DNA of 64,000 nucleotides, from NCBI GenBank assembly GCA_034440575.1, contig JAOTOL010001558.1, forward strand, positions 1,671,501 through 1,735,500, given 5' to 3'. The stretch is from Imbricaverruca yamaguchii (lineage: Eukaryota; Arthropoda; Thecostraca; Neoverrucidae). This document shows, piece by piece, positions 1 through 64,000 of the stretch. Positions within the stretch are counted from its first letter, which is position 1, and each line of letters begins with the position of its first letter. The notes beneath the pieces are model-generated. The model saw only the letters and a program-made list of their open reading frames with translations, ran no database searches and was not told the origin of the DNA. Made by a program: the position numbers and the translations under genes.

Positions 1-524
1 TGGTTTGCCAGCATCGCGAATTATCGCCAATTTATTATACTTACTTCCTCCGAATCATCAATGATGAGTGGTATGATCATGGACAACTCAGATACTCTGT
101 CTATATAGAGTTTTTAAGATCATCCTAGGTCACTGACCTAACCTTATCTCGGACGATATTTCTGGGGAGTTATTGTAGAGGTAACAGGGACGCTGATGCT
201 GAATATGGCGTCTAATGTTTTACCCTTGTATACAGAGAAGCAGTGTTTTCGGACAGTATTTCGGAAGCCACTAAAATGGATTAACATTTTGAACTCATCT
301 GACTCGTTACCTATGGTTTCAAATGTAACACATCGCGCATTGTTAGTACCCAAAGATACTGAGGAACCCCACGGTGACCATTTGAAACGCGCATTTGTGA
401 CTGTATCCATGCAGACGACGGTTGAAAGCAAAACGTTTACATATTGCAAAAAATGCGATAAGTGAACGGGGAAGTCACTAATTGATCCAAAGTATCCAAT
501 GCCTGTATCTATTGTGAGATCCTT
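1..524. other. No gene recognised
   Basis: Short open frames exist on both strands (for example 196-465 +). None shows a family motif, a convincing splice site or a compositional signal. The longest minus-strand frame runs into the SINE at 525-660, so it is not a gene. Confidence 0.5.
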
Positions 525-660
525 TTTTATTGGTTGGTTCACTTTGCCATTCACGGCTAATGGCGCCGCCACACTGTTCGCCGGTGGGCCGCGGATTGGA
601 AATGTCCTGAGTGGCGTCGAACCGCTTTTGACCATCCCGACACCTTAACACCGGCCACCC
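525..660 (-). mobile_element. SINE family A, decayed copy
   Basis: Read on the minus strand, this matches the family A body seen at 30873-31064: the CCGCGG...CCCACCGGCGA block, then AGCCGTGAATG, then AACCAACCAATAA. Several small deletions make it an older copy. The tRNA-like head, near 620-660, is damaged. Confidence 0.7.
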
Positions 661-1254
661 CCCCTTTTGGACCCTTGACGTGAATGAATCACCAATTTCA
701 GCCACGTACCATCGAAATCGGGGCGGTGGCGGAGATAAAGGACGCCTTAAATTGGGAAATCGAACAAACTTTGAACCAATGAAATGCTCTCCTCCGCCAC
801 AGTGACCATTTCTTTTAATACTCTTTTAATAGTCCGTTAAGCAGCCACGACTGGCCAGGATGATCATGCAATTTCAAGAGAGAACCATGCGTCTGCATCT
901 GATGGAGAGTTTGTTTTACCTCGCGTGCCGTAGTCTGAAGAAACATGCATGACTTCACGTTTGTGATGCCGGTGCGATATTTTTACAGTAGTTTATTCTT
1001 CTGAGACCTTGGTGCTGTGCTTGTGTGGTATCTTGCACAGTATCTATCAAGTCAAGATTGCTAGATTGCATTTCACTCTCAAAATTAGAATACTTAATTT
1101 GAAGGTGATCTGAACTCAAGCATGTCAATTTTCGTGCATGGCGAGTACCACATCATTCACTCACAGGCGAGATTTGCCCCGATATCCTGCTGTCCGTGCA
1201 TGAGTTGCGGTCCCTTGCCAGTCAGTCCGTCTCCCAGTGTGTTGGTGTGAGGTC
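661..1254. other. No gene recognised
   Basis: AT-balanced DNA with no long frame, no recognised motif and no clear repeat. Confidence 0.5.
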
Positions 1255-1256
1255 GG

Positions 1257-2103
1257 TGACCTTGACCACCACTGTTGACCCTGACCACCACTGTCGGATC
1301 GGTGACCTTGACCACCACTGTTTGGTTGGCGGTCCTGACCACCACTGTTGACCCTGACCACCACTGTTGGGTCGGTGACCCTGACCACCACTGTTGGGTT
1401 GGCGGCCCTGACCACCACTGTTGGGTTGGCGGCCCTGACCACCACTGTTGGGTGGCCCTGACCACCACTGTTGCTCTGACCACCACTGTTGCCCTGACCA
1501 CATGGGTGGCGGCCCTGACCACCACTGTTGCTGGTGGCCTGACCACCACTGTTGACCTGACCCTGGTGGCCCTGACCACCACTGTTGGGTCGGCGGCCCT
1601 GACCACCACTGTTGATCCTGACCACCACTGTTGACCCTGACCACCACTGTTGGGTCGGCGGCCCTGACCACCACTGTTGACCCTGACCACCACTGTTGGG
1701 TTGGCGGTCCTGACCACCACTGTTGGGTCGGCGGCCCTGACCACCACTGTTGACCCTGACCACCACTGTTGGGTCGGCGGTCCTGACCACCACTGTTGAC
1801 CCTGATCACCACTGTTGGGTCGGCGGTCCTGACCACCACTGTTGACCCTGACCACCACTGTTGGCTGACCACCCTTTGATCCTGACCGCACTGTTGACCC
1901 TGACCACCACTGTTGCCTGACCACCACTTTGGGTCGGCGGCCCTGACCACCACTGTTGACCCTGACCACCACTGTTGGGTCGGCGACCCTGACCACCACT
2001 GTTGGCCCTGACCACCACTGTTGATCCTGACCACCACTGTTGACCCTGACCACCACTGTTGACCCTGACCACCACTGTTGACCCTGACCACCACTGTCGG
2101 GTC
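1257..2103. repeat. Minisatellite, unit with core CTGACCACCACTGTTG
   Basis: About 40 copies of the 16-base core are joined by short spacers, either ACC or GGGTCGGCGGC-like, giving alternating units of about 19 and 28 bases. The array is open in several frames on both strands, as expected of repeats without stops, and is not coding. It ends about 40 bases before the candidate acceptor at 2145. Confidence 0.9.
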
Positions 2104-2145
2104 GGCGACCCGCCTGACCTGACCCGGACTCGCCCCGTGCCGCAG

Positions 2146-2349
2146 CGACTGGTGGCAGCCAGCACAGCGCAGCGGGCCGCTCAGCTGCGCGCCGCCTACC
2201 ACATGCTGGTGGGCCGCATGGGCCAGCCGTTCAAGATGTGGGCCATGCTGCCGGCGACGGCGGCGCCGATCCTGCGCCGCCACCCGCCGGCCGGCTTCGC
2301 GACTACACAGCCACAGGCCGCCGGCGACACCGACTCTGACGCCAGATAA
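2146..2349 (+). CDS. Candidate terminal exon of an unidentified gene
   Basis: An acceptor (CCCGTGCCGCAG, then C at 2146) opens a frame of 67 codons that ends in TAA at 2347-2349. The peptide begins RLVAASTAQRAAQLRAAY and continues with GQPFKMWAMLPATAAPIL, a mix of Arg, Ala and hydrophobic residues that looks like real protein. It ends in an acidic tail, TDSDAR. The first base is in phase 0. The gene would converge on the potassium channel, which ends at 3482 on the other strand. Upstream exons would lie beyond the minisatellite at 1257-2103 or outside the window. I do not recognise the family. The alternative is a chance GC-rich frame. Confidence 0.45.
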   Translation, partial: RLVAASTAQRAAQLRAAYHMLVGRMGQPFKMWAMLPATAAPILRRHPPAGFATTQPQAAGDTDSDAR

Positions 2350-2379
2350 TGGCGCCAGATTATGGCGCCAGATAATGGC
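2341..2379. repeat. 13-base repeat, three copies, across the stop codon
   Basis: GCCAGATAATGGC is repeated three times (the middle copy has ATTATGG). The first copy contains the TAA that ends the candidate exon at 2146-2349. Confidence 0.85.
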
Positions 2380-2389
2380 GCGCCCGCCG

Positions 2390-3480
2390 TGTCCGTGCCG
2401 GCGTCGAGTGAAACAAGGACCCCGGCGAACGGTGCATTGTGATGTAGTGGTGCAATAATAATGCGTTTTAAGTTGACTGGCTGGCTTTGTACTTCGAAGA
2501 CGTGGATATACGTGCTGGCATGAAGGTGCCGAGGATGATGTTGCTGGGATTTCACTTGAGCTATGTCGAATTCGGTGCAATTTTCCGTCAATGCGGTGTA
2601 TCTCGCAGCTTAATACAATGCAGCACTATTGTATATCTGGAAATTATTGTAAATGTTGAACTTATATTTGCAAGCTCAACGTTCTTTCAAACTCTGGCAT
2701 CTAGAAGCACTATGTTTTCCTATTAATGTGTGGCATGTTGCATAATTACGTCACCACATCACATATATTAACAGTATTGCATGATCAGTTTGATTCCAAG
2801 GCGTATATGCCAAATCACTACGATGCAACACATTGAGACTTAGAGCGACCGCGCGGTGAAATATCGACGGCCAACGCGATGTCGAAAGACGAAGAAACAA
2901 ACCGCTACTTCTCGGTGCGGTGGAGACGATCGGACGCCACCCGTGACGACCGACTGCTGCCTCCTGAGAACGGTGGGGCCGACCGGCTTTCGCCCGAAGC
3001 GAACTGCGGCTCTACGGCCGGCTTTATGCCGCACGCCAAGCCTCCACAATCAGCCGATGTCTCTTCGGCCGCGCCTGGTGTGTGGTGGCGCCGCGACGCC
3101 AGGACTCCCGGTGCGGTCGACTGCGAGGCTGGGTTCAGTGGTGTCGACCGGGGGACTTGCTACCTGGGGCGCCGGACGCCGGGTGGAGAGCGGTCGCGCT
3201 GTCTGGCCTCGCCGTTGGGCTCGCGCTGGCCGCGGACCCCGTCTGGAGAATCGTAACAGAGGTCAGGTGGTCGGGCGGCACCGTTTGGCCATGCAATCAG
3301 TAACGAAGAAAGTATATCGCAAGTAGTGGATGTATATTGCACCATGTGGGCGACTTGCCACAATGCTGCGCTAGCGCATGCGCTCAACTATTCATGTTCC
3401 TTACGTGTAAATACCTAAAAGTGGCGGGCTTCCCAACCAGACCTCTTTATTATTTAGCCTATAATGCTAACTGGTAGCGC
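2390..3480. other. GC-rich stretch, uncertain frame 2879-3256 (+)
   Basis: The stretch 2840-3300 is CpG-rich. It holds a 125-codon frame from ATG at 2879 (peptide start MSKDEETNRYF) and an overlapping one from 2856. No family motif is visible, and overlapping open frames are expected in GC-rich DNA. It may be a promoter CpG island, an unrecognised first exon or nothing. The rest shows no feature. Confidence 0.3.
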
Positions 3481-3481
3481 A

Positions 3482-3795
3482 TCACGCTCTACTGCTCTCA
3501 CGCTCTACTTTGTGGGTGCTGCAGAGAATGAATGGACCCAAAAATATTGACACCTCCCCGCCCGGTCCGGCGCACTCTCGGAGCTCCAGAGCGCCGTGTT
3601 TGCGGTGACGAGTCTGTCTCACCCGTTCCGAGTACTGAGGTCCAGGGCCGGTGTCCGAGAGACGCATCTTTTCCGGATCTGAAGTGGTTTCGTCAGACCG
3701 CGGGTGCAGGAACAGGACGCCGAAGTTGAGCTCCGGGATGTCGGCGAACACGGTCAGCAGCCACATGACCATCATGAGGCCGACCAGGAGGTAGC
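3482..3795 (-). CDS. K2P potassium channel, exon 5 (M4 and C-tail)
   Basis: The acceptor is CTCCTCCACAG followed by GCTACC at 3795. The exon's first two bases complete the Gly codon begun in exon 4. It encodes the fourth membrane helix, GYLLVGLMMVMWLLTVFADI, corresponding to the CYLLLGLIAML region of human KCNK1. A cytoplasmic tail follows (PELNFGVLFLHPRSDET...) and ends at a stop at 3482-3484. The summed exons make 367 codons, a normal size for a TWIK channel. An alternative donor, ACGG then GTGAGA, lies at 3623/3622, so the tail could be spliced onward to an unseen exon and only 3624-3795 would be certain. The acceptor is the last of about eleven tandem copies (see 3782-4262). Confidence 0.85.
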
Positions 3796-4262
3796 CTGTG
3801 GAGGAGAACAGTTGTCATGAGGCCGACCAGGAGGTAGCCTGTGGAGGAGAACAGTTGTCATGAGGCCGACCAGGAGGTAGCCTGTGGAGGAGAAGAGTTG
3901 TCATGAGGCCGACCAGGAGGTAGCCTGTGGAGGAGAAGAGTCGTCTGTGGCTCACCAGGAGGTAGCCTGTGGAGCTGTGGAGAAGAGTTGTCAGTGAGGC
4001 CACCAGGAGGTAGCCTGTGGAGGAGAAGAGTTGTCGGTGACAACCGGGAGGTGGCCTGCGGAGATGAGTCTCTGTGGAGTTGAGAAGAGTTGTCGGTGAC
4101 AACCGGGAGGTGGCCTGTGGAGATGAGTCGCACTGAGGCCGACCAGGAGGTAGCCTGTGGAGGAGAAGAGTTGTCGGTGACAACCGGGAGGTGGCCTGCG
4201 GAGATGAGTCGTCTGTGGCTCACCAGGAGGTAGCCTGTGGAGGAGAGTTGTCCTTGACCACC
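3782..4262 (-). repeat. Minisatellite of the exon 5 acceptor (43-base unit)
   Basis: About 11 copies of a 43-base unit, the last one being the real intron 4/exon 5 junction. On the minus strand each unit reads pyrimidine tract plus AG (CTCTTCTCCTCCACAG), then the first bases of exon 5 (GCTACCTCCTGGTCGGCCTC), then ATGACAA. The copies nearest the exon are almost identical. The far ones (about 4055-4262) carry inserts such as GAGATGAGTC and a changed CAG. Confidence 0.95.
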
Positions 4263-4279
4263 AGGTGGCATCGGTACCT

Positions 4280-5300
4280 GTTTTCCGGTGCTCGGGTCGA
4301 TTCGATGGAATTCCCTTGTGATTTTTTGGTGTTGTGCGCTAATTTTTTAAGCCTGCGACATATTTTTGGCCACCTGTGCGATTCCTTTGGCTTCCGGTGA
4401 GTTAATTTTTGGTGACCCAACATGTTCTTTTTCCCGTGCCGGACCCATTTTTTTCTCTTTTTTCTTTGACGCAATTTGTATGGCCACAGAGTGACATTCC
4501 GGGTAGGAATAGTTCTTGGGAAGTAAGCTGCGATTTGTTGGGCTCCTGCGCGACCTTTTGGACCTGAGTGGATTTTCAAAGGCAGCGGCGTGAAATTTGG
4601 CAGTCTAAGTGCGATTTGCAGGGGCACTGGCACGACCGTTTGGGCCCCAGCGTGATATTCAGGGGCCCACTCCGTCTTTTTTAACCGTATCGTAGTTTTC
4701 AAGGACCACGCCACCACTTTTTCGGGCCTTCAACATAATTTGCATTGGCCCAGGTGCGAAGTTTCGAGGCCCGCAGCGTAGATGTTAGGGGCCGCGTTTC
4801 AACTTTTGGGCGTTTCAGACAATTTTCAGGGCCCTGGCCGGACCTTTTGGGCCCTCAGCGTAACTTTCAGGAGCCCAGCCCGTTTTTTATTTGTCCCCAG
4901 CGTTATTTTCATGGGCTCCGGCAAGATTTCTTCGGCCCCAAGCGCGATTTCGAGTGCCCCGTCCGGACCTTTCGGGGTACACAGCGCGACTCGCAGTGCC
5001 CCTGGCATAACTTTTGGGGCCCAGCGTGATTTTCAGGAGCCCGGTCCGACTTTTTGAGCGCTAAGTGCGGTTTTCAAGGCCGCCGACACGATAATTTGAA
5101 GCCCCAGGGTGATTTGTATGGGCTTCGGCGCAAATGTTTGGGGTCTTAGCAGTAGTGTCTTAAGAGATTGTTGCCACTTTTTGGACCCCATAGTCATTTA
5201 TAGGGTCCTCGACGCGATTTTTAGGGACTCCCAATGCGATTTTCGAGTGTTTCGGTGCGATTTTGGGAACCTCAGCGACAAGGTTGTCTCAGAGTGGCAT
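4280..5300. repeat. Degenerate minisatellite, about 30-base period
   Basis: Phrases such as AGCGTGATTTTCAGG, GGCCCCAGCG and CGACCTTTTGGGCC recur every 28-32 bases with many changes. Translation gives a loose F-x-G-P-x-R-x-F pattern in more than one frame. It lies inside intron 4 of the channel gene and is not coding. Confidence 0.75.
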
Positions 5301-5504
5301 CTATGGTGAAGTGTGCCACATGGCTGTCTCCAGTATTGTAAAGTGGGTCGCCAGCACCGACCGCGAAGGGCATCAAGAAGAGCGGGAGATTGAGCTAGCT
5401 GGGTTCCTTTGGGCCAGAAGCGTCTGACGATGCACGCGTCCGGCACATGCGATAGAGCGGAACACAGCCACACAAGTCTCAGCCGTGCACCCCGGTGAAG
5501 TCAC
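5300..5504. other. Intron 4 DNA next to the exon 4 donor
   Basis: Unique intronic sequence with no recognisable feature. Confidence 0.5.
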
Positions 5505-5769
5505 CTGTGGTTAGCAGCTTGTAGAGGGGTCTGTAGTACTGGCCGGGGCCGGGGCCGTCCCCGGGTATGTAGTCGCCCAGCCCGACGGTCGTCAGCGAGA
5601 TGAAGCAGTAGTAGAGCGAGTCGAGGAAGCTCCAGCTCTCCTCCAGCCAGTTGAACAGCGCCGCCGGCACGATGAAGGCCAGGCCGACCACCAGCGTGCC
5701 CACCAGGCTCAGGTGCAGCAGGCGCACGCCCAGCGGCTTGTGCAGGTGGCCCAGCCGGGCGGTGAGCCA
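5505..5769 (-). CDS. K2P potassium channel, exon 4 (M3 and pore 2)
   Basis: The acceptor is GCTCCACAG, then TGGCTC at 5769 in phase 0. The donor is ACCACAG, then GTGACT, at 5505/5504, leaving one base (phase 1). There are 88 codons. The order is a short cytoplasmic link (WLTARLGHLHKPLGVR), M3 (LLHLSLVGTLVVGLAFIVPA), the LEESWSFLDSLYYCFIS pore helix and the second filter TTVGLGDYIPGD. The GLGD filter and the W-x-F-x-(D/E)-(S/A)-x-Y-(F/Y)-C-F-I-S block are diagnostic of K2P pore 2 and closest to KCNK1/KCNK6. GQYYRPLYKLLTT then leads into M4. In the family, two subunits supply four pore loops for a background potassium conductance at the plasma membrane. Confidence 0.93.
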
Positions 5770-6029
5770 CTGTGGAGCGGGACGACGGTTCGGCGAAGCA
5801 CCAAGATATGACCAAGATATGAACTAAGTGACAGCGTCAGACACGAGCCAGGTGATGGGCGTCGCACGACCAGCGCGGTCGTTGCGCCCCTCAGCCCAAA
5901 TAACCAGCCAGCCATGGACCAGATGCGGCCAATCGTTCGCGTGCCGCGCATAGCTTCGCAAACATACAAACATCTGGTGCCCCACGAGTAGCAGTGTAGA
6001 GTGATGTCAGTTCGTGTTTTGCGTGGTTC

Positions 6030-6190
6030 GCGACTCGCTGCGCACGATCACGCCATATGGCGCCACCCGCACTTTTTGGTGGGTCGCGGGATTGGGAAGT
6101 GTTTCGAATGTTGCGAGCGTCGAGCCCGGGTCCCTCGTATCCAGGTGTTCAACACTAACCACTCGACCACCGCCGCCCCGCTGAGTGGCA
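6030..6190 (-). mobile_element. SINE family A, diverged copy
   Basis: On the minus strand it keeps the family A order: tRNA-like head (GGTGGTCGAGTGGTTAG), B-box region, then CCCAATCCCGCGACCCACC and GGGTGGCGCCATATGG. It is much more diverged than the copies at 28600 and 30873. It lies in intron 3 of the channel gene. Confidence 0.6.
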
Positions 6191-6264
6191 TTCCACAAAA
6201 GACCTAAGGGAGGGCGGCGGAGCACTCGGCCGCTGAGTGTGGGCATGACAGCCGTGTACCGTTT

Positions 6265-6535
6265 GAGAATGGAGATCGCGACTACAATCCGTTAGACAGC
6301 GGATACCACACGGAGTATAAACCAATAAAGGGATGCGATACCCACATACTATTGGAGAATGGATACCATGACCTCAAACCGCTAGAAACCGATGCCACAC
6401 CAAGCATAAACCGACAAGTGGATGCGATACCCACATACTGTTGGGGAAGGGTTACCACGACCACAAACCGTTAGATAAGGGATGCAACAACAAGCACAAG
6501 CCGCTGAGGGATGCGATGCCCACACACTGTTGGGC
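6265..6535. repeat. Tandem repeat, about 60-70 base unit
   Basis: Four partial copies share GGGATGCGATACCCACA, then a variable TACTATTGGAGAA-like part and ACCACAAACCG-like ends. Intronic and non-coding. Confidence 0.7.
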
Positions 6536-6589
6536 GCAGGCCGTGACGAAGCACACAGGCAATTTGGCGTTCCAGGGCGTCTCCGGCCG

Positions 6590-6960
6590 GCTGATGAGGG
6601 GATAAGGAACGATCCCTGGGCCGATATGAAGGGGACCCCAGACTGATGAAAGGACTCCCGTGTTATTGGAAGAGGTCCCTGACTGACGGAGAGAGCCTCG
6701 GTCAGTGCAGATGATCACTGAACCAACACGGCGGGGTCCTGATCCGATGGTGAAGTAATCTAGCCGTCCTGGGTGACATCGTGCTGTCGAAGAGGACTCG
6801 GGGCCGATGTGAAGATCGTCTGTGCCGACGGGCAGACGCAAGGTGTCCCCAAGTGCATCATGGAGGGGGTTCTGGTTGCTAAGAGGCGTTGCGGACTGAA
6901 GCGAGCCCCTGAGCCCTCGTCATCACCGAGACCTCCTGACAGGTGGGGTCTCCGTTTGAA
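6590..6960. repeat. Degenerate 30-base repeat of the GGGCCC type
   Basis: Phrases such as GGGCCGATATGAAGGGGACC and GACTGATGAAAGGACTCC recur about every 30 bases with strong divergence. They resemble the arrays at 22350-23380 and 27405-28330. Confidence 0.5.
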
Positions 6961-6964
6961 ATTT

Positions 6965-7950
6965 GACATGGAAGGAGGCGCAATTGACTTTAAATTTAGC
7001 TAAGCACTATAAGTCAACTCCTTAGCTTAAACAAAGGGCACTGGATATCAACCAGTCAGCCTATCTTAGTAAGGCTATGTTTTGCAAGAAAATTGCATAC
7101 AAAAGCATTTGACCCCACCAGTAGGTGTTCAAGTTCTAAACTTCCAAAGTTCTACACATGAAAAAAAAACTTGAACATATTAATTGATTATTTGGGCTTA
7201 AGGGCGCGCCGACTACAAGGTCATTTACCTTTGACCATATTAAATGGTAGACATTAAGTTCACGTATACTAATTCCACAAAAAACGCATGAGTACACAAA
7301 TTTCACGTGAAAATCCGCAGCTGACGCACCAATCCTGCTCGGAGTCATGCAAGAAACTGAGCAAAATGAATGGATGATGTGTTAACAATCCGGTTTGTTC
7401 CAAGCGTGCCTAACTTGTGCCTAACTTGTGCCTATACGCGCATGCGATTCATGGCCCTATCCAACCTGCGAGAAATACTCACTCACAAGGCTTCCAGCCC
7501 GACAGAAGTCTCCGAATCAACGAAGAGGATCCTGGACCGTCGGGGAAGACAGGGGAGGATTCAGGTGCCAAGTTTGGGGGACGTGCCTTTCCTATCGAAA
7601 TAGTCTAATTATCTGATATCCGAACAAATTGGGGAGGCTGCCTTCTTGGTGCGCTTTGGTACCGAAGGTCCTCCAGGTTATCACGTGTTCGTGCATCTCA
7701 TCGACCCGTTTGCTACATTTTGACTGGACTCTGCCTCGCCTCGCCCAAAGTGACTTTCTCCGCGGGTCACGGCTCGCGATTTTCTTCGCGGCGCCGTTTC
7801 CGACCTGCGTCGATCGGCGTTAGAGGATGGGTGCAACTTAGAGGGACACTCCCAGCGAAATAAGACTCGCCAAAATTCACGGTGTCACTGAAAATTTGGA
7901 TGACCTCTTTGGCCAAATCCTAGTCGTCGTCGCTGCTTCGTGCCTCAGGA
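6965..7950. other. Intron 3 DNA, no gene; one dispersed motif
   Basis: Between 7186 and 7240 there is a copy of a dispersed motif (GGGCTTAAGGGCGCGCCGAC, then TACAAGGTCATTTA) that recurs near 58700. Nothing else is recognised. Confidence 0.5.
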
Positions 7951-7954
7951 GAGT

Positions 7955-8175
7955 TGTTGAAAGCACCATCAGTGTGATGTGTTTTGGGGGGAGGGTGTGG
8001 ATTGCGGGACTGTGGAGGATACCATCAGAGAGACTATACTAACCGGCTGGGACGCTGTAGAGAGCACCATCAGGGTGTGTGCGGGGGGACTGGCCCACAG
8101 GACTGCGAGGGACACCGTTAGTGGTGCACGGGTATACTGACCCGCAGGAGGGCCATCGAAGGCACCATCAGGTTC
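7955..8175 (-). repeat. Degenerate repeat of the exon 3 donor (about 48-base unit)
   Basis: The end of exon 3 on the minus strand (CTGATGGTGCCTTC...CTGCGG, donor GTCAGTATA) is followed by four decayed copies. They start near 8121 (CTAACGGTGTCCC), 8077 (CTGATGGTGCTCTC, with GGTTAGTATA), 8030 (CTGATGGTATCCTC) and 7973 (CTGATGGTGCTTTC). Most spacings are 44-57 bases. Some copies keep a GT donor and others have lost it. Confidence 0.8.
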
Positions 8176-8281
8176 TCGACGTATGCCGAGAGCAGCACCA
8201 GCGTCAGCGGTATCCCGGCCAGCGCGAACATGATGCAGAACAGCTTGCCGCCCTCGGACAGCGGAGTCACGTGGCCGTACC
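8142..8281 (-). CDS. K2P potassium channel, exon 3 (filter 1, M2)
   Basis: The acceptor is GTGCCCCCAG, then GGTACGG at 8281. The donor I prefer is CTGCGG, then GTCAGT, at 8142/8141. There are 46 codons plus two bases that complete the first filter Gly. The peptide starts YGHVTPLSEGGKLFCIMFAL (filter end and post-filter loop, as YGHTVPLSDGGKAFC in KCNK1). Next come M2 (AGIPLTLVLLSAYVENLM) and the M2-M3 link. A second in-frame donor, CTGATG then GTGCCT, lies at 8166/8165 and would remove eight codons. The longer form fits the usual invertebrate link better, but this choice rests on memory of the family. Confidence 0.88.
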
Positions 8282-8889
8282 CTGGGGGCACGGACAGAGG
8301 TCACGTCCGCTGCCACGCTGATGAGAACACCCACGCCGACCGTCCGTCGCGTCGCACGGCCATCGACCTGTGCCGACCACGGGCGCTGACGTCACGTTCT
8401 TCAATAGCACCGAGGGTGACTGACACGGCACGAACGGCTGGAAATGAAGAGCGCCGTGGAGAACTGACCTAGCTAATCCCACCGCAGGATATACTGAGGG
8501 CTATTGCGATGAGCATCGATGTGATTGATAATGACTTTGATTTTTGACACGTTTTCGTCGTAGTGAAAAATACATGTTTAAAAAATATGCTCGCGAGCTT
8601 CAATTCAATTGTCAATATAAGTAGGCACACTGTGTAATTACAACTTGTACATGACACGAAATATTCAAACATTCGGTTGTCGCACGTCGCATAGCTCGTT
8701 CCACTGCGTGCGTTATGTTTTTGGTCCTAATTCTTTCAGTGTCCCTTTTCAATGCAAATGTAGTAACGTTGTACGTTGTAAGTACTCTTCTAGCATATGT
8801 GAATTCCCAAGCATTTTAACCTTTATTTTACTGCGGCGGCTATTAGAATGTGTGGTGCCAGATGTAGTCAAGCAGCGCCGAGTTCCGAC
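8282..8889. other. Intron 2 of the channel gene
   Basis: A short intron splitting the first filter codon (TTI-G / YGH). This intron position is widely conserved in K2P genes. No repeats or motifs are seen inside. Confidence 0.8.
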
Positions 8890-9030
8890 CTATGGTTGTG
8901 ACCACCGTGGCCGAGAAGAAGAAGCTCTGCCCGAAGCTCCAGTTTGGCCCGCTGGAGACGTTGCTGGAGACGGAGACGCCGCGGTTGTTGGCCGTCACCA
9001 CCTCCGTGATGAGCTCCTCGAGGGCGGCGT
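8890..9030 (-). CDS. K2P potassium channel, exon 2 (cap and pore 1)
   Basis: The acceptor is TGTGCCCCAACAG, then ACGCC at 9030. The donor is ACCATAG, then GTCGGA, at 8890/8889. There are two bases, 46 codons and one base. The exon encodes the second cap helix (DAALEELITEVVTANNRGVS), a loop with N-V-S and N-W-S glycosylation sequons, and the pore-1 helix NWSFGQSFFFSATVVTTIG, which runs into the first filter. The pattern matches KCNK1 (SNYGVSVLSN...NWDFTSALFFASTVLSTTG), including the NRGVS/NYGVS turn. Exon 1 supplies the first base of the Asp codon. Together with exon 3 it gives TTIGYGH. Confidence 0.9.
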
Positions 9031-9112
9031 CTGTTGGGGCACAGATAGTCAGCGGGTGCCAGTCGCACTTCCGATGTATTGCGCTCGTGCACGAAAGCAT
9101 GATAACATCGTG

Positions 9113-9388
9113 ACCATGGTGATCAGCATCGTGATCATGGTGATCAGCATCGTGACCATGGTGATCAGCATCGTGATCATGGTGATCAGCATCGTGATCA
9201 TGGTGATCAGCATCGTGATCATGGTGATCAGCATCGTGATCATGGTGATCAGCATCGTGATCATGGTGATCAGCATCGTGACCATGGTGATCAGCATCGT
9301 GATCATGGTGATCAGCATCGTGATCATGGTGATCAGCATCGTGATCATGGTGATCAGCATCGTGATCATGGTGATCAGCATCGTGATC
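9113..9388. repeat. Minisatellite, 21-base unit rich in TGATCA
   Basis: About 13 near-perfect copies of GTGATCATGGTGATCAGCAT plus C. The only common change is GATCATGG to GACCATGG. Both strands are open in several frames (V-I-M-V-I-S-I on plus, D-A-D-H-H-D-H on minus) because 21 is a multiple of three. It lies in intron 1, 80 bases upstream of exon 2. Confidence 0.97.
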
Positions 9389-9830
9389 TCCACAGAAAAA
9401 ATGCGCTTTGAACAGCACGATGGAGATCCAGCCAACAATGTTCGCTGTACGATATATAGTTTGTTAAAAAAATATGCTACCTCCAGACTTCGGTTAGCTC
9501 CATGGCCGCAAAATGTAACTTACCTGCACGACATTTAGCTCCTCGCAAGTACTCAAAGTGCATGGAGGAGCTATGTCCACCATATTAGCTACGTCCAAAA
9601 GGAGCCACGTTCCGTATCCCTGGAGGCGTCAACACCAACGCAGAGTGTCACACCAATGCAGGCATCAGGACGCCTCCAGGTCTCCGAGTCCGAGAAGCAG
9701 ACAAGCGTGCGCGAGTCTTGCAATGGCGGTAGCTTCAGAACGAACCCTTCCGCATTGAGCACCCCTATCGCCGACCACCATGTGTCGGAAGCAGGCCTTG
9801 TCGAGATCACCAATAACACCACGCCCACTG

Positions 9831-9934
<104 letters not shown>

Positions 9935-10062
9935 TTGCATATATTTGCATATATATACGTATATGTATATGTGTATGTATGCGTGTATGTATTGCCATAT
10001 GTATATCTGTGTACATATGTATATACATATACAAAGGCATATACACATATATACATATATAT

Positions 10063-11525
10063 GATTTCATTCTTTAATTAGACACGGATAAATATCCTTC
10101 GACATCAAAATGCTTAGCATTAATACTTCTTGTAGTTATTGTCATTGGCTTTAGGTAAGAACTTCAGTACCGGTCATTCTTTTCTCACTGGCAGCTGACT
10201 AGTTGGCAATTGTAATGCTAAGCATGACTAATTGTGCTGTGCCTTTTCTCCTTACTTTGTGTCATTTGTACCCTACTATTCACCAAGCCTTATGTCATTT
10301 GTTCATAACTTGCATCGGAGTCATAAGGTCTCAAATGACTCATTGTGATTTAAATGATTGACTTATGATTCAACTCATTTTCTTTTAAAGAAAGATGTGA
10401 TTCAACTCTCAACGCAATATATATTTTGGGGAAAAGAATCGATTCCAATCGCGACTCATCCAAAAAAACGATTGATTCATGACTATTATCGACTCAACTC
10501 GAGTCGAGTTCAACTTTGTAGCGTATATTGTTTGCATCACTAAACAAACGTACTTCCCGGTCTTGGTCAACGATGGATAACACGTCACCTGCATCTCAGG
10601 AATTCAATTTAACTTCGCGAGAGAGTCCTCATGGAACGATTTTAGACGTATTTAATAAATGCGGATAACAAGGCAACGGTATCGTAGGAAATAATTTGTC
10701 GAAATCTGAGCGGTAGAAGCGTAGGAGGCAGCTGCCGTTGTGCCTGCACGGCCTCAGCCCGTGACTGTAGGATCGTTGCTGACCTTTCCGTCAGGTATAT
10801 AACGGTAATAATGGCAGTCCGGAGGCCCGCCTGGCGCGTGGCGGGTCGTTTTTCTCTCGGTGTGGGATTTACGGAGGCGTAATTCCACCGAACACGATGC
10901 CAAAAGTGCGCATTGCAAGATCACGCGTGCTCAAGCAGGCCCAAGTAGAACTTGCGGCAATGGCGCAATGCGGTTTAGCAGCACCCGCAGGCGTAGTCAT
11001 TCAGCTCAGCACGCATTGCATGTGCTAAGGCACTAAGTAATAGAACAATGCAGCATAAGTACTGAAGTGCACAGATGGAAGCGTTGAAGCAGCGACTAAT
11101 CCAGAGCTGGCTCGCTTCGGCCAGCAGCACTTTTGAAAGCCTTCCCATGTGCAACACTCTTCGGCACTGTATAATTAGTCCAAGTGTCTTCTGCTTTGGA
11201 CGTATTGAGACAGGGGTGGCCTTTGCAGGGGCCATTGTCTGCGATTTTCATGTTGGTCCCCCATGGCGTCATAGTCCCTCTTCCAATTTTCAGAGATTGC
11301 AAGTTCAGAGCACATCCCTTCACCCAACATTGTTCTAGGCTCAGAGTATTGAGACCCGCGAAATGTCTTACATTCCTATCTTACTGCCTATTGCCTGTGC
11401 TTATTGCCTATTGCCTATTACCATATTTATCATATTTCCTACCTAAATAACTGTATCAAACGACTCCCCCAATCGTCTCCATAAATCGTGCCAGGGCTTT
11501 CGACAGGTTATTGGCCACATTGTGT
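10063..11525. other. Intron 1 DNA, no gene
   Basis: Mostly unique AT-rich sequence. A cluster of GACTCA/GATTCA words at 10320-10510 looks like a decayed simple repeat. No coding signal is seen. Confidence 0.5.
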
Positions 11526-11529
11526 CATG

Positions 11530-11948
11530 GGAGGATGCCATATAGGGCTCGGGCGCGTGCCGAGACGCGGGAGATTGCCGTCTGGGGCTCGGGCTCACGC
11601 CGAGACGTGGTCGGTAGCCGTCTGGGGCTCGGGGTGGCCTGCCGAGACGTGGGCGGTGGCCGTCTGGGGCTCGGGCTGGCCTGCCGAGACGCGGGCGGTA
11701 GCCGTCTGGGGCTCGGGCTGGCCTGCCGAGACGCGGGCGGTAGCCGTCTGGGGCTCGGGCTGCCGAGACGCGGGGCTCGGGCTGGCCTGCCGAGACGCGG
11801 GCGGTAGCCCTCTGGGGCTCGGGCTGGCGCCGAGACGCGGGCGGTAGCCGTCTGGGGCTCGGGCTGGCCTGCCGAGACGCGGGCGGTAGCCCTCTGGGGC
11901 TCGGGCTGGCGCCGAGACGCGGGCGGTAGCCGTCTGGGGCTCGGGCGG
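11530..11948. repeat. Minisatellite, about 42-base unit, GC-rich
   Basis: Ten or so copies with the words CTGGGGCTCGGGCTGGCC, TGCCGAGACGCGGGCGGTAG and CCGT, with unit lengths varying through small deletions. All three frames on both strands are nearly free of stops. Intronic in the channel gene. Confidence 0.95.
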
Positions 11949-12449
11949 GCTGGTGAAGGTCCCTGTGGCGCACACGGGCCTCGGCCAGTATCCGCCGACC
12001 GCCACGCCTCTGGTGCCTCTTCGCCCAGCGGGTGCACTATCTCGCTATTTACTCTGTCACCGCCGAATGTGCATAAGCCGGTTTAACGTACGATAGGCCT
12101 GAAGTCAACGTCACGAAACGCTAGGTTCTTCTTCCTCTTCTTCTGGATTCCTAGCATTGCGTTGGTCATTATCCAAGACGTACACGACCAGCTAAAATAC
12201 GTGCACCATTGGGCCAACTGCAGAATGCCGTGGTGCATTTAGACAACAGACTCCTGCATTGAGACTTCAGAAGTAATTTTAATAATTGCATCATTTTATT
12301 TATGAAGTACGATAGTAATCGAGAAATGTGCAGCTATGTGCACCGGCACAAATATTCTGGTAGATGAATTACCTTTCCTCCTCCGCCAGATTTATCCGCA
12401 TTGCAGCACACTGCGTTCCTGTTACACCAAGTAGATTAATGCCCAGACA
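11949..12449. other. No gene recognised
   Basis: The 100 bases after the repeat are GC-rich and open on both strands, but I see no reliable exon. The rest is AT-rich intronic DNA. Confidence 0.4.
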
Positions 12450-13505
12450 TAAAGACATAAAAGATTAGTGCAACTATGAGCCACAAGGGCCCTTCTTGGT
12501 TGCACTCTGTACACTGAACCAGTTGCCCACCAAATATGTCAATCAGCCCTCCCTGTAATACTGAAAAGCAAGCCCTCTATTCATATAATGATTGTTTATG
12601 CTGTTTTTAAAGATGTTCAGTGTGCTGCTACTGACGATGTTTTCTGGCAGCTGGTTCCAGTGTTCCACTACCCTGTTGGTGAAGAAAGTTTGCCTTAACC
12701 TTGTTCTGCTGTGGTTAACTTTAATTTTGAATTTATGACCTCTAATTGCATCATTTCTGTTAAATTCAAACATTTCCCCAAGGTATCCCCTCTCCAGACC
12801 ATGGACAAATTTGAAGACCTCGATGAGATCTCCTCTCAGCCTTCTATATCTAAGTGAAAACATTAAATTTCTTCAATCTTTCCTCATATGCCAGGTTGCT
12901 TATGCCATTAACCATTTTTGTAGCCCTCTTTTGTACTCTCTCTAAAAGCCAACAATCTTTTTCATGGCTAGGAGACCAAGCTTGGATGCAGTAATCCAAA
13001 TGTGGCCTGACGTATGCACAGTAAAGCTTCCTGATCACTTCCTCACTTCTGTATGATACATTCCTATTTATTGCCCCGAGCATTCTCAGTGCCTTCTTCC
13101 TGGCTTCCTTGGTCTGTTCTGATGCCCCCAGTTTTGTGTTTAGAATAACACCTAAATCCTTCTCCTGTTGAGTCACTGGTAGCACTTGGCCACCTATCAA
13201 GTATGGAGCCTTCATATGCTGCTTACCTACATGCATGATTTTGCACTTATCAAAGTTAAATTTCATTTGCCATTCTTCGGACCACTTCACAAGTTCGTCT
13301 AAGTCTTTTTGCAGCGAGATATGCTCATCCTGACCTGTTATTGCCCTAAAGACCTTCAAATCATCCGCAAATTTCAAAACTTTACTGCTTAGGCCACTTT
13401 CAATGTTATTTACAAATATAATGAGCAGTAATGGCCCTAGTACTGACCCCTGGGGGACTCCACTAAGAACATTTTGCCATGATGACTTTGTACCATATCA
13501 GGAAC
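12450..13505 (-). mobile_element. CR1-like LINE, 5' truncated, broken ORF2
   Basis: The minus strand encodes the C-terminal half of a non-LTR reverse transcriptase. In order there is the SGVPQGSVLGPLL block (about 13470-13420), the FADD catalytic box (KFADDLKVF, about 13385-13355; FADD is a common YADD variant), EWQMKFNFDKCKIMHVGK, and the tail of the CR1/jockey group (RKKALRMLGAINR, YVRPHLDYCIQAWSP, LERVQKRATKMV). A one-base frameshift near 12860 separates this from the final block (RYRRLRGDLIEVFK, HWNQLPENIV). The 5' part is missing beyond 13505. The 3' UTR is at about 12450-12540 and ends in TTATGTCTT-type repeats. It lies in intron 1 of the channel gene. Confidence 0.92.
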
Positions 13506-13509
13506 ACAA

Positions 13510-14320
13510 GTATCAGGAACACAAGTAGCATCCCATTACATCTGTAACCGCACCGGAGAAGCCTGCTGAATAAATCAATACGGCTCTGCAACACCTGCTT
13601 CATATACATTTTTACTACTTACAACTTACACCAAAATTTTGCTTTATGGAAAAGGCTAATGGAGCACCAACACCACACAAAGTATACACGTCCCCAGGTG
13701 AACGTCTACATCGTTGGCAATAAAAAAAAATGTGGTCCTTCGGAAAGGAAGCCACACGGAGGGGAATGGGGGCGTGCCATGGTATACCGGACCATGACAC
13801 GACATGCTCACGCGATCGTGCCAAGGCGCCAATTGGTGTCGCACGCTTGTGCGCTTATGGGGACGAGAGGTGGTGCGCCCACCTCGCCTAGCACATCGTG
13901 ATCAGATGTGATCAGATGACAGACGTGGCCGCACAACACACCGTGCGGCCGCATCTGTCAAACTTGCACAGTCATTGCCGGCTCGGTCTCAGGTGTCTGG
14001 TCGGGTGGGGCGAAGGTCGGCCGGCGAGCCGTTCTACGCCAGCCTTGCGACGAGCGAGTTCACGGCGGTGCACGCACGTTTCGTGACACGGACAACTAGC
14101 GCAGTACAGTGTCGAATGCCGGATGAACGTGTCCGCCGTGGGCTCGCCGTCACTGGCGGCTCGGTCTCAGGCGACTGGGGGGGGGGGCTGGGACGTGAGT
14201 TGGCCGCCGAGCCGTTCCACGCCAGCGTTTACAGCGAGCGAACCCGCGGCGCGTTTCTCGCTACGGGCAACTAGCGCAGTACAGTGTCGAATGCCGGATA
14301 AATGTGTCTCGGCGGTTGTG
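13510..14320. other. Intron 1 DNA, partly duplicated
   Basis: A segment at about 13960-14115 is repeated, diverged, at about 14150-14300; both contain GCAGTACAGTGTCGAATGCC. No coding signal is seen. Confidence 0.5.
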
Positions 14321-14321
14321 G

Positions 14322-14735
14322 CCGGTGCGGGTTGTCGGCCGTCAGTCGGACCGGCGCGGGTTGTCGGCCGTCAGTCGGACCGGCGCGGGTTGTCGGCCGT
14401 CAGTCGGACCGGCGCGGGTTGTCGGCCGTCAGTCGGACCGGCGCGGGTTGTCGGCCGTCAGTCGGACCGGCGCGGGTTGTCGGCCGTCAGTCGGACCGGC
14501 GCGGCTTGTCGGCCGTCAGTCGGACCGGCGCGGGTTGTCGACCGTCAGCCGGACCGGCGCGGGTTGTCGGCCGTCAGTCGGACCGGCGCGGGTTGTCGGC
14601 CGTCAGTCGGACCGGCGCGGGTTGTCGGCCGTCAGTCGGACCGGCGCGGGTTGTCGGCCGTCAGTCGGACCGGCGCGGGTTGTCGGCCGTCAGTCGGACC
14701 GGCGCGGGTTGTCGGCCGTGAGTCGGAGCCGATAG
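14322..14735. repeat. Minisatellite, 29-base unit, GC-rich
   Basis: About 14 near-identical copies of GTCAGTCGGACCGGCGCGGG followed by TTGTCGGCC. Each unit holds several CpG. All three plus frames read through. Confidence 0.97.
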
Positions 14736-14739
14736 GCGG

Positions 14740-15937
14740 GCCGCACGACCCATCGATCGGTGGGCGCCGGCCACAGGGCGGGTGCGTGACGGACCGACGG
14801 GCGGCCGGCCCGCCTCCGGCCGGCGGCGTGCCGCGTGGCTGATGGGAAACTCGGGGCTCACGACGAGTTCGCATGCTTTTGTTTGTCACAAAAACGCACC
14901 TCGGTGTCGTCACCGGAAATAACTGGGACTTCCGTCAACTTTGAGAGCCGACGTAGCCCCGCCCAAGGGCGAAGTTGGCAGAATGCTCGCATATTTATTG
15001 CTTGCTGTGTTTAGTTGAGTAGAGTGGATATTTGCATGGCTATTTGTTGTAATTGCCAATTAAAGAACGCTTATTGCTTGTGTTCATCGCCTTGTATTTC
15101 ACCATTGAAACACCTTGTATTTCGCTTTGTATAGGAGGAGCTTTCTCACTAATGGTCATGAGCAAGACTGTCAAATTTTCGATCTTGATTGAAAATAGTC
15201 ATACTGGAATTCCACCATAACACATCTGATGCACCGCATACGTGTGTGATGCTCGGCACATGCTGCAATGGCCGATACATGGAACAAAGATATACGGGAA
15301 AATAGTGCGTTTGATTCACACAAGTCTTCGTTTGATCTAGATGACATAATAATGAAAGCCACCATCCGAGTGGGAAATTTAGAGTGACCTGTGACGTCAT
15401 AGGCCAGAGACTGAAGTTATAAGTCGTCATAAATAATGGGTCTTTCAGAAGATGTACGACTTCAAGGAAGAATTGAGGCTCTTCACTGTTGTCGAATTTT
15501 GTTCAATGATCGGCCGACTGCTGGCCACATTCTGAGATTGGTGGTGGTGGTTCCAAGAACCGACCATGCCCAGTCACAGTAGGTGACGGATCACGATTAA
15601 TCTGGAAAAAGTTAGTCATTAATCTTGTCACCTGGATCGTTCTCCTAGCCATAAAATTATCGTCTCGTTTTCCTTGGTATTTGAATGAGTAGTGCTGAGT
15701 TGTTGATGGACCTGAGTTTGTTGATACAATATCCAAAGCTGATAGAAGTGTACACAAAGGAATTGCTGATGATACATAGATAAAGCAAATTGTCATCTTC
15801 GAATTAGATGGCTCAGCAGTTCACGTCCTCTTCACATCCATGATACCAATTTGTAAATCCAATTCTGGATATCGTCGTGCATCTCGTGGATGCTCACCAT
15901 TCAAGCATACCTACAGTCTATCAACATCACATCCCAG

Positions 15938-15944
<7 letters not shown>
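14740..15944. other. Intron 1 DNA, no gene
   Basis: GC-rich to about 14900, then AT-rich. Nothing recognised. Confidence 0.5.

Positions 15945-15977
<33 letters not shown>
15945..15977. repeat. (AT)n microsatellite
   Basis: About 16 AT dinucleotides. Confidence 0.98.
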
Positions 15978-15980
<3 letters not shown>

Positions 15981-17573
15981 AAATGACTATGGCATACAGC
16001 GTTACGCTAATAGTAAAGACGTCGATGATCAGTTCGTTTATCCCATGACAGAAAACTACTCGTATAATTTTCGTATGAGGAGGTCTGCTCAGGTAACTGC
16101 GTACGGCCAGCCAGTACAATGATGCGTCAACATTAACCCGCGCCGTCTTTCCGGTCAAGTCCTCACACTCCGTCTCAGGGGGAGGGCGGCTGAAGACCCC
16201 TCCTCTAAAATCCAAACTAAGCATCGCACGAAAACGAAAGAGGTGTCATCGGAAAGCGCTCGACTAGTAGGGTCCGGGTCCACCCTCCAAAACAATTTTC
16301 CCCCAGAAGTGATCTCACTAGGGAGGATAGATTTTCACGACTTTTCACGACTTGCATTATGTTTTTGACTCTGGGGAGTTCATTTTGTGGGATATATGAA
16401 GAAAGAAAAAATATTTGGAATGAGAAAAGGACAGCGAAATCGACCAGTGCTATAATGCTTTTGGACCCCAAAAATTAAAATTAAAATATTTTTAGAAATT
16501 TCAAAATTTGAGTTTTCAAGTTTTCTTTAATTTTCCTTTCCCGATGGGTAGAGTAGACCGCGAAACGTTGTTGGAAGTCAACTTGCCCTAATAAACAATG
16601 CTTACTTTAGCCAGAATCCTGTATTTGAACTGCAATTTGGCAAATACGCAAAATGTATGTAGTCGAAAGCAAAAAAAAAATCACTCAAACGTTTTGTTGC
16701 ATCCGTAAGCAAAAGTTGAAAGTTTCATTAAAATATCTGTATTCGTTAAAGTGTGACGACTGGTTGAACTTTTTTGGAGGTGACCTCACTTGACCTTGAC
16801 TAACTCATTGACACTAGATGACCTGACCTAAAAATTTTGAGTCAGCATGTCAAATTGATGTGGGAAAAGTTATGCTAAATTTGGGCGCGCTGTCGTGCGC
16901 CGTTCGTCCGCTATCCGCGAAAAACCTGATGGGCTGACGGTTGAAGACCCCCCGAGACGGGACGGGTTAACATAGTGATTGTTGTAACAGTCTTATGTCA
17001 AAAATTACACGTGAACTTTGCACAACATACTAAAAGGATACCAGTTGCCCAAAAGCCCGAAGCGCTGCTGACTTTAATTGTCGGCTCCCAGAGAACAAGG
17101 ATAAACCTCAACTAGTCAATGGCCCTGATCTTTACTTCAGCTGAGCTCATATTTCACCCTGTAGGCTTTACCCGAAGGTTTGAGTTCAGGACGTTCAGAA
17201 CCTACTCATTACCAGAGAATTGGCAAGCCGCTAGCACCCCCTATGCTAGCCTCGTAGCCTATAAGGCATGTCCAGCTAGCGGCAAGCATTTTACAGGCAG
17301 CTACTGTTACACAGGCTTCGAAGCTGGACTGTGCACTGGTGAAGAATAAAACCATTTTCTGCATTAATATGATTCCCAGAAGCATGGCTGCGATTATCAA
17401 GATATGATGACAGCCTATGCAGCTGCGTGTGCACTCTCGGAATGGCCAGGTACCTCATCAGGCTCATCACATTCGTAACTATTGATAGTTAAATTATAGT
17501 GCCTATGGATAGTAATAATAGTAGAATATAAATCAATATTCATATACACGGGCGCTTAGATTGGGCGCATATG
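15978..17573. other. Intron 1 DNA apart from the dispersed repeat
   Basis: No coding signal. AT-rich, with scattered short homopolymers. Confidence 0.4.
16480..16960 (+). repeat. Dispersed repeat, copy 1 (partner at 37090-37660)
   Basis: It shares with the second copy an AT-rich AAATTTT/TTTCAAAA stretch, the exact words TTTTGGAGGTGACCTCACTT and GACC, and an end with GCGCGCTG...CCGCTATC(G)CGCG. Family unknown. TGACCT-CACT-TGACCT forms a direct repeat with a four-base spacer. Confidence 0.65.
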
Positions 17574-17736
17574 TTGGTTGGTTATTGGTTGTACGACACA
17601 TCGACCGTTGTCATGTAGCGTCGCCAATCTCACACGCCGACTGGCCGCGGGCGAAGAGTAGCGACAGGTGAGACCCTAACCCACAACATTTCGATTGTGG
17701 GACGGGCAACTTACCCCTAGACTACTCATCCCCTGG
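17574..17736 (-). mobile_element. SINE family B copy
   Basis: On the minus strand: head GGGATGAGTAGTCTAGGGGT, B-box GGGTTAGGGTCTCACC, then CTGTCGCTACTCTTCGCCCG, GGCGTGTGAGATTGGCGACG and the tail GTCGTACAACCAATAACC. The match to the copies at 39441 and 39894 is close. Confidence 0.88.
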
Positions 17737-17884
17737 GCGCACATGTATCTGATCCGACCCACCGGGTGTCAGATACCCGTAGTCAAGATACCCGACGCCT
17801 CGTTGTGAAGTCCTACGATACCCATTGTCGTCTCGCGTCTCGTCGACAGCGGTGCAGGCCTTCACTATTCCAACAGCCTGTATC

Positions 17885-17972
17885 TCTGAGTGTCCAGAGT
17901 GCAACCAAGAAGGGGCCTTGTGGCTCATAATTGCACTAATATCTTATGTCTTTATGTTTTATGTCTTTTCTC
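17885..17972 (+). mobile_element. 3' tail of the CR1-like LINE, fragment
   Basis: CAGAGTGCAACCAAGAAGG, then GGCTCATAATTGCACTAAT and TTATGTCTTTATGTTTTATG match, in the opposite orientation, the 3' UTR of the LINE at 12450-12540. It is a severely 5'-truncated insertion ending in the same TTATGTCTT-type repeats. Confidence 0.8.
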
Positions 17973-17979
17973 GAAGTTG

Positions 17980-18690
17980 GAAATTACGGTACCGAGAAGC
18001 GACCAAGTGCTCCGGAACCACGCGCCGGCCACCGCGTCCAGCAGTCCAGACTGCCAACTGCCGGCGCGCCGTCAGCCTTGTCGCTGTCGCCGGCACTGTC
18101 TGCCTCGTTAGCACACACAGACGGCCAGTCTTCAGTTGCGATAAACAAAGCAGCACTCAGGGTCGCGGCCGTATGGACAGAGCGTCTCGGCTCTCGTCTC
18201 GGTGCGTACTCGGTCCGCAGTTTAGTGTTGGAGCCGACCGCTGCAGTCTGCACGTGCACACGTCGCTGCTAATTAGACCGGACGTCCCTCAGCGGGGGAA
18301 ATACCGGGACGTCTGCATTTCAGTTCCGACGAGGCAGAGCCCCACCGCGCTTCTTGCGCGCTGCGGCCCGGGCGACCGAATGACCTCGGTCGGTTGCCAT
18401 AGCTCCGGTCGCATGCGTCGGCAGATCGATCGAAAGGCAGCGTGCGACCACATATCCGGCCCAGTTTGTTTTCCGGATACCTCATCCCAACGAGGCCTGG
18501 TATTCTTGACCCCAATGTGATCGTTGTCATGGTAACTGCGACCGCTACAATGCGTGGCGAGAGCCGACGACAGACGTATTTTGTCCATCGCATCCATCGC
18601 GGGCCTTCGTAATACATACACAGGCGCACAGCAACATAAGTTCCTACGTACCACTTAGAGCACATGTAAGTACGTCTAGTGCACAGCCAT
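17980..18690. other. CpG-rich intron 1 DNA, no gene
   Basis: CpG-rich to about 18540, with overlapping open frames on both strands and no recognisable motif. Confidence 0.4.
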
Positions 18691-18696
18691 GTACCC

Positions 18697-19060
18697 GCCT
18701 GGCTACGCACCTACCTGGCACACAGCCATGTACTCGTTTGATGCATGGCTACCCACCCACCTGGCTACCCACCCACACACCTGGCTACCCGCTCACACAC
18801 CTGGCTACCCGCCCACCCACCTGGCTACCCACCCACACACCTGGCTACCCACCCACACACTTGGCTACCCGCTCACCCACCTGGCTACCCACCCACACAC
18901 CTGGCTACCCGCCCACCCACCTGGCTACCCGCCCACCCACCTGGCACACAGGTAGCCACTCGCCTGATACTCGGGTACCACCCACCTGACGAACGAGTAT
19001 CCACCATCTAGTATACGAGTACCTACCTGGTACACAACTACCCACCCACCTGGTACACAG
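18697..19060 (-). repeat. Minisatellite of the exon 1 donor (about 20-24 base unit)
   Basis: On the minus strand the exon 1 donor GTGTACCAG / GTGGGTGGGTAG is followed by about 16 units built on (T/G)(A/G)(G/C)CCAGGTGGGTGGG(C/T)(G/A)GGTAG. The copies nearest the exon still read TGTGTACCAGGTAGGT. The distal ones read TAGCCAGGTGGGTGGGCGGG. Most units keep a consensus CCAG/GTGGGT or CCAG/GTGTGT donor. Confidence 0.9.
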
Positions 19061-19293
19061 GCGTAGCTTCGCATGAACCGGCCGATGTGCGCGGTCAGCT
19101 GCTGCTTCAGCAGGTCCTCCTGCGGCTGCTCCAGGTAGCTGAAGACGCACGCACCCAGCGCCACGTACAGCAGGTAGAGCAGCGTGTAGGTGGCCAGCAG
19201 ACAGCTGCTGCGGCGCACACACAGACAGCGGCGCACGTGCGCGCGCTGGCCGGGCGAGTCGAGCGTCGAGTACGGCCCGTCCGGCGTAGACAT
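19050..19293 (-). CDS. K2P potassium channel (TWIK type), exon 1: start, M1, cap
   Basis: The ATG at 19293-19291 sits in GACC-ATG, with A at -3. There are 81 codons and one base to the donor CCAG/GTGGGT at 19050/19049. A short cytoplasmic N-terminus (MSTPDGPYSTLDSPGQR) leads to an Arg/Cys patch, M1 (LLYLLYVALGACVFSYLEQP) and the first cap helix (QEDLLKQQLTAHIGRFMRSY). A Cys in SYACVP aligns with the cap Cys of KCNK1 that bonds the two subunits. The E-x-P/QP-x-EDLL pattern is typical of KCNK1 and KCNK6. The whole gene covers about 15.8 kb with five exons. The family makes dimeric background K+ channels of the plasma membrane. No upstream acceptor is seen, so this is taken as the first coding exon. 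Confidence 0.9.
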
Positions 19294-19559
19294 GGTCGGC
19301 GGCCGGCTAGGTCAGCGCTGATGCGTCGCCACAAGCTCCGGCGCCGTCGCCCACTCGGCCCGTGTGCCGCTACGGACGCAGACGGCGAGCTACAGGCTGG
19401 CCGATGTGGACGCAGGACAAACACCTCCGTGTTCCGAGCGCGGGGTGGAGTTGTGCGCGTCCAAGCTGCGGCGGCCGACGTCGGCGCGCGGGTCCGACTG
19501 CTGGTGTGGAGATGGCTCCGCCCGCGCCGGGGGCGTCCCTACAGGGTGACCCCGCCCGA

Positions 19560-20260
19560 GGCGGAGGTGACCTCACGAGGTGGTGGTGCCCACCACAGGG
19601 AGTGGCTTCACCAAGTGGCCCCTCCCACAACGGGTGTGTCCTCACCAAGTGGCCCGCGCACGGTAAGGGTGTCCTCACGAAGGGACCACACCCACACTAA
19701 GAATCGTGCTCACGAGATGGCTCCGCCCATGGCAGGGACTTCCGCACGAGGTGGTCCCGCTCACGCCAGGGAGTCCGCACGAGGTGGTCCCGCTCACGCC
19801 AGGGAGTCCGCACGAGGTGGTCCCGCTCACACCAGGGAGTCCGCACGAGGTGGTCCCGCTTACACCAGGGAGTCCGCACGAGGTGGTCCCGCTTACACCA
19901 GGGAGTCCGCACGAGGTGGTCCCGCTCACGCCAGGGAGACCGCACGAGGTGATCCCGCACACACCAGGGAGACCGCACGAGGTGGCCCGCTACACCAGGA
20001 AGCGTGCTCACCTGGTCTCACCCTCACCAGGGAGTATCCTCAGGAGGTGGCCCGCTACACCAGGAAGCGTGCTCACGTCGTCTCACCCCCACCAGGGAGT
20101 GTCCTCACGAGGTTGCCCGCCATACCAGGGAGTATCCTCAGGAGGCACTACACCAGGAAGCGTCCTCACGTCGTCCCACCCCCACCAGGGAGTGTCCTCA
20201 CGAGGTGGCCCGCCTACACCGAGGAGTGCCCGCAGTGTGGCCCAGTCCGCGGCAGGGACG
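19560..20260. repeat. Minisatellite, 33-base unit, upstream of the channel gene
   Basis: About 20 copies built on CCGCACGAGGTGGTCCCGCT, CACGCCAGGGAGT, with later copies (20000-20260) mixed with CTACACCAGGAAGCGTGCTC. On the minus strand each unit holds CCCTG/GTGTGAGC or CCCTG/GCGTGAGC, which looks donor-like. It lies in the 5' flank or a 5' intron of the channel gene. Confidence 0.92.
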
Positions 20261-20276
20261 TCCCGACGAGGTTCCC

Positions 20277-20400
20277 TCGTCCACACCGGGCAGGGCCGTC
20301 ACCAGGTCAGTCGACTTGAGGAGCTGGAGCTCGCTGTGACGACGGCGCCGCTGTGTGCCGCGCGGGACGACCTCACTAGCTGTGTCTGCAGCTGTCGGAC
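20277..20400 (-). other. Possible upstream exon (weak)
   Basis: On the minus strand CAGCTGCAG (possible acceptor) opens a frame reading SEVVPRGTQRRRRHSELQ, then LLKSTDLVTALPG, with a possible donor CCCG/GTGTGG before the 33-base array. It could be a 5' exon seeding that array. No family is recognised and it does not splice in frame to a known acceptor. Confidence 0.2.
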
Positions 20401-20450
20401 GACCGCCACTCGTCTGTCGGTCGTGGGCAGCTGTGCCGACTAGTGCTGAC

Positions 20451-20594
20451 CAGAGCCGACCAGAGCCGACCAGAGCCGACCAGAGCCGACCAGAGCCGAC
20501 CAGAGCCGACCAGAGCCGACCAGAGCCGACCAGAGCTGGCCGGAGCTGACCAGAGCCGACCAAAGCCGACCAGAGCTGGCCGGAGCTGACCACC
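20451..20594. repeat. 10-base repeat CAGAGCCGAC
   Basis: About 13 copies, the first nine perfect and the last few changed to CAGAGCTGGC or CGGAGCTGAC. Confidence 0.97.
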
Positions 20595-20599
20595 CGGCC

Positions 20600-22345
20600 T
20601 GACGGAGCCGCTGGCTGTGTGACGAACGCCACCGCCGGCCGTCCGTGTGGCGCGTCACGAGTCTGCAGTCGACCAATCCAAGAGGGCGTCCGGCACAGAG
20701 CACTCGATCGCCTGGCTGCAGTTCATGCCGCCCGGGCGCGACTCCTGGAACCGCCGGATCAACAGACATTTTTGCATCAGTGACTTAGTACGGCCGGGTG
20801 GGAAGTCTCAGGAAGTGGTAGGTATGGATCAGGGCACGCAGATCCAATCAGGACTATTCGGCGCAGAAGTTCGTTCGTCAAATTAAGCCTATTTCGCGTT
20901 GATTGTTCTTACTTCCTTCAATTCAATGTATGTTCAGTGGACAAATATACGTTCCACATAAAACTGTTGACTGCACAGAACTCACATTTGACAGTAAAGC
21001 GCATGCATGCATCCAATCAGTCTTGATGTCCAAAGGAAGACTAGCGCAAAGGACTAGCGCCTCGTCTGTCAAACATAGTGGATGATTATAAAACTATTCA
21101 CGCGTGGTCCGAAAGAACGAGCTTTCTTTTCAGTCCTTTTCTGAAACCCTAGAAATTTTAATCACGGGTATGTGAATTTTTCCCACTGGTATCATTATGC
21201 CAACAAAAACCCTGCGCTCTTTCAAGCCATGCTCGTGTCACAGCCTAGTTTCTAACTAACGACCCCGAGCCGGCTGGAACCTCGCCATATAAACATCGAT
21301 ACGTAGGCATACTAATCTCGTGGTTTTTCTATCTCTTCGAAGGGCTGCAACGAAAGTTTCACTGCCCCCCTCCACTAACTAACGAGTTTCACATGGGCTC
21401 TATTCGCCAGCCCTCCAATATAGCATAAGTTATTCAGCTTTAGCACTGGTGGACAGTCCCAATAGTTTCTTCGAAGTTCAACCCTGCACGTTGACTTTAT
21501 ATCCATGTCCAAGGCGCTCCGGCGCAAAACGGCCCATCAACAGAGCCTCGGGAATCTCGGTACGTTATCGTGATAGTCGCCAATCTCACACATGCGTCAT
21601 CATCCTTGGTTTTTCACTTCCTATCTGTTTCGATGCGAAGTGTTTAGTGTGCTTGTAGAGTGTGCTTGCATTTCAGCGCCGACGGGCCAATGAGTTTGAG
21701 TCTAGGCGGTTTTACAGTGGCTCGTTTTCGGCAACCTGGTATAAGAACTTCAGTAGTCGGCAATCTTAAGAAATTCGGGAAACTGGTATTGGTTGCATGC
21801 AAATTAATTTTTTGCTGAACATCAGGTCAATTTTCTTATTTCGGATAATAACGTTGCTCATGGTGAAGAGGTGGTTCGCTATTCAGCGTACGCTGTTGTA
21901 TTATACATGCAACTTAAGGTTCAATTCACATAGTTTTCATTATAATATTTATTATTTTATGTTTTAATAAACTGAGATCTTCCATCCGTTCATGTTCACT
22001 CAGCGTTTACACTATGGTACAATTGTACCGGATCTGGTATGCAGACGTGGACCAGACACCGGTTGCCGGTCGTGCGCCGATGAGAGACCGCGGTACACAC
22101 TTCCGTGTCCGCCTTTACAATTGATTCGGCAATTGTGGATGGTTAGCGTCGGCATTTCACGACACAAAACTGATTCAAAGAACCTTAGCGTTCCTTCTCT
22201 ATTGATATGTGATGATCCGTCCAGTAGTTGTCGTGGCCCGAAGTTAAGGCATTCGCGACGGAATTCGCCATGTCCAAACGGTCGGAGAACTGACAAGTGG
22301 TAACAGTACGTAACAAGTCTATCAGAGGCATAGTAGCGTCGTCAG
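20600..22345. other. No gene recognised
   Basis: A 40-codon minus-strand frame at 20786-20664 (peptide contains GGMNCSQAIECSVPDALLDW) looks protein-like but has no start or splice support. The rest is unique sequence without features. Confidence 0.35.
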
Positions 22346-22349
22346 AGAT

Positions 22350-23380
22350 GGTAGGGGCCGAAGGTGACCCTCCTTGGGGCACTGAAAGACACTATTCTGA
22401 GAGGACCGAGTGCGCTCGTCGCCCTCGAATTGTCTTTTAGCGGAAGTCTACCGACTGGAAACGGGGCCTTTGGTCCGCTCTGGATCACCCGAGCGTGCTG
22501 CTTATTTTTCAGCAAAGGGCACCCCTCAAGCCCAAAATGGTGCTCCTCCGGGAAGTCGGTCGAGCGTACCCCGTCGAAATTGTCCAGACCAAGGTGCGCC
22601 CCTTCGAGGACAGTTGCGCAGTCAAGGGGAGGGAAAGAAGATCGCAGCTGCCGCCCTGAGCGGATCCAAGGGAGCCCTACCGGCGACCGCCGAAGTCGTA
22701 CGCACAGGGGTCCCTTGGGGGGTGGCAATGTGAAGGGCTCGTGGAGCAACGAGGCGAAAGGAGGAGGATAATGTCTGAAGGAGAGTGTCCCGGCCCGATG
22801 AAGAGGGCCTCGAGTCAAAGGAGAGTGCTTACGGGCACATGAGAGTCCGGTGCTGGGCCAACGCGAAGGGCTTCTAGGTCGAAGAGGGCCGGCGGATCGT
22901 TGGAAGGGCCAACGGCTAACGGAGGGCCCGAGCCAATTTGAAATACTCCTGCGCTGACGGCGGGGTCCAAGCCGAAGAAAGGGCCACTGACCTGTTGGGG
23001 CTGAAGCTTTTGGAAAGGACCCTCCAGCTTGACGGAAAGGGCTCCAAGTTGTTAAAGAGGACCATTGATACGAACGGGAGAACTGGAGATATAGTCTGAG
23101 ATAACCTCGGGCGATCAGAAAGTGCCCCTTGCCCAACCGATGGGTCTGAAACCGTACGAGGGCTCTTAGCCTGATGGAGGGGACCAAGGTGATGAAAGAG
23201 GGCCTTCGGCTTGATAGAGAAGGCCCAGGATCGCTAAGGAAGGCCCCTGAACCGAAGGAGACCATCACTGGCCGCTGAAGGACTCCGAACCATTGGAGAG
23301 GGCCCGAGCCGGCATAGAGGGCCCCTGGGCCGACAGAGGGGGTCAGAAACTGCACAGGGCGTCCCTGCCTGTTGAAAGAG
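22350..23380. repeat. Degenerate minisatellite, about 30-base period, GGGCCC type
   Basis: Words such as GAAGAGGGCC, GAAGGGCCAACGG, GGAGGGCCCGAGCC and GAGAGGGCCCGAGCCGGC recur every 25-35 bases. One minus-strand frame of 337 codons is open across it, but the content is repetitive and shows no family. I call it repeat, not gene. Confidence 0.75.
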
Positions 23381-23384
23381 GACG

Positions 23385-26155
23385 GTTGGTTGGTTATTGC
23401 GCAGAGGTGAAAAAAGTGTCCAGCCTGTCACCTACAGAATACCGAACACCACCAGGCTGTCACATGTTGATAGTTCACATTAAGACCCGTATGCATGTGT
23501 GTGAGCGCTAAATATCGACCATGCCGCTGAAATAGAACAAAGAAGAACGCTTTAGTCCATATATGATCTCCAATTTGTTCAATTATATATGATCTTCAAT
23601 TATTAATTAATAGGTCAAATTACAACACACACTATAAGCCAATCTTGCTTCTATGGTGCGTATCCATCAATATCCATCTATGGTGCATATTATTGTGGTT
23701 TAATGTACTCACAATATGTTTTGCACACATTTTACTGAGCAAAACAAAACCACATGTTAAGCTAGCTTTTATTGTGAAAATATGCTCAATGTATGTTAGA
23801 CAAAAATATTTTTTTTTTAAAGATCAGACCAGGTTAAATATTTTAACATTTTTATTATTGAACACACAAATTGTGCCTATATTGAAGAAACAATTTAAAA
23901 GGGAGTACGGTAAACCAGGCCAGACTATTTTAGATATTAAACAATAATGGCATGCTATTTTGCTCTCTAACTAAAAATAAGTATTTCTGAGGGGAATCAA
24001 TGGTCACATCATCCTAATCATGCAAATACACATGGTATTACAATATGCTGTTCTCCAAATCGAATGACTCATTGAAAATGAAATTCACCAATACAAATTG
24101 AATTCCCTTGTACAATAAGGAAGTCAATATAGCACCAATATCAAGGGCGGAGTGTCACAGGTCATATTTTGCATTAGTATCAAGTAATTTATTTTTTAAA
24201 CCTCTTGGTCAATGCAGAAAGTTCTGCTTATGCCAAAACATGGGCCCTGACACAAATAAATAAAACCAGTGGAAGTGATCAGATGAAATTATTAAAATAA
24301 AGGCTCATATTGGAAGAATCAAAACATTTGTTGTCATGATAAGGATTACAGAAGTCTGCAGTGTGGGAAAATGGCTGAAATAATATGTTAGACTGAGAAA
24401 CGAGAAAAGTGTTACTTCAGTCAGGCATGACCAAGGTTGGGTTTATGTCTTGGAATTCTGGAATTGGAGAGGAAAATTATGTGGCATTACAGGTTGGCAT
24501 AGAGCAGAGGACTTCGAGGCTTTTCTTAGAATCTGAATCCTGGATTATGAAAGGAAAACTGTGTTGCATTCCAAGTTGGAGAATGATGTGATTTGTTTCT
24601 GCCATAAAAAAACACTTTCGCACTTTTCACGGTCATGCTCCGTGTTTAATGCTCCCATTATCATGACCAAACATCAAGGAGATCGCAGTGATTGTCAAAC
24701 TCAAATCCTCTTTTGGACAAATGGAGTGGAAGACTTCCTGGAGATGAAGTAATATTTTTTTTTGCGGCCAACATCACAGACAAGACCATGTTTGCAATAC
24801 TTGTCGTGACTCTCGTCTCTCAGAGACGAAACATCACCTACGCAAACATACACAAGTTCAGGTTCAATAGCGCTTTGGTCCTTATTAGGTAGATACGTGC
24901 ACACTGAAACAAGCTTTGAAAACAAACTGCGCCGGAAAACGGAACTATTGCGTCGGATTCAGTCTCTGGGAGGTGACAGGATACTGTTCCGCCAATCCGC
25001 CGCTTGAGATTGCCGAAAGTGACGCCTGGTAACGGTTGCGGGCATCGACGATTGCAACAAAAGTATTGGTGATGGATAAAATCCGAAGGACTTGTGAGCA
25101 TCACAAATAGTGGGGCTATCCGCACGTACAACTTTCTCCACGAATTGCCATTCCACAGTGGTGTAGCGACAGTGGAAAGCGGAGCCTTTTTCACTGACTG
25201 AAACACGTGCAGCCCGTGTCACGATGACTGCGCCCGCACACTCTGCAGCCACTGATCGTCAATTTTAAAATTATAGTCGGTACATGGGGCCATGATGTGA
25301 AGGTGACGGCAAGTCGCTAAGTTTAGCCGTTTCCGAGAACCAGACCAAATCGTGAAAAACGCCCAAAAACGTCGCTTCCGCTTTTCACACCCCCTTCGCG
25401 TGCGCGTGGCGCGTGACTCGGAAACGGTTGTCGCGACGATGTTGACAATTGTCGTGGAAATACTGAGGTGTTGGTTTGGTGTCAATCGGTCCATTGGTTG
25501 TCGAGATATTGCGGTTTGAATCGGGTCGATGGGGAGCGCTAAAATTGGTGATTTTCCGAACGCAACATCTCAGTTTTACATGCTATTCCTATGGGCGACC
25601 GGTCATTCACCGGACACCCGTTCTCTCAAGACCTCGGTGACGTGCACGCGCAACACGTTGACCCGACCGCAACGAAGTTGTGCCAGACGGATAGCCAACA
25701 TTTGGAGCTTTCACGTGATGTCAGCCATATCTCGTTACCTGTGATGTGAGCCGTGCCACACACCACAAACTGCGCTGGAAAACGGAACTGTTGCGTCAAG
25801 CTCAATCTCTGGACGGCGACGGGACAGTTCGTAGGTAACAGGTTTACCACGGCAATGTTAAAACCTATGGACCACGAGTGGTAGAGTTTTTTTCAGCCCC
25901 CCCCTGTCCCCTCGATCATAGCTACTAAATTGTTTCTGTACGCTTCTGATACATGCACTGAAAGAAGATGAGTACGTATATGTCTGTATGGTTAGAAAAT
26001 ACAAATTGACTGCGTATGTTAAGAGGAAAAACGGCCTGATGATAAATACAATCCATACGCAATGCTAATACGGTACCGTAGGTTGTCACCACAACCGGAG
26101 ATATTTTCATATATCTGTCATCCACGCTCGTGGCCGAGTAGCCGGGTTTTTTTCA
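23385..26155. other. No gene; AT-rich, with a distant direct repeat
   Basis: From 23500 to 24600 the DNA is AT-rich and low in CpG. A segment of about 65 bases (CAAACTGCGCCGGAAAACGG, AACTATTGCGTC...) at 24923-24990 recurs in direct orientation at 25766-25830. The 0.84 kb between them could be a small element. Nothing is recognised as coding. Confidence 0.45.
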
Positions 26156-26157
26156 CC

Positions 26158-26317
26158 TCTGGTTATTGGTTTTACGACACATCGACCATTGAGTCATGCA
26201 GCGTCGCCAATCTCTCATGCTGATTGGTCGCGGGCGAAGAGTAGCGACAGGTGAGACTCGAACCAACAACCTTTCGATTGTGAGATGAGCAACTTACCCC
26301 TAGACTATTCGTCCCCT
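26158..26317 (-). mobile_element. SINE family B copy
   Basis: On the minus strand: GGGGACGAATAGTCTAGGGG, the B-box, CTGTCGCTACTCTTCGCCCG, CGACCAATCAGCATGAGAGA, and the tail GTCGTAAAACCAATAACC. Confidence 0.9.
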
Positions 26318-26374
26318 TGAAAGTGGACGGACATTCCCCGGCAGGCCGAATCGTGTTCTAAACCGTGAAAGAGG

Positions 26375-27405
26375 GCACCTGAGCTAACGAAGACGACACC
26401 TGAGCCAACGAAGACGGCACCTGAGCTAACGAAGACGACACCTGAGCTAACGAAGACGACACCTGAGCCAACGAAGACGGCACCTGAGCCAACGAAGACG
26501 GCACCTGAGCCAACGAAGACGGCACCTGAGCCAACGAAGACGGCACCTGAGCCAACGAAGACGGCACCTGAGCTAACGAAGACGACACCTGAGCCAACGA
26601 AGACGGCACCTGAGCTAGAAGACGACACCTGACGAAGACGCTGGCCGGCACCTGAGCCAACGAAGACGCACCTGAGCCAACGAAGACGGCACCTGAGCCA
26701 ACGAAGACGGCACCTGAGCTAACGAAGACGGCACCTGAGCCAACGAAGACGGCACCTGAGCTAACGAAGACGGCACCTGAGCCAACGAAGACGGCACCTG
26801 AGCCAACGAAGAGGCACCTGAGCAACGAAGACGGCACCTGAGCTAACGAAGACGACACCTGAGCCAACGAAGACGGCACCTGAGCCAACGAAGACGGCAC
26901 CTGAGCCAACGAAGACGACACCTGAGCCAACGAAGACGACACCTGAGCCAACGAAGACGGCACCTGAGCTAACGAAGACGGCACCTGAGCTAACGAAGAC
27001 GACACCTGAGCCAACGAAGACGGCACCTGAGCCAACGAAGACGGCACCTGAGCCAACGAAGACGGCACCTGAGCTAACGAAGACGACACCTGAGCCAACG
27101 AAGACGACACCTGAGCCAACGAAGACGGCACCTGAGCTAACGAAGACGGCACCTGAGCCAACGAAGACGGCACCTGAGCCAACGAAGACGGCACCTGAGC
27201 CACGAACGAAGACGGCACCTAGAGAAGACGGCACCTGAGCCAACGAAGACGGCACCTGAGCCAACGAAGACGGCACCTGAGCCAACGAAGACGGCACCTG
27301 AGCCAACGAAGACGGCACCTGAGCTAACGAAGACGACACCTGAGCCAACGAAGACGGCACCTGAGCCAACGAAGACGGCATCTGAGCCAACGAAGAGGGC
27401 CCTTG
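26375..27405. repeat. Minisatellite, 21-base unit, two unit types
   Basis: About 49 copies of CACCTGAGCYAACGAAGACR followed by G or C-joined ends. Two positions vary, C/T in GAGCYAAC and G/A in GACRGC or GACRAC. Small deletions occur near 26610-26650, 26805 and 27205. Minus-strand frames read S-S-L-A-Q-V-P or F-V-G-S-G-A-V, which are artefacts of the repeat. Confidence 0.97.
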
Positions 27406-28330
27406 ACCGGACGTGCAGGACCACTTGATCGGGTTTGGCTCATACCTTGAAGGGCTCTTGCGGACCTTTCAAGGCGTAAGGGCAGAGTTATTATCGATGA
27501 AACGTTAAAATGCGCCTAACAGCTTGTGTAGAAAGGGCCCTTGAAACATGAATACGTCCACCCCGAGGCCTGGCAAGGACCATGCAGACAAAAGAGTCCG
27601 ACCGAGAGCTGGAATGTCCACGCCAGCTAGAAAAGACCAGTCAATGCTGGGAAGGACCGCCAACAGCTGAGTAATAAATAGAGGTATCAGGGCCCTGATG
27701 AATAAACAGGACGCCTCAGGACCAAAGAGGGTTGGGATGCTCTTGTGGCTTGAATGGGCACCACAGAGATGAACAGGACCACTTGGAGCTGAAGAGAACT
27801 AGTGAGGGCTGAAATTTCCATGAGATGAGAGCAAGACAGGGCTGTTGAGGACTATAATCAGTCAAGCAGGAAAGGTCCCTAAAGGATGTAGAGGATATTA
27901 GAGAGCCAAAGGGGGCTGAACTTGGATTTTGTATGGTTGAGTGGGGTCCTCAACAGATGAACAAGGTTCCCTGAGAGCTAAAAGATTCCCTGTGGGCTGG
28001 CGATTGCTGTGAGAAATTCCGAAGGCTAACATCAGAACCAAAATTATATTGAAACCAAAAGAGCTATCCATACCTGAAAAGAGGCGTACCTTGAGAGCGC
28101 ACTTGGGAGTTCACAGCATTCAGAGAGCTAAGGAATGTTCCTGAGGATAACGACAGTCGCAGACAATATTTGGGGCCAGCCTCAAAGCTGGTAAGTCCCT
28201 GAAGCTAGAAATACTGTCAATGACTGGACAGGGCTGTGATGCTCCTAAGGAGTGGGCTGGCCTGTGATGCTCCTGAGGAACCCTGAGTAATGAACAGACA
28301 GTCGCCCAAGAATTATAGAGATGAGCGCAG
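27405..28330. repeat. Degenerate minisatellite, about 30-base period
   Basis: It continues from the 21-base array with AGGGCCCTTGA, GAAGGGCTCTTG, GAACAGGACCACTTGGAGCT and similar words at about 30-base steps, increasingly diverged to about 28330. Confidence 0.65.
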
Positions 28331-28454
28331 CTGCCTTTTGATAAAGAAGGCTGGACGTTAGTTGTCCTGGCTTCTGCGATGCTATTTTCTTCTCTGTGGC
28401 CTTTCCTTCTGTTCAGTTAGACAAAACATTTTCCATCTGAATCCGATATCATTG

Positions 28455-28590
28455 GAACTACCATGCGTTTTAAAATGCTTTAGAAAGTAAAGGAAAAAAA
28501 TCCGCAACAAGCTATGCTGAATGGAACTACCATTTGGTTTAAAATGCTTTAGAAAGTAAAGGAAGAAATCCGCATCAAGCTATGCTGAAT
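28455..28590. repeat. Two-copy tandem duplication, about 68 bases
   Basis: GGAACTACCATGCGTTTTAA...CTATGCTGAAT is followed directly by GGAACTACCATTTGGTTTAA...CTATGCTGAAT. Confidence 0.95.
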
Positions 28591-28599
28591 TTCTGGAGG

Positions 28600-28765
28600 T
28601 TGTTCATTGGGTGGTTCACGACGCACATTCATCGCTAATGGCGCCGCCCACACTGTTTCGCCGGTGGGCCGCGGGATTGGGAAATGCCCCGAGCGGCGCG
28701 AGTGTCGAATTCGGGACCTTTGGTACCCAGAGCCCAACACCTTAACCACTTGGCCATCCCCGCCC
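28600..28765 (-). mobile_element. SINE family A, with target-site duplication
   Basis: A complete copy reading on the minus strand from the tRNA-like head (GATGGCCAAGTGGTTAAGGT) to the tail. It is flanked by 13-base direct repeats GAATTTCTGGAGG (28587-28599) and GAATTTTTGGAGG (28766-28778). Confidence 0.93.
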
Positions 28766-28778
28766 GAATTTTTGGAGG

Positions 28779-30374
28779 CTAAATGAACTGCAATAAGTGC
28801 ATTGGAAAACATTTACCTAACTGGTGCTTGCAGTGAATAACTCTTGATACCATTAGTACAGATTTGTTCCAGAGAAATGGAAAATACTGATAAAAACAAC
28901 CGATAGGTTTGCAAAGTTACCAACACTTAACATCTGGCAGAATCACAGATCGCTCGATGTTCTGCTTCAAGATACGCAAAGCTAGTTTTGTGTTCGACAT
29001 TTGATCAAGGTAACGAATGAATGCAAATGCATGTAATATGGTTAATATTTGCCAAGAAGTGCTCACTCGTCCACTGCTCATTCACCCGTTGCCAATTAAA
29101 ATGGTGTTTGAGAAGGAAACACTTACCCAAGATTCATTTTAGAAATATTTTAAGCGACTCAACAAGTTCGCTGCTAGAGAGTTCGGTTGTATGCACCCGC
29201 GAGTTCAATACTTTGGAGCATTTTCGCTCTTGAAATCATTTAGACGATATAATCATTTAACGATAATCATGTAACGAATCATTTAATGTTGCATATGCAT
29301 GCAACACACGCAAGTCGCATACAGTAGCCATTTGCCACTAGCGTATGCGTTGATGATGAGCAAGACACGACACAAATGCGAGATGTGGACGGTGGGTGGA
29401 ATGGCGGGCCAACGTGATGAATGCGTACCGAGAGACTTTGCTGTTTTTGCTGATTTCGCTGTCCAAGCTGACCGGTCGCGACATGACCATACAATTCACT
29501 TATCAAGTGATGCTCCCCTTCCTCACACCTACCCAATCCACATGCTGCGCCATGGGCGCTATATAACCACTGCAGTTGATGCGCCCTAAAACCCAAATAA
29601 CTAACTAACACATGCTGCGCCTCCGCACCCCTCCTGACCTTGCCGTTGGCCTCCTGGCTGGCGACCTCGCCGGCGGCCGCAGCTACCGTGTGTGGCTGGC
29701 TCACGTGGCGACCCGCCGACCGCCGAGCCGACGGCCAGCGCCGGCAGCTGTGACTCCCGGTCCACAAGTGCTCCGGCTGACCGCGCGTCACGCCCACCGC
29801 GCGTGACGTCATCGACGAGTGCCAGCCGCGCCGGGCGAGATCGCCTCCCGGCCGGTCGCGGCGCGGCGCGGTGCGATAAACACGGCCGGCGCTGGTTCCG
29901 GGCCGCTCTTCCGCGAACTGTGGTCACCGGTCACTGCTCACAGCTGGAGAAACAGATACGGCACGGCTGGAAGTCAGAAAATACACAATGAAGAAATGCC
30001 GTGCGGTCCAGGGACCCCGTGTAGTAGAGCGTTATATTCAGATACGTTCCTTCAACAAATCAAATCTGGATTCGTGTCGGTCATCCGTATCCAACCCAAA
30101 TCCATCGAAAACCGAGGGGGATTCCCAATGTGCGCCCATGTGCCTAGATTCTCCAATACGTTTTTCATGTATATCTAGCATCTATATTTTAGTAATTGAA
30201 GCATGGCTGTAGGATTGCAAGATCGGTTGGGAAGGGGGGGGGGGTAGGGTTCAGCCCTGGTTCGATCAACTTAGAGTACCGCCGAATACCGATTTCTCCC
30301 CGGTTTGGGGCCACTTTATTTCGCCATCTTCAAAAAAAAACATTAGTGTCTTGAATCTTCTTTTCCTTTTCCAG
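28779..30374. other. No identified gene; CpG-rich block 29600-29960
   Basis: The block 29600-29960 is strongly CpG-rich, with overlapping frames on both strands, like a CpG island or promoter. No motif allows a call. The rest is AT-rich. Confidence 0.4.
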
Positions 30375-30748
30375 CTTTCCATGAACCTAGCCGAGCCGGG
30401 GGCAAAACTAATCCGGCATTGGTTAATGGTACAAAGTTCATCGTTTCTGAATTTGCTGCGTTATCATTACCAAAATCTGTATTTACAGATGTTGCGAGTC
30501 AGGTGGAAAACATTTTTATTAACGCTATTCACGGATTTAGAACATTCAATGTTGTTGCATCTGAACAAACAAGTTGCGATGTCAAGTCATTGGTGACCAT
30601 TGGAGCTTTGAATAAGTTTCAGAGTATCTTTAATTCAAACAGTCAGTTGAATATGAGTTACCATTCGTCGAACCAGGAACGGTTCGTATCTGTGGAGCTG
30701 AGCATCCAAGTCCAGCATGTGTCAGTCTTTCAACAGGAAATTGCGTAG
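30375..30748 (+). CDS. Coding-like frame of unknown family (possible last exon)
   Basis: A good acceptor (CTTTTCCTTTTCCAG at 30360-30374) opens 124 codons ending in TAG at 30746-30748. The peptide has a natural composition, for example GTKFIVSEFAALSLPKSVFT, DVASQVENIFINAIHGFRTF and VSVELSIQVQHVSVFQQEIA. No ATG-based gene model or family is recognised. Beyond the stop, the minus strand is also open (SAPTNYAIFQMRKLRNFLL at about 30780-30730), so part of the signal may be a decayed element. A SINE interrupts the DNA 125 bases downstream. Confidence 0.35.
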
Positions 30749-30872
30749 CTTCCTCATCTGAAAAATCGCATAGTTCGTGGGAGCGCTGTCGAAAACAGGT
30801 GCCTGTAAACGGACGTATTTGATGATAGTACCCACCAGCGAAGAGAACAAGATGTTCACTGCATTTCCATCT

Positions 30873-31064
30873 GGGGCGGGGATGGCCGAGTGGTTAAGGT
30901 GTCGGGCTATGGGTACCAAAGGTCCCGGGTTCGACTCTAGCGCCACTCAAGACATTTCCCAATCCCTCGGCCCACCGACGAAACAGTGTGGGCGGCGCCA
31001 CTAGCCGTGAATGTGCATAAAGTGTGTCGTGAACCAACCAATAAACAAAACAAACAAACAAACA
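30873..31064 (+). mobile_element. SINE family A, full-length, with target-site duplication
   Basis: Head GATGGCCGAGTGGTTAAGGT is an A-box of the tRNA-Ser/Leu kind. The B-box is GGTTCGACTC. The body is AAGACATTTCCCAATCCC...GGGCGGCGCCACTAGCCGTG, and the tail is AACCAACCAATAAACAAAAC, then (AAAC)n. It is flanked by GCATTTCCATCT (30861-30872) and GCATTTACATCT (31065-31076). This is the best reference copy in the window. Confidence 0.95.
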
Positions 31065-31076
31065 GCATTTACATCT

Positions 31077-31439
31077 CTTATGGCAATTTCGAAGTGATAG
31101 AACCCTCTCGGTAGTGCTGCCACGCATCGCAAATTCGAGGTGTTCCATTTTTTCTCACTGAATAACCCGATAGGTTGCAGATCCAAAGCTGATCAGATTT
31201 TTGATATTGTACTTTGTCGCGGCACGTGAATCTGTATGGATGGTCAGTCATTCTTAGCCGTCCGATTGATGGCCTGCATATACTGTATGCATATGCTTAT
31301 TCGGTACTGTTGTCCGCGGATAGTTACTGTTTATCTGTGGTGACAATTTGGCTGTTCACTCGTTGGGAGGATTTCTTGAAGATCTTTCCACGTCTAAAAG
31401 TCCAGTGTAGATGGTGTCTAGCTTGTGATAATTGACAGG
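31077..31439. other. No gene recognised
   Basis: Unique sequence without motifs. Confidence 0.45.
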
Positions 31440-31685
31440 ATTGGTTCCTTTTGGCTTTCCGTCCATTCGACTTTTGGTGCATTCGACTTATCACTTTGAC
31501 TTTTAGCCCGTTTGATTTTTTCCATTTCACCTTGCTTCCCTCAACTTTTCTTCATCGGGTTCTTGTCCGTTCGACATTTTGGCTTTTCTACTTTTATCAC
31601 TTTGACTTATCCATCCGACTTTTATCCCGTTAAACTATTCCCCATCCGATTTTTTCCTTCGACTTTTGGGGCTTCTGATTGCTGT
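31440..31685. repeat. Degenerate tandem repeat with TTCGACTTTT words
   Basis: CATTCGACTTTTGG, CACTTTGACTTTTAGCCCG, TCCGACTTTTATCCCG and similar words recur every 17-35 bases. Confidence 0.7.
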
Positions 31686-31983
31686 CATGGAATCGCCAAG
31701 CAAGTCCGGGCAGTGGAACAAAATATCATTTTCATGCGGCGAACCGCTACCGCTGGCAAACTGCTTCGAGGTGACAACCTACCCTCTCTCGTACCGTCAC
31801 AACCCTCACGCGCATGGGCTGGTTAAAAGCGGAATAGTATCCCTGACGCACCAAATCTTAGTAAATATAAATTACTAATGCTCGTGTTATTCCCGTTTAA
31901 GTTTGAGCACTAACTCTTCTGGAGCGTCTTCTCGACGGGATGGGACAGTTTTGATGACGGAGACACCAGCAGGGAATGTACGA

Positions 31984-31987
<4 letters not shown>

Positions 31988-32079
<92 letters not shown>
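31988..32079. repeat. (AT)n microsatellite
   Basis: About 44 AT dinucleotides. It abuts the open frame at 32078. Confidence 0.99.
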
Positions 32080-32082
<3 letters not shown>

Positions 32083-32323
32083 TAAAAAAGGAGCCTGCTA
32101 TCAGCTGGTGGCGGACGGAACCGTCGTCATGGCAGCGGACGACAACGTAGAGGCTATGATGGGGTGGATCATGGCCCACTATGTGCTCAATGTCAGGTAT
32201 GGTCGCAAGGCAAAGCGGTTTGGAATGTTTTTTCTTCAAAAGGTTGCCCCTGCAATCGACAATGGTGTGAAGCTGCCTGGCCGGGGCGTGAAAGCAGCGC
32301 GGGAGATAGTGCACTGTGAGTAA
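32078..32323 (+). CDS. Coding-like frame of unknown family (possible last exon or relic)
   Basis: 81 codons end in TAA at 32321-32323. The likely real part starts after AAAAAAG at 32090. It contains [39 protein letters not shown] and [11 protein letters not shown]. The block 'aromatic/hydrophobic helix, YVLN-V-x-Y, ..., F-FLQK' resembles the end of many uncharacterised invertebrate proteins whose last exon reads like 'YFVFN-x-x-YPK...FLQ'. That is a memory-based hint, not a proven match. The (AT)n directly upstream means that the ATG at 32078 is probably not the true start. Confidence 0.4.
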
Positions 32324-33670
32324 GGATTGTCCGGTGACGAGTGCTCATGAGGTGGCGCATTTCTACCTAGCTGATGTGGGAAAGCAGAAGATAAGTATGT
32401 TTCGTTTTTTGGAAATTTCCTTGTAAACGATTCGTTTGGCGGTTGCTCATGTGCGTTGAAAAACTTATCACATTTAAAATGGTCAAAATGTGAAAATGGT
32501 GTGGTGGTACCGTTTGTCTCTCATTTGCACTACCTTTCACAGCCATTTTACGATGATTACTACATCTTGACGACATCTTGGTTAGTACCATACCACTGCT
32601 GAACCGCTTTTTGACGACATACTGACTACAATGACTCTTTTTGATCAGCGGCATTGATCACATTTAGTACCTTTCTAGTTCGTTTTTCTTCATGCGAACT
32701 GCATGGTGACCACCTTGTGACTACCGCGGACCAACTGGTGAGCATGCTAAGCCACTTACTGACTACATTGGACAACATTATGACCACTTTTGTACCACCT
32801 CGTGGCAACCATAAACCACAATAAAATCACTTCCTGACCCGGTCGAGACCACTCACATATTACCATGGACTACCTCTTGACTGCCCCTGGACCGCTCTGT
32901 GACCAGGTTTGCATCACCCAATGAACACTATCGGACTCCCTCGTGACCACTACTGAACCACCTCATAACCACTATCCGACCACCTCGTGACCACTACTGA
33001 ACCACCCCATGGCCACCGTCGGACCGCCTTGTGACTACTGCTGAACTACCTCATAATCGCTCACGAATAATCCCAAACCATCCCGATGAGGAGTATATGT
33101 CGTTACATATTGCGCTGATGTATGATTCATGCATGTGCTGGTTATCTCCGTGTCGCTCGCAGTTGAAGCGCTTCGCAAATATCAAAATATGCGCATACCG
33201 TGGCAAGTATGCCGATGAGTGTGCACACCACGCACCGTCTATCGCCATCCATCATCAGCTTCCAGCTAGCTTATCGGCAACACAGGCCAGGCGTCAGCCA
33301 TTTCTGGGTAGACTCACATCATGCTTTGACCAGTTCAATGGCAACATACAATGCAACACGTGTGGTTCGGCATATACATGAAGTTAAGCAGCTTGCAGGC
33401 CTCACGAAGCCTCACATACTGAACTGGAATTATGGCAAAAGCGTGAACCACGTATGAGTGTACGATACTGTCCACGAATTGTCGCACTACTTGTTTACTT
33501 AACCAGTCACGAGTGATTGCGAGCTCGCCTCAAACATTCATGACGCCAGATTACAAGTTCACTCAATGAGTTGCCATGTTTCTTATGTTTGTAGGAGAAG
33601 CCGTCGACCCGCTTTCCATCTTAAAAAAACCTCCGTGAATGTAAATCACATCAATTATTTGTTTTGTTTG
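32324..33670. other. No gene; degenerate ACCAC repeat 32560-33060
   Basis: From about 32560 to 33060, words such as GACCACCTCGTGACC and ACTACTGAACCACCTC recur at about 30-base steps and become clear at 32920-33060. The rest is unique, non-coding DNA. Confidence 0.6.
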
Positions 33671-33675
33671 ACTAC

Positions 33676-33877
33676 CTTCTGTTGAAAATGTATGAACACA
33701 TCTCGGCTATCAGGAGTGCTTTAGCCAGATCACCCACTAGAGCCATTTGTGTCTGTCCCGCAAACACAGTGAAGCTTGCTTCATCCAGGACTATGCACGG
33801 CGAAATTTTCCTCGGAGTCTCGCAAAGGACGTTGCTTTCGTCGTCCAACAGGCCAAGCAGCGTCTCCGCCACTTCAC
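33676..33877 (-). CDS. Candidate internal exon of an unidentified gene
   Basis: On the minus strand an acceptor (GTCGCTTGCTGCAG, then GTGAAG at 33877) and a donor (AACAGAAG, then GTAGTC, at 33676/33675) bound 202 bases that are open in one frame. The phases are two bases in and two bases out. The peptide is EVAETLLGLLDDESNVLCET, PRKISPCIVLDEASFTVFAG, QTQMALVGDLAKALLIAEMC, SYIFNR. Its composition, absence of repeats and paired splice sites make a real exon likely. I do not recognise the family, and no partner exon was found nearby. It lies between the two identified minus-strand genes. Confidence 0.55.
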
Positions 33878-33909
33878 CTGCAGCAAGCGACAACAATTCA
33901 ACGCATAAT

Positions 33910-34087
33910 TAAATCTGAAGAATAACTTACCATAACTTCAGTTAGCTATGGTAGTTTAGGAGAGTACCGACTACATAGGTCATGTATCTTGCTTCAGTTG
34001 CAGTTTCAGTGGCTTATTTGTGTACATTTATGATTGCGATGCATCAGCTATGCAGAGCGTGTCGCACTGGGGTCGTTCTGACATCGC
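33910..34087. other. No gene; one diverged dispersed motif
   Basis: At 33952-33988, TAGTTTAGGAGAGTACCGAC and TACATAGGTCATG is a diverged copy of the motif at 7186. Confidence 0.45.
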
Positions 34088-34520
34088 TCTCCCTTTCTCT
34101 CTCGCAGGGAGAGGAACAGGGAGACGGAGACGGAGAGTGAAAGACGAGGGATAGGGAGAGGGATGTGATGGGAGGGGAAGGTGGTGATAAAGACAGAGGG
34201 ACAGAGACAGAGACAGATAGATACAGACAAACAGAGAGGCATATAGAGACAGACATACAGAGACAGAGACAGATAGATACAGATAAACAGAGAGACAGAT
34301 AGAGACAGACATACAGAGACAGAGACAAATAGATACAGACAAACAGAGAAACAGATAGAGACAGACATACAGAGACAGACATACAGAAACAGACAGACAG
34401 AGACAGACAGACAGAGACAGACAGACAGAGACAGACAGAGACAGACCGACATAAACAGACAGACAGAGACAGCAGACGGAAACAGACCGACAGAGACAGA
34501 CAGACAGACAGACAGAGGCA
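34088..34520. repeat. Purine-rich simple repeat (GACAGA/GATAGA)
   Basis: An imperfect run of GACAGA, GATACA and AACAGA words, preceded by GAGA-rich DNA. All frames on the minus strand read C-L-S-V-like junk. Confidence 0.97.
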
Positions 34521-35429
34521 GCCAGGGTGTTTGTGGTCTACTCTTACCTCTTACCTGGGCAGTGTTTTGCCTCTATATATCCTATTGTCCGGTGCCGAAC
34601 TTTCGACGAACCGTAATGCCCGCCCCGTAGGGGCCTTACTCATACCAGACTCGAAACCCATCGGCGCCCCTAGGTCATAGTGGTCAGCGGGATTTTGCGG
34701 CCAAAGAACCGGAGTAGATGAGCCTCCGCAGCGTCCAATCACCGCTCACTTTCGCAGTTAGACATTTTCCAAGCGCAGGTTATATGCAATATCAACATTC
34801 TGGACAATTTAGACTGGCTTAAGCTCTCACTATCATTACTCGAGAACGTTCAGTCCACAGGAGGTCGGTTCGCAGGTCGTCTGACAAGCTGATAAGTTTA
34901 CTTCATAGAGAAGATTAATTCCTAGGCAAATATCCAAGTATAATGTGAGAATCATCCCTTGTCGTGCCGGGAGAGTACATAAGTTACTATTTTCGTCCAC
35001 CTACTCGTTGCTGGTGACCCGATCCGAGCGAAAAGCGCTTCGCGCACCCCTCAGCACCCGAGGCACGGCCCGCCATTTCAGTTGTGGACGTAATTAGCCT
35101 GCCCTCTGTTGTCATCCTGGTCCCCAGGTATGTATTACACTACCGTCCGGGAGGGTCGTATTTCTGACGTCATCCGGTCACGTTAATCTTCACAGATAGC
35201 CGCTGACCGCTGTCAGCTACCGTGCCCCTGTCCGGCCACCGGCGCCCCAAATGCTATCTGGTTCATCACGTAAGTCACGCCACTGAACGCACAGCTGGAG
35301 GGCACCCCCAGAGTTTTTTTTTTCAACTAGTCTGCACCACGGCGGGTGGATTGGCTGTGATGTCATTGCTTTAACTCCTGCTAACGTAAAGGCGGAGCGC
35401 ATTGCACGAGGAGAGGAAGACAGGGATTG
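34521..35429. other. No gene recognised
   Basis: Unique DNA of average composition without motifs. Confidence 0.45.
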
Positions 35430-35615
35430 TTGCACGCACAGTTTTCAACACGCGTGCTCTAGGCCCGACCGATTGCCATGCATTCACGGCCGCTCTACCC
35501 TGGGGTCCTTCGTACCGGATGTTGCACGCACAGTTCTCAACATGCGTGCTACCGGACCGAGCCATAGCCATATCTCACGGCCGCTCTGGCCCAGGGATCC
35601 TACACGACGGATGTT
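35430..35615. repeat. Two-copy tandem duplication, about 93 bases
   Basis: GTTGCACGCACAGTTTTCAA...CACGGCCGCTCT...is followed by GTTGCACGCACAGTTCTCAA...CACGGCCGCTCT, about 85% alike by eye. Confidence 0.85.
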
Positions 35616-36890
35616 TGGAACCGATTTGTGCCTATTATCCTTGACCGTTAGCCCAAGCTATGCTCCATTTTATTCATCACATATTCCTTTTCATCGCCAC
35701 TTCTGTCCGTTAAATGCTGAGCAGCTGCTTCGTGTTGCTCCGTGCTGGTGCGATCGAATCATTTCTATCCTCAAGGGTATTATATTTGCATGTATGTACT
35801 AAGTACGCCAGCAGGACCAGCAAGCGCTCCTGACACACGCATTCTCTGTCCACACCACACGTCCAGGACCTACCCTTCTTACGCGGCGCGCGACGTCGGC
35901 ACCACCGGCCGTTTCCCACATCTCCCCACACATCACCTCAAATGTATCCTATTTCCTCCCCCCATAAGACGAGTCGCTCCTTTCAGCAGAGTGAATGACA
36001 CCGAGGAGGCAATATCTGTTATAGAAGTGAGGTAGGTCCGGTACGGTTTGGAAGAAGGAAGTGGGCATGGCAGACATGTGGCACTCATGTGGCTGATGTT
36101 GGTCGCCCACAGGCCGACCGTCGCTTCAACGCCGTCCGCCGGGTCGCTGCTCCAGCTGATGATCCTTCTTCCTCCGAGTGTTAGGTGGGGGGCATCTCCC
36201 TTGTTTTTTTGTTTTTTTAATGATTCGTGCGACAGAAATCAAAATGGCTCACTCATGAAAGTCATGAAGAATCGAATGGTGCATCTTTTATGCCGGATCT
36301 CTCGGACTCGAAAGTTCAGGCGATCACTGTGAAATCGAAATCCAAAATGAAATCGAAATTTACTTTAATTTATCCATATTATGGACCATTTGTCTTTCTG
36401 CGAAAGAAGCGAACGTTTTGACGTTTTGCATAGTTTATTGTCACTAAATGTCTTTTTTAACAGTTCCTCATCATGCCTTCTTCGCGCAACTCAGGGGTTG
36501 TATTGTGGTTTTGTGAATTCGGGGTTGTCGTGAGGGCGGATAGTGATTTTACATCACCGCCATCAAACCATCCTGCTCCTCACGACAACTGCCAAAAAGG
36601 CCCAATCCAATTTGATTTACTGGAAAATACTACATATTTTTTTTTTTTGTCCACTTTCAAAAAAATAAAAAAAATATCCTTCGTGAGAGTCCTTGTGGCT
36701 GTCTGTTCGTTTTTCTTCACTTTCACTCTAGCTTCTAACTCCTCTAATCTCCAGCCTTTCCCAGGGCTTCGGAGGAAGAGTGTTGGATATCCCTCGCCGG
36801 CTGCTGGCCACCTTCCCGGTGGGGGTATCACCCCTCTAACCACGGCTGGTGGTCTGAACCACCTTTTCGCCAGGATTTGAATTAACCCTC
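35616..36890. other. No gene recognised
   Basis: Short frames only. A decayed element may end in the poly-A tract that follows, but no family motif is seen. Confidence 0.4.
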
Positions 36891-36904
36891 GCACAGCTGA
36901 GGGG

Positions 36905-37046
36905 GTAAAAACCCCCCCCACCCATTTCCCCACAAAAAAAGAAAAAAAGGGGGGCGAAAAAAAAAAAAAAAAAAAAACAAACAAAAAAAAAATAAAAAAA
37001 ATAAAAAAAAAAAAAAGGGAAAAAAAAAAAACCCCACAAAAAACAA

Positions 37047-37080
<34 letters not shown>
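36905..37080. repeat. Poly-A tract with runs of C and G
   Basis: Runs of A up to about 36 bases are broken by short C or G runs. It could be the poly-A tail of an insertion or a low-quality assembly stretch. Confidence 0.9.
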
Positions 37081-37089
37081 AGGGTTTAC

Positions 37090-37660
37090 TTATCTTGACG
37101 GAGCGACAAATTTCTATAATTTCAGAATTTCATGTTTTTTTATTTTTTGATGACGTTCTAAAAAACACCCAAAACTTAAAATCCAAATTTTCAAATTTTG
37201 GAAATTTTCAAAATTTTGGAATTTTGAATTTTTAATTTTTGAAATAGGTGTACGAACCAAAAATATAACGTTCTAAGTCAACGTAGCATTATACAAAAGT
37301 CCATAGTTTGTCTGCAATGTTCATGTTAGTTTAGATAAAACTACCAAGTGCAAAAACGGACGTCATCAAAAAACAAAATTCGAAAATTCTGAAATTGTAC
37401 GTTTTGGCGCTCAGTCAAGATAAGTAAACCCTGAAAGTGTCATTGTAATATCTTTATTATTGAAGGCGTGGCGACCGCTTAAATACTTTTGGAGGTGACC
37501 TCACTTGACCCGCGATAACTCGGTGACCTGATGACGAACCATATTTTTTTAGAACATGTAAAAATAGCCAATGGTAAGGTATACCAAATTTCAGCGCGCT
37601 GCCCCGCCATTTCCCCGCTATCGCGGGAAAACCTTAGGGGGGGCTACGTATCTACCCCCC
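37090..37660 (+). repeat. Dispersed repeat, copy 2 (partner at 16480-16960)
   Basis: It shares TTTTGGAGGTGACCTCACTT with copy 1, as well as the AT-rich AAATTTTC stretch before it and CAGCGCGCTG...CCCCGCTATCGCGGG after it. Within the copy, AGGGTTTACTTATCTTGAC (37081-37098) reappears inverted at about 37415-37432, so it may have terminal inverted ends. Confidence 0.65.
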
Positions 37661-39285
37661 CACAGCCGTGCAAGCGATATTGATTGGTGGAGTGCACTGT
37701 TTTCATTTTCGTCTGTTTGGGGCGTGTGCTTCTTGATGCCACCTGGGCCTTCATGACGTACTGCAGCAGCGAGAACATCTGGAACCTTCACCGGGGGTCG
37801 CTGATCTCACGGCCGCCTGCATTTCTTCTGTTCATCTGCACCGGCTTGTCTTCAACACATATTTTGTGCACGAGGCGATTACCCTAGTTCGCGTTTGTTA
37901 TTGTTCCAGAGGTCCTAGATGCCGCCTTTGGTCTGGATGCGTCCGTGCCGGTCGGGTTCGACTTGACTTCAAAACGTTTAGTGAGAAGGGAGGGAGCTGG
38001 TGGCCGGCATCTTGCCGGACGTCTTGTGGTCTTGTCGAGTTGGAAAATATCGAAAATGTGTGAAAAAATTTCAGCCTGCTTACAATTACATAATTTTTTA
38101 TATAATGATGTAGGTGTAAGTGTTGCACGGAAAAAAACGAGTTCCTGGAGGGGAGCTTTTGGCCGAACATTTCGCTGAGCAGGGAGGAAGGTGCACTCGA
38201 GCTTCTCGCAGGGGGTCGTTTCCCGTCAGAGTGACAACCTTTCCTGACAGGGGGGTGATGTTTCCTCTCAGAATGGCGCCTTGGGCTGAAACATTCGTTA
38301 AGATGGGGATGCACTCGAGTCTGCCCAAAGGGACGCATTTTCCCGGTCAGAGGGGTGTCACCCTTCCATAGGGGAGGGGGCGGGTGTGACATGCGCTCTG
38401 CGGGCCTCAACATATTCGTCCCTGGAGGGCGTATGTTGGCCATTGTCCCCTGCAGTAAGACCAGCCGACATCACCACACGGTGGCAGGCTGGCAAAAGTT
38501 CACCCACACACACTAAGCTAACTCCCTGGAAGGCACATATTGGCCGTCCGTGGCAGGTGCATGTTGGGCATTGTCCTTTAGAGTAAGCTAACTTCATTCA
38601 GCTTGAAGAAAATATTTGCTGTAGCCAGCGTGTAATATCCTGTGCGGTATGTCTTCACACATGCCTATGCTGTGCCACCATGTAAATTCGAGACTCCCGT
38701 CCTAAATCGAACCGAAATCCGACAGTTGTGTCAGTATATCCAATAACATCCAATGACAAACCGATGGTAGGTCTGTGTAAATAATCCAATTAATTGATGT
38801 TCCGTTGCGTAGGATATCTAGATATATTGGGATAATGCTAATCTCATGCAGTGGCAGAGCCAGAACTTTCTTAAGGGGGCCGACTAAAATTGTCAACAAA
38901 GCACGCTTTCGGCGCGCGAAGGCTCCGTAATTTTTTCGTTTTGCACGGTGAATATTTTTTTGTCTGTTCTAGTGTATTTTGCTTGCTAAGGAGGGGTGGT
39001 GGTGAGGAGTCCCCCTTGTCTGCGCCTCTGACTGCATTTTGACGCAACCAATTCACCGTATGGCAAAAGCGTTATCATCAGTTTTCTCCCAAACCTTTCG
39101 CCGACTGTCTGAGGTTCGACTACGTCATTGGTGCCCTTCACATCTCCACACGTCAAAGTCCGGTTCACATAAACACTCTTTAGACGCCTCGTCCACCAGT
39201 ACCCGTGCATGAAAGCAACTGCATTGATGCGGAACAGGTCCGACCAACGACACGGTCTCTCATGCCCCTCAAGGATACAGTTCCC
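37661..39285. other. No gene recognised
   Basis: A weak repeat of CACTCGAG and CATTTTCCC(G)GTCAGAG words occurs at 38190-38370. No coding signal. Confidence 0.45.
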
Positions 39286-39289
39286 CCGG

Positions 39290-39640
39290 CCATCTCTCTC
39301 ACAGTACCCCTTCCTTAGCTCACCCTGACCAGGCCATCAACAGACCTGCAGTAACAAAGTACTCCTCACTCAAGTCACTCAGGCCAGGCCATCCCTCACC
39401 CTACAGTAGCACAGTACTCTTTCAGGTCACCCTAGCTCGGGGACGAGTGGTCTAGGAGTAAGTTGCTCGTCTCATAATCGAAAGGTTGTGGGTTCGAGTC
39501 TTACCTGTCGCTACTCTTCGCCCGCGACCAATCGGCGTGAGAGATCGGCGACGCCACATGACTCAACGGTCGACGTGTCGTAAAAGCAATGACCACCACC
39601 AGGTCACCCTGGCTCGGCCATATCATCAACAGTACCCAAC
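39290..39640. repeat. Degenerate repeat with CAGGTCACCCT, split by a SINE
   Basis: CTCACCCTGACCAGGCCATC, TCACTCAGGCCAGGCCATCC and AGGTCACCCTGGCTCGGCC occur on either side of the SINE at 39441-39600. Confidence 0.65.
39441..39600 (+). mobile_element. SINE family B, with target-site duplication
   Basis: Head GGACGAGTGGTCTAGGAGTA, B-box GGGTTCGAGTC, body TGTCGCTACTCTTCGCCCGC and GGCGACGCCACATGACTCAA, tail GTCGTAAAAGCAATGACCAC. It is flanked by the 17-base repeats AGGTCACCCTAGCTCGG (39424-39440) and AGGTCACCCTGGCTCGG (39601-39617). The repeat could also be array units. Confidence 0.9.
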
Positions 39641-39799
39641 AGTCCTCACCGTATGCCATCTTGACCATGCTATGTCAACAGCCATCGACGCCCACTGTAG
39701 CCCCGATGAAGCGTTCTGGCATGCGGGTCGCCTTCGCTTGTCTCGGGCTCCAAACCGGGTCACGGTCTGGGCAGCGATGCGGGCCTGTCACGAGCCGCC

Positions 39800-40280
39800 A
39801 TAAACTGCCGCCCGCGCCACCTGACGACACATTCCATTACCGCCACGGAAAGACACCCGCAATAATCCCGAGACGTGACACTCCCACCGCCAGGGACGAG
39901 TGGTCCAGGGGTAAGCTGCCCGTCTCACGATCGAGAGATTGTGGGTTCGAGTCTCACATGTCGCTACTCTTCGCCCGCGACCAATCGGCGTGAAAGATTG
40001 GCGACGCTACATGACTGAAGGGTCGACGTGACGTAAAGCCAACAACCACCACACTCCCTGCCGCCACGTTCAGACAGAATCGAAATTATGCCGAGACGAC
40101 ACACTCCATTACCGCCAAGTAAAGGCAGAGCCGAACTAATTCCGAGACGACACTCTCCATTACCGCCACGTAAAAACAACATAAATAATGCCGAGACGAC
40201 ACACTCCATTACCGCCACGTTAAGGTAGAACCCAAATAATGCCGAGACGACGCATTCCATTATCGGTACATGAAGACATA
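39800..40280. repeat. Minisatellite, about 46-base unit, split by a SINE
   Basis: Six or so copies share AATAATGCCGAGACGACACA and CTCCATTACCGCCACGTAAA. The SINE at 39894-40050 splits one unit. Confidence 0.88.
39894..40050 (+). mobile_element. SINE family B, inserted in a minisatellite
   Basis: Head GGACGAGTGGTCCAGGGGTA. Closely similar to the copy 450 bases upstream and in the same orientation. The flanks ACACTCCCACCGCCA and ACACTCCCTGCCGCCA look like a target-site duplication with small changes. Confidence 0.9.
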
Positions 40281-40552
40281 CCATTACGCAGCGGACGTCC
40301 GGAGACGAGACATTCGACTTGTCTAGCTCTAGCATTATTTCGACTAGTGGAAATAATCCCTCTCATGTCGTGCTCAGTAGTAGATTTGCCGACTAATGAC
40401 TATGATACTTCGCAAAATGAATACAATAGGAAGGTATGCTATGCCTTTTCCGTTGACGAACAAAACCCGGGAGGGGAAATGAGAACAAGTCCCGCCCACA
40501 GCAGGTCCTAACATGATGGCGAATTTTGCACCCGTGGCCATGGCCGTAGAGA
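40281..40552. other. No gene recognised
   Basis: Nothing recognised. Confidence 0.4.
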
Positions 40553-40612
40553 CATGTGGGTGTAGTATGGGGGTGTAGTATGGGGGTGTAGTATGGGGTG
40601 GGTGTAGTATGG
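40553..40612. repeat. 14-base repeat GTGTAGTATGGGGG
   Basis: Four copies, one shortened. Confidence 0.95.
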
Positions 40613-41915
40613 GGGTATTAGAAGGTGACCTGGAGAAGGTGTTCGACCAGTTTGATCACCATAGCCTGCGGATTTCCACTCCAAAGTGCGAATTTTCCGT
40701 AGTTAATTGAATTTTCTCGGACACCGTGACATCAGAGGAGCTCGGACCCCCAGCGACTAAGGTCGCGGAGACAGCTGACCCGTCACGTGCGATCGATTCG
40801 CACGGCCTGCGCCGCCTCCGGGGCACGGTCGGATTCTGCCGCCGTATAACTAGTCAGGCTCCTCCCGGCGGCCAAAGAGCGAGTTTTCGTGATCAGAAAC
40901 GGCCATCGGCTCTTTCGACATCGAGTGAGCGCTGAAGGAAGCCTGTGCGCTCCGCCACCGCGGGCTTCATCGTGACGCCTATCGGCTCGTCGCAGGTAGT
41001 CGCGGCCCTTCACCACACGGTGAACGGCCAATCGCTACCTATCGCCTCACTCACCAGGACACTTCCTCAGCCCAGCAAGAGTACTCTACGTGTCATCGAC
41101 CGGTGCTTACCCAGCAGTGCTCCACTCAAAGCACGTGCTCGAGTGTCGCAAAGTAGCTGTGCGCCGACATCGAGCCCCTCACCACTGCGTTTACCAGCAC
41201 TCGCACGGCTAAATCAGGGCGGCAACAGCCGCGCTAGGGCATGGTCGCTGGGCATGTGTCGAACATTCTATATTCGTACACAGGTCCAACAACGTATAGC
41301 AGTTGTAGACTTGTTGTAGCAGACTTCTGGAGCCGACGGGTTCGTGCAGACTCGTTTGGCCTCGCCTCGTTCGCTCTGCAGAAGGACGAGCCTGAGATGG
41401 CCGTGTTGCAGACGCTGCAGACCTCCCACAGCGTGACGTGTGGTGTGACGTCACGACGCCCCATCCCAGGCCGTTTGTCGGGCAGTCACCTCGTCGCGCG
41501 GTGCTCGACGACCTGCGCAGCGCGTGTCGCCCCGGTGCGTCATATTGCCTGCAAGACCGATATGAAGTCCGGATTTGTCTGACCTCCGATGGGTCAAGAC
41601 GTGCGTCAATGGGCCCGCGAGTGTTTGACTTGTCAGCGCGCAGATACGCAGACACGCCAAAACGGGGCCAGCCATGGTTGGACTCGCGTCTTCTCGGCTC
41701 GCATGTCCACATTGACTTCTTCGGCTCGCTTCCAGGCGACGTCGCTCGCTGGCAGTGTTTCGGCTCACCCTATAAATATAATCTGACCTGCACCGGCCGT
41801 GGTACTCGTTGGGTGGGAGCTACTCCAATACCAGACATTGCTGTTGTTAAAGTCGCTGCCGCTTTTCTGGATATGTGGCTGCCCAGATTTGGTGTTCCTC
41901 TGTACGTGGTGTTTG
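40612..41915 (+). mobile_element. Ty3/gypsy-type pol relic, multiply broken
   Basis: Separate frames carry pieces in pol order. First is the end of reverse transcriptase (GDLEKVFDQFD at 40626, STPKCEF, a later VTSEELGPPATKVAET, then LRRLRGTVGFCRRI near 40800-40850). A degraded RNase H span follows. Then come the integrase zinc region (RQWARECLTCQRAD near 41600-41640), the integrase core with HVHIDFFG near 41700, and PRFGVPLYVV near 41885-41915. In-frame stops and several frameshifts separate the pieces, and no LTRs were found. It is a dead retrotransposon fragment. The missing 5' part and the frame breaks show long inactivity. Confidence 0.85.
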
Positions 41916-43480
41916 CAAAGCAGTGCATGCAAGTGGACATTTACGCTAGGGCAGTTTTACGTTATACTTTGTGGGATATTTTAAGTGCTAAAGGCAGGGA
42001 CTGGGCTGGGGAAATCTCCCTGATGTCTAAATGGCCTATATTTTACTTTACACCACCGTAAAATAACTCGTAGTTTGAGTGGGTGTGTGTGAGGAGGTGG
42101 GATAACATAGCTCAAATCATAAGCAAGTAATGAGTTTCCGACATGGAGTTCAAACAACTTTTCAGCCTCATTTAAGCCGGGGTCAACTGCCCCCTCCCCA
42201 AATTCGTCATCCCTGCCAACAACCGCCAGAAATACAACATAGCACCTGCGAAGTTGTATGTGGCTGTTTAATTTACAAATGGTCTAGTCTCCGCTCCGAC
42301 CAGTGTTGACAGCGCAAACGATCGCCGTCGATATCGTCGCCATCTTTCACACCCGTCGTGCAGGGCGACAGCGGCAGCTCAAAGCAGTGCGGGTCAAGTT
42401 CGCAGAAGACGCATGGTACAGCCGGCGTCTTTCCTTGCACTGCCGTCCGATCGCAACACGACTTCAAAACACTACTTAGTATATTAGCCAGCGGGTTGCG
42501 GGGAACACGGGCGCATATCGCATCACCACAAGTCCAACCCAGAGCACGATCGCTGCAAGCAATTTTCATAAAGCTTCCAGCGCGTTCGCCCGCCCCTCCC
42601 GCAGCCAGGTCTTCCTCTTCAGTCGTAATCCGGGCATCATGGGCTGCTGCCGCCTCGCGACAGATCCAAATGGGAAGCCGGCGGGCCATTCGGTTCGGCT
42701 AATCCGCCCAGCTTCGATTCCCGTCGAAATCGAGGAGTCACAGCACCGACACCGTGGCTGCTGTTCGAGCGATCGTGAAGACGGCGGCGAGGCGTCACGT
42801 GACGCGACGTCACGGCAGTTCGCCAGCACGGTGTCACCAGTCGGAGTCGCGGCTCCTCGCGGAGACCGGGCGTTCGCGTGACACCGAACGCGGCGCGAGC
42901 GACACGCAATCGACACGCAATCAGAACAAATGTCGCCGTCGCCGAATACTAGTCACTTCGCAGCGAAGGTCGCATCTGCAATTGTTGTATTTCACTCGGC
43001 ATACTCATAGTTCAGTGGCACTGAGAGCCTGCCCTCAGACATGTGGAGTCCATAACTTCGCTGAATATACCCTTAGCTGTGCTCTCCGCAGGTTTTACAA
43101 GAACATTGGGTCACTGTGTCATGCTCTGTTATTTATCACTGCAATGCTGTCATTTTCACACAGGGGAACGGAAATCCGAAGCGACTAGTAGGATTCAACC
43201 AGTGAATTCATAGTTACCAGACACTCGCGCTCGCCACCCCAATGGCATCTGGGCTTGAACCACCCGGCCAGACACAGTACCCTCACCTCCGCGAACGCCC
43301 CGGGCCGTAGGCTCGCTCCTGTCTCTGCGTGTCTTCGGACTGTTTCGGGAGAGCGGCGGTGTCAGCACGAGCAAAGCCAGCGGTGCAAGTCCGGCATATG
43401 TAGCTGGCAATCACTGTACCACGTCTGAGCCGTTACGGTCTAGCCGCTTCGGACATCCGAACGGGCGATGACTAGTTCAG
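41916..43480. other. No identified gene; CpG-rich 42280-42920
   Basis: The stretch 42280-42920 is CpG-rich, with overlapping frames on both strands, as in a CpG island. No protein family is recognised. The remainder shows nothing. Confidence 0.4.
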
Positions 43481-43481
43481 C

Positions 43482-43805
43482 CAGGCACCGACTAGTCCAA
43501 CCCACCATTGACGAGACCAACCCACCATGGGCGAGACCAACCCTCCACGGACGAGTCTAGCACGTCACAGACGATGCCAACTCGGCACGGATGAGTCCAA
43601 CCAACCATGGACGAGTCCAACCCATCATGGACGAGTCCAACCCATCATGGACGAGTCCAACCCACCATGTACGAGTCCAACTCACCCCGGACGAGTCCAA
43701 CCCCCCGTGGACGAGTCCAACCCTCCACGGACGAGTCCAACTCGACACCGACGAGTCTGGCACGTCACTGACGAGTCCAACAAGCCGCTGGCGAGTCCAA
43801 CCCGG
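43482..43805. repeat. Minisatellite, 20-base unit GACGAGTCCAACCCACCATG
   Basis: About 16 copies with changes mostly in the last eight bases. All plus frames are open. Confidence 0.96.
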
Positions 43806-44745
43806 CGCGAACGAACGTATCTCACCATTCGCCCGCAGCGACATGAGGACAACAGATCGCAAGCGACGGCAGCCATCTGCCCACATTCCGACCACGCCAG
43901 CGAGCGAGTTATTGCAAAACGCGGGTTATCGTGATGTTTACAAATCCAACAGAACGGGGAGCGCGTGCTCGAGCGGAACGAGAGAAGGCGAACGGCGTAC
44001 ACGGAGCAGACCAGAGACCGGGCTGATGGCACGTGCCAGCCAGCAGCGGCCGTAGGTGGCAGCAGCAGCAAGTCAGACCAGGTCAGGAGCCGTCCAGGTC
44101 ACGCCAGGTCACAGCTCGCCCCTGTGGCACCATTAGACAGGTCACACGGATGTGCTGCGTCATATCATGCAATAGTCACGTTCCATGGATGTGCATCGGA
44201 TTCGTCTTCTCCGCCTGCCGGCCTCGGCGAGGAGGCAACGGTAGATGCAAACGAAAAAAGAGCCAAAGTTAGACGGATATAACGATAAGGAAAAGAACAA
44301 TATGCAAATGGAAACAACGCAAGCCGTCGAACAAACACTCCAATGGTAATTCACGGCGAAGAAACTCGCCACTGAAAACGGCCCTTCTGCACGGAACGCC
44401 GTCGGGATATTGGAAAATGAATCATTTCCACCGCCGACCGTGATATTACCGTCACCAATATCAGCCAAGGATTTAACTTGGTCCTACATCACACATTCGG
44501 TAGTAACGTCCTGTTAAAATCCGCCATCGAATACATCGCAGAAATTCGGAACCGAAAATTCACAATTACTTTCAGCGTAACTCGACCAAAACATCCGGAT
44601 GATCCCTGAACGAGGCAGCGTAGTCACGACTTAAGCTCGTTCCTCCCACAGACTTGTGCTAAGTGTGACAGCAGCTGAATTCGTACAGTGAACGCCACAC
44701 ACGGTGCTGGTACATCCGACCGACAACAGCATCACAGCCCCGCAC
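43806..44745. other. No gene recognised
   Basis: No coding signal. The short last exon expected for PCMT could lie here or further left on the minus strand, but I could not identify it. Confidence 0.4.
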
Positions 44746-44747
44746 AT

Positions 44748-45300
44748 CCTGCCCGCCCACTGCCCCACCGTCAGTCCAACCATTGCCGTCATCAGACCGC
44801 CCACTGCCCACCGTCAGTCCACCCACTGCCCCACCGTCAGTCCAACCATTGCCCGTCATCAGACCGCCCACTGCCCACCGTCAGTCCACCCACTGCCCCA
44901 CCGTCAGTCCAACCATTGCCGTCATCAGACCGCCCACTGCCCACCGTCAGTCCACCCACTGCCCCACCGTCAGTCCAACCATTGCCCGTCATCAGACCGC
45001 CCACTGCCCACCGTCAGTCCAACCATTGCCCGTCATCAGACCGCCCACTGCCCACCGTCAGTCCAACCATTGCCGTCATCAGACCGCCCACTGCCCACCG
45101 TCAGTCCAACCATTGCCCGTCATCAGACCGCCCACTGCCCACCGTCAGTCCAACCATTGCCCGTCATCAGACCGCCCACTGCCCACCGTCAGTCCACCCA
45201 CTGCCCCACCGTCAGTCCAACCATTGCCGTCATCAGACCGCCCACTGCCCACCGTCAGTCCACCCATTGCCCGTCATTAGGGCCCACATCCCGTCAGTCC
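44748..45300. repeat. Minisatellite, about 43-base unit (CCGTCAGTCC)
   Basis: Units combine CACCGTCAGTCCAACCATTG, CCCGTCATCAGACCGCCCAC and TGCC. A shorter form (CACCCACTGCCCCACCGTCA) is interspersed. Confidence 0.96.
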
Positions 45301-45339
45301 ATCGACCACCCAACGTCAGTCCATCCAGTGTCCACCTCC

Positions 45340-47100
45340 TCATCACCACCTGCACGGCCCCGTTCCCCGTGTCACCACCTGTCCCGCCCCGCTCCCCGTG
45401 TCACCACCTATCCCGCCCTGCTCCCCGTGTCACCACCTGTCCCGCCCCACTCCCCGTGTCACCACCTGTCCCGTCCCTTCCCCGTGTCACCACCTGTCCC
45501 GCTCCCTCCATGTCACCACCTGTCCCGCCCCGCTCCCCGTGTCACCACCTGTCCCGCCCCGCTCCCCGTGTCACCACCTGTCCCGCCCCGCTCCCCGTGT
45601 CACCACCTGTCCCGCCCCGCTCCCCGTGTCACCACCTGTCCCGCCCCGCTCCCCGTGTCACCACCTGTCCCGCCCCGCTCCCCGTGTCACCACCTGTCCC
45701 GCCCCGCTCCCCGTGTCACCACCTGTCCTGCCCCGCCCCCCGTGTCACCACCTGTCCGCCCCGCTCCCCGTGTCACCACCTGTCCCGCCCCGCTCCCCGT
45801 GTCACCACCTGTCCCGCCCCGCTCCCCGTGTCACCACCTGTCCCGCCCCGCTCCCCGTGTCACCACCTGTCCCGCCCCGCTCCCCGTGTCACCACCTGTC
45901 CCGCCCTGCTCCCCGTGTCACCACCTGTCCCGCCCCCTCCGTGTCACCACCTGTCCCCCGCTCCCCGTGTCCACCTGTCCCGCCCGCTCCCCGTGTCACC
46001 ACCTGTCCCGCCCCGCTCCCCGTGTCACCACCTGTCCTGCCCCGCTCCCCGTGTCACCACCTGTCCCGCCCCGCTCCCCGTGTCACCACCTGTCCCGCCC
46101 CGCTCCCCGTGTCACCACCTGTCCCGCCCCGCTCCCCGTGTCACCACCTGTCCCGCCCCGCTCCCCGTGTCACCACCTGTCCCGCCCCCGCTCCCCGTGT
46201 CACCACCTGTCCCGCCCCGCTCCCCGTGTCACCACCTGTCCCGCCCCGCTCCCCGTGTCACCACCTGTCCCGCCCCGCTCCCCGTGTCACCACCTGTCCC
46301 GCCCCGCTCCCCGTGTCACCACCTGTCCCGCCCCGCTCCCCGTGTCACCACCTGTCCCGCCCCGCTCCCCGTGTCACCACCTGTCCCGCCCCCGCTCCCC
46401 GTGTCACCACCTGTCCCGCCCCGCTCCCCGTGTCACCACCTGTCCCGCCCCGCTCCCCGTGTCACCACCTGTCCCGCCCCGCTCCCCGTGTCACCACCTG
46501 TCCCGCCCCGCTCCCCGTGTCACCACCTGTCCCGCCCCGCTCCCCGTGTCACCACCTGTCCCGCCCCGCTCCCCGTGTCACCACCTGTCCCGCCCTGCTC
46601 TCCCCGTGTCACCACCTGTCCGCCCCGCTCCCCGTGTCACCACCTGTCCCGCCCCGCTCCCCGTGTCACCACCTGTCCCGCCCCGCTCCCCGTGTCACCA
46701 CCTGTCCCGCCCCGCTCCCCGTGTCACCACCTGTCCCGCCCCTGCTCCCCGTGTCACCACCTGTCCCGCCCCGCTCCCCGTGTCACCACCTGTCCCGCCC
46801 TGCTCCCCGTGTCACCACCTGTCCCGCCCCGCTCCCCGTGTCACCACCTGTCCCGCCCCGCTCCCCGTGTCACCACCTGTCCCGCCCCGCTCCCCGTGTC
46901 ACCCCCCGTCCCCCCTGCTCCCCGTGTCACCACCTGTCCCGCCCCGCTCCCCGTGTCACCACCTGTCCCTCCCTGCTCCCCGTGTCACCACCTGTCCCGG
47001 CCCGTTCCCCGTGTCACCACCTGTCCCGCCCCGCTCCCGTGTCGCTCCCCGTGTCACCACCTGTCCCGCCCCGCTCCCCGTGTCGCTCCCCGTGTCACCA
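45340..47100. repeat. Minisatellite, 29-base unit, about 60 copies, abutting PCMT exon 5
   Basis: The unit is GCTCCCCGTGTCACCACCTG followed by TCCCGCCCC. On the minus strand each unit reads GCGGGACAG/GTGGTGACACGG, a donor-like sequence similar to the true exon 5 end CCGGGCAG/GTGCTGG. Copies are nearly identical over 1.7 kb. The plus strand is open for 973 codons through it, a repeat artefact. Confidence 0.97.
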
Positions 47101-47112
47101 GCTGCCCAGCAC

Positions 47113-47285
47113 CTGCCCGGCCACTGCTTCCGCTTGTCGGTGAGCGGCACGTAGACGACGCCCAGCAGCCGGGAGCGGGTGACCGAGCCGTCGGCCGCCT
47201 TGTCCACCTGCTCCATGAACTGGTGGTCGCCCTCGCCGCCGACGGGGATCAGCAGCCGGCCGCCCGGCTTCAGCTGGTCCACCAG
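47113..47285 (-). CDS. PCMT1: Protein-L-isoaspartate O-methyltransferase, exon 5
   Basis: The acceptor is CCGCCGGCAG, then CTGGTGGAC at 47285 in phase 0. There are 57 codons plus AG to the donor GGGCAG/GTGCTGG at 47113/47112. The peptide starts [20 protein letters not shown] and includes [10 protein letters not shown] and [18 protein letters not shown]. It matches human PCMT1 ('[16 protein letters not shown]...LMGVIYVPLTDKEKQW'). The human gene also breaks after KQWSR, with the last residues (WK or DEL) on the next exon, so a very short terminal exon is expected downstream. If the donor is not used, the frame runs on into the 29-base array and stops at 46956-46958, adding about 52 repeat-coded residues. 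Confidence 0.9.
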
Positions 47286-47481
47286 CTGCCGGCGGCACGA
47301 GCAGCTGGCGTCACGAGCAGCTGGCACACCGGTCACGGGCGACCACACAGCAGCTGGCGTGTGGTTACACCACCGTGGGGCGCATCACGATCTTCACGCT
47401 GTCGTATAAACTTTCACAGGGGCTGTAGCGGGGCCGGTGATTATCTCGGGCCTACGGGTGGAATATGTAAACAGGGGCGTC

Positions 47482-47655
47482 GAGGCGAGGATGACCGAGT
47501 GGTTAAGGTGTTGGGTTTTGGGTACCAAGAAGTCCCGGGTTCGACACTAGCGCCGCTCCGGACATTTCCCAATCCCGCGGCCCCCCGGCGAAACAGTATG
47601 GGGCATTAGCCGTGAATGTGCAGAAAGTGCATCGTGAACTACCCAATAAACAACA
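47482..47655 (+). mobile_element. SINE family A copy
   Basis: Head GGATGACCGAGTGGTTAAGG, B-box GGTTCGACACT, body GGACATTTCCCAATCCCGCG, tail GAACTACCCAATAAACAAC. Slightly diverged from the copy at 30873. Confidence 0.92.
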
Positions 47656-47786
47656 AAAACCGTGGCGCCACAGGGTCACAGTGATATCCGCATGGTCACT
47701 GAAGCCTGTTTACGAGTGGTCATACGGATCAACAGGATCAAAACGACCCTCAATGGTTACACAGTCAACAGCAGCATTTCATCGCC

Positions 47787-48110
47787 GCCCCGGTAGCTCA
47801 GTTGGTTAGAGCGCTGGCCTGCACTGATCTCCTCTGTACGGGGTTCGAGTCGCTTCGTGCGCTCGCATTTAGCCCCCGGCCGGGAGTGTCAGTTGGCAGC
47901 TGGCCCGATAAGGCCGGGGACGAGTTACCGGGTGGCCATGTCGGTGCATTGGCGGCACGTTAAACTTTCGGTCTAAATTCTGCCGTTGAGCTGGAGTTCA
48001 TGGATCGGATGGTGGGGTCAGGGTTCGTGAAACAAGCTCTGCTTAGCAATATAACCCTGGCTCCTCAAGCCACCACAACAACTCGGATTAAATTTTTAAT
48101 CAATAGGAAC
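47787..48110 (+). mobile_element. SINE family C, long copy
   Basis: The tRNA-like head is GCCCCGGTAGCTCAGTTGGT, TAGAGCGCTGG, with B-box GGGGTTCGAGTCG. The body includes CCCGGCCGGGAGTGTCAGTT and GACGAGTTACCGGGTGG. A second conserved block starts at TTCATGGATC and includes CAAGCTCTGCTTAGCAATAT, AACCCTGGCTCCT and AAGCCACCACAACAACTCGG. Both blocks recur in inverted orientation at 60870-61178. Confidence 0.88.
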
Positions 48111-48182
48111 CCTTCCAATTTCCACGGGGAACAGATCGGGCAGCGAGGAGTCAACGCCATCATTACGCTGACACTGCCGGCG

Positions 48183-48320
48183 TCGTCACCACACCAGCAC
48201 CCACAGGTCACCACATCAGCACCCACAGGTCACCACACCAGCGCTCGAAGGTCACCACACCAGCACCCACAGGTCACCACATCAGCACCCACAGGTCACC
48301 ACACCAGCGCTCGTAGGTCG
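48183..48320. repeat. Minisatellite, about 23-base unit (CACAGGTCACCACA)
   Basis: Six copies alternate between GCACCCACAGGTCACCACA(C/T) and GCGCTCGAAGGTCACCACA. Intronic in PCMT. Unlike its neighbours, it shows no likeness to an exon edge. Confidence 0.92.
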
Positions 48321-48429
48321 CCGGTCGGCATGCTACCCGCCCCCGCAGTCGCGAATCGCCACGGCCGAGACGGTCGCCGCAGCGTCACCAACCGAGCCGG
48401 CCGGGCGGGCAGCCAGCCGGCCCGCTCAC

Positions 48430-48636
48430 CTGCTCGGGCAGCACGGGCGCCGCGGCGCCCACGTGTATGACGTCATATGGCGCCAGCTGACTGTAGCCGA
48501 GGCGGCCGTCGCCGGCGACCAGCCGCACCCGGCCGGACGCCAGCAGGTGCGGCTGGTCCTTCTGCACGTTGCGCCGCGACTGCTCCACCAGCTCGTCGAT
48601 GTGGTCAATGCCGACGGCGGCACCCTGCTCCCCGAC
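48430..48636 (-). CDS. PCMT1: Protein-L-isoaspartate O-methyltransferase, exon 4
   Basis: The acceptor is CTCCATCGCCAG, then GTCGGG at 48636. The donor is GAGCAG/GTGAGC at 48430/48429. There are 69 codons, phase 0 at both ends. The peptide runs VGEQGAAVGIDHIDELVEQS, RRNVQKDQPHLLASGRVRLV, AGDGRLGYSQLAPYDVIHVG, AAAPVLPEQ. GIDHI-x-ELV and GDGR-x-GY...APYD-x-IHVGAAAP are signature blocks of the isoaspartyl methyltransferase family: the SAM ribose-binding acid, motif II and the substrate-side loop. This exon alone identifies the family. Confidence 0.96.
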
Positions 48637-49416
48637 CTGGCGATGGAGGTCAGATCGGCTGACACCCAGCTTGTCACCGCTCCGCAATACCGACAGCGAA
48701 GGTCGTCCGATAGCAAAGTACTCCATATGGTCCAACACTGCTTCCTTACCTGATAACGAATGTAATGTTAGGTCATATCGCACTAGTAGTACAGTTTGCT
48801 GAAACACCTGACCGCGAGGTCATGTCAGGTCGATATCATCTCAGTTAGGATATACTCCAACGGACAGCGCGTGCTTGCTCGGTGATGCATCCACCAACAG
48901 TGCGGCGCAGGCAGTGATGCACCCGCCATCAGCAGGAGGCAGGCCTCGGTGTTAACACTGCTGATGCCACTGCTTGGTAAAATTGACTCGTATCCTAATC
49001 GAAAACTGTATTCTTCGCAATTTTGCACGGAATCAGCTTGCGCCGGTTACTGCGTTCACAAATTTTCACACACGACCTACATCCGCAGAAAGTCCGCGCG
49101 TTCACAGGCCAACAAAGCCCCTGACGGCCGTGAACTATAAACATACTATCTGCAGAGGGAGTGATCGGTGCATCAAATCGGTGCTGAAGAGGATAAAAAC
49201 TGCACCAACGTTACGATCAGTCAACATTGTCATCGATGTCATATAAAAATAGACTACGTCAATCCAGCGGACACACCTGCCATCTAGCGACACTAGCCAC
49301 AAGCAATAATAACAGACGATCCGAATAGGTGGCTCTAAATGCACTACAGCTATAATCAACAACACAACACACACCATCAAAGCGCCGCAGGCAGTGATAC
49401 TCCCATCATCAGCAAG
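48637..49416. other. Intron 3 of PCMT, unique part
   Basis: No repeats or motifs of note apart from the SINE that follows. Confidence 0.5.
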
Positions 49417-49428
49417 AACACAGCACAG

Positions 49429-49592
49429 TTGTTTGTTTGCTTGTTTATTGGTTGGTTCACGACACACTTTATGCACATTCACGGCTAATAGCGCCGCCCA
49501 CATTGTGTCGCCGGTGGGCCGCGGGATTGGGAAATGTCCTAAGTGGCGCTAGAGTCGAACCCGGAACCTTTGGTACCCATAGCCCGACACCT
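49429..49592 (-). mobile_element. SINE family A, head-truncated, with target-site duplication
   Basis: On the minus strand it begins at AGGTGTCGGGCTATGGGTAC, lacking the first 20 or so bases of the head including the A-box. It is otherwise complete. The 12-base repeats AACACAGCACAG flank it at 49417-49428 and 49593-49604. The truncation therefore happened at insertion. Confidence 0.94.
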
Positions 49593-49619
49593 AACACAGC
49601 ACAGCAGGAACAAGACAGA

Positions 49620-49945
49620 TACCATCAGCGTGAGGCAAGCGGTGGTGTACCCACAATTAGCTGGAGATAGGGGTGATGCACTCACCGTTAGCGCGAGACA
49701 AGTGGTGGTGTACCCACCATCAGTGCGAGACAGACGGTGGTGTACCCACCATCAGTGCGAGACAGACGGTGGTGTACCCACCATCAGCGCGAGACAGACG
49801 GTGGTGTACCCACCATCAGCGCGAGACAGACGGTGGTGCACCCGCCATCAGCGCGAGACAGACGGTGGTGTGCCCACCATCAGCGCGAGACAGGCGGTGA
49901 CGTACCCACCATCAGCGCGAGACAGACGGTGATGTACCCACCATC
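49620..49945 (-). repeat. Minisatellite of the PCMT exon 3 donor (32-base unit)
   Basis: The minus-strand unit is TCACCGTCTGTCTCGCGCTG, ATG, then GTGGGTACA. The first 23 bases copy the last bases of exon 3 (CACCGCCTGTCTCGCGCTGATG) and the rest copies the donor. About ten copies follow the real junction. The seven or eight nearest are almost identical and keep GTGGGTA or GTGGGCA. The farthest, near 49630-49690, are decayed. Confidence 0.96.
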
Positions 49946-50046
49946 AGCGCGAGACAGGCGGTGAGGTAGCCGCTGCCGGAGCCGATGTCCAGCGCTTTGG
50001 CGCCCGCCGTCAGACGTGACGATAGGTTCTCCAGCGCGAACGCGTG
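49942..50046 (-). CDS. PCMT1: Protein-L-isoaspartate O-methyltransferase, exon 3 (SAM motif I)
   Basis: The acceptor is TTTGTCGTTTCAG, then CACGCG at 50046. The donor is CTGATG/GTGGGT at 49942/49941. There are 35 codons, phase 0 both ends: [20 protein letters not shown] and [15 protein letters not shown]. It includes the SAM-binding motif [14 protein letters not shown], which in human PCMT1 reads ALDVGSGSGILTA. Using any decoy donor in the adjoining array would keep intron sequence and meet a TGA within 10 codons (CGC-TGA in the next unit). Confidence 0.95.
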
Positions 50047-50254
50047 CTGAAACGACAAAGTGCCACGTGAGCTCACACGTGCTCGGGGCATGGTGCACTT
50101 GCGGCCAATCTGGTGCTGGCACATCACGCTTTCCACCCAGCTGCATGACCGACGCAGTCGATGCGCCCTCAATCTCAAACGCTTTCCACCCAATGCCGTC
50201 ATGGGAACTCGACTATCCTATCCTGCCCATTCAATTCAGCCCGGAAACACGAGC

Positions 50255-50316
50255 TGTATCACGCCGATTGGTCGCGGGGGAGACAAGCAACTTACCCCTA
50301 GGCTACTTGTCCCCCA
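50255..50316 (-). mobile_element. SINE family B, internally deleted fragment
   Basis: On the minus strand it has the head GGGGGACAAGTAGCCTAGGG GTAAGTTGC joined directly to CGCGACCAATCGGCGTGATA. The B-box and about 40 bases are missing. Confidence 0.75.
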
Positions 50317-51184
50317 GCTGTGTCACACTGCATGGCACAGACATATACATGTGGAGCTTAGGTACACTTACGATTACAAAGTGCCCCTTTGTCAACCTTA
50401 CGCCCATCAATGATCAACAATGTAGTCAGACACCATCCTTGGGGTGATCGGGAAACCTGGGTCGAATATCTTCTAGAAAATTGAAGATTTTGCTGACAGT
50501 GTTTGGTGTTTACTTTCGAATGCCAAAATTGACGCCGAACTTGTGGGGTTATTCGAAGATTACACCGAGGGATAACCAAATGAAAAATCTGCTAATGTAT
50601 TATTGCATATATGACCTGAAATGTAGCGTGGCATAGCATTAAAGCTTTGGCTGTTTTCGTGGTGCATTGATATTGATATGCCGTCCATTGCTTGTGGAAT
50701 TATGATGGCGAAGCGGTGGGGTAAAAACCTGTCTCCAGTGGCTGTGTATGGGACACCGCACTCTTGACTGGTGCCCTGAGCTCATCTCAGTACCCGCGCG
50801 CAACCAACACGAGGTAGTCATATACACTCGAACGGTGAATTGGCGCACGAATCTGGCAAGGGTCACGAATATTTGCCCAGGTATGATTCGCATGTTGCAT
50901 TTGGCGTTCGCTCCCTTGCAAAGTGCAAAGTATGCAAGGTGGTGGGTGTATCGCGTGCTCGCGTATCGCGGCCGTAGTTTGTCTGTGAGGTACGTCCTGG
51001 ATTTTGCGGCAACTGGCAGCAGGAACCTCCTCAACCTACTGTGGAGGTCACCCTCTCTCCCCGAGCGGAACCTCGTCTGCGGTACGGACCGGGCCGCGAT
51101 GTCGTGCTGTCCAGCACGCGGGGCCGCCGCCCACACTCTGGGCGGAGACACGGATCAGAGCTGCCAGCGCCGGCGTCATCCAGT
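50317..51184. other. Intron 2 of PCMT, no features
   Basis: Long frames occur on both strands (for example 50639-51151 minus) without family motifs. Considered non-coding. Confidence 0.45.
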
Positions 51185-51990
51185 CACAGTAGCGCCGTTC
51201 CGCTCACAAGGACACCGCTCCGCTCACACGGACACCGCTCCGCTCACATGGGAACCACTCCCCTCACACGGCCACCGCTCCACTCACACGGACACCACTC
51301 CCCTCACACAGCCACCACACCCTCACACGGACACCACTCCACTCACACGGTCACCACTTCACTCACACAGCCACCACACCCTCAAACGGACACCGCTCCA
51401 CTCACACGGACACCGCCCCACATACACGAGCGCTGCTACACTCACACGGACACCGCTCCACTCACACGGACACCGTTCCACCCACCCTGACACCACCCCC
51501 TCACCCTGACACGGACACCACTCCCTCACACGGACACCACTCCCCTCACCCTGACACCACTCCCCTCACACGGACACCACTCCACTCACCCTGACACCAC
51601 TCCACTCACACGGACACCACTCCACTCACCCTGACACCACTCCCCTCACACGGACACCGTTCCACTCACCCTGACACACCCCTCACACGGACACCGTTCC
51701 ACCCACCCTGACACCACTCCCTCACACGGACCCCGTTCCACCCACCCTGACACCACTCCCTCACACGAACCCCGTTCCACTCACCCTGACACCACTCCCA
51801 TCACACGGACACCGCTCCCCTCACACGGACACCGCTCCGCTCACCCTGACATCACTCTCCTCACACGGACACCGTTCCACTCACCCTGACACCACTCCCC
51901 TCACACGAACCCCTTTCCACTCACCCTGACACCACTTCCCTCACACGGACCCCGTTCCACTCACACTGACACCACTCCCCTCACACGGCG
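51185..51990. repeat. Minisatellite, 17-18 base units (CACACGGACACCACTCC)
   Basis: About 45 units alternate between CTCACACGGACACCACTCC and CTCACCCTGACACCACTCC, giving a higher-order dimer of about 35 bases in the right half. Confidence 0.95.
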
Positions 51991-52059
51991 TTGTGTCGGC
52001 TAAGCCCGCCGAAGACGCGGCGGCCATCGCGGTCCAGCTGGCGCGGTGCGGCACCACGA

Positions 52060-52125
52060 CTGCCTCCGGCGCTACAGCCGGGGCACGGCGCTACAGCCGG
52101 GTCACGGCGCTACAGACGGGGCACG
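52060..52125. repeat. 19-base repeat GGCGCTACAGCCGGGTCAC
   Basis: Three copies with small changes. Confidence 0.88.
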
Positions 52126-52309
52126 GCGCTGCCCTGCTGCCGGCCGTCACCCGTCAGCCACACCCGCTGACGCCCCGCTGACGCCCCGGGCATCCACCGT
52201 CACGACCGGGGTAGGCTCGCCACCGGTGTAGCGCAACCGCCGCCACGCCGCTCACCACGTGACGCCAACTATCAGGCAGTGGTGTCATGCGCCAGAAGGA
52301 TAGTGCAAC

Positions 52310-52680
52310 AAAACTTACCGTGTGCGGGGCCGATGTGGCAATACCACTCACAATGTGTACAGCCGATATGGCAGCACCACTCACCATGTGCGGGGCCGAT
52401 ATGGTAGTACCAAGCACGATGTGTGCATTCGATATGGCAACACCACTTACAATGTGCGGGGCCGGTATAGTGGCACCACTCAACATGGATGCAGATGATA
52501 TGGTAACACCAAAGCGACGTAGGCACGTGGGCCTGATATGGTAGCATCACTTGTCGTGTGCAAGTTTAATATGATAACATCACTCATTTTTTGTGGTGTC
52601 GATGTGACACTATTATCAAACATGTGAGATGCCGCTATGGCACCACCACTCACCATATGTAGCATCGACATCACAATACA
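52310..52680 (-). repeat. Minisatellite of the PCMT exon 2 donor (33-base unit)
   Basis: On the minus strand the unit reads CCATATCGGCCCCGCACATG, then GTGAGTGGTGTTG. It copies the end of exon 2 (ACCATATCGGCACCGCACATG) plus the donor (true site GTGAGA). About 11 copies are present. Those at 52330-52470 are clear, and some keep GTGAGT or GTAAGT. Those at 52510-52680 are decayed. It is separated from the real junction (52989) by the 52690-52975 repeat. Confidence 0.93.
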
Positions 52681-52689
52681 ACTTACAGT

Positions 52690-52975
52690 ACAATTACGTA
52701 CATTTGCTCTTACGTACATCTGGAGTTTAGGGGCGCATCGACTACATCGGTCATGCAGCTCTTGCGTACATCTGCCACACGTACATTTTCCATACATACG
52801 TTTGTGTTGTCCATGCATACGTTTGTGTGCATCTGCCATACGTATTTTTGCGCACACTGCCATTCGTACATTCGTCCTTACGTACATTTGTCCTTACGCA
52901 CATTTGCCATTATGTGCATTGGTCCTTACGTGCATGTGTCCTTACGTGCATCTGTCCTTACGTACATTTGTTCTG
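52690..52975. repeat. Degenerate 17-base repeat (CCTTACGTACATTTGT)
   Basis: Words TTACGTACATTTG(T/C) and CATACGTTTGTG recur about every 17 bases. The stretch opens near 52728 with a copy of the dispersed motif (GTTTAGGGGCGCATCGACTA). Confidence 0.85.
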
Positions 52976-52988
52976 GAGTCGCTCTCAC

Positions 52989-53125
52989 CATGTGCGGTGC
53001 CGATATGGTGACCCCGTAGCCGATCGACTGGGGCCGGTCTGAGTACGGGCTGTGCGGGCAGTAGTTTCCGCGGTCCACCTGCTTCATGACGCGCTCCACC
53101 CGGTCGGACTCGATCACACCGTTGG
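52989..53125 (-). CDS. PCMT1: Protein-L-isoaspartate O-methyltransferase, exon 2
   Basis: The acceptor is ATCCGGCCGCAG, then CCAACGG at 53125. The donor is GCACATG/GTGAGA at 52989/52988. There are two bases that finish an Ala codon, then 45 codons: NGVIESDRVERVMKQVDRGN, YCPHSPYSDRPQSIGYGVTI, SAPHM. It matches human PCMT1 (NGIIKTDKVFEVM..VDR..Y...PY-D-PQSIG....TISAPHM). The Ser of TISAPHM belongs to the active-site loop that holds the isoaspartyl substrate. The exon is flanked on both sides by arrays made from its own junctions. Confidence 0.95.
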
Positions 53126-53127
53126 CT

Positions 53128-53735
53128 GCGGCCGGATGGAGCGGTCATCACTCACACTCAGTAATCAGTCACAACAGGCCAGCGGCCACACCCGGTCACC
53201 TGTCACACTCAGTAATCAGTCACAACCGGCCAGCGGCCACACCCGGTCACCTGTCACACTCAGTAATCAGTCACAACCGGCCAGCGGCCACACCCGGTCA
53301 TCACTCACACTGAGCAATCAGTCACAACCGGCCAGCGGCCACACCCGGTCATCTGTCACACTCAGTAATCAGTCACAACCGGCCAGCGGCCACACCCGGT
53401 CACCTGTCACACTCAGTAATCAGTCACAACCGGCCAGCGGCCACACCCGGTCACCTGTCACACTCAGTAATCAGTCACAACCGGCCAGCGGCCACACCCG
53501 GTCATCACTCACACTGAGCAATCAGTCACAACCGGCCAGCGGCCACACCCGGTCACCTGTCACACTCAGTAATCAGTCACAACCGGCCAGCGGCCACACC
53601 CAGTCATCACTCACACTGAGCAATCAGTCACAACCGGCCAGCGGCCACACCCAGTCACCTGTCACACACAGTAATCAGTCACAACCGGCCAGCGGCCACA
53701 CCCAGTCATCTGTCACACTCAGTAATCCAGTGTCC
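53128..53735 (-). repeat. Minisatellite of the PCMT exon 2 acceptor, AG lost (51-base unit)
   Basis: About 12 copies. On the minus strand the real junction reads GAGTGTGAGTGATGACCG, CTCCATCCGGCCGCAG, then CCAACGGTGTGATCG. The unit reads GAGTGTGAGTGATGACCG, GGTGTGGCCGCTGG, then CCGGTTGTGACTG. The first 18 bases are identical and the rest aligns, but the acceptor CAG has become CTG in all copies I read. Two unit types alternate: ATGACC and CAGGTGACC. Confidence 0.88.
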
Positions 53736-54006
53736 TAAAATGACTTCACCATTAACTGTGTGGATGCAGAAAGAAGTTGCTTGGGGATAGTGAAAGATTG
53801 GAAGAAAATAAAGGATCGCCACTTCAGGATTAAAAAAGCGGAATGCCTTTCACTTCAGTCACATGCATTTTACATTATTTAACAGTCGTGTGCATAATGA
53901 CTGCCCACACATGTGGCAAAATAGTAAAAACCTAAGACAAGGATGAAATAGCACAATTCCATTAACTGTGACTTTCCAGGCCACATGGTCTATTATTTTA
54001 GACTGC
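53736..54006. other. Unrelated insert splitting the 51-base array
   Basis: Non-repetitive AT-rich DNA of about 270 bases. CCATTAACTGTG occurs near both ends (53750-53761 and 53959-53970). The array resumes in register at CAGTAATCAGTCACAACCGG. Possible small mobile element of unknown type. Confidence 0.6.
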
Positions 54007-54830
54007 AGTAATCAGTCACAACCGGCCAGCGGCCACACCCGGTCATCACTCACACTGATCAATCGGTCACAACCGGCCAGCGGCCACACCCGGTCACCTG
54101 TCACACTCAGTAATCAGTCACAACGGGCCAGCGGCCACACCCGGTCACCTGTCACACTGAGCAATCAGTCACAACCGGCCAGCGGCCACACCCGGTCATC
54201 ACTCACACTGAGCAATCAGTCACAACCGGTCAGCGGCAGCGCCCGGTCACCTGTTACAATCAGTAATCAGTCACCTCGGAAATCAGTCACACCTGGTCAC
54301 CTGTCACAATCAGCAATCAGTCACACCCGGCCATCGGTCGCACCCGGTCATCACTCACACTGAGCGATCAGTCGCACCAGGCCATCGGCCACACTCAGTA
54401 ATCAGTCGTACCCGGCCATCAGCAGCACCCGGTCACCTGTCACACCCGGTTATCGGTTGCACCCAGTCATCAGTCACATTAAGCAATCAATCACACCCAT
54501 CCGTCGGTTACACTTGGTAATCAGTCATGCCTGGTCATTGGCTACACCCAGTCATCGGTCACACTCAGTGATCAGCCACTCAGTCATCAATCATACACAG
54601 AAGTCAGTTACCCAGTAATCAGTTACTCAGAAATCAGTCACTGATTAATCATTCACTCAGTAATCAGTGATACCCGGCTATTAGCAACACCAGATCACCA
54701 GTCACACTCATTAGTCAATCACAACCCATAACCAGTCACTCAGTAATCAGTTACACCAGAGCATCGGTCATACTCAGTAATGAGTCACACCCGGTCATCG
54801 GCCACTCAGCAATAAGTAACACCCAGTAGT
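54007..54830. repeat. Array continued, then decaying CAGTCA-type repeat
   Basis: Four or five further 51-base units run to about 54230. Beyond them is a long decay into about 16-17 base words (CACCCGGTCATCGGTCACA, TCAGTAATCAGTCA). Confidence 0.88.
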
Positions 54831-55822
54831 CAGTCACATCGGTAATCAGTCACCCCAGCATCGATCATGCTAAGCAACAAGGAAAATAAAGGGAGTAGGA
54901 GCGGCCAGGTGGGGTGAAAGTGCCTAATCTCCACACCTCTCCACGCCTTACAAGAAAGGACAACGAATTTCTGATAACTCCAGTCATTATTCCGTGGTGT
55001 TAACATACAAAATAACCTTAGAAGTCGATTTGACCCCACCCACACGCATTCCAAAAATTGTTCCGACGTTTCTACGACCTTGGAGGACTGATGACGTCTG
55101 CATATATTTGTCCAGAGAGTGATTCACCTGGTTGTCAGGTGGTTGTAGTTGAAAAGGATAACTGAAATGGGCAATGCCAATGCTTCTACAAGAAGTGCAC
55201 CACAAGAAGTGTTCATGGCATTTGCTTCACTAAGTGGCGAAGTAGTATTTTGATTAAGAATGGTGATATGGATTCTTGAGGTGCAACAGGCGGATCGAGG
55301 TGCGACGCACGTGCGGATCCATATTACGCGAGCTGGCCCGCTTGCTCTCGCGATGCTACAGCACGATGACCAATAACCCGTTCACTTTCATGACTGAAAA
55401 GCTTACATAATGATTTAGTATCCTCCACCTGGCATGGCTGATCGTCTGTTCGCTAATTTGATCGTCAATGTTGTTTTCTGGCCGTGTTCTCGATACCAAT
55501 ACCCGATCATGTTCCTCATTTAGTTCCCTGGTTCCGCGTCCCATTCCTCAGTCCCCTTCCCGGTTCCTGACCTAGTCTCCTTCTCTGGTCCCCTTCCTCA
55601 GTCCCATTGAATCTCATTTCCTGGTTCCCTTCCAGTTGCAGTGGTGACAGTGGCCTTCAGCGAACGACTGACCGAACCTGTCACAATAACAACAAAATCC
55701 AGGTACGCTTGCCTGACTGTGACAGCCGACTTTTGACTAAATATGGCTGACCAGAACAGCGACATGAACCTTTAGTGACACAAGAACCTGTGGGTGAAGA
55801 TACCGAGCAGCAACACTTAGGT
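54831..55822. other. Intron 1 of PCMT, no features
   Basis: Unique DNA with CCCTTCCTCAGTCCC-like words at 55520-55630. No coding signal. Confidence 0.45.
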
Positions 55823-55979
55823 TGGTTATTGGTTTTAGGACACATCGGCCATTGAGTCATGCAGCGCCGCCAATCTCTCACGACGGTTGGTCGCGGGCGA
55901 AGAGTAGCGACAGGTGAGACTCGAACCCACAACCTTTCGATTGTGAGACGAGCAACTTACCCCTAGGCCACTCGTCCCC
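55823..55979 (-). mobile_element. SINE family B copy
   Basis: On the minus strand: GGGGACGAGTGGCCTAGGGG, B-box GGGTTCGAGTCTCACC, CTGTCGCTACTCTTCGCCCG, tail GTCCTAAAACCAATAACC. A well-preserved copy. Confidence 0.93.
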
Positions 55980-56234
55980 TGCAGCGACACCTAGTTAGCG
56001 CAGTATCTTAGCATGTATACTTCACAGGCTTCACAGGCCATCATTGTTGCCTAACTCCAACTCCTAACCAACATCCTTCCGAGCATTATACCACATCTTT
56101 GACCTCAGGTCATGCTGACACAGATTACACAACGCTCATTGTCACAGGTACAGCCGTGGATGGGTCGGCAGCCACACAACAGGCTGCAGTGGCGCCCCTG
56201 CCGGGTGTCACTGTCAGGTCGCGCGACAGCTGAC
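55980..56234. other. Intron 1 of PCMT next to exon 1
   Basis: Unique DNA with no feature seen. Confidence 0.4.
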
Positions 56235-56289
56235 CTCGCAGCAGCCGGATCAGGTCCGAGTTGTCGGTGCCGTGAGACCGCCACGCCAT
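56235..56289 (-). CDS. PCMT1: Protein-L-isoaspartate O-methyltransferase, exon 1
   Basis: The ATG at 56289-56287 starts MAWRSHGTDNSDLIRLLR, as human MAWKSGGASHSELIHNLR. It ends after CTGCGAG at the donor GTCAGC (56235/56234), leaving one base that joins exon 2 to give LLR-A-NGVIESD. The full gene covers about 9.2 kb in five found exons and encodes about 226 residues, against 227 in human. The enzyme methylates L-isoaspartyl and D-aspartyl side chains with S-adenosylmethionine, the first step of repair of aged proteins, mostly in the cytosol. The frame is open upstream. An in-frame ATG at 56358 would add 23 residues with a signal-like core (MVTTLLPLLLTL). Confidence 0.9.
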
Positions 56290-56433
56290 GTGGAGACTCT
56301 GGCCGTGCACGAGCGGGGTGCGCAGGGTCAACAGCAGCGGCAGCAGCGTCGTCACCATCTGAGGCAGCTGGCGGTGATGTGCTGCCGACAGTGCGGTGCG
56401 CCGTAAGGTCACGGACGATGGTGGTGGTGGTGG

Positions 56434-56588
56434 TTATTGGTTTTACGACACATCGACCGTTGAGTCGTGTAGCGTCGCCAATCTCTCACGCCGATTGGCC
56501 GCGGATGAAGGGTGGCGACAGGTGAGACTCGAACCCACAATCGAGAGATTGTGAGACGGGCAACTTACCCCTAGGCTACTCGTCCCAA
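56434..56588 (-). mobile_element. SINE family B copy upstream of PCMT
   Basis: On the minus strand: GGGACGAGTAGCCTAGGGGT, B-box GGGTTCGAGTCTCACC, tail GTCGTAAAACCAATAACC. It starts about 145 bases upstream of the PCMT start, so it lies in the promoter or 5' UTR. Confidence 0.93.
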
Positions 56589-56739
56589 TCACGGCCGGTG
56601 GCGCGATTAAATAAATTTGTACTGCTAACACTGATTGGGGTAGTCAAGATACCCAGGCATGACATCCTTATTGAGGCAGTATATTTGAATTAAGATCTGG
56701 AATTGAGGTCGGTATTTTGATGGTAAACTGAAGATGCAT

Positions 56740-57080
56740 ATATTCCTAACCTGACTGAAAATAGGCAGTCATCCTTGGACTTTCTTTTGTCGATGTCATG
56801 TCGGAATCAAACAACTCACATGAGGAGTAAGTGAGTGAGATGATGTGATAGTGCAGTGGACCCTTACTAGTTTTATTTGGCTTGCATATAGGCACTATGA
56901 TTGCCTTCCTCTGTGAAGATGGAAATTTGCCAATTGTCCATGTCATTTAATGCTTTCAGGGGTGTGTCTAAAGCTGTTGTTGGGAGACATTTAATAATAT
57001 CAGCATGCAAGGTATCCAGACCTTCAACCATGCTCCCAGTGCTGATGGCTGCAGTCAATTCACAAACAGAAAATTGAACA
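56740..57080 (-). mobile_element. LINE reverse transcriptase fragment, CpG-poor
   Basis: The minus strand carries two overlapping frames with RT blocks: ELTAAI/MVEGLDTLHADIIKCLP (57050-56985, the 'PG-x-D-x-(I/L)' region) and GKFPSSQRKAIIVPICKPNK with HYHIISLTYSSCELF (56930-56795, the 'WR-x-A-x-I-x-PI-x-KPGK...YRPISLT' region). A frameshift near 56935 joins them. The rest of the element is missing or too decayed to read. Clade not decided. Confidence 0.8.
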
Positions 57081-59540
57081 TTGTATCCAAGATCTGTACT
57101 TGAAAAATCAAGAGATATGCCTTGTACTCAAAAAGCTTTGTGCATTTCTCAAGTCTTGTAGATCGAGAAGTGCACCTTATTGCTATTTTCCAAGCATGCT
57201 GACAAAGACTGTCCCATCCTGTCAGCTTCTTCCAGGTCAGTTATCTCATCCAGCCATGTGCAAGGTGGCAAGTGTTAGTGAGGTATAACTTCCAGAAAAA
57301 GGCATACCAAATAGGTATAACAAATGTCAAGAACATCCTCATTTTCTGACAATGCCATGTCCATCTCAGGGACATGGCAGCAGTCCACAAGGCAGCTCTG
57401 ACCAGTCATGCTTGCTTTTGCATGAATGTTGGTGTTTTATTCCCTTGTTGGATGCCTCCATACTTTTCAAATCATACATTTTTGCTGGGGCAGTTCAATA
57501 ACATGGTCTGATGCCCTGTGTGAATCCTGAAAATATCAGTTGATCTAGAAATTCCATTGACATGACAAACATTTGTTTCATAGTGCACAAGTGGATGTCT
57601 CATGCACTGAAGGAAAATATGTGGCAGATAAGCATGCCAAATGAATTCAAATTTGACCACTATGGGACTGATTCACAGATGTCAAAGAATAGCCCAGCAC
57701 AGCAGATAAATATACTAAACTCTGGCAGGGCAGCCCATGGTGAATGCATCAGTTTTTGTTTGGATAACAGGTGATATCACCTGCACTGTAGCAAGCCAGC
57801 CAAGTTCATCCATCTGCTAGCAGACAGTAGAACAGCCCCATATTAACAGATGCACCAAAATAGCACAGATAGCACAATTCCCTAACATGCATGCACCTTT
57901 CCACTGTGTTGGATTATCATGACACCCACATGCTCAAACCATTTAAACAGCAACAGCATCAACAAAAAAGTAAAAAATACTTGGACAAATGCTCAGGCAA
58001 AAATATTTATTGAAAGGATGACATGTTCCAATCTTACTTCTTCCTTGAAATGCAGATTTATCATGAGTACACAGGCATTAATGAATGCATGGTTCCTTTG
58101 GGCAAGTTTGTGCATAATTGGAATAGGTAGAAAATGATATTGATTCAGGTGGTGGAGTCAGAGTTTTAGGGCATGTTGACTACTTTTGTCATCTTTGCCC
58201 ATAACACAATATTAATACAAAACTCAGAACAGGAATTATAATTTGTTGCCAACTTGTGATGGCAGAACAGACAATAAAAACAGCCAGGTATGTTAGTAGG
58301 TGCCTTCTATGAAATGCTATCAGACCAACGTATGTGGCAAGATCATCCAGAACTGAATTTATGGGTGGCAGCTGTGGACTGTAATTGACAACAATCCAAT
58401 GCTAAAAAAATGTTGTTAGGTGTGAGATGTTGAAATGAGTACAGCAGGATGTCAAGATCATCATGGAAATGACATTGCAAAATTTGCTAATTTCCTGCAA
58501 ACACAGTTTTGAGGCATTTGTATGCATATCACTGTTCCCACTTTGTGTGTTTTGAGGCATTTAATTTGGTGACACCAATATCAATGACAATATAAACACA
58601 CATTCCATAGGTATATGCACTGATATTGCATCACATAGCACTCATAGGAAATCCCTTCACCTTGAATTGCACTACAGAATGTTCATGATTACTGATTGAT
58701 TATTTGGGTTTAAGGGCATGCAGACTATGAGGTCATTTAGTGCCCATGTTCATGATCATGTCATGAACATGACCCCAGATGCATTATGGTGTGCATGAGC
58801 ATGCTACTTGAAAAAGGAATATAGTTAGAAACAAGGAATGAATGATTCACAAACACTCACCAAGAAGTTGATACTTCTTTTGGGAGGATGTTGATTTAGT
58901 GTTTAGCATGTGGTGTATCCCACCCAATGTCATGAACAACTATCACTGTAACAACCAGACATAACATATCATAATAATTGCCAGCAGAAAGGTGTTGGTG
59001 CAAAGTATCCAAAAGGACTGCACATGCATGCAACAAATGCAACCTTAGTGCCAGCCTTTCAGCTGCAATAGTCAGTCATAGTGTTCAGACTTAAGAAGAG
59101 CCACAGGGGCTCATATGGGTTAAGCATACACAAGGAAGGCAATACAAGTCCAGACAAAAAGATGCTCAGCACCCCAAACAATATATCATAAATTCCAAAG
59201 AAACCATCCACCAGCATTCCAAACAACTACCATTGCACAGCCAACCCTATTCGCTTGATACTGCATTGCACACCATAATTTTTAACCCCATCCATCTGTT
59301 TAAAGGGGCCTGCACACCAAAGTTTGATGCATGCCCAGGTACCTAGATACCTGCCTAACTGGGCATATAGGCACCTGTTTACCTATGTATGTAGGTAGAT
59401 AGGCACCTGGTTACAACTGGCATAAGAATGTGAAGGGGGTTGTGGCCCATAGCCATTGTGTCCATTTCCCTGAAATTGGTAGTCCATGCATTACTCTCAT
59501 TGCTATGGAATGTGATACTTAATCTGGCCACTTTCCTTTC
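57081..59540. other. CpG-depleted non-coding block
   Basis: Between about 57180 and 59530 I count only two or three CpG in 2.3 kb at about 40% G+C, with abundant TG and CA. Two diverged copies of the dispersed motif lie at 58150-58205 and 58693-58750. No gene is recognised. Confidence 0.85.
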
Positions 59541-60789
59541 GCATTCTTAATCCAACATAATCTCAGTTAGTGGGGCTCCAGGGTGCATCGACCATGTCGA
59601 CCATATATCGCCCATATCAATATCATCTTCGCGACTATTCTGATCAGATAACCTAGGTACACCCCAGAACTTAAACAACCACTACAGGAATGATATCGCA
59701 GGAAACAAATTATCCCCGCTTAATATACCATGGAACGCCATTCGCCAAGCGATACACAACCACCTTTAATCGGGCCCATGACCACACCTATCTCGCCAAC
59801 CTCACACTAACGTGCCGCTTGCCTACCGCCAGCAGCATCATATAGTTTTTGTTTGTTTGTTTGTTTTTATGTTTTTGTTGAGTTCTGTTCTCTTAAGTCC
59901 TCAATCCAAATCGTCACCGGTTGCCAAACATTGTTTGGCAACCGGTGACGTCACATGGGCTGGACAATTGCTCAGTCCCGTAGGCGCTCCAGCCAAACTT
60001 ACGTATTTTCCACACAACATTTGCGATATTAAATACCACCAAAATTGGACAAAATCAGGTTCATTTGAAAGCTTGAAGAAATGATTCTTATTTTTCCCTC
60101 GCACTACGACTTTTTTCTTGAACCCACGCTGACTACATTAATGTCGAGAGCCGCAGGAATCGCGCGGTGCTACGGGTAGTAGCAGTATGATGGGACAGGC
60201 CAACTGAAGATCACGGCCGGGACGGAGGGGTAGGAGTAACTAAGAGATAACTGTTGCAACATAATTCCTCCCCACTCGGTTCAGGGCCGTAAACAAGGGT
60301 GGGGGCACTTGGGGCTTGCGCCTCCCATGGGAAGGTAGAAGCCCTCCAATGAGGAAAATGCGCCAACGTTGCATTTAGGCTGCCGGTGGAGGTACCGATA
60401 CTGATTGGAATAGCATGCCATTATCACCCATGTGCAAATACGGAACATGCAGCTGGTTTTCAGGATTGTTTTCCATTTGCCATTCATATGTGTCTAGACC
60501 AGGGGTGTTCTTTGTCATATTCTTGAGGGGTAAGTGCCCCTCAATGCTGGCTCTATCTCCTAATAATTTAGACTTTTAATTAACAAGGGGTACCACGGAG
60601 CATGTGACCTATCGATGTGGGGCTTTCCATGAACTTCATGACCGAAATAATATATGCCATAATGATCATAAAAACAATTATATGTATATATATATATATA
60701 TTAGACAATTCATATATGAGACGGCCAGCTAATATGCCGGCAGTCTCATATTTGAATTATCTTGCCGGTAATTTCGTAAGTATTTTAAC
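59541..60789. other. No gene; short (AT)n and a diverged motif
   Basis: At 59573-59620, GGGCTCCAGGGTGCATCGAC resembles the dispersed motif. At 59927-59951 there is a near-perfect inverted repeat, CACCGGTTGCCAAACA / TGTTTGGCAACCGGTG. A short (AT) run lies at 60683-60700. No coding signal. Confidence 0.5.
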
Positions 60790-60869
60790 AGAAGGGAGAA
60801 GGTTGAAATCCACGGACATAGGAACGATGGTGATGGGTTTGGCGTCTTCCAGCGCCAAATTAAGTTTTT

Positions 60870-61178
60870 ATGATAAATTTAGTCCAAGTTGTTGCTGGGG
60901 TGGCTTTAGGAACCAGGGTTCTATTGCTAAGCAGAGCTTGTTGCGTAGACCCTGGCCACATCACATGATCCATGAATTCCAGTTCAACTGCATAATTTTT
61001 TTTTTTTTTAGCGTGCCGTCAATGTACCGCACGGCCGCCCGGTAGCTCGTCCCCATCCTTAATGGGCCAGCTGCCAACAAACTGACACTCCCGGCCGGGA
61101 GCTAAACGCGAGCGCGCGAAGCGACTCGAACCCTGTGTTGCCAGGACAGGAGAGACCAACTGAGCTATCGGAGGGACG
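60870..61178 (-). mobile_element. SINE family C, second copy
   Basis: On the minus strand the head CCTCCGATAGCTCAGTTGGT, the B-box GGGTTCGAGTCGC, CTCCCGGCCGGGAGTGTCAG and GACGAGCTACCGGGCGG are followed by an A-run. Next comes the second block (TTCATGGATCATG, CAAGCTCTGCTTAGCAATAG, AACCCTGGTTCCT), aligned with 47787-48110. Confidence 0.85.
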
Positions 61179-61965
61179 TAAGTTGATAAGTTTTTCCTAT
61201 TGATTTAAGTATAAGATAACAATTGGTACCTATGAAATATACTGATCGAAATCCGGCGACTATTTGTATGAGCTTTGCTTGAGCCACCTTGACATCCGTT
61301 TGCTCCCGCATGCACATATTAAGTACGCCACTGTTTACGCTACTCTATCTGGGATGTGTGAACCCCGAGTCTTACTCACTGAAAGGAGCTTACTTAGACC
61401 TCCAATGTAAAATCCAGCTCATGAAATATAGGTGGTTCTGTTGTTGGGGGAGGGAAGGTGGTGCGAACAGTAGGAGCAGTCCCACCTACAACCTCAAAAC
61501 ACTGCGGCTTAAAGTTGTTGATTTCTTGGTTTTTCAAGCAAACATTTCGAAACATTTGGATAAAAAGCTTGAATTTTCCCCTGCACCAGCCTTGAAGGTC
61601 TGTCGATAGCACTGCCCATGAGTGTATCCCACAGTGAGGCAACAGGGTGACCAACTCCCTCCCTGAAGTGATGAAACCTCAATTGGAATTGACTTGAAAT
61701 TGAATGCTCAGTGTACCAAGGCTTATAATATTGGCACAAATGTACACAGACATGTTTCAGCCCCTTTTTCCACACCATTTTGGAATAAGGGAAAACCACA
61801 CATATGATTAATGCTCCAGCATTACAAGCAGGTATTTGTACCAATTGCTGACATTATATGCTATCGGAAAAATGCACCTTACTTGTCACAAAAGGCTGTG
61901 GCTTGTGTTTTATTCATGGGGGGGACTAAAAAACAAACACCATCTCACCGACATGGTTTGACCGA
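61179..61965. other. No gene recognised
   Basis: Open frames on both strands (for example 61509-61844 minus) have no family motif. Confidence 0.4.
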
Positions 61966-61969
61966 CACC

Positions 61970-62460
61970 ATCTCGCCGACATGGACGATCTCGGCAACCG
62001 CTGGCTCGATCTTCATGAAACCTACACCAAACGATCGCCAGTGTGCCAGAGGCGTGTGGTTTGGACTTTCGTTACCTTGGGTAAGGTCAAAGGTCACCAA
62101 ATCGAAGAAAAACAAAATTTTGGAATTATAGACATGGCTGATCTCGGCAACCGGTGGTTAGATCTTAATGAAACCTTCACCAAACGAACGACCGTGTGCC
62201 GGAGGCGTGCGGTTTGAACTATCGTGACCTTGGGTCAGTTCAAAGGTCACCAAATCCCAGAAAAAACATAATTTTTGGCTCACCGACATAGTCGATCTCG
62301 GTAACCGCTGGGTCGATTCCAATGAAACCGGCACCAAACGAACGGCCGTGTGCCGAAGGCGCGCGGTGTGGACTTCCGTGACCTTGGGTCAAGTCAAAGG
62401 TCACTAAATCGCAGAAACCCAATTTTTGGCTCACCGACATGACCGATCTCGACCCAGCGG
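61970..62460 (+). repeat. Tandem repeat, about 150-base unit, three copies and a start of a fourth
   Basis: Each unit reads CCGACATGGNCGATCTCGG, CAACCGCTGG, ATGAAACC..CACCAAACGA, TGTGCC(G/A)(G/A)AGGCG, then TGACCTTGGGTCAAGTCAAA and GGTCACC, then an AT-rich link. Copies are about 75-80% alike by eye. Confidence 0.9.
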
Positions 62461-63694
62461 TATTTTATGAATTCCAAGGATTCATAAAATGAATTAAAGC
62501 ATGCATTTACCGGTAAGCCTAGGTTCATATTTGGTAAATCCAGCTATGATTCCAATTTCAGTTCGTGAAACTTTAAGCGTTATGAACGATAACAGGTTGA
62601 AGGTTGTTGTATCCCATGAGCTGAAGAAATTCTGCACCAAACTTAAGAGCATGCTCAATGCCCCATGAACCCAAACAATACTTCTCAGCCTCATATACAA
62701 ATGCCAACAATTAGAAGCACCGTATGCCAAACCACAACTCTCATATCTTCACTGCGCCACAGCTGAATCTTAGCCATGTTTTAAAACGATTTGGAATGTT
62801 TACGAGACGTCGCCATATATACCAAAATCCTGTTAGATTATACTATAAATATAGCACATTTCTCTTTACGTCACTTGGGCTGGAACTAGAAAACCTAGTA
62901 GGTTCCGTTGTACCCTTTAGTCTAAGTAACCAGATCCAAGTCCACTTAATACTTTGTGACGTCATAAAAATATTGAAGTAGCAGATCGTGTTAATTCCTC
63001 TCTTTTTTTGTTATCCAAGGACTAAAGTATCGCAATCTTTTCGTTAACATTAAGAACTCGGTTTTTCCCAGAGAGTATATATCGTCTTGCCTTCAAGCCT
63101 CCCAGTTTCTCAGCTCCACTCTCAGCTCCATTTTCAGCACATGATGTGATAGAAGGAAAAATCTTATCCTTGCTTGAAGGTTTCCTTCATTTCCAGATGC
63201 AAGCATACATGCGACATATTTCCCGCGCTTGAGACAAATATGCACGCAAAGGGGTTTTTGATTTATTTTGCTCAAAGGGTGCATGCTCCTGAGTATTTTG
63301 ACTGCATGGATGTGTTTGCATCGGTGTCATTGTTTCGTAGGTGTTCATGGTTAATTACTGGCTTTCTGATTCACGGAAAATTGATTTTGGAATAGGTACC
63401 TATATACGTGTGGTTCTGTTTGGTACGGACATAAATTCCTAGGTACCTACCTATCAAGGTGTTTAAGTGGCACTTGCCATGTAGGTTGGTAGGTAGATAA
63501 GTGTTTATTTTCTGGATATTTGATGCATTCATTGAAACTAATTAAACTAATAACTTTGCCAAGCATCTAAGTAGATAAGTATTTGGTAATTTTGACTTTC
63601 ATCTATCGACAACTATTGCCATATAGTACCACATATAATCACTGAGTTTTCTGATACCATGCCTTGTGATCTTTGTCAGAATGTCACTTTTCAG
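62461..63694. other. No gene recognised
   Basis: Mostly AT-rich. Repeated GGTACCTA and GGTAGGTAGATAAG words lie at 63390-63510, similar to 59340-59410. Confidence 0.45.
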
Positions 63695-63829
63695 GTGAAT
63701 ATTGCCCATACTCTCAGGCTCTCCTCATGGATGAAGAAGTTGCAGAGTGTGAAGAAGGCACTGATGAGAACTGTACCTGTGAGCTGGGTGTATTGTCTCA
63801 GTGTGATGGATCTGCCACACTCTGCAATG
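63695..63829 (+). CDS. Candidate Cys-rich exon, phase 1-1, unidentified gene
   Basis: The acceptor is TGTCACTTTTCAG, then GTGAAT at 63695. The donor is TGCAATG/GTAGGC at 63829/63830. The 135 bases hold two bases, 44 codons and one base, so the exon is symmetric (phase 1-1). The peptide is EYCPYSQALLMDEEVAECEE, GTDENCTCELGVLSQCDGSA, TLCN, with six cysteines spaced 14, 7, 1, 7 and 6. It is acidic and has an N-C-T sequon. Symmetric 1-1 exons with six Cys are typical of extracellular modules, so a secreted or membrane protein is likely. I do not recognise the family, and the gene would continue past the window end. Confidence 0.55.
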
Positions 63830-64000
63830 GTAGGCATCCACATAATTTGTATGTATTTATTCACAGTCCATGCAAGACATGCAAAGAACTATCTGCTAAC
63901 CATGGAACTTTTTTGTGCATTTTCTTCTCTCACATTTTCTCTTAATTTTATGGTTTCCCACTTGTGTTATCAGTAAAAAAGAATTCAGATCCCAGTATTA
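63830..64000. other. Probable intron at the window edge
   Basis: AT-rich sequence after the donor at 63830, with no further exon before the end. Confidence 0.4.

What the first reader, a model, noticed from the sequence alone, without database searches (positions are those of the whole stretch)
3782..54230. Splice-junction minisatellites: many arrays are amplified exon-intron boundaries
In two unrelated neighbouring genes at least six arrays are built from the junction they touch. These are K2P exon 1 donor, exon 3 donor and exon 5 acceptor, and PCMT exon 2 acceptor, exon 2 donor and exon 3 donor. PCMT exon 5 donor is a likely seventh. In each, the unit carries 8-30 bases of exon edge plus the splice signal, so a true site stands at the head of a ladder of decoys. 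Units differ fully between arrays (23, 29, 32, 33, 43, 48 and 51 bases), so this is one process acting many times, not one repeat family. The process could be slippage or repair near splice sites, perhaps tied to R-loops or to gene-edge recombination. I know of no such genome-wide pattern described.
Basis: partly seen in the sequence, partly recalled or inferred. Interest (0 to 1): 0.93.

Follow-up and report, generated by a model that had tools for sequence, protein, structure and literature searches.

The report
Minisatellites grown from splice junctions
In a barnacle genome, some 6 to 10 in a hundred tested borders between coding and non-coding gene pieces have been copied many times in a row into the non-coding side, the same kind of structure known as 'mirages' in lancelets, which leaves long rows of look-alike splice sites beside the real one.

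Summary
The core observation holds. Internal exon joins of both genes are codon-exact. Of the seven arrays named, four carry their own junction clearly (K2P exon 5 acceptor, K2P exon 1 donor, PCMT exon 3 donor, PCMT exon 2 donor, the last about 335 bp from its exon), two are weak or degenerate (K2P exon 3 donor, PCMT exon 5 donor), and PCMT exon 2 acceptor fails. I then sampled protein-kinase exons from across the same 767 Mb genome, chosen without regard to repeats. Exon edge recurs in the adjoining intron at 6 of 98 edges fixed by protein homology alone and at 10 of 97 by a splice-site-based test; exon interiors give 0 of 566 at score 16. Array starts in the exon's last 45-9 nt are 3.6 times the uniform expectation (9 of 62, p=0.0008); GC explains about 1.3x. 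So it is a many-gene pattern with unrelated units. It has a precedent: amphioxus 'mirages' are the same kind. New here are a crustacean host and a frequency estimate. Best mechanism: small tandem duplications across junctions, amplified into the intron and kept alive by the conserved exon edge (last step inferred).

The parts
3480..3795 (-). K2P (KCNK1/6-like) exon 5, acceptor at 3795 (lower end not verified)
   Evidence: gapless join to orthologues
3772..4246 (-). 43-bp array: K2P exon 5 acceptor copied, 19 nt intron + 24 nt exon per unit (read from sequence), 7 copies scored, AG kept in 7 of 7
5505..5769 (-). K2P exon 4; no junction array detected
7905..8171 (-). Degenerate ~45-50 bp repeat containing K2P exon 3 3' end and donor (limits read by eye)
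   Evidence: 30-nt exon edge score 16; straddle test not significant
8142..8281 (-). K2P exon 3
8890..9030 (-). K2P exon 2; no junction array detected (a 21-bp array lies 76 bp upstream of its acceptor)
18751..19060 (-). Array at K2P exon 1 donor (TRF 18751-18945, the rest read by eye); unit about 20-22 bp carrying ~11 nt exon end (TGTGTACCAG) plus GTGGGT
   Evidence: (straddle 19, 0 of 105 controls; exon part alone 11, 1 of 105)
19050..19293 (-). K2P exon 1 (ATG at 19293, donor CAG|GTGGGT at 19050)
45343..47113 (-). 29-bp array of ~59 copies at PCMT exon 5 donor; resemblance to exon end ~10 nt, borderline
   Evidence: 14, 1 of 105 controls
47113..47285 (-). PCMT exon 5 (donor not confirmed by a following exon)
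48430..48636 (-). PCMT exon 4; no junction array detected
49621..49963 (-). 32-bp array: last 30 nt of PCMT exon 3 plus GT per unit (read from sequence), 10 copies scored, GT kept in 7 of 10
   Evidence: 26, 0 of 105 controls
49942..50046 (-). PCMT exon 3
52305..52660 (-). 33/66-bp degenerate array (TRF 52305-52511) resembling PCMT exon 2 3' end plus donor; begins about 335 bp into the intron, behind an unrelated 16-bp array
   Evidence: (19, 0 of 105 controls)
52989..53125 (-). PCMT exon 2 (acceptor not confirmed by a preceding exon)
53152..54478 (-). 51-bp array close to the PCMT exon 2 acceptor; exon sequence NOT detectably in the unit; split by an interspersed element at about 53728-54005
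   Evidence: 11, 10 of 105 controls

Best explanation
These are 'mirages': minisatellites founded by a tandem duplication of about 20-60 bp that happened to span a splice junction, then amplified by slippage or unequal exchange into the intron. Shown: in the clear cases each unit carries the exon edge plus the adjoining GT or AG; the copies lie in the adjoining intron; units are local and unrelated between the loci compared; array starts are in excess at junctions. Inferred: splicing keeps using the exon-proximal site, so the copies are tolerated. Inferred: the founding duplication is randomly placed, since the exonic share of the unit ranges from about 0.3 to 0.94. Inferred, and the boldest step: the excess arises because the exon edge (and, at acceptors, the pyrimidine tract) is held constant by selection and so acts as a permanent seed from which copies are renewed, while purely intronic arrays decay and vanish.
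For: Window. Kinase sample: 6 of 98 homology-defined exon edges at score 18 or more versus 0 of 566 interior words (Fisher p=9e-6); 10 of 97 exon-only and 13 of 97 straddling words pass a score limit and beat every other locus. Array starts: 9 of 62 in the last 45-9 nt of exon versus 2.5 expected (p=0.0008), and 17 of 62 within -45..+30 versus 5.2 (p=9e-6). Donor side: 3.2 starts per kb over -45..0, 0.3 in 0..60, 0 in 60..210, 0.8 in 210..800; acceptor side: 1.4, 3.1, 1.25 and 0.35. That is roughly where conserved sequence lies, which suits the seed model. GC alone predicts 1.3x. Arrays of 300 bp or more: 11 at junctions, 11 elsewhere, p=1e-5. Exon-likeness falls with distance from the exon in 9 of 10 arrays. 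Exonic shares of 11 units, read by eye, are not significantly non-uniform. One locus present on two contigs has 8 versus 9 array copies with different spacing, and a related gene copy (L067) has the same acceptor without the exon-carrying array of L035. Splice signal adjoins 134 of 160 copies (sum over ten arrays); decoy donors score about as well as the true one.
Against: The seed step is not directly tested. Only 3 of 10 polarity correlations reach p<0.05 singly, one is positive (L020), and any array's far end tends to be degenerate. Donors show no wholly intronic array start within +12..210 (0 of 31, p=0.0004), fewer than the seed model alone predicts. The spread of exonic shares is biased, because units with few exon bases would not be recognised. 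In L035 only 4 of 13 copies keep the signal. Interior words are not perfectly clean at lower scores: 3 of 566 at 15, 1 of 404 in the first set. Of the 13 straddling positives, four (L049, L037, L048 and L052 acceptors) do not pass on exon sequence alone; of the ten exon-only positives, L064 has a doubtful donor placement and L066 is degenerate. L067 has a different 29-bp array starting 30 nt from its exon. No RNA shows which site is used. One gene family (kinases, 56 exons) carries the genome-wide claim. PCMT exon 2 acceptor has a nearby array without exon sequence.
Confidence: 0.6

Rival explanations
1. Mutational hotspot: co-transcriptional splicing, R-loops or nucleosome edges make splice junctions break or slip more often, so duplications are born there.
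For: Start density at donor junctions exceeds deep introns about fourfold (test); at donors the excess is almost confined to windows that include the junction.
Against: Unit boundaries show no fixed register to the junction (exonic share 0.32-0.94 over 11 units); sense GC skew does not single out junction arrays.
Confidence: 0.25
2. Ordinary chance: introns here are so rich in minisatellites that some straddle junctions, and only there is the ancestor still readable.
For: 19.5% of sampled intron flank is in arrays; 21-29% of intronic 30-mers in 58 kinase flanks have a copy in the same flank, more than the 6-10% seen for exon edges.
Against: Uniform placement predicts 2.5 exon-overlapping starts, 9 seen; 5.2 within -45..+30, 17 seen; GC explains only 1.3x.
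Confidence: 0.1
3. Intron gain or sliding: exonic tandem duplications were turned into intron (Rogers / 'mirage' intron-gain model), so the arrays mark young introns or moved donors.
For: In PCMT e3 and L047 nearly the whole unit is exonic (30 of 32 and 45 of 49 nt by eye), the GT lying at the start of the copied exon piece.
Against: Most other units contain substantial intron sequence; the K2P e5 unit carries its pyrimidine tract; two kinases (L027, L044) share the same phase-2 intron position, suggesting old introns.
Confidence: 0.12
4. Selection for backup splice sites: copies are kept because they rescue splicing when the exon-proximal site mutates.
For: Decoy signals are mostly intact (134 of 160) and as strong as the true site.
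Against: Use of the first decoy would shift the frame or meet a stop in 10 of 12 donor cases (counted; the exceptions are L020 and L040, where it would insert in frame); recent amplification alone keeps signals intact.
Confidence: 0.05
5. One mobile or dispersed repeat family inserting at junctions, or an assembly artefact.
For: None found; interspersed elements do exist in the sample.
Against: Edge words rarely match other loci's introns (0.3-0.8% of 4,218 pairs at score 14-16); units vary within arrays, and two contigs carrying one locus differ in copy number.
Confidence: 0.03

Closest known systems
Amphioxus 'mirages' (Adh3, globins BflGb6/BflGb9, TnC, PGBD5)
   Same: Minisatellite-like tandem duplications of exon-intron boundaries; both donor and acceptor ends; units from 10 to 160 bp; many copies keep AG/GT; copy number differs between haplotypes; regular splicing reported undisturbed (PMC3087553: section 16 read whole; PMC3902484: passages; the Adh paper itself, PMC117041, is not held).
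   Different: Cephalochordates, reported gene by gene in what I saw. Here a barnacle, with a frequency estimate (6 of 98 to 10 of 97 kinase junctions) and a positional test against intron density.
Human IFI6 (6-16) minisatellite providing multiple splice donor sites (NAR 1995)
   Same: A minisatellite carrying many donor sites in one transcript.
   Different: A single gene; I saw only the title in a reference list, the gene and its layout are recalled.
Intron gain by tandem duplication of proto-splice sites (Rogers; Gao and Lynch; Drosophila near-intron pairs, PMC2891723)
   Same: Tandem duplication around AG/GT signals.
   Different: There the duplication makes a new intron; here arrays sit at introns and the exon is unchanged relative to orthologues where tested (abstract of PMC2891723 seen; the others only as cited in PMC3087553).

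Membership tests
mirage (amphioxus-type exon-intron boundary minisatellite) | Tandem repeat unit spans an exon-intron boundary | tested here: met
   4 of 7 named window arrays clear; 13 of 97 kinase junctions by straddling word, nine of them also on exon sequence alone
mirage (amphioxus-type exon-intron boundary minisatellite) | Many copies carry the splice signal | tested here: met
   GT/AG adjoining 134 of 160 copies in 10 arrays; lowest 4 of 13 in L035
mirage (amphioxus-type exon-intron boundary minisatellite) | Length instability between haplotypes | tested here: inconclusive
   One locus present on two contigs has 8 versus 9 array copies with different spacing; haplotype versus recent duplication not decided
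mirage (amphioxus-type exon-intron boundary minisatellite) | Regular splicing not disturbed | not testable with these tools
   No RNA; joined exons are gapless to orthologues at seven internal joins, which fits
mirage (amphioxus-type exon-intron boundary minisatellite) | Somatic instability | not testable with these tools
   Needs reads
dispersed repeat family / introner-like element | Same sequence at many loci | tested here: not met
   Within the loci held, junction words rarely match other loci's introns; a whole-genome unit search could not be run (tool busy)
intron gain by tandem duplication | Intron itself is new at that position | not tested
   No gene structures of relatives available

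The most novel reading that the evidence does not exclude
Conserved splice junctions act genome-wide as perpetual founders of minisatellites: purifying selection preserves the seed, so tandem arrays are renewed there again and again, lengthen introns, and leave some 6-10% of junctions with a ladder of equally strong decoy sites that the spliceosome must reject by position alone.
Probability: 0.35. Interest if true: 0.82.

Novelty: new member of a known kind. Interest (0 to 1): 0.6.

Why it matters
It moves boundary minisatellites from a handful of amphioxus genes to a frequent feature of a crustacean genome, with a number attached. It offers natural tests of splice-site choice: rows of near-identical donors, of which the exon-proximal one gives the conserved protein. 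It also gives a concrete route by which introns lengthen, donors shift or new introns arise, and a testable idea that conserved sequence seeds repeat birth. Gene predictors and short-read splice callers could be misled at such junctions.

Tried and rejected
PCMT exon 2 acceptor as a junction-derived array: rejected. GC content as the cause of the excess: predicts 1.3x only. R-loop signature by GC skew: no separation. L044 donor first counted as exon-derived: the donor had been miscalled by 19 nt and the array holds at most a few exon bases; corrected but still inside the counts (9 of 98 at score 16 or more becomes 8; 10 of 62 becomes 9). L040 donor was miscalled by 15 nt and corrected; it stays positive. 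L074 acceptor was dropped because of N letters (98 edges become 97). L064's called donor lies 23 nt inside the HMM match, so that positive is doubtful. Kinase exons used: 56 of 136 matches, those that were partial matches and for which letters could be had; one search added the first 20 of 68 remaining two-edged exons in order of E-value. L036 and L040 hold the same locus and are not independent. A second gene family (PF00225) and a whole-genome search with the PCMT e3 unit were asked repeatedly and never answered. Nine literature searches showed no report of such arrays in barnacles or other crustaceans; three of them used barnacle terms and returned no paper at all; two listings were capped (25 of 92, 20 of 56), and the library lacks most subscription papers. 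Ten other stretches of the window gave no Pfam match over a curated cut-off; one shows a reverse-transcriptase fragment below it; no tRNA or Rfam match.
Full report
What the window is. The window is G000:C1325:1671501-1735500 of a 767,457,503-base assembly in 1,430 contigs. The K2P protein read from it is 76% identical to a Pollicipes pollicipes protein and 68% to an Amphibalanus amphitrite one, so the host is inferred to be a barnacle or near relative; its name is not given. Both genes lie on the minus strand. Joining PCMT exons 2-5 gives a protein that aligns to human PCMT1 without a gap over 205 residues. The K2P exons join without a gap against barnacle and insect orthologues at all four joins. 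Seven internal joins are therefore fixed by homology. PCMT exon 2 acceptor and exon 5 donor have no partner exon to confirm them. There is no RNA.

What is at the seven named junctions. Tandem Repeats Finder lists 95 rows in the window, so arrays are common. I asked of 16 junctions whether a 28-nt word straddling the junction recurs in its own intron better than in the introns of 105 junctions outside the same gene. Four do, above every control: K2P exon 5 acceptor (score 28 of a possible 28), PCMT exon 3 donor (26), K2P exon 1 donor (19) and PCMT exon 2 donor (19). For K2P exon 1 the exon part alone scores 11, equalled by 1 of 105. The unit at K2P exon 5 reads as 19 nt of intron end plus 24 nt of exon start; the unit at PCMT exon 3 as the last 30 nt of the exon plus GT. 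PCMT exon 5 donor is borderline (14; 1 of 105). K2P exon 3 donor fails this word (10; 11 of 105) but its 30-nt exon edge has one copy of score 16. PCMT exon 2 acceptor is not supported (11; 10 of 105). PCMT exon 2's donor array begins about 335 bp from the exon. The other nine junctions score no better than controls.

Is it more than this window? I located protein-kinase exons over the whole genome (PF00069, 136 matches) without looking at repeats, and obtained letters around 56 of them. With exon edges defined only by the end of the HMM match, 6 of 98 edge 30-mers have a copy of score 18 or more in the adjoining 900 bp; 0 of 566 interior 30-mers of the same exons do (Fisher p=9e-6). At score 15 the interior words give 3 of 566 and the HMM-defined edges still 6 of 98. 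With splice sites placed by a generic matrix, and two misplacements corrected, 10 of 97 exon-only words and 13 of 97 straddling words pass a score limit and beat every other locus; rank alone would give about one. Of the ten, seven are donors and three acceptors; L064 (donor placement doubtful) and L066 (degenerate) are the weak ones. Of the thirteen, four acceptors (L049, L037, L048, L052) do not pass on exon sequence alone. Clear examples by eye: L047 (49-bp unit, 45 exonic), L032 (46 bp, 30 copies scored), L052 (32 bp), L020 (57 bp), L027 (35 bp), L040, and acceptors L035 and L049.

Is it more than intron density predicts? In 97 flanks of up to 900 bp, 19.5% of intron is in arrays and 62 arrays are found. 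Under uniform placement 2.5 should start in the exon's last 45-9 nt; 9 do after correcting L044 (p=0.0008; donors 6 of 31, p=0.001; acceptors 3 of 31, p=0.13). Within -45..+30, 17 start against 5.2 expected (p=9e-6). This null lets arrays start up to 45 nt inside coding sequence freely, so it is conservative. Expected enrichment from GC is 1.3x. Per kb of flank, donor-side starts are 3.2 over -45..0, 0.3 in 0-60, 0 in 60-210 and 0.8 in 210-800; acceptor-side starts are 1.4, 3.1, 1.25 and 0.35. So arrays are anchored on the exon edge at donors, and mostly on the last tens of intron bases at acceptors. Arrays of 300 bp or more are half at junctions (11 of 22; p=1e-5). Against this, plain intronic 30-mers have a nearby copy more often (21-29%) than exon edges do; the excess is in where arrays begin, not in coverage.

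How it probably works. Founder: a small tandem duplication across the junction. The exonic share of the unit ranges from 0.32 to 0.94 over 11 units read by eye and is not significantly non-uniform, so the breakpoints show no fixed register; units with few exon bases would have been missed. Growth is away from the exon: in the cases shown the true donor is the most upstream copy and the true acceptor the most downstream, and no array starts at -90..-45. A GT or AG adjoins 134 of 160 copies over ten arrays, and decoy donors score about as well as the true one, so splicing must choose by position if the protein is to be made; this is inferred. Use of the first decoy would shift the frame or meet a stop in 10 of 12 donor cases (counted). 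Copy number changes: the locus on C794 and C387 has 8 and 9 array copies besides the exon, with different spacing. A related gene copy (L067; CK2-like by recall) has the same acceptor without the exon-carrying array seen in L035, though a different 29-bp array starts 30 nt away. Exon-likeness falls with distance in 9 of 10 arrays, singly significant in three, as if renewal comes from the exon end. I propose that the conserved edge is a lasting seed. A birth hotspot at junctions is the main rival and is not excluded.

What is known. [quoted passage not shown] Adh3 data and globin RT-PCR suggested normal splicing (PMC3087553, section 16 read; PMC3902484, passages). The Adh paper (PMC117041) is not held. 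A human minisatellite with multiple donors was seen by title only. Nine searches showed nothing on barnacles or crustaceans (some listings capped). The kind is therefore known; the host, the frequency and the positional test are new as far as these searches reach.

Limits. One gene family; 97-98 edges; no RNA; generic splice matrix; L036 and L040 hold one locus. Counts include the L044 miscall. The whole-genome unit search and a second family could not be run because the tool did not complete.

Noticed in passing
window 53728-54005: An interspersed element of about 280 bp, 88-91% identical to copies in L017, L028, L033 and L063, sits inside the 51-bp array and splits it into 53152-53727 and 54002-54478; CAGTAATC-like bases on both sides could be a target-site duplication.
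   Followed up: partly
window about 47787-48095: A tRNA-like interspersed repeat (box-B-like GGTTCGAGTC read by eye) with an 86% identical copy in L038; ARAGORN calls no tRNA.
   Followed up: partly
window 12853-13377, minus: Reverse-transcriptase fragment (RVT_1, E=4.5e-5, below the curated cut-off).
   Followed up: no
window 2146-2346, plus: A coding-like stretch after CCGTGCCGCAG, about 50 bp behind the large 1257-2097 array; possibly another gene's last exon with an array near its acceptor. No Pfam match.
   Followed up: no
window 9106-9388: A nearly perfect 21-bp array (13.5 copies, 98% matches) with a palindromic unit, 76 bp upstream of the K2P exon 2 acceptor.
   Followed up: no
donor flanks of the kinase sample: Of 31 arrays in 49 donor flanks none starts between +12 and +210, where uniform placement predicts about 6.8 (p=0.0004); acceptor flanks show the opposite (16 of 31 against 6.9).
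   Followed up: partly
L036 and L040: Two contigs carry the same CDK-like (by recall) locus at 93.9% identity over 2,450 bp, so the assembly may keep some diverged haplotypes apart.
   Followed up: partly
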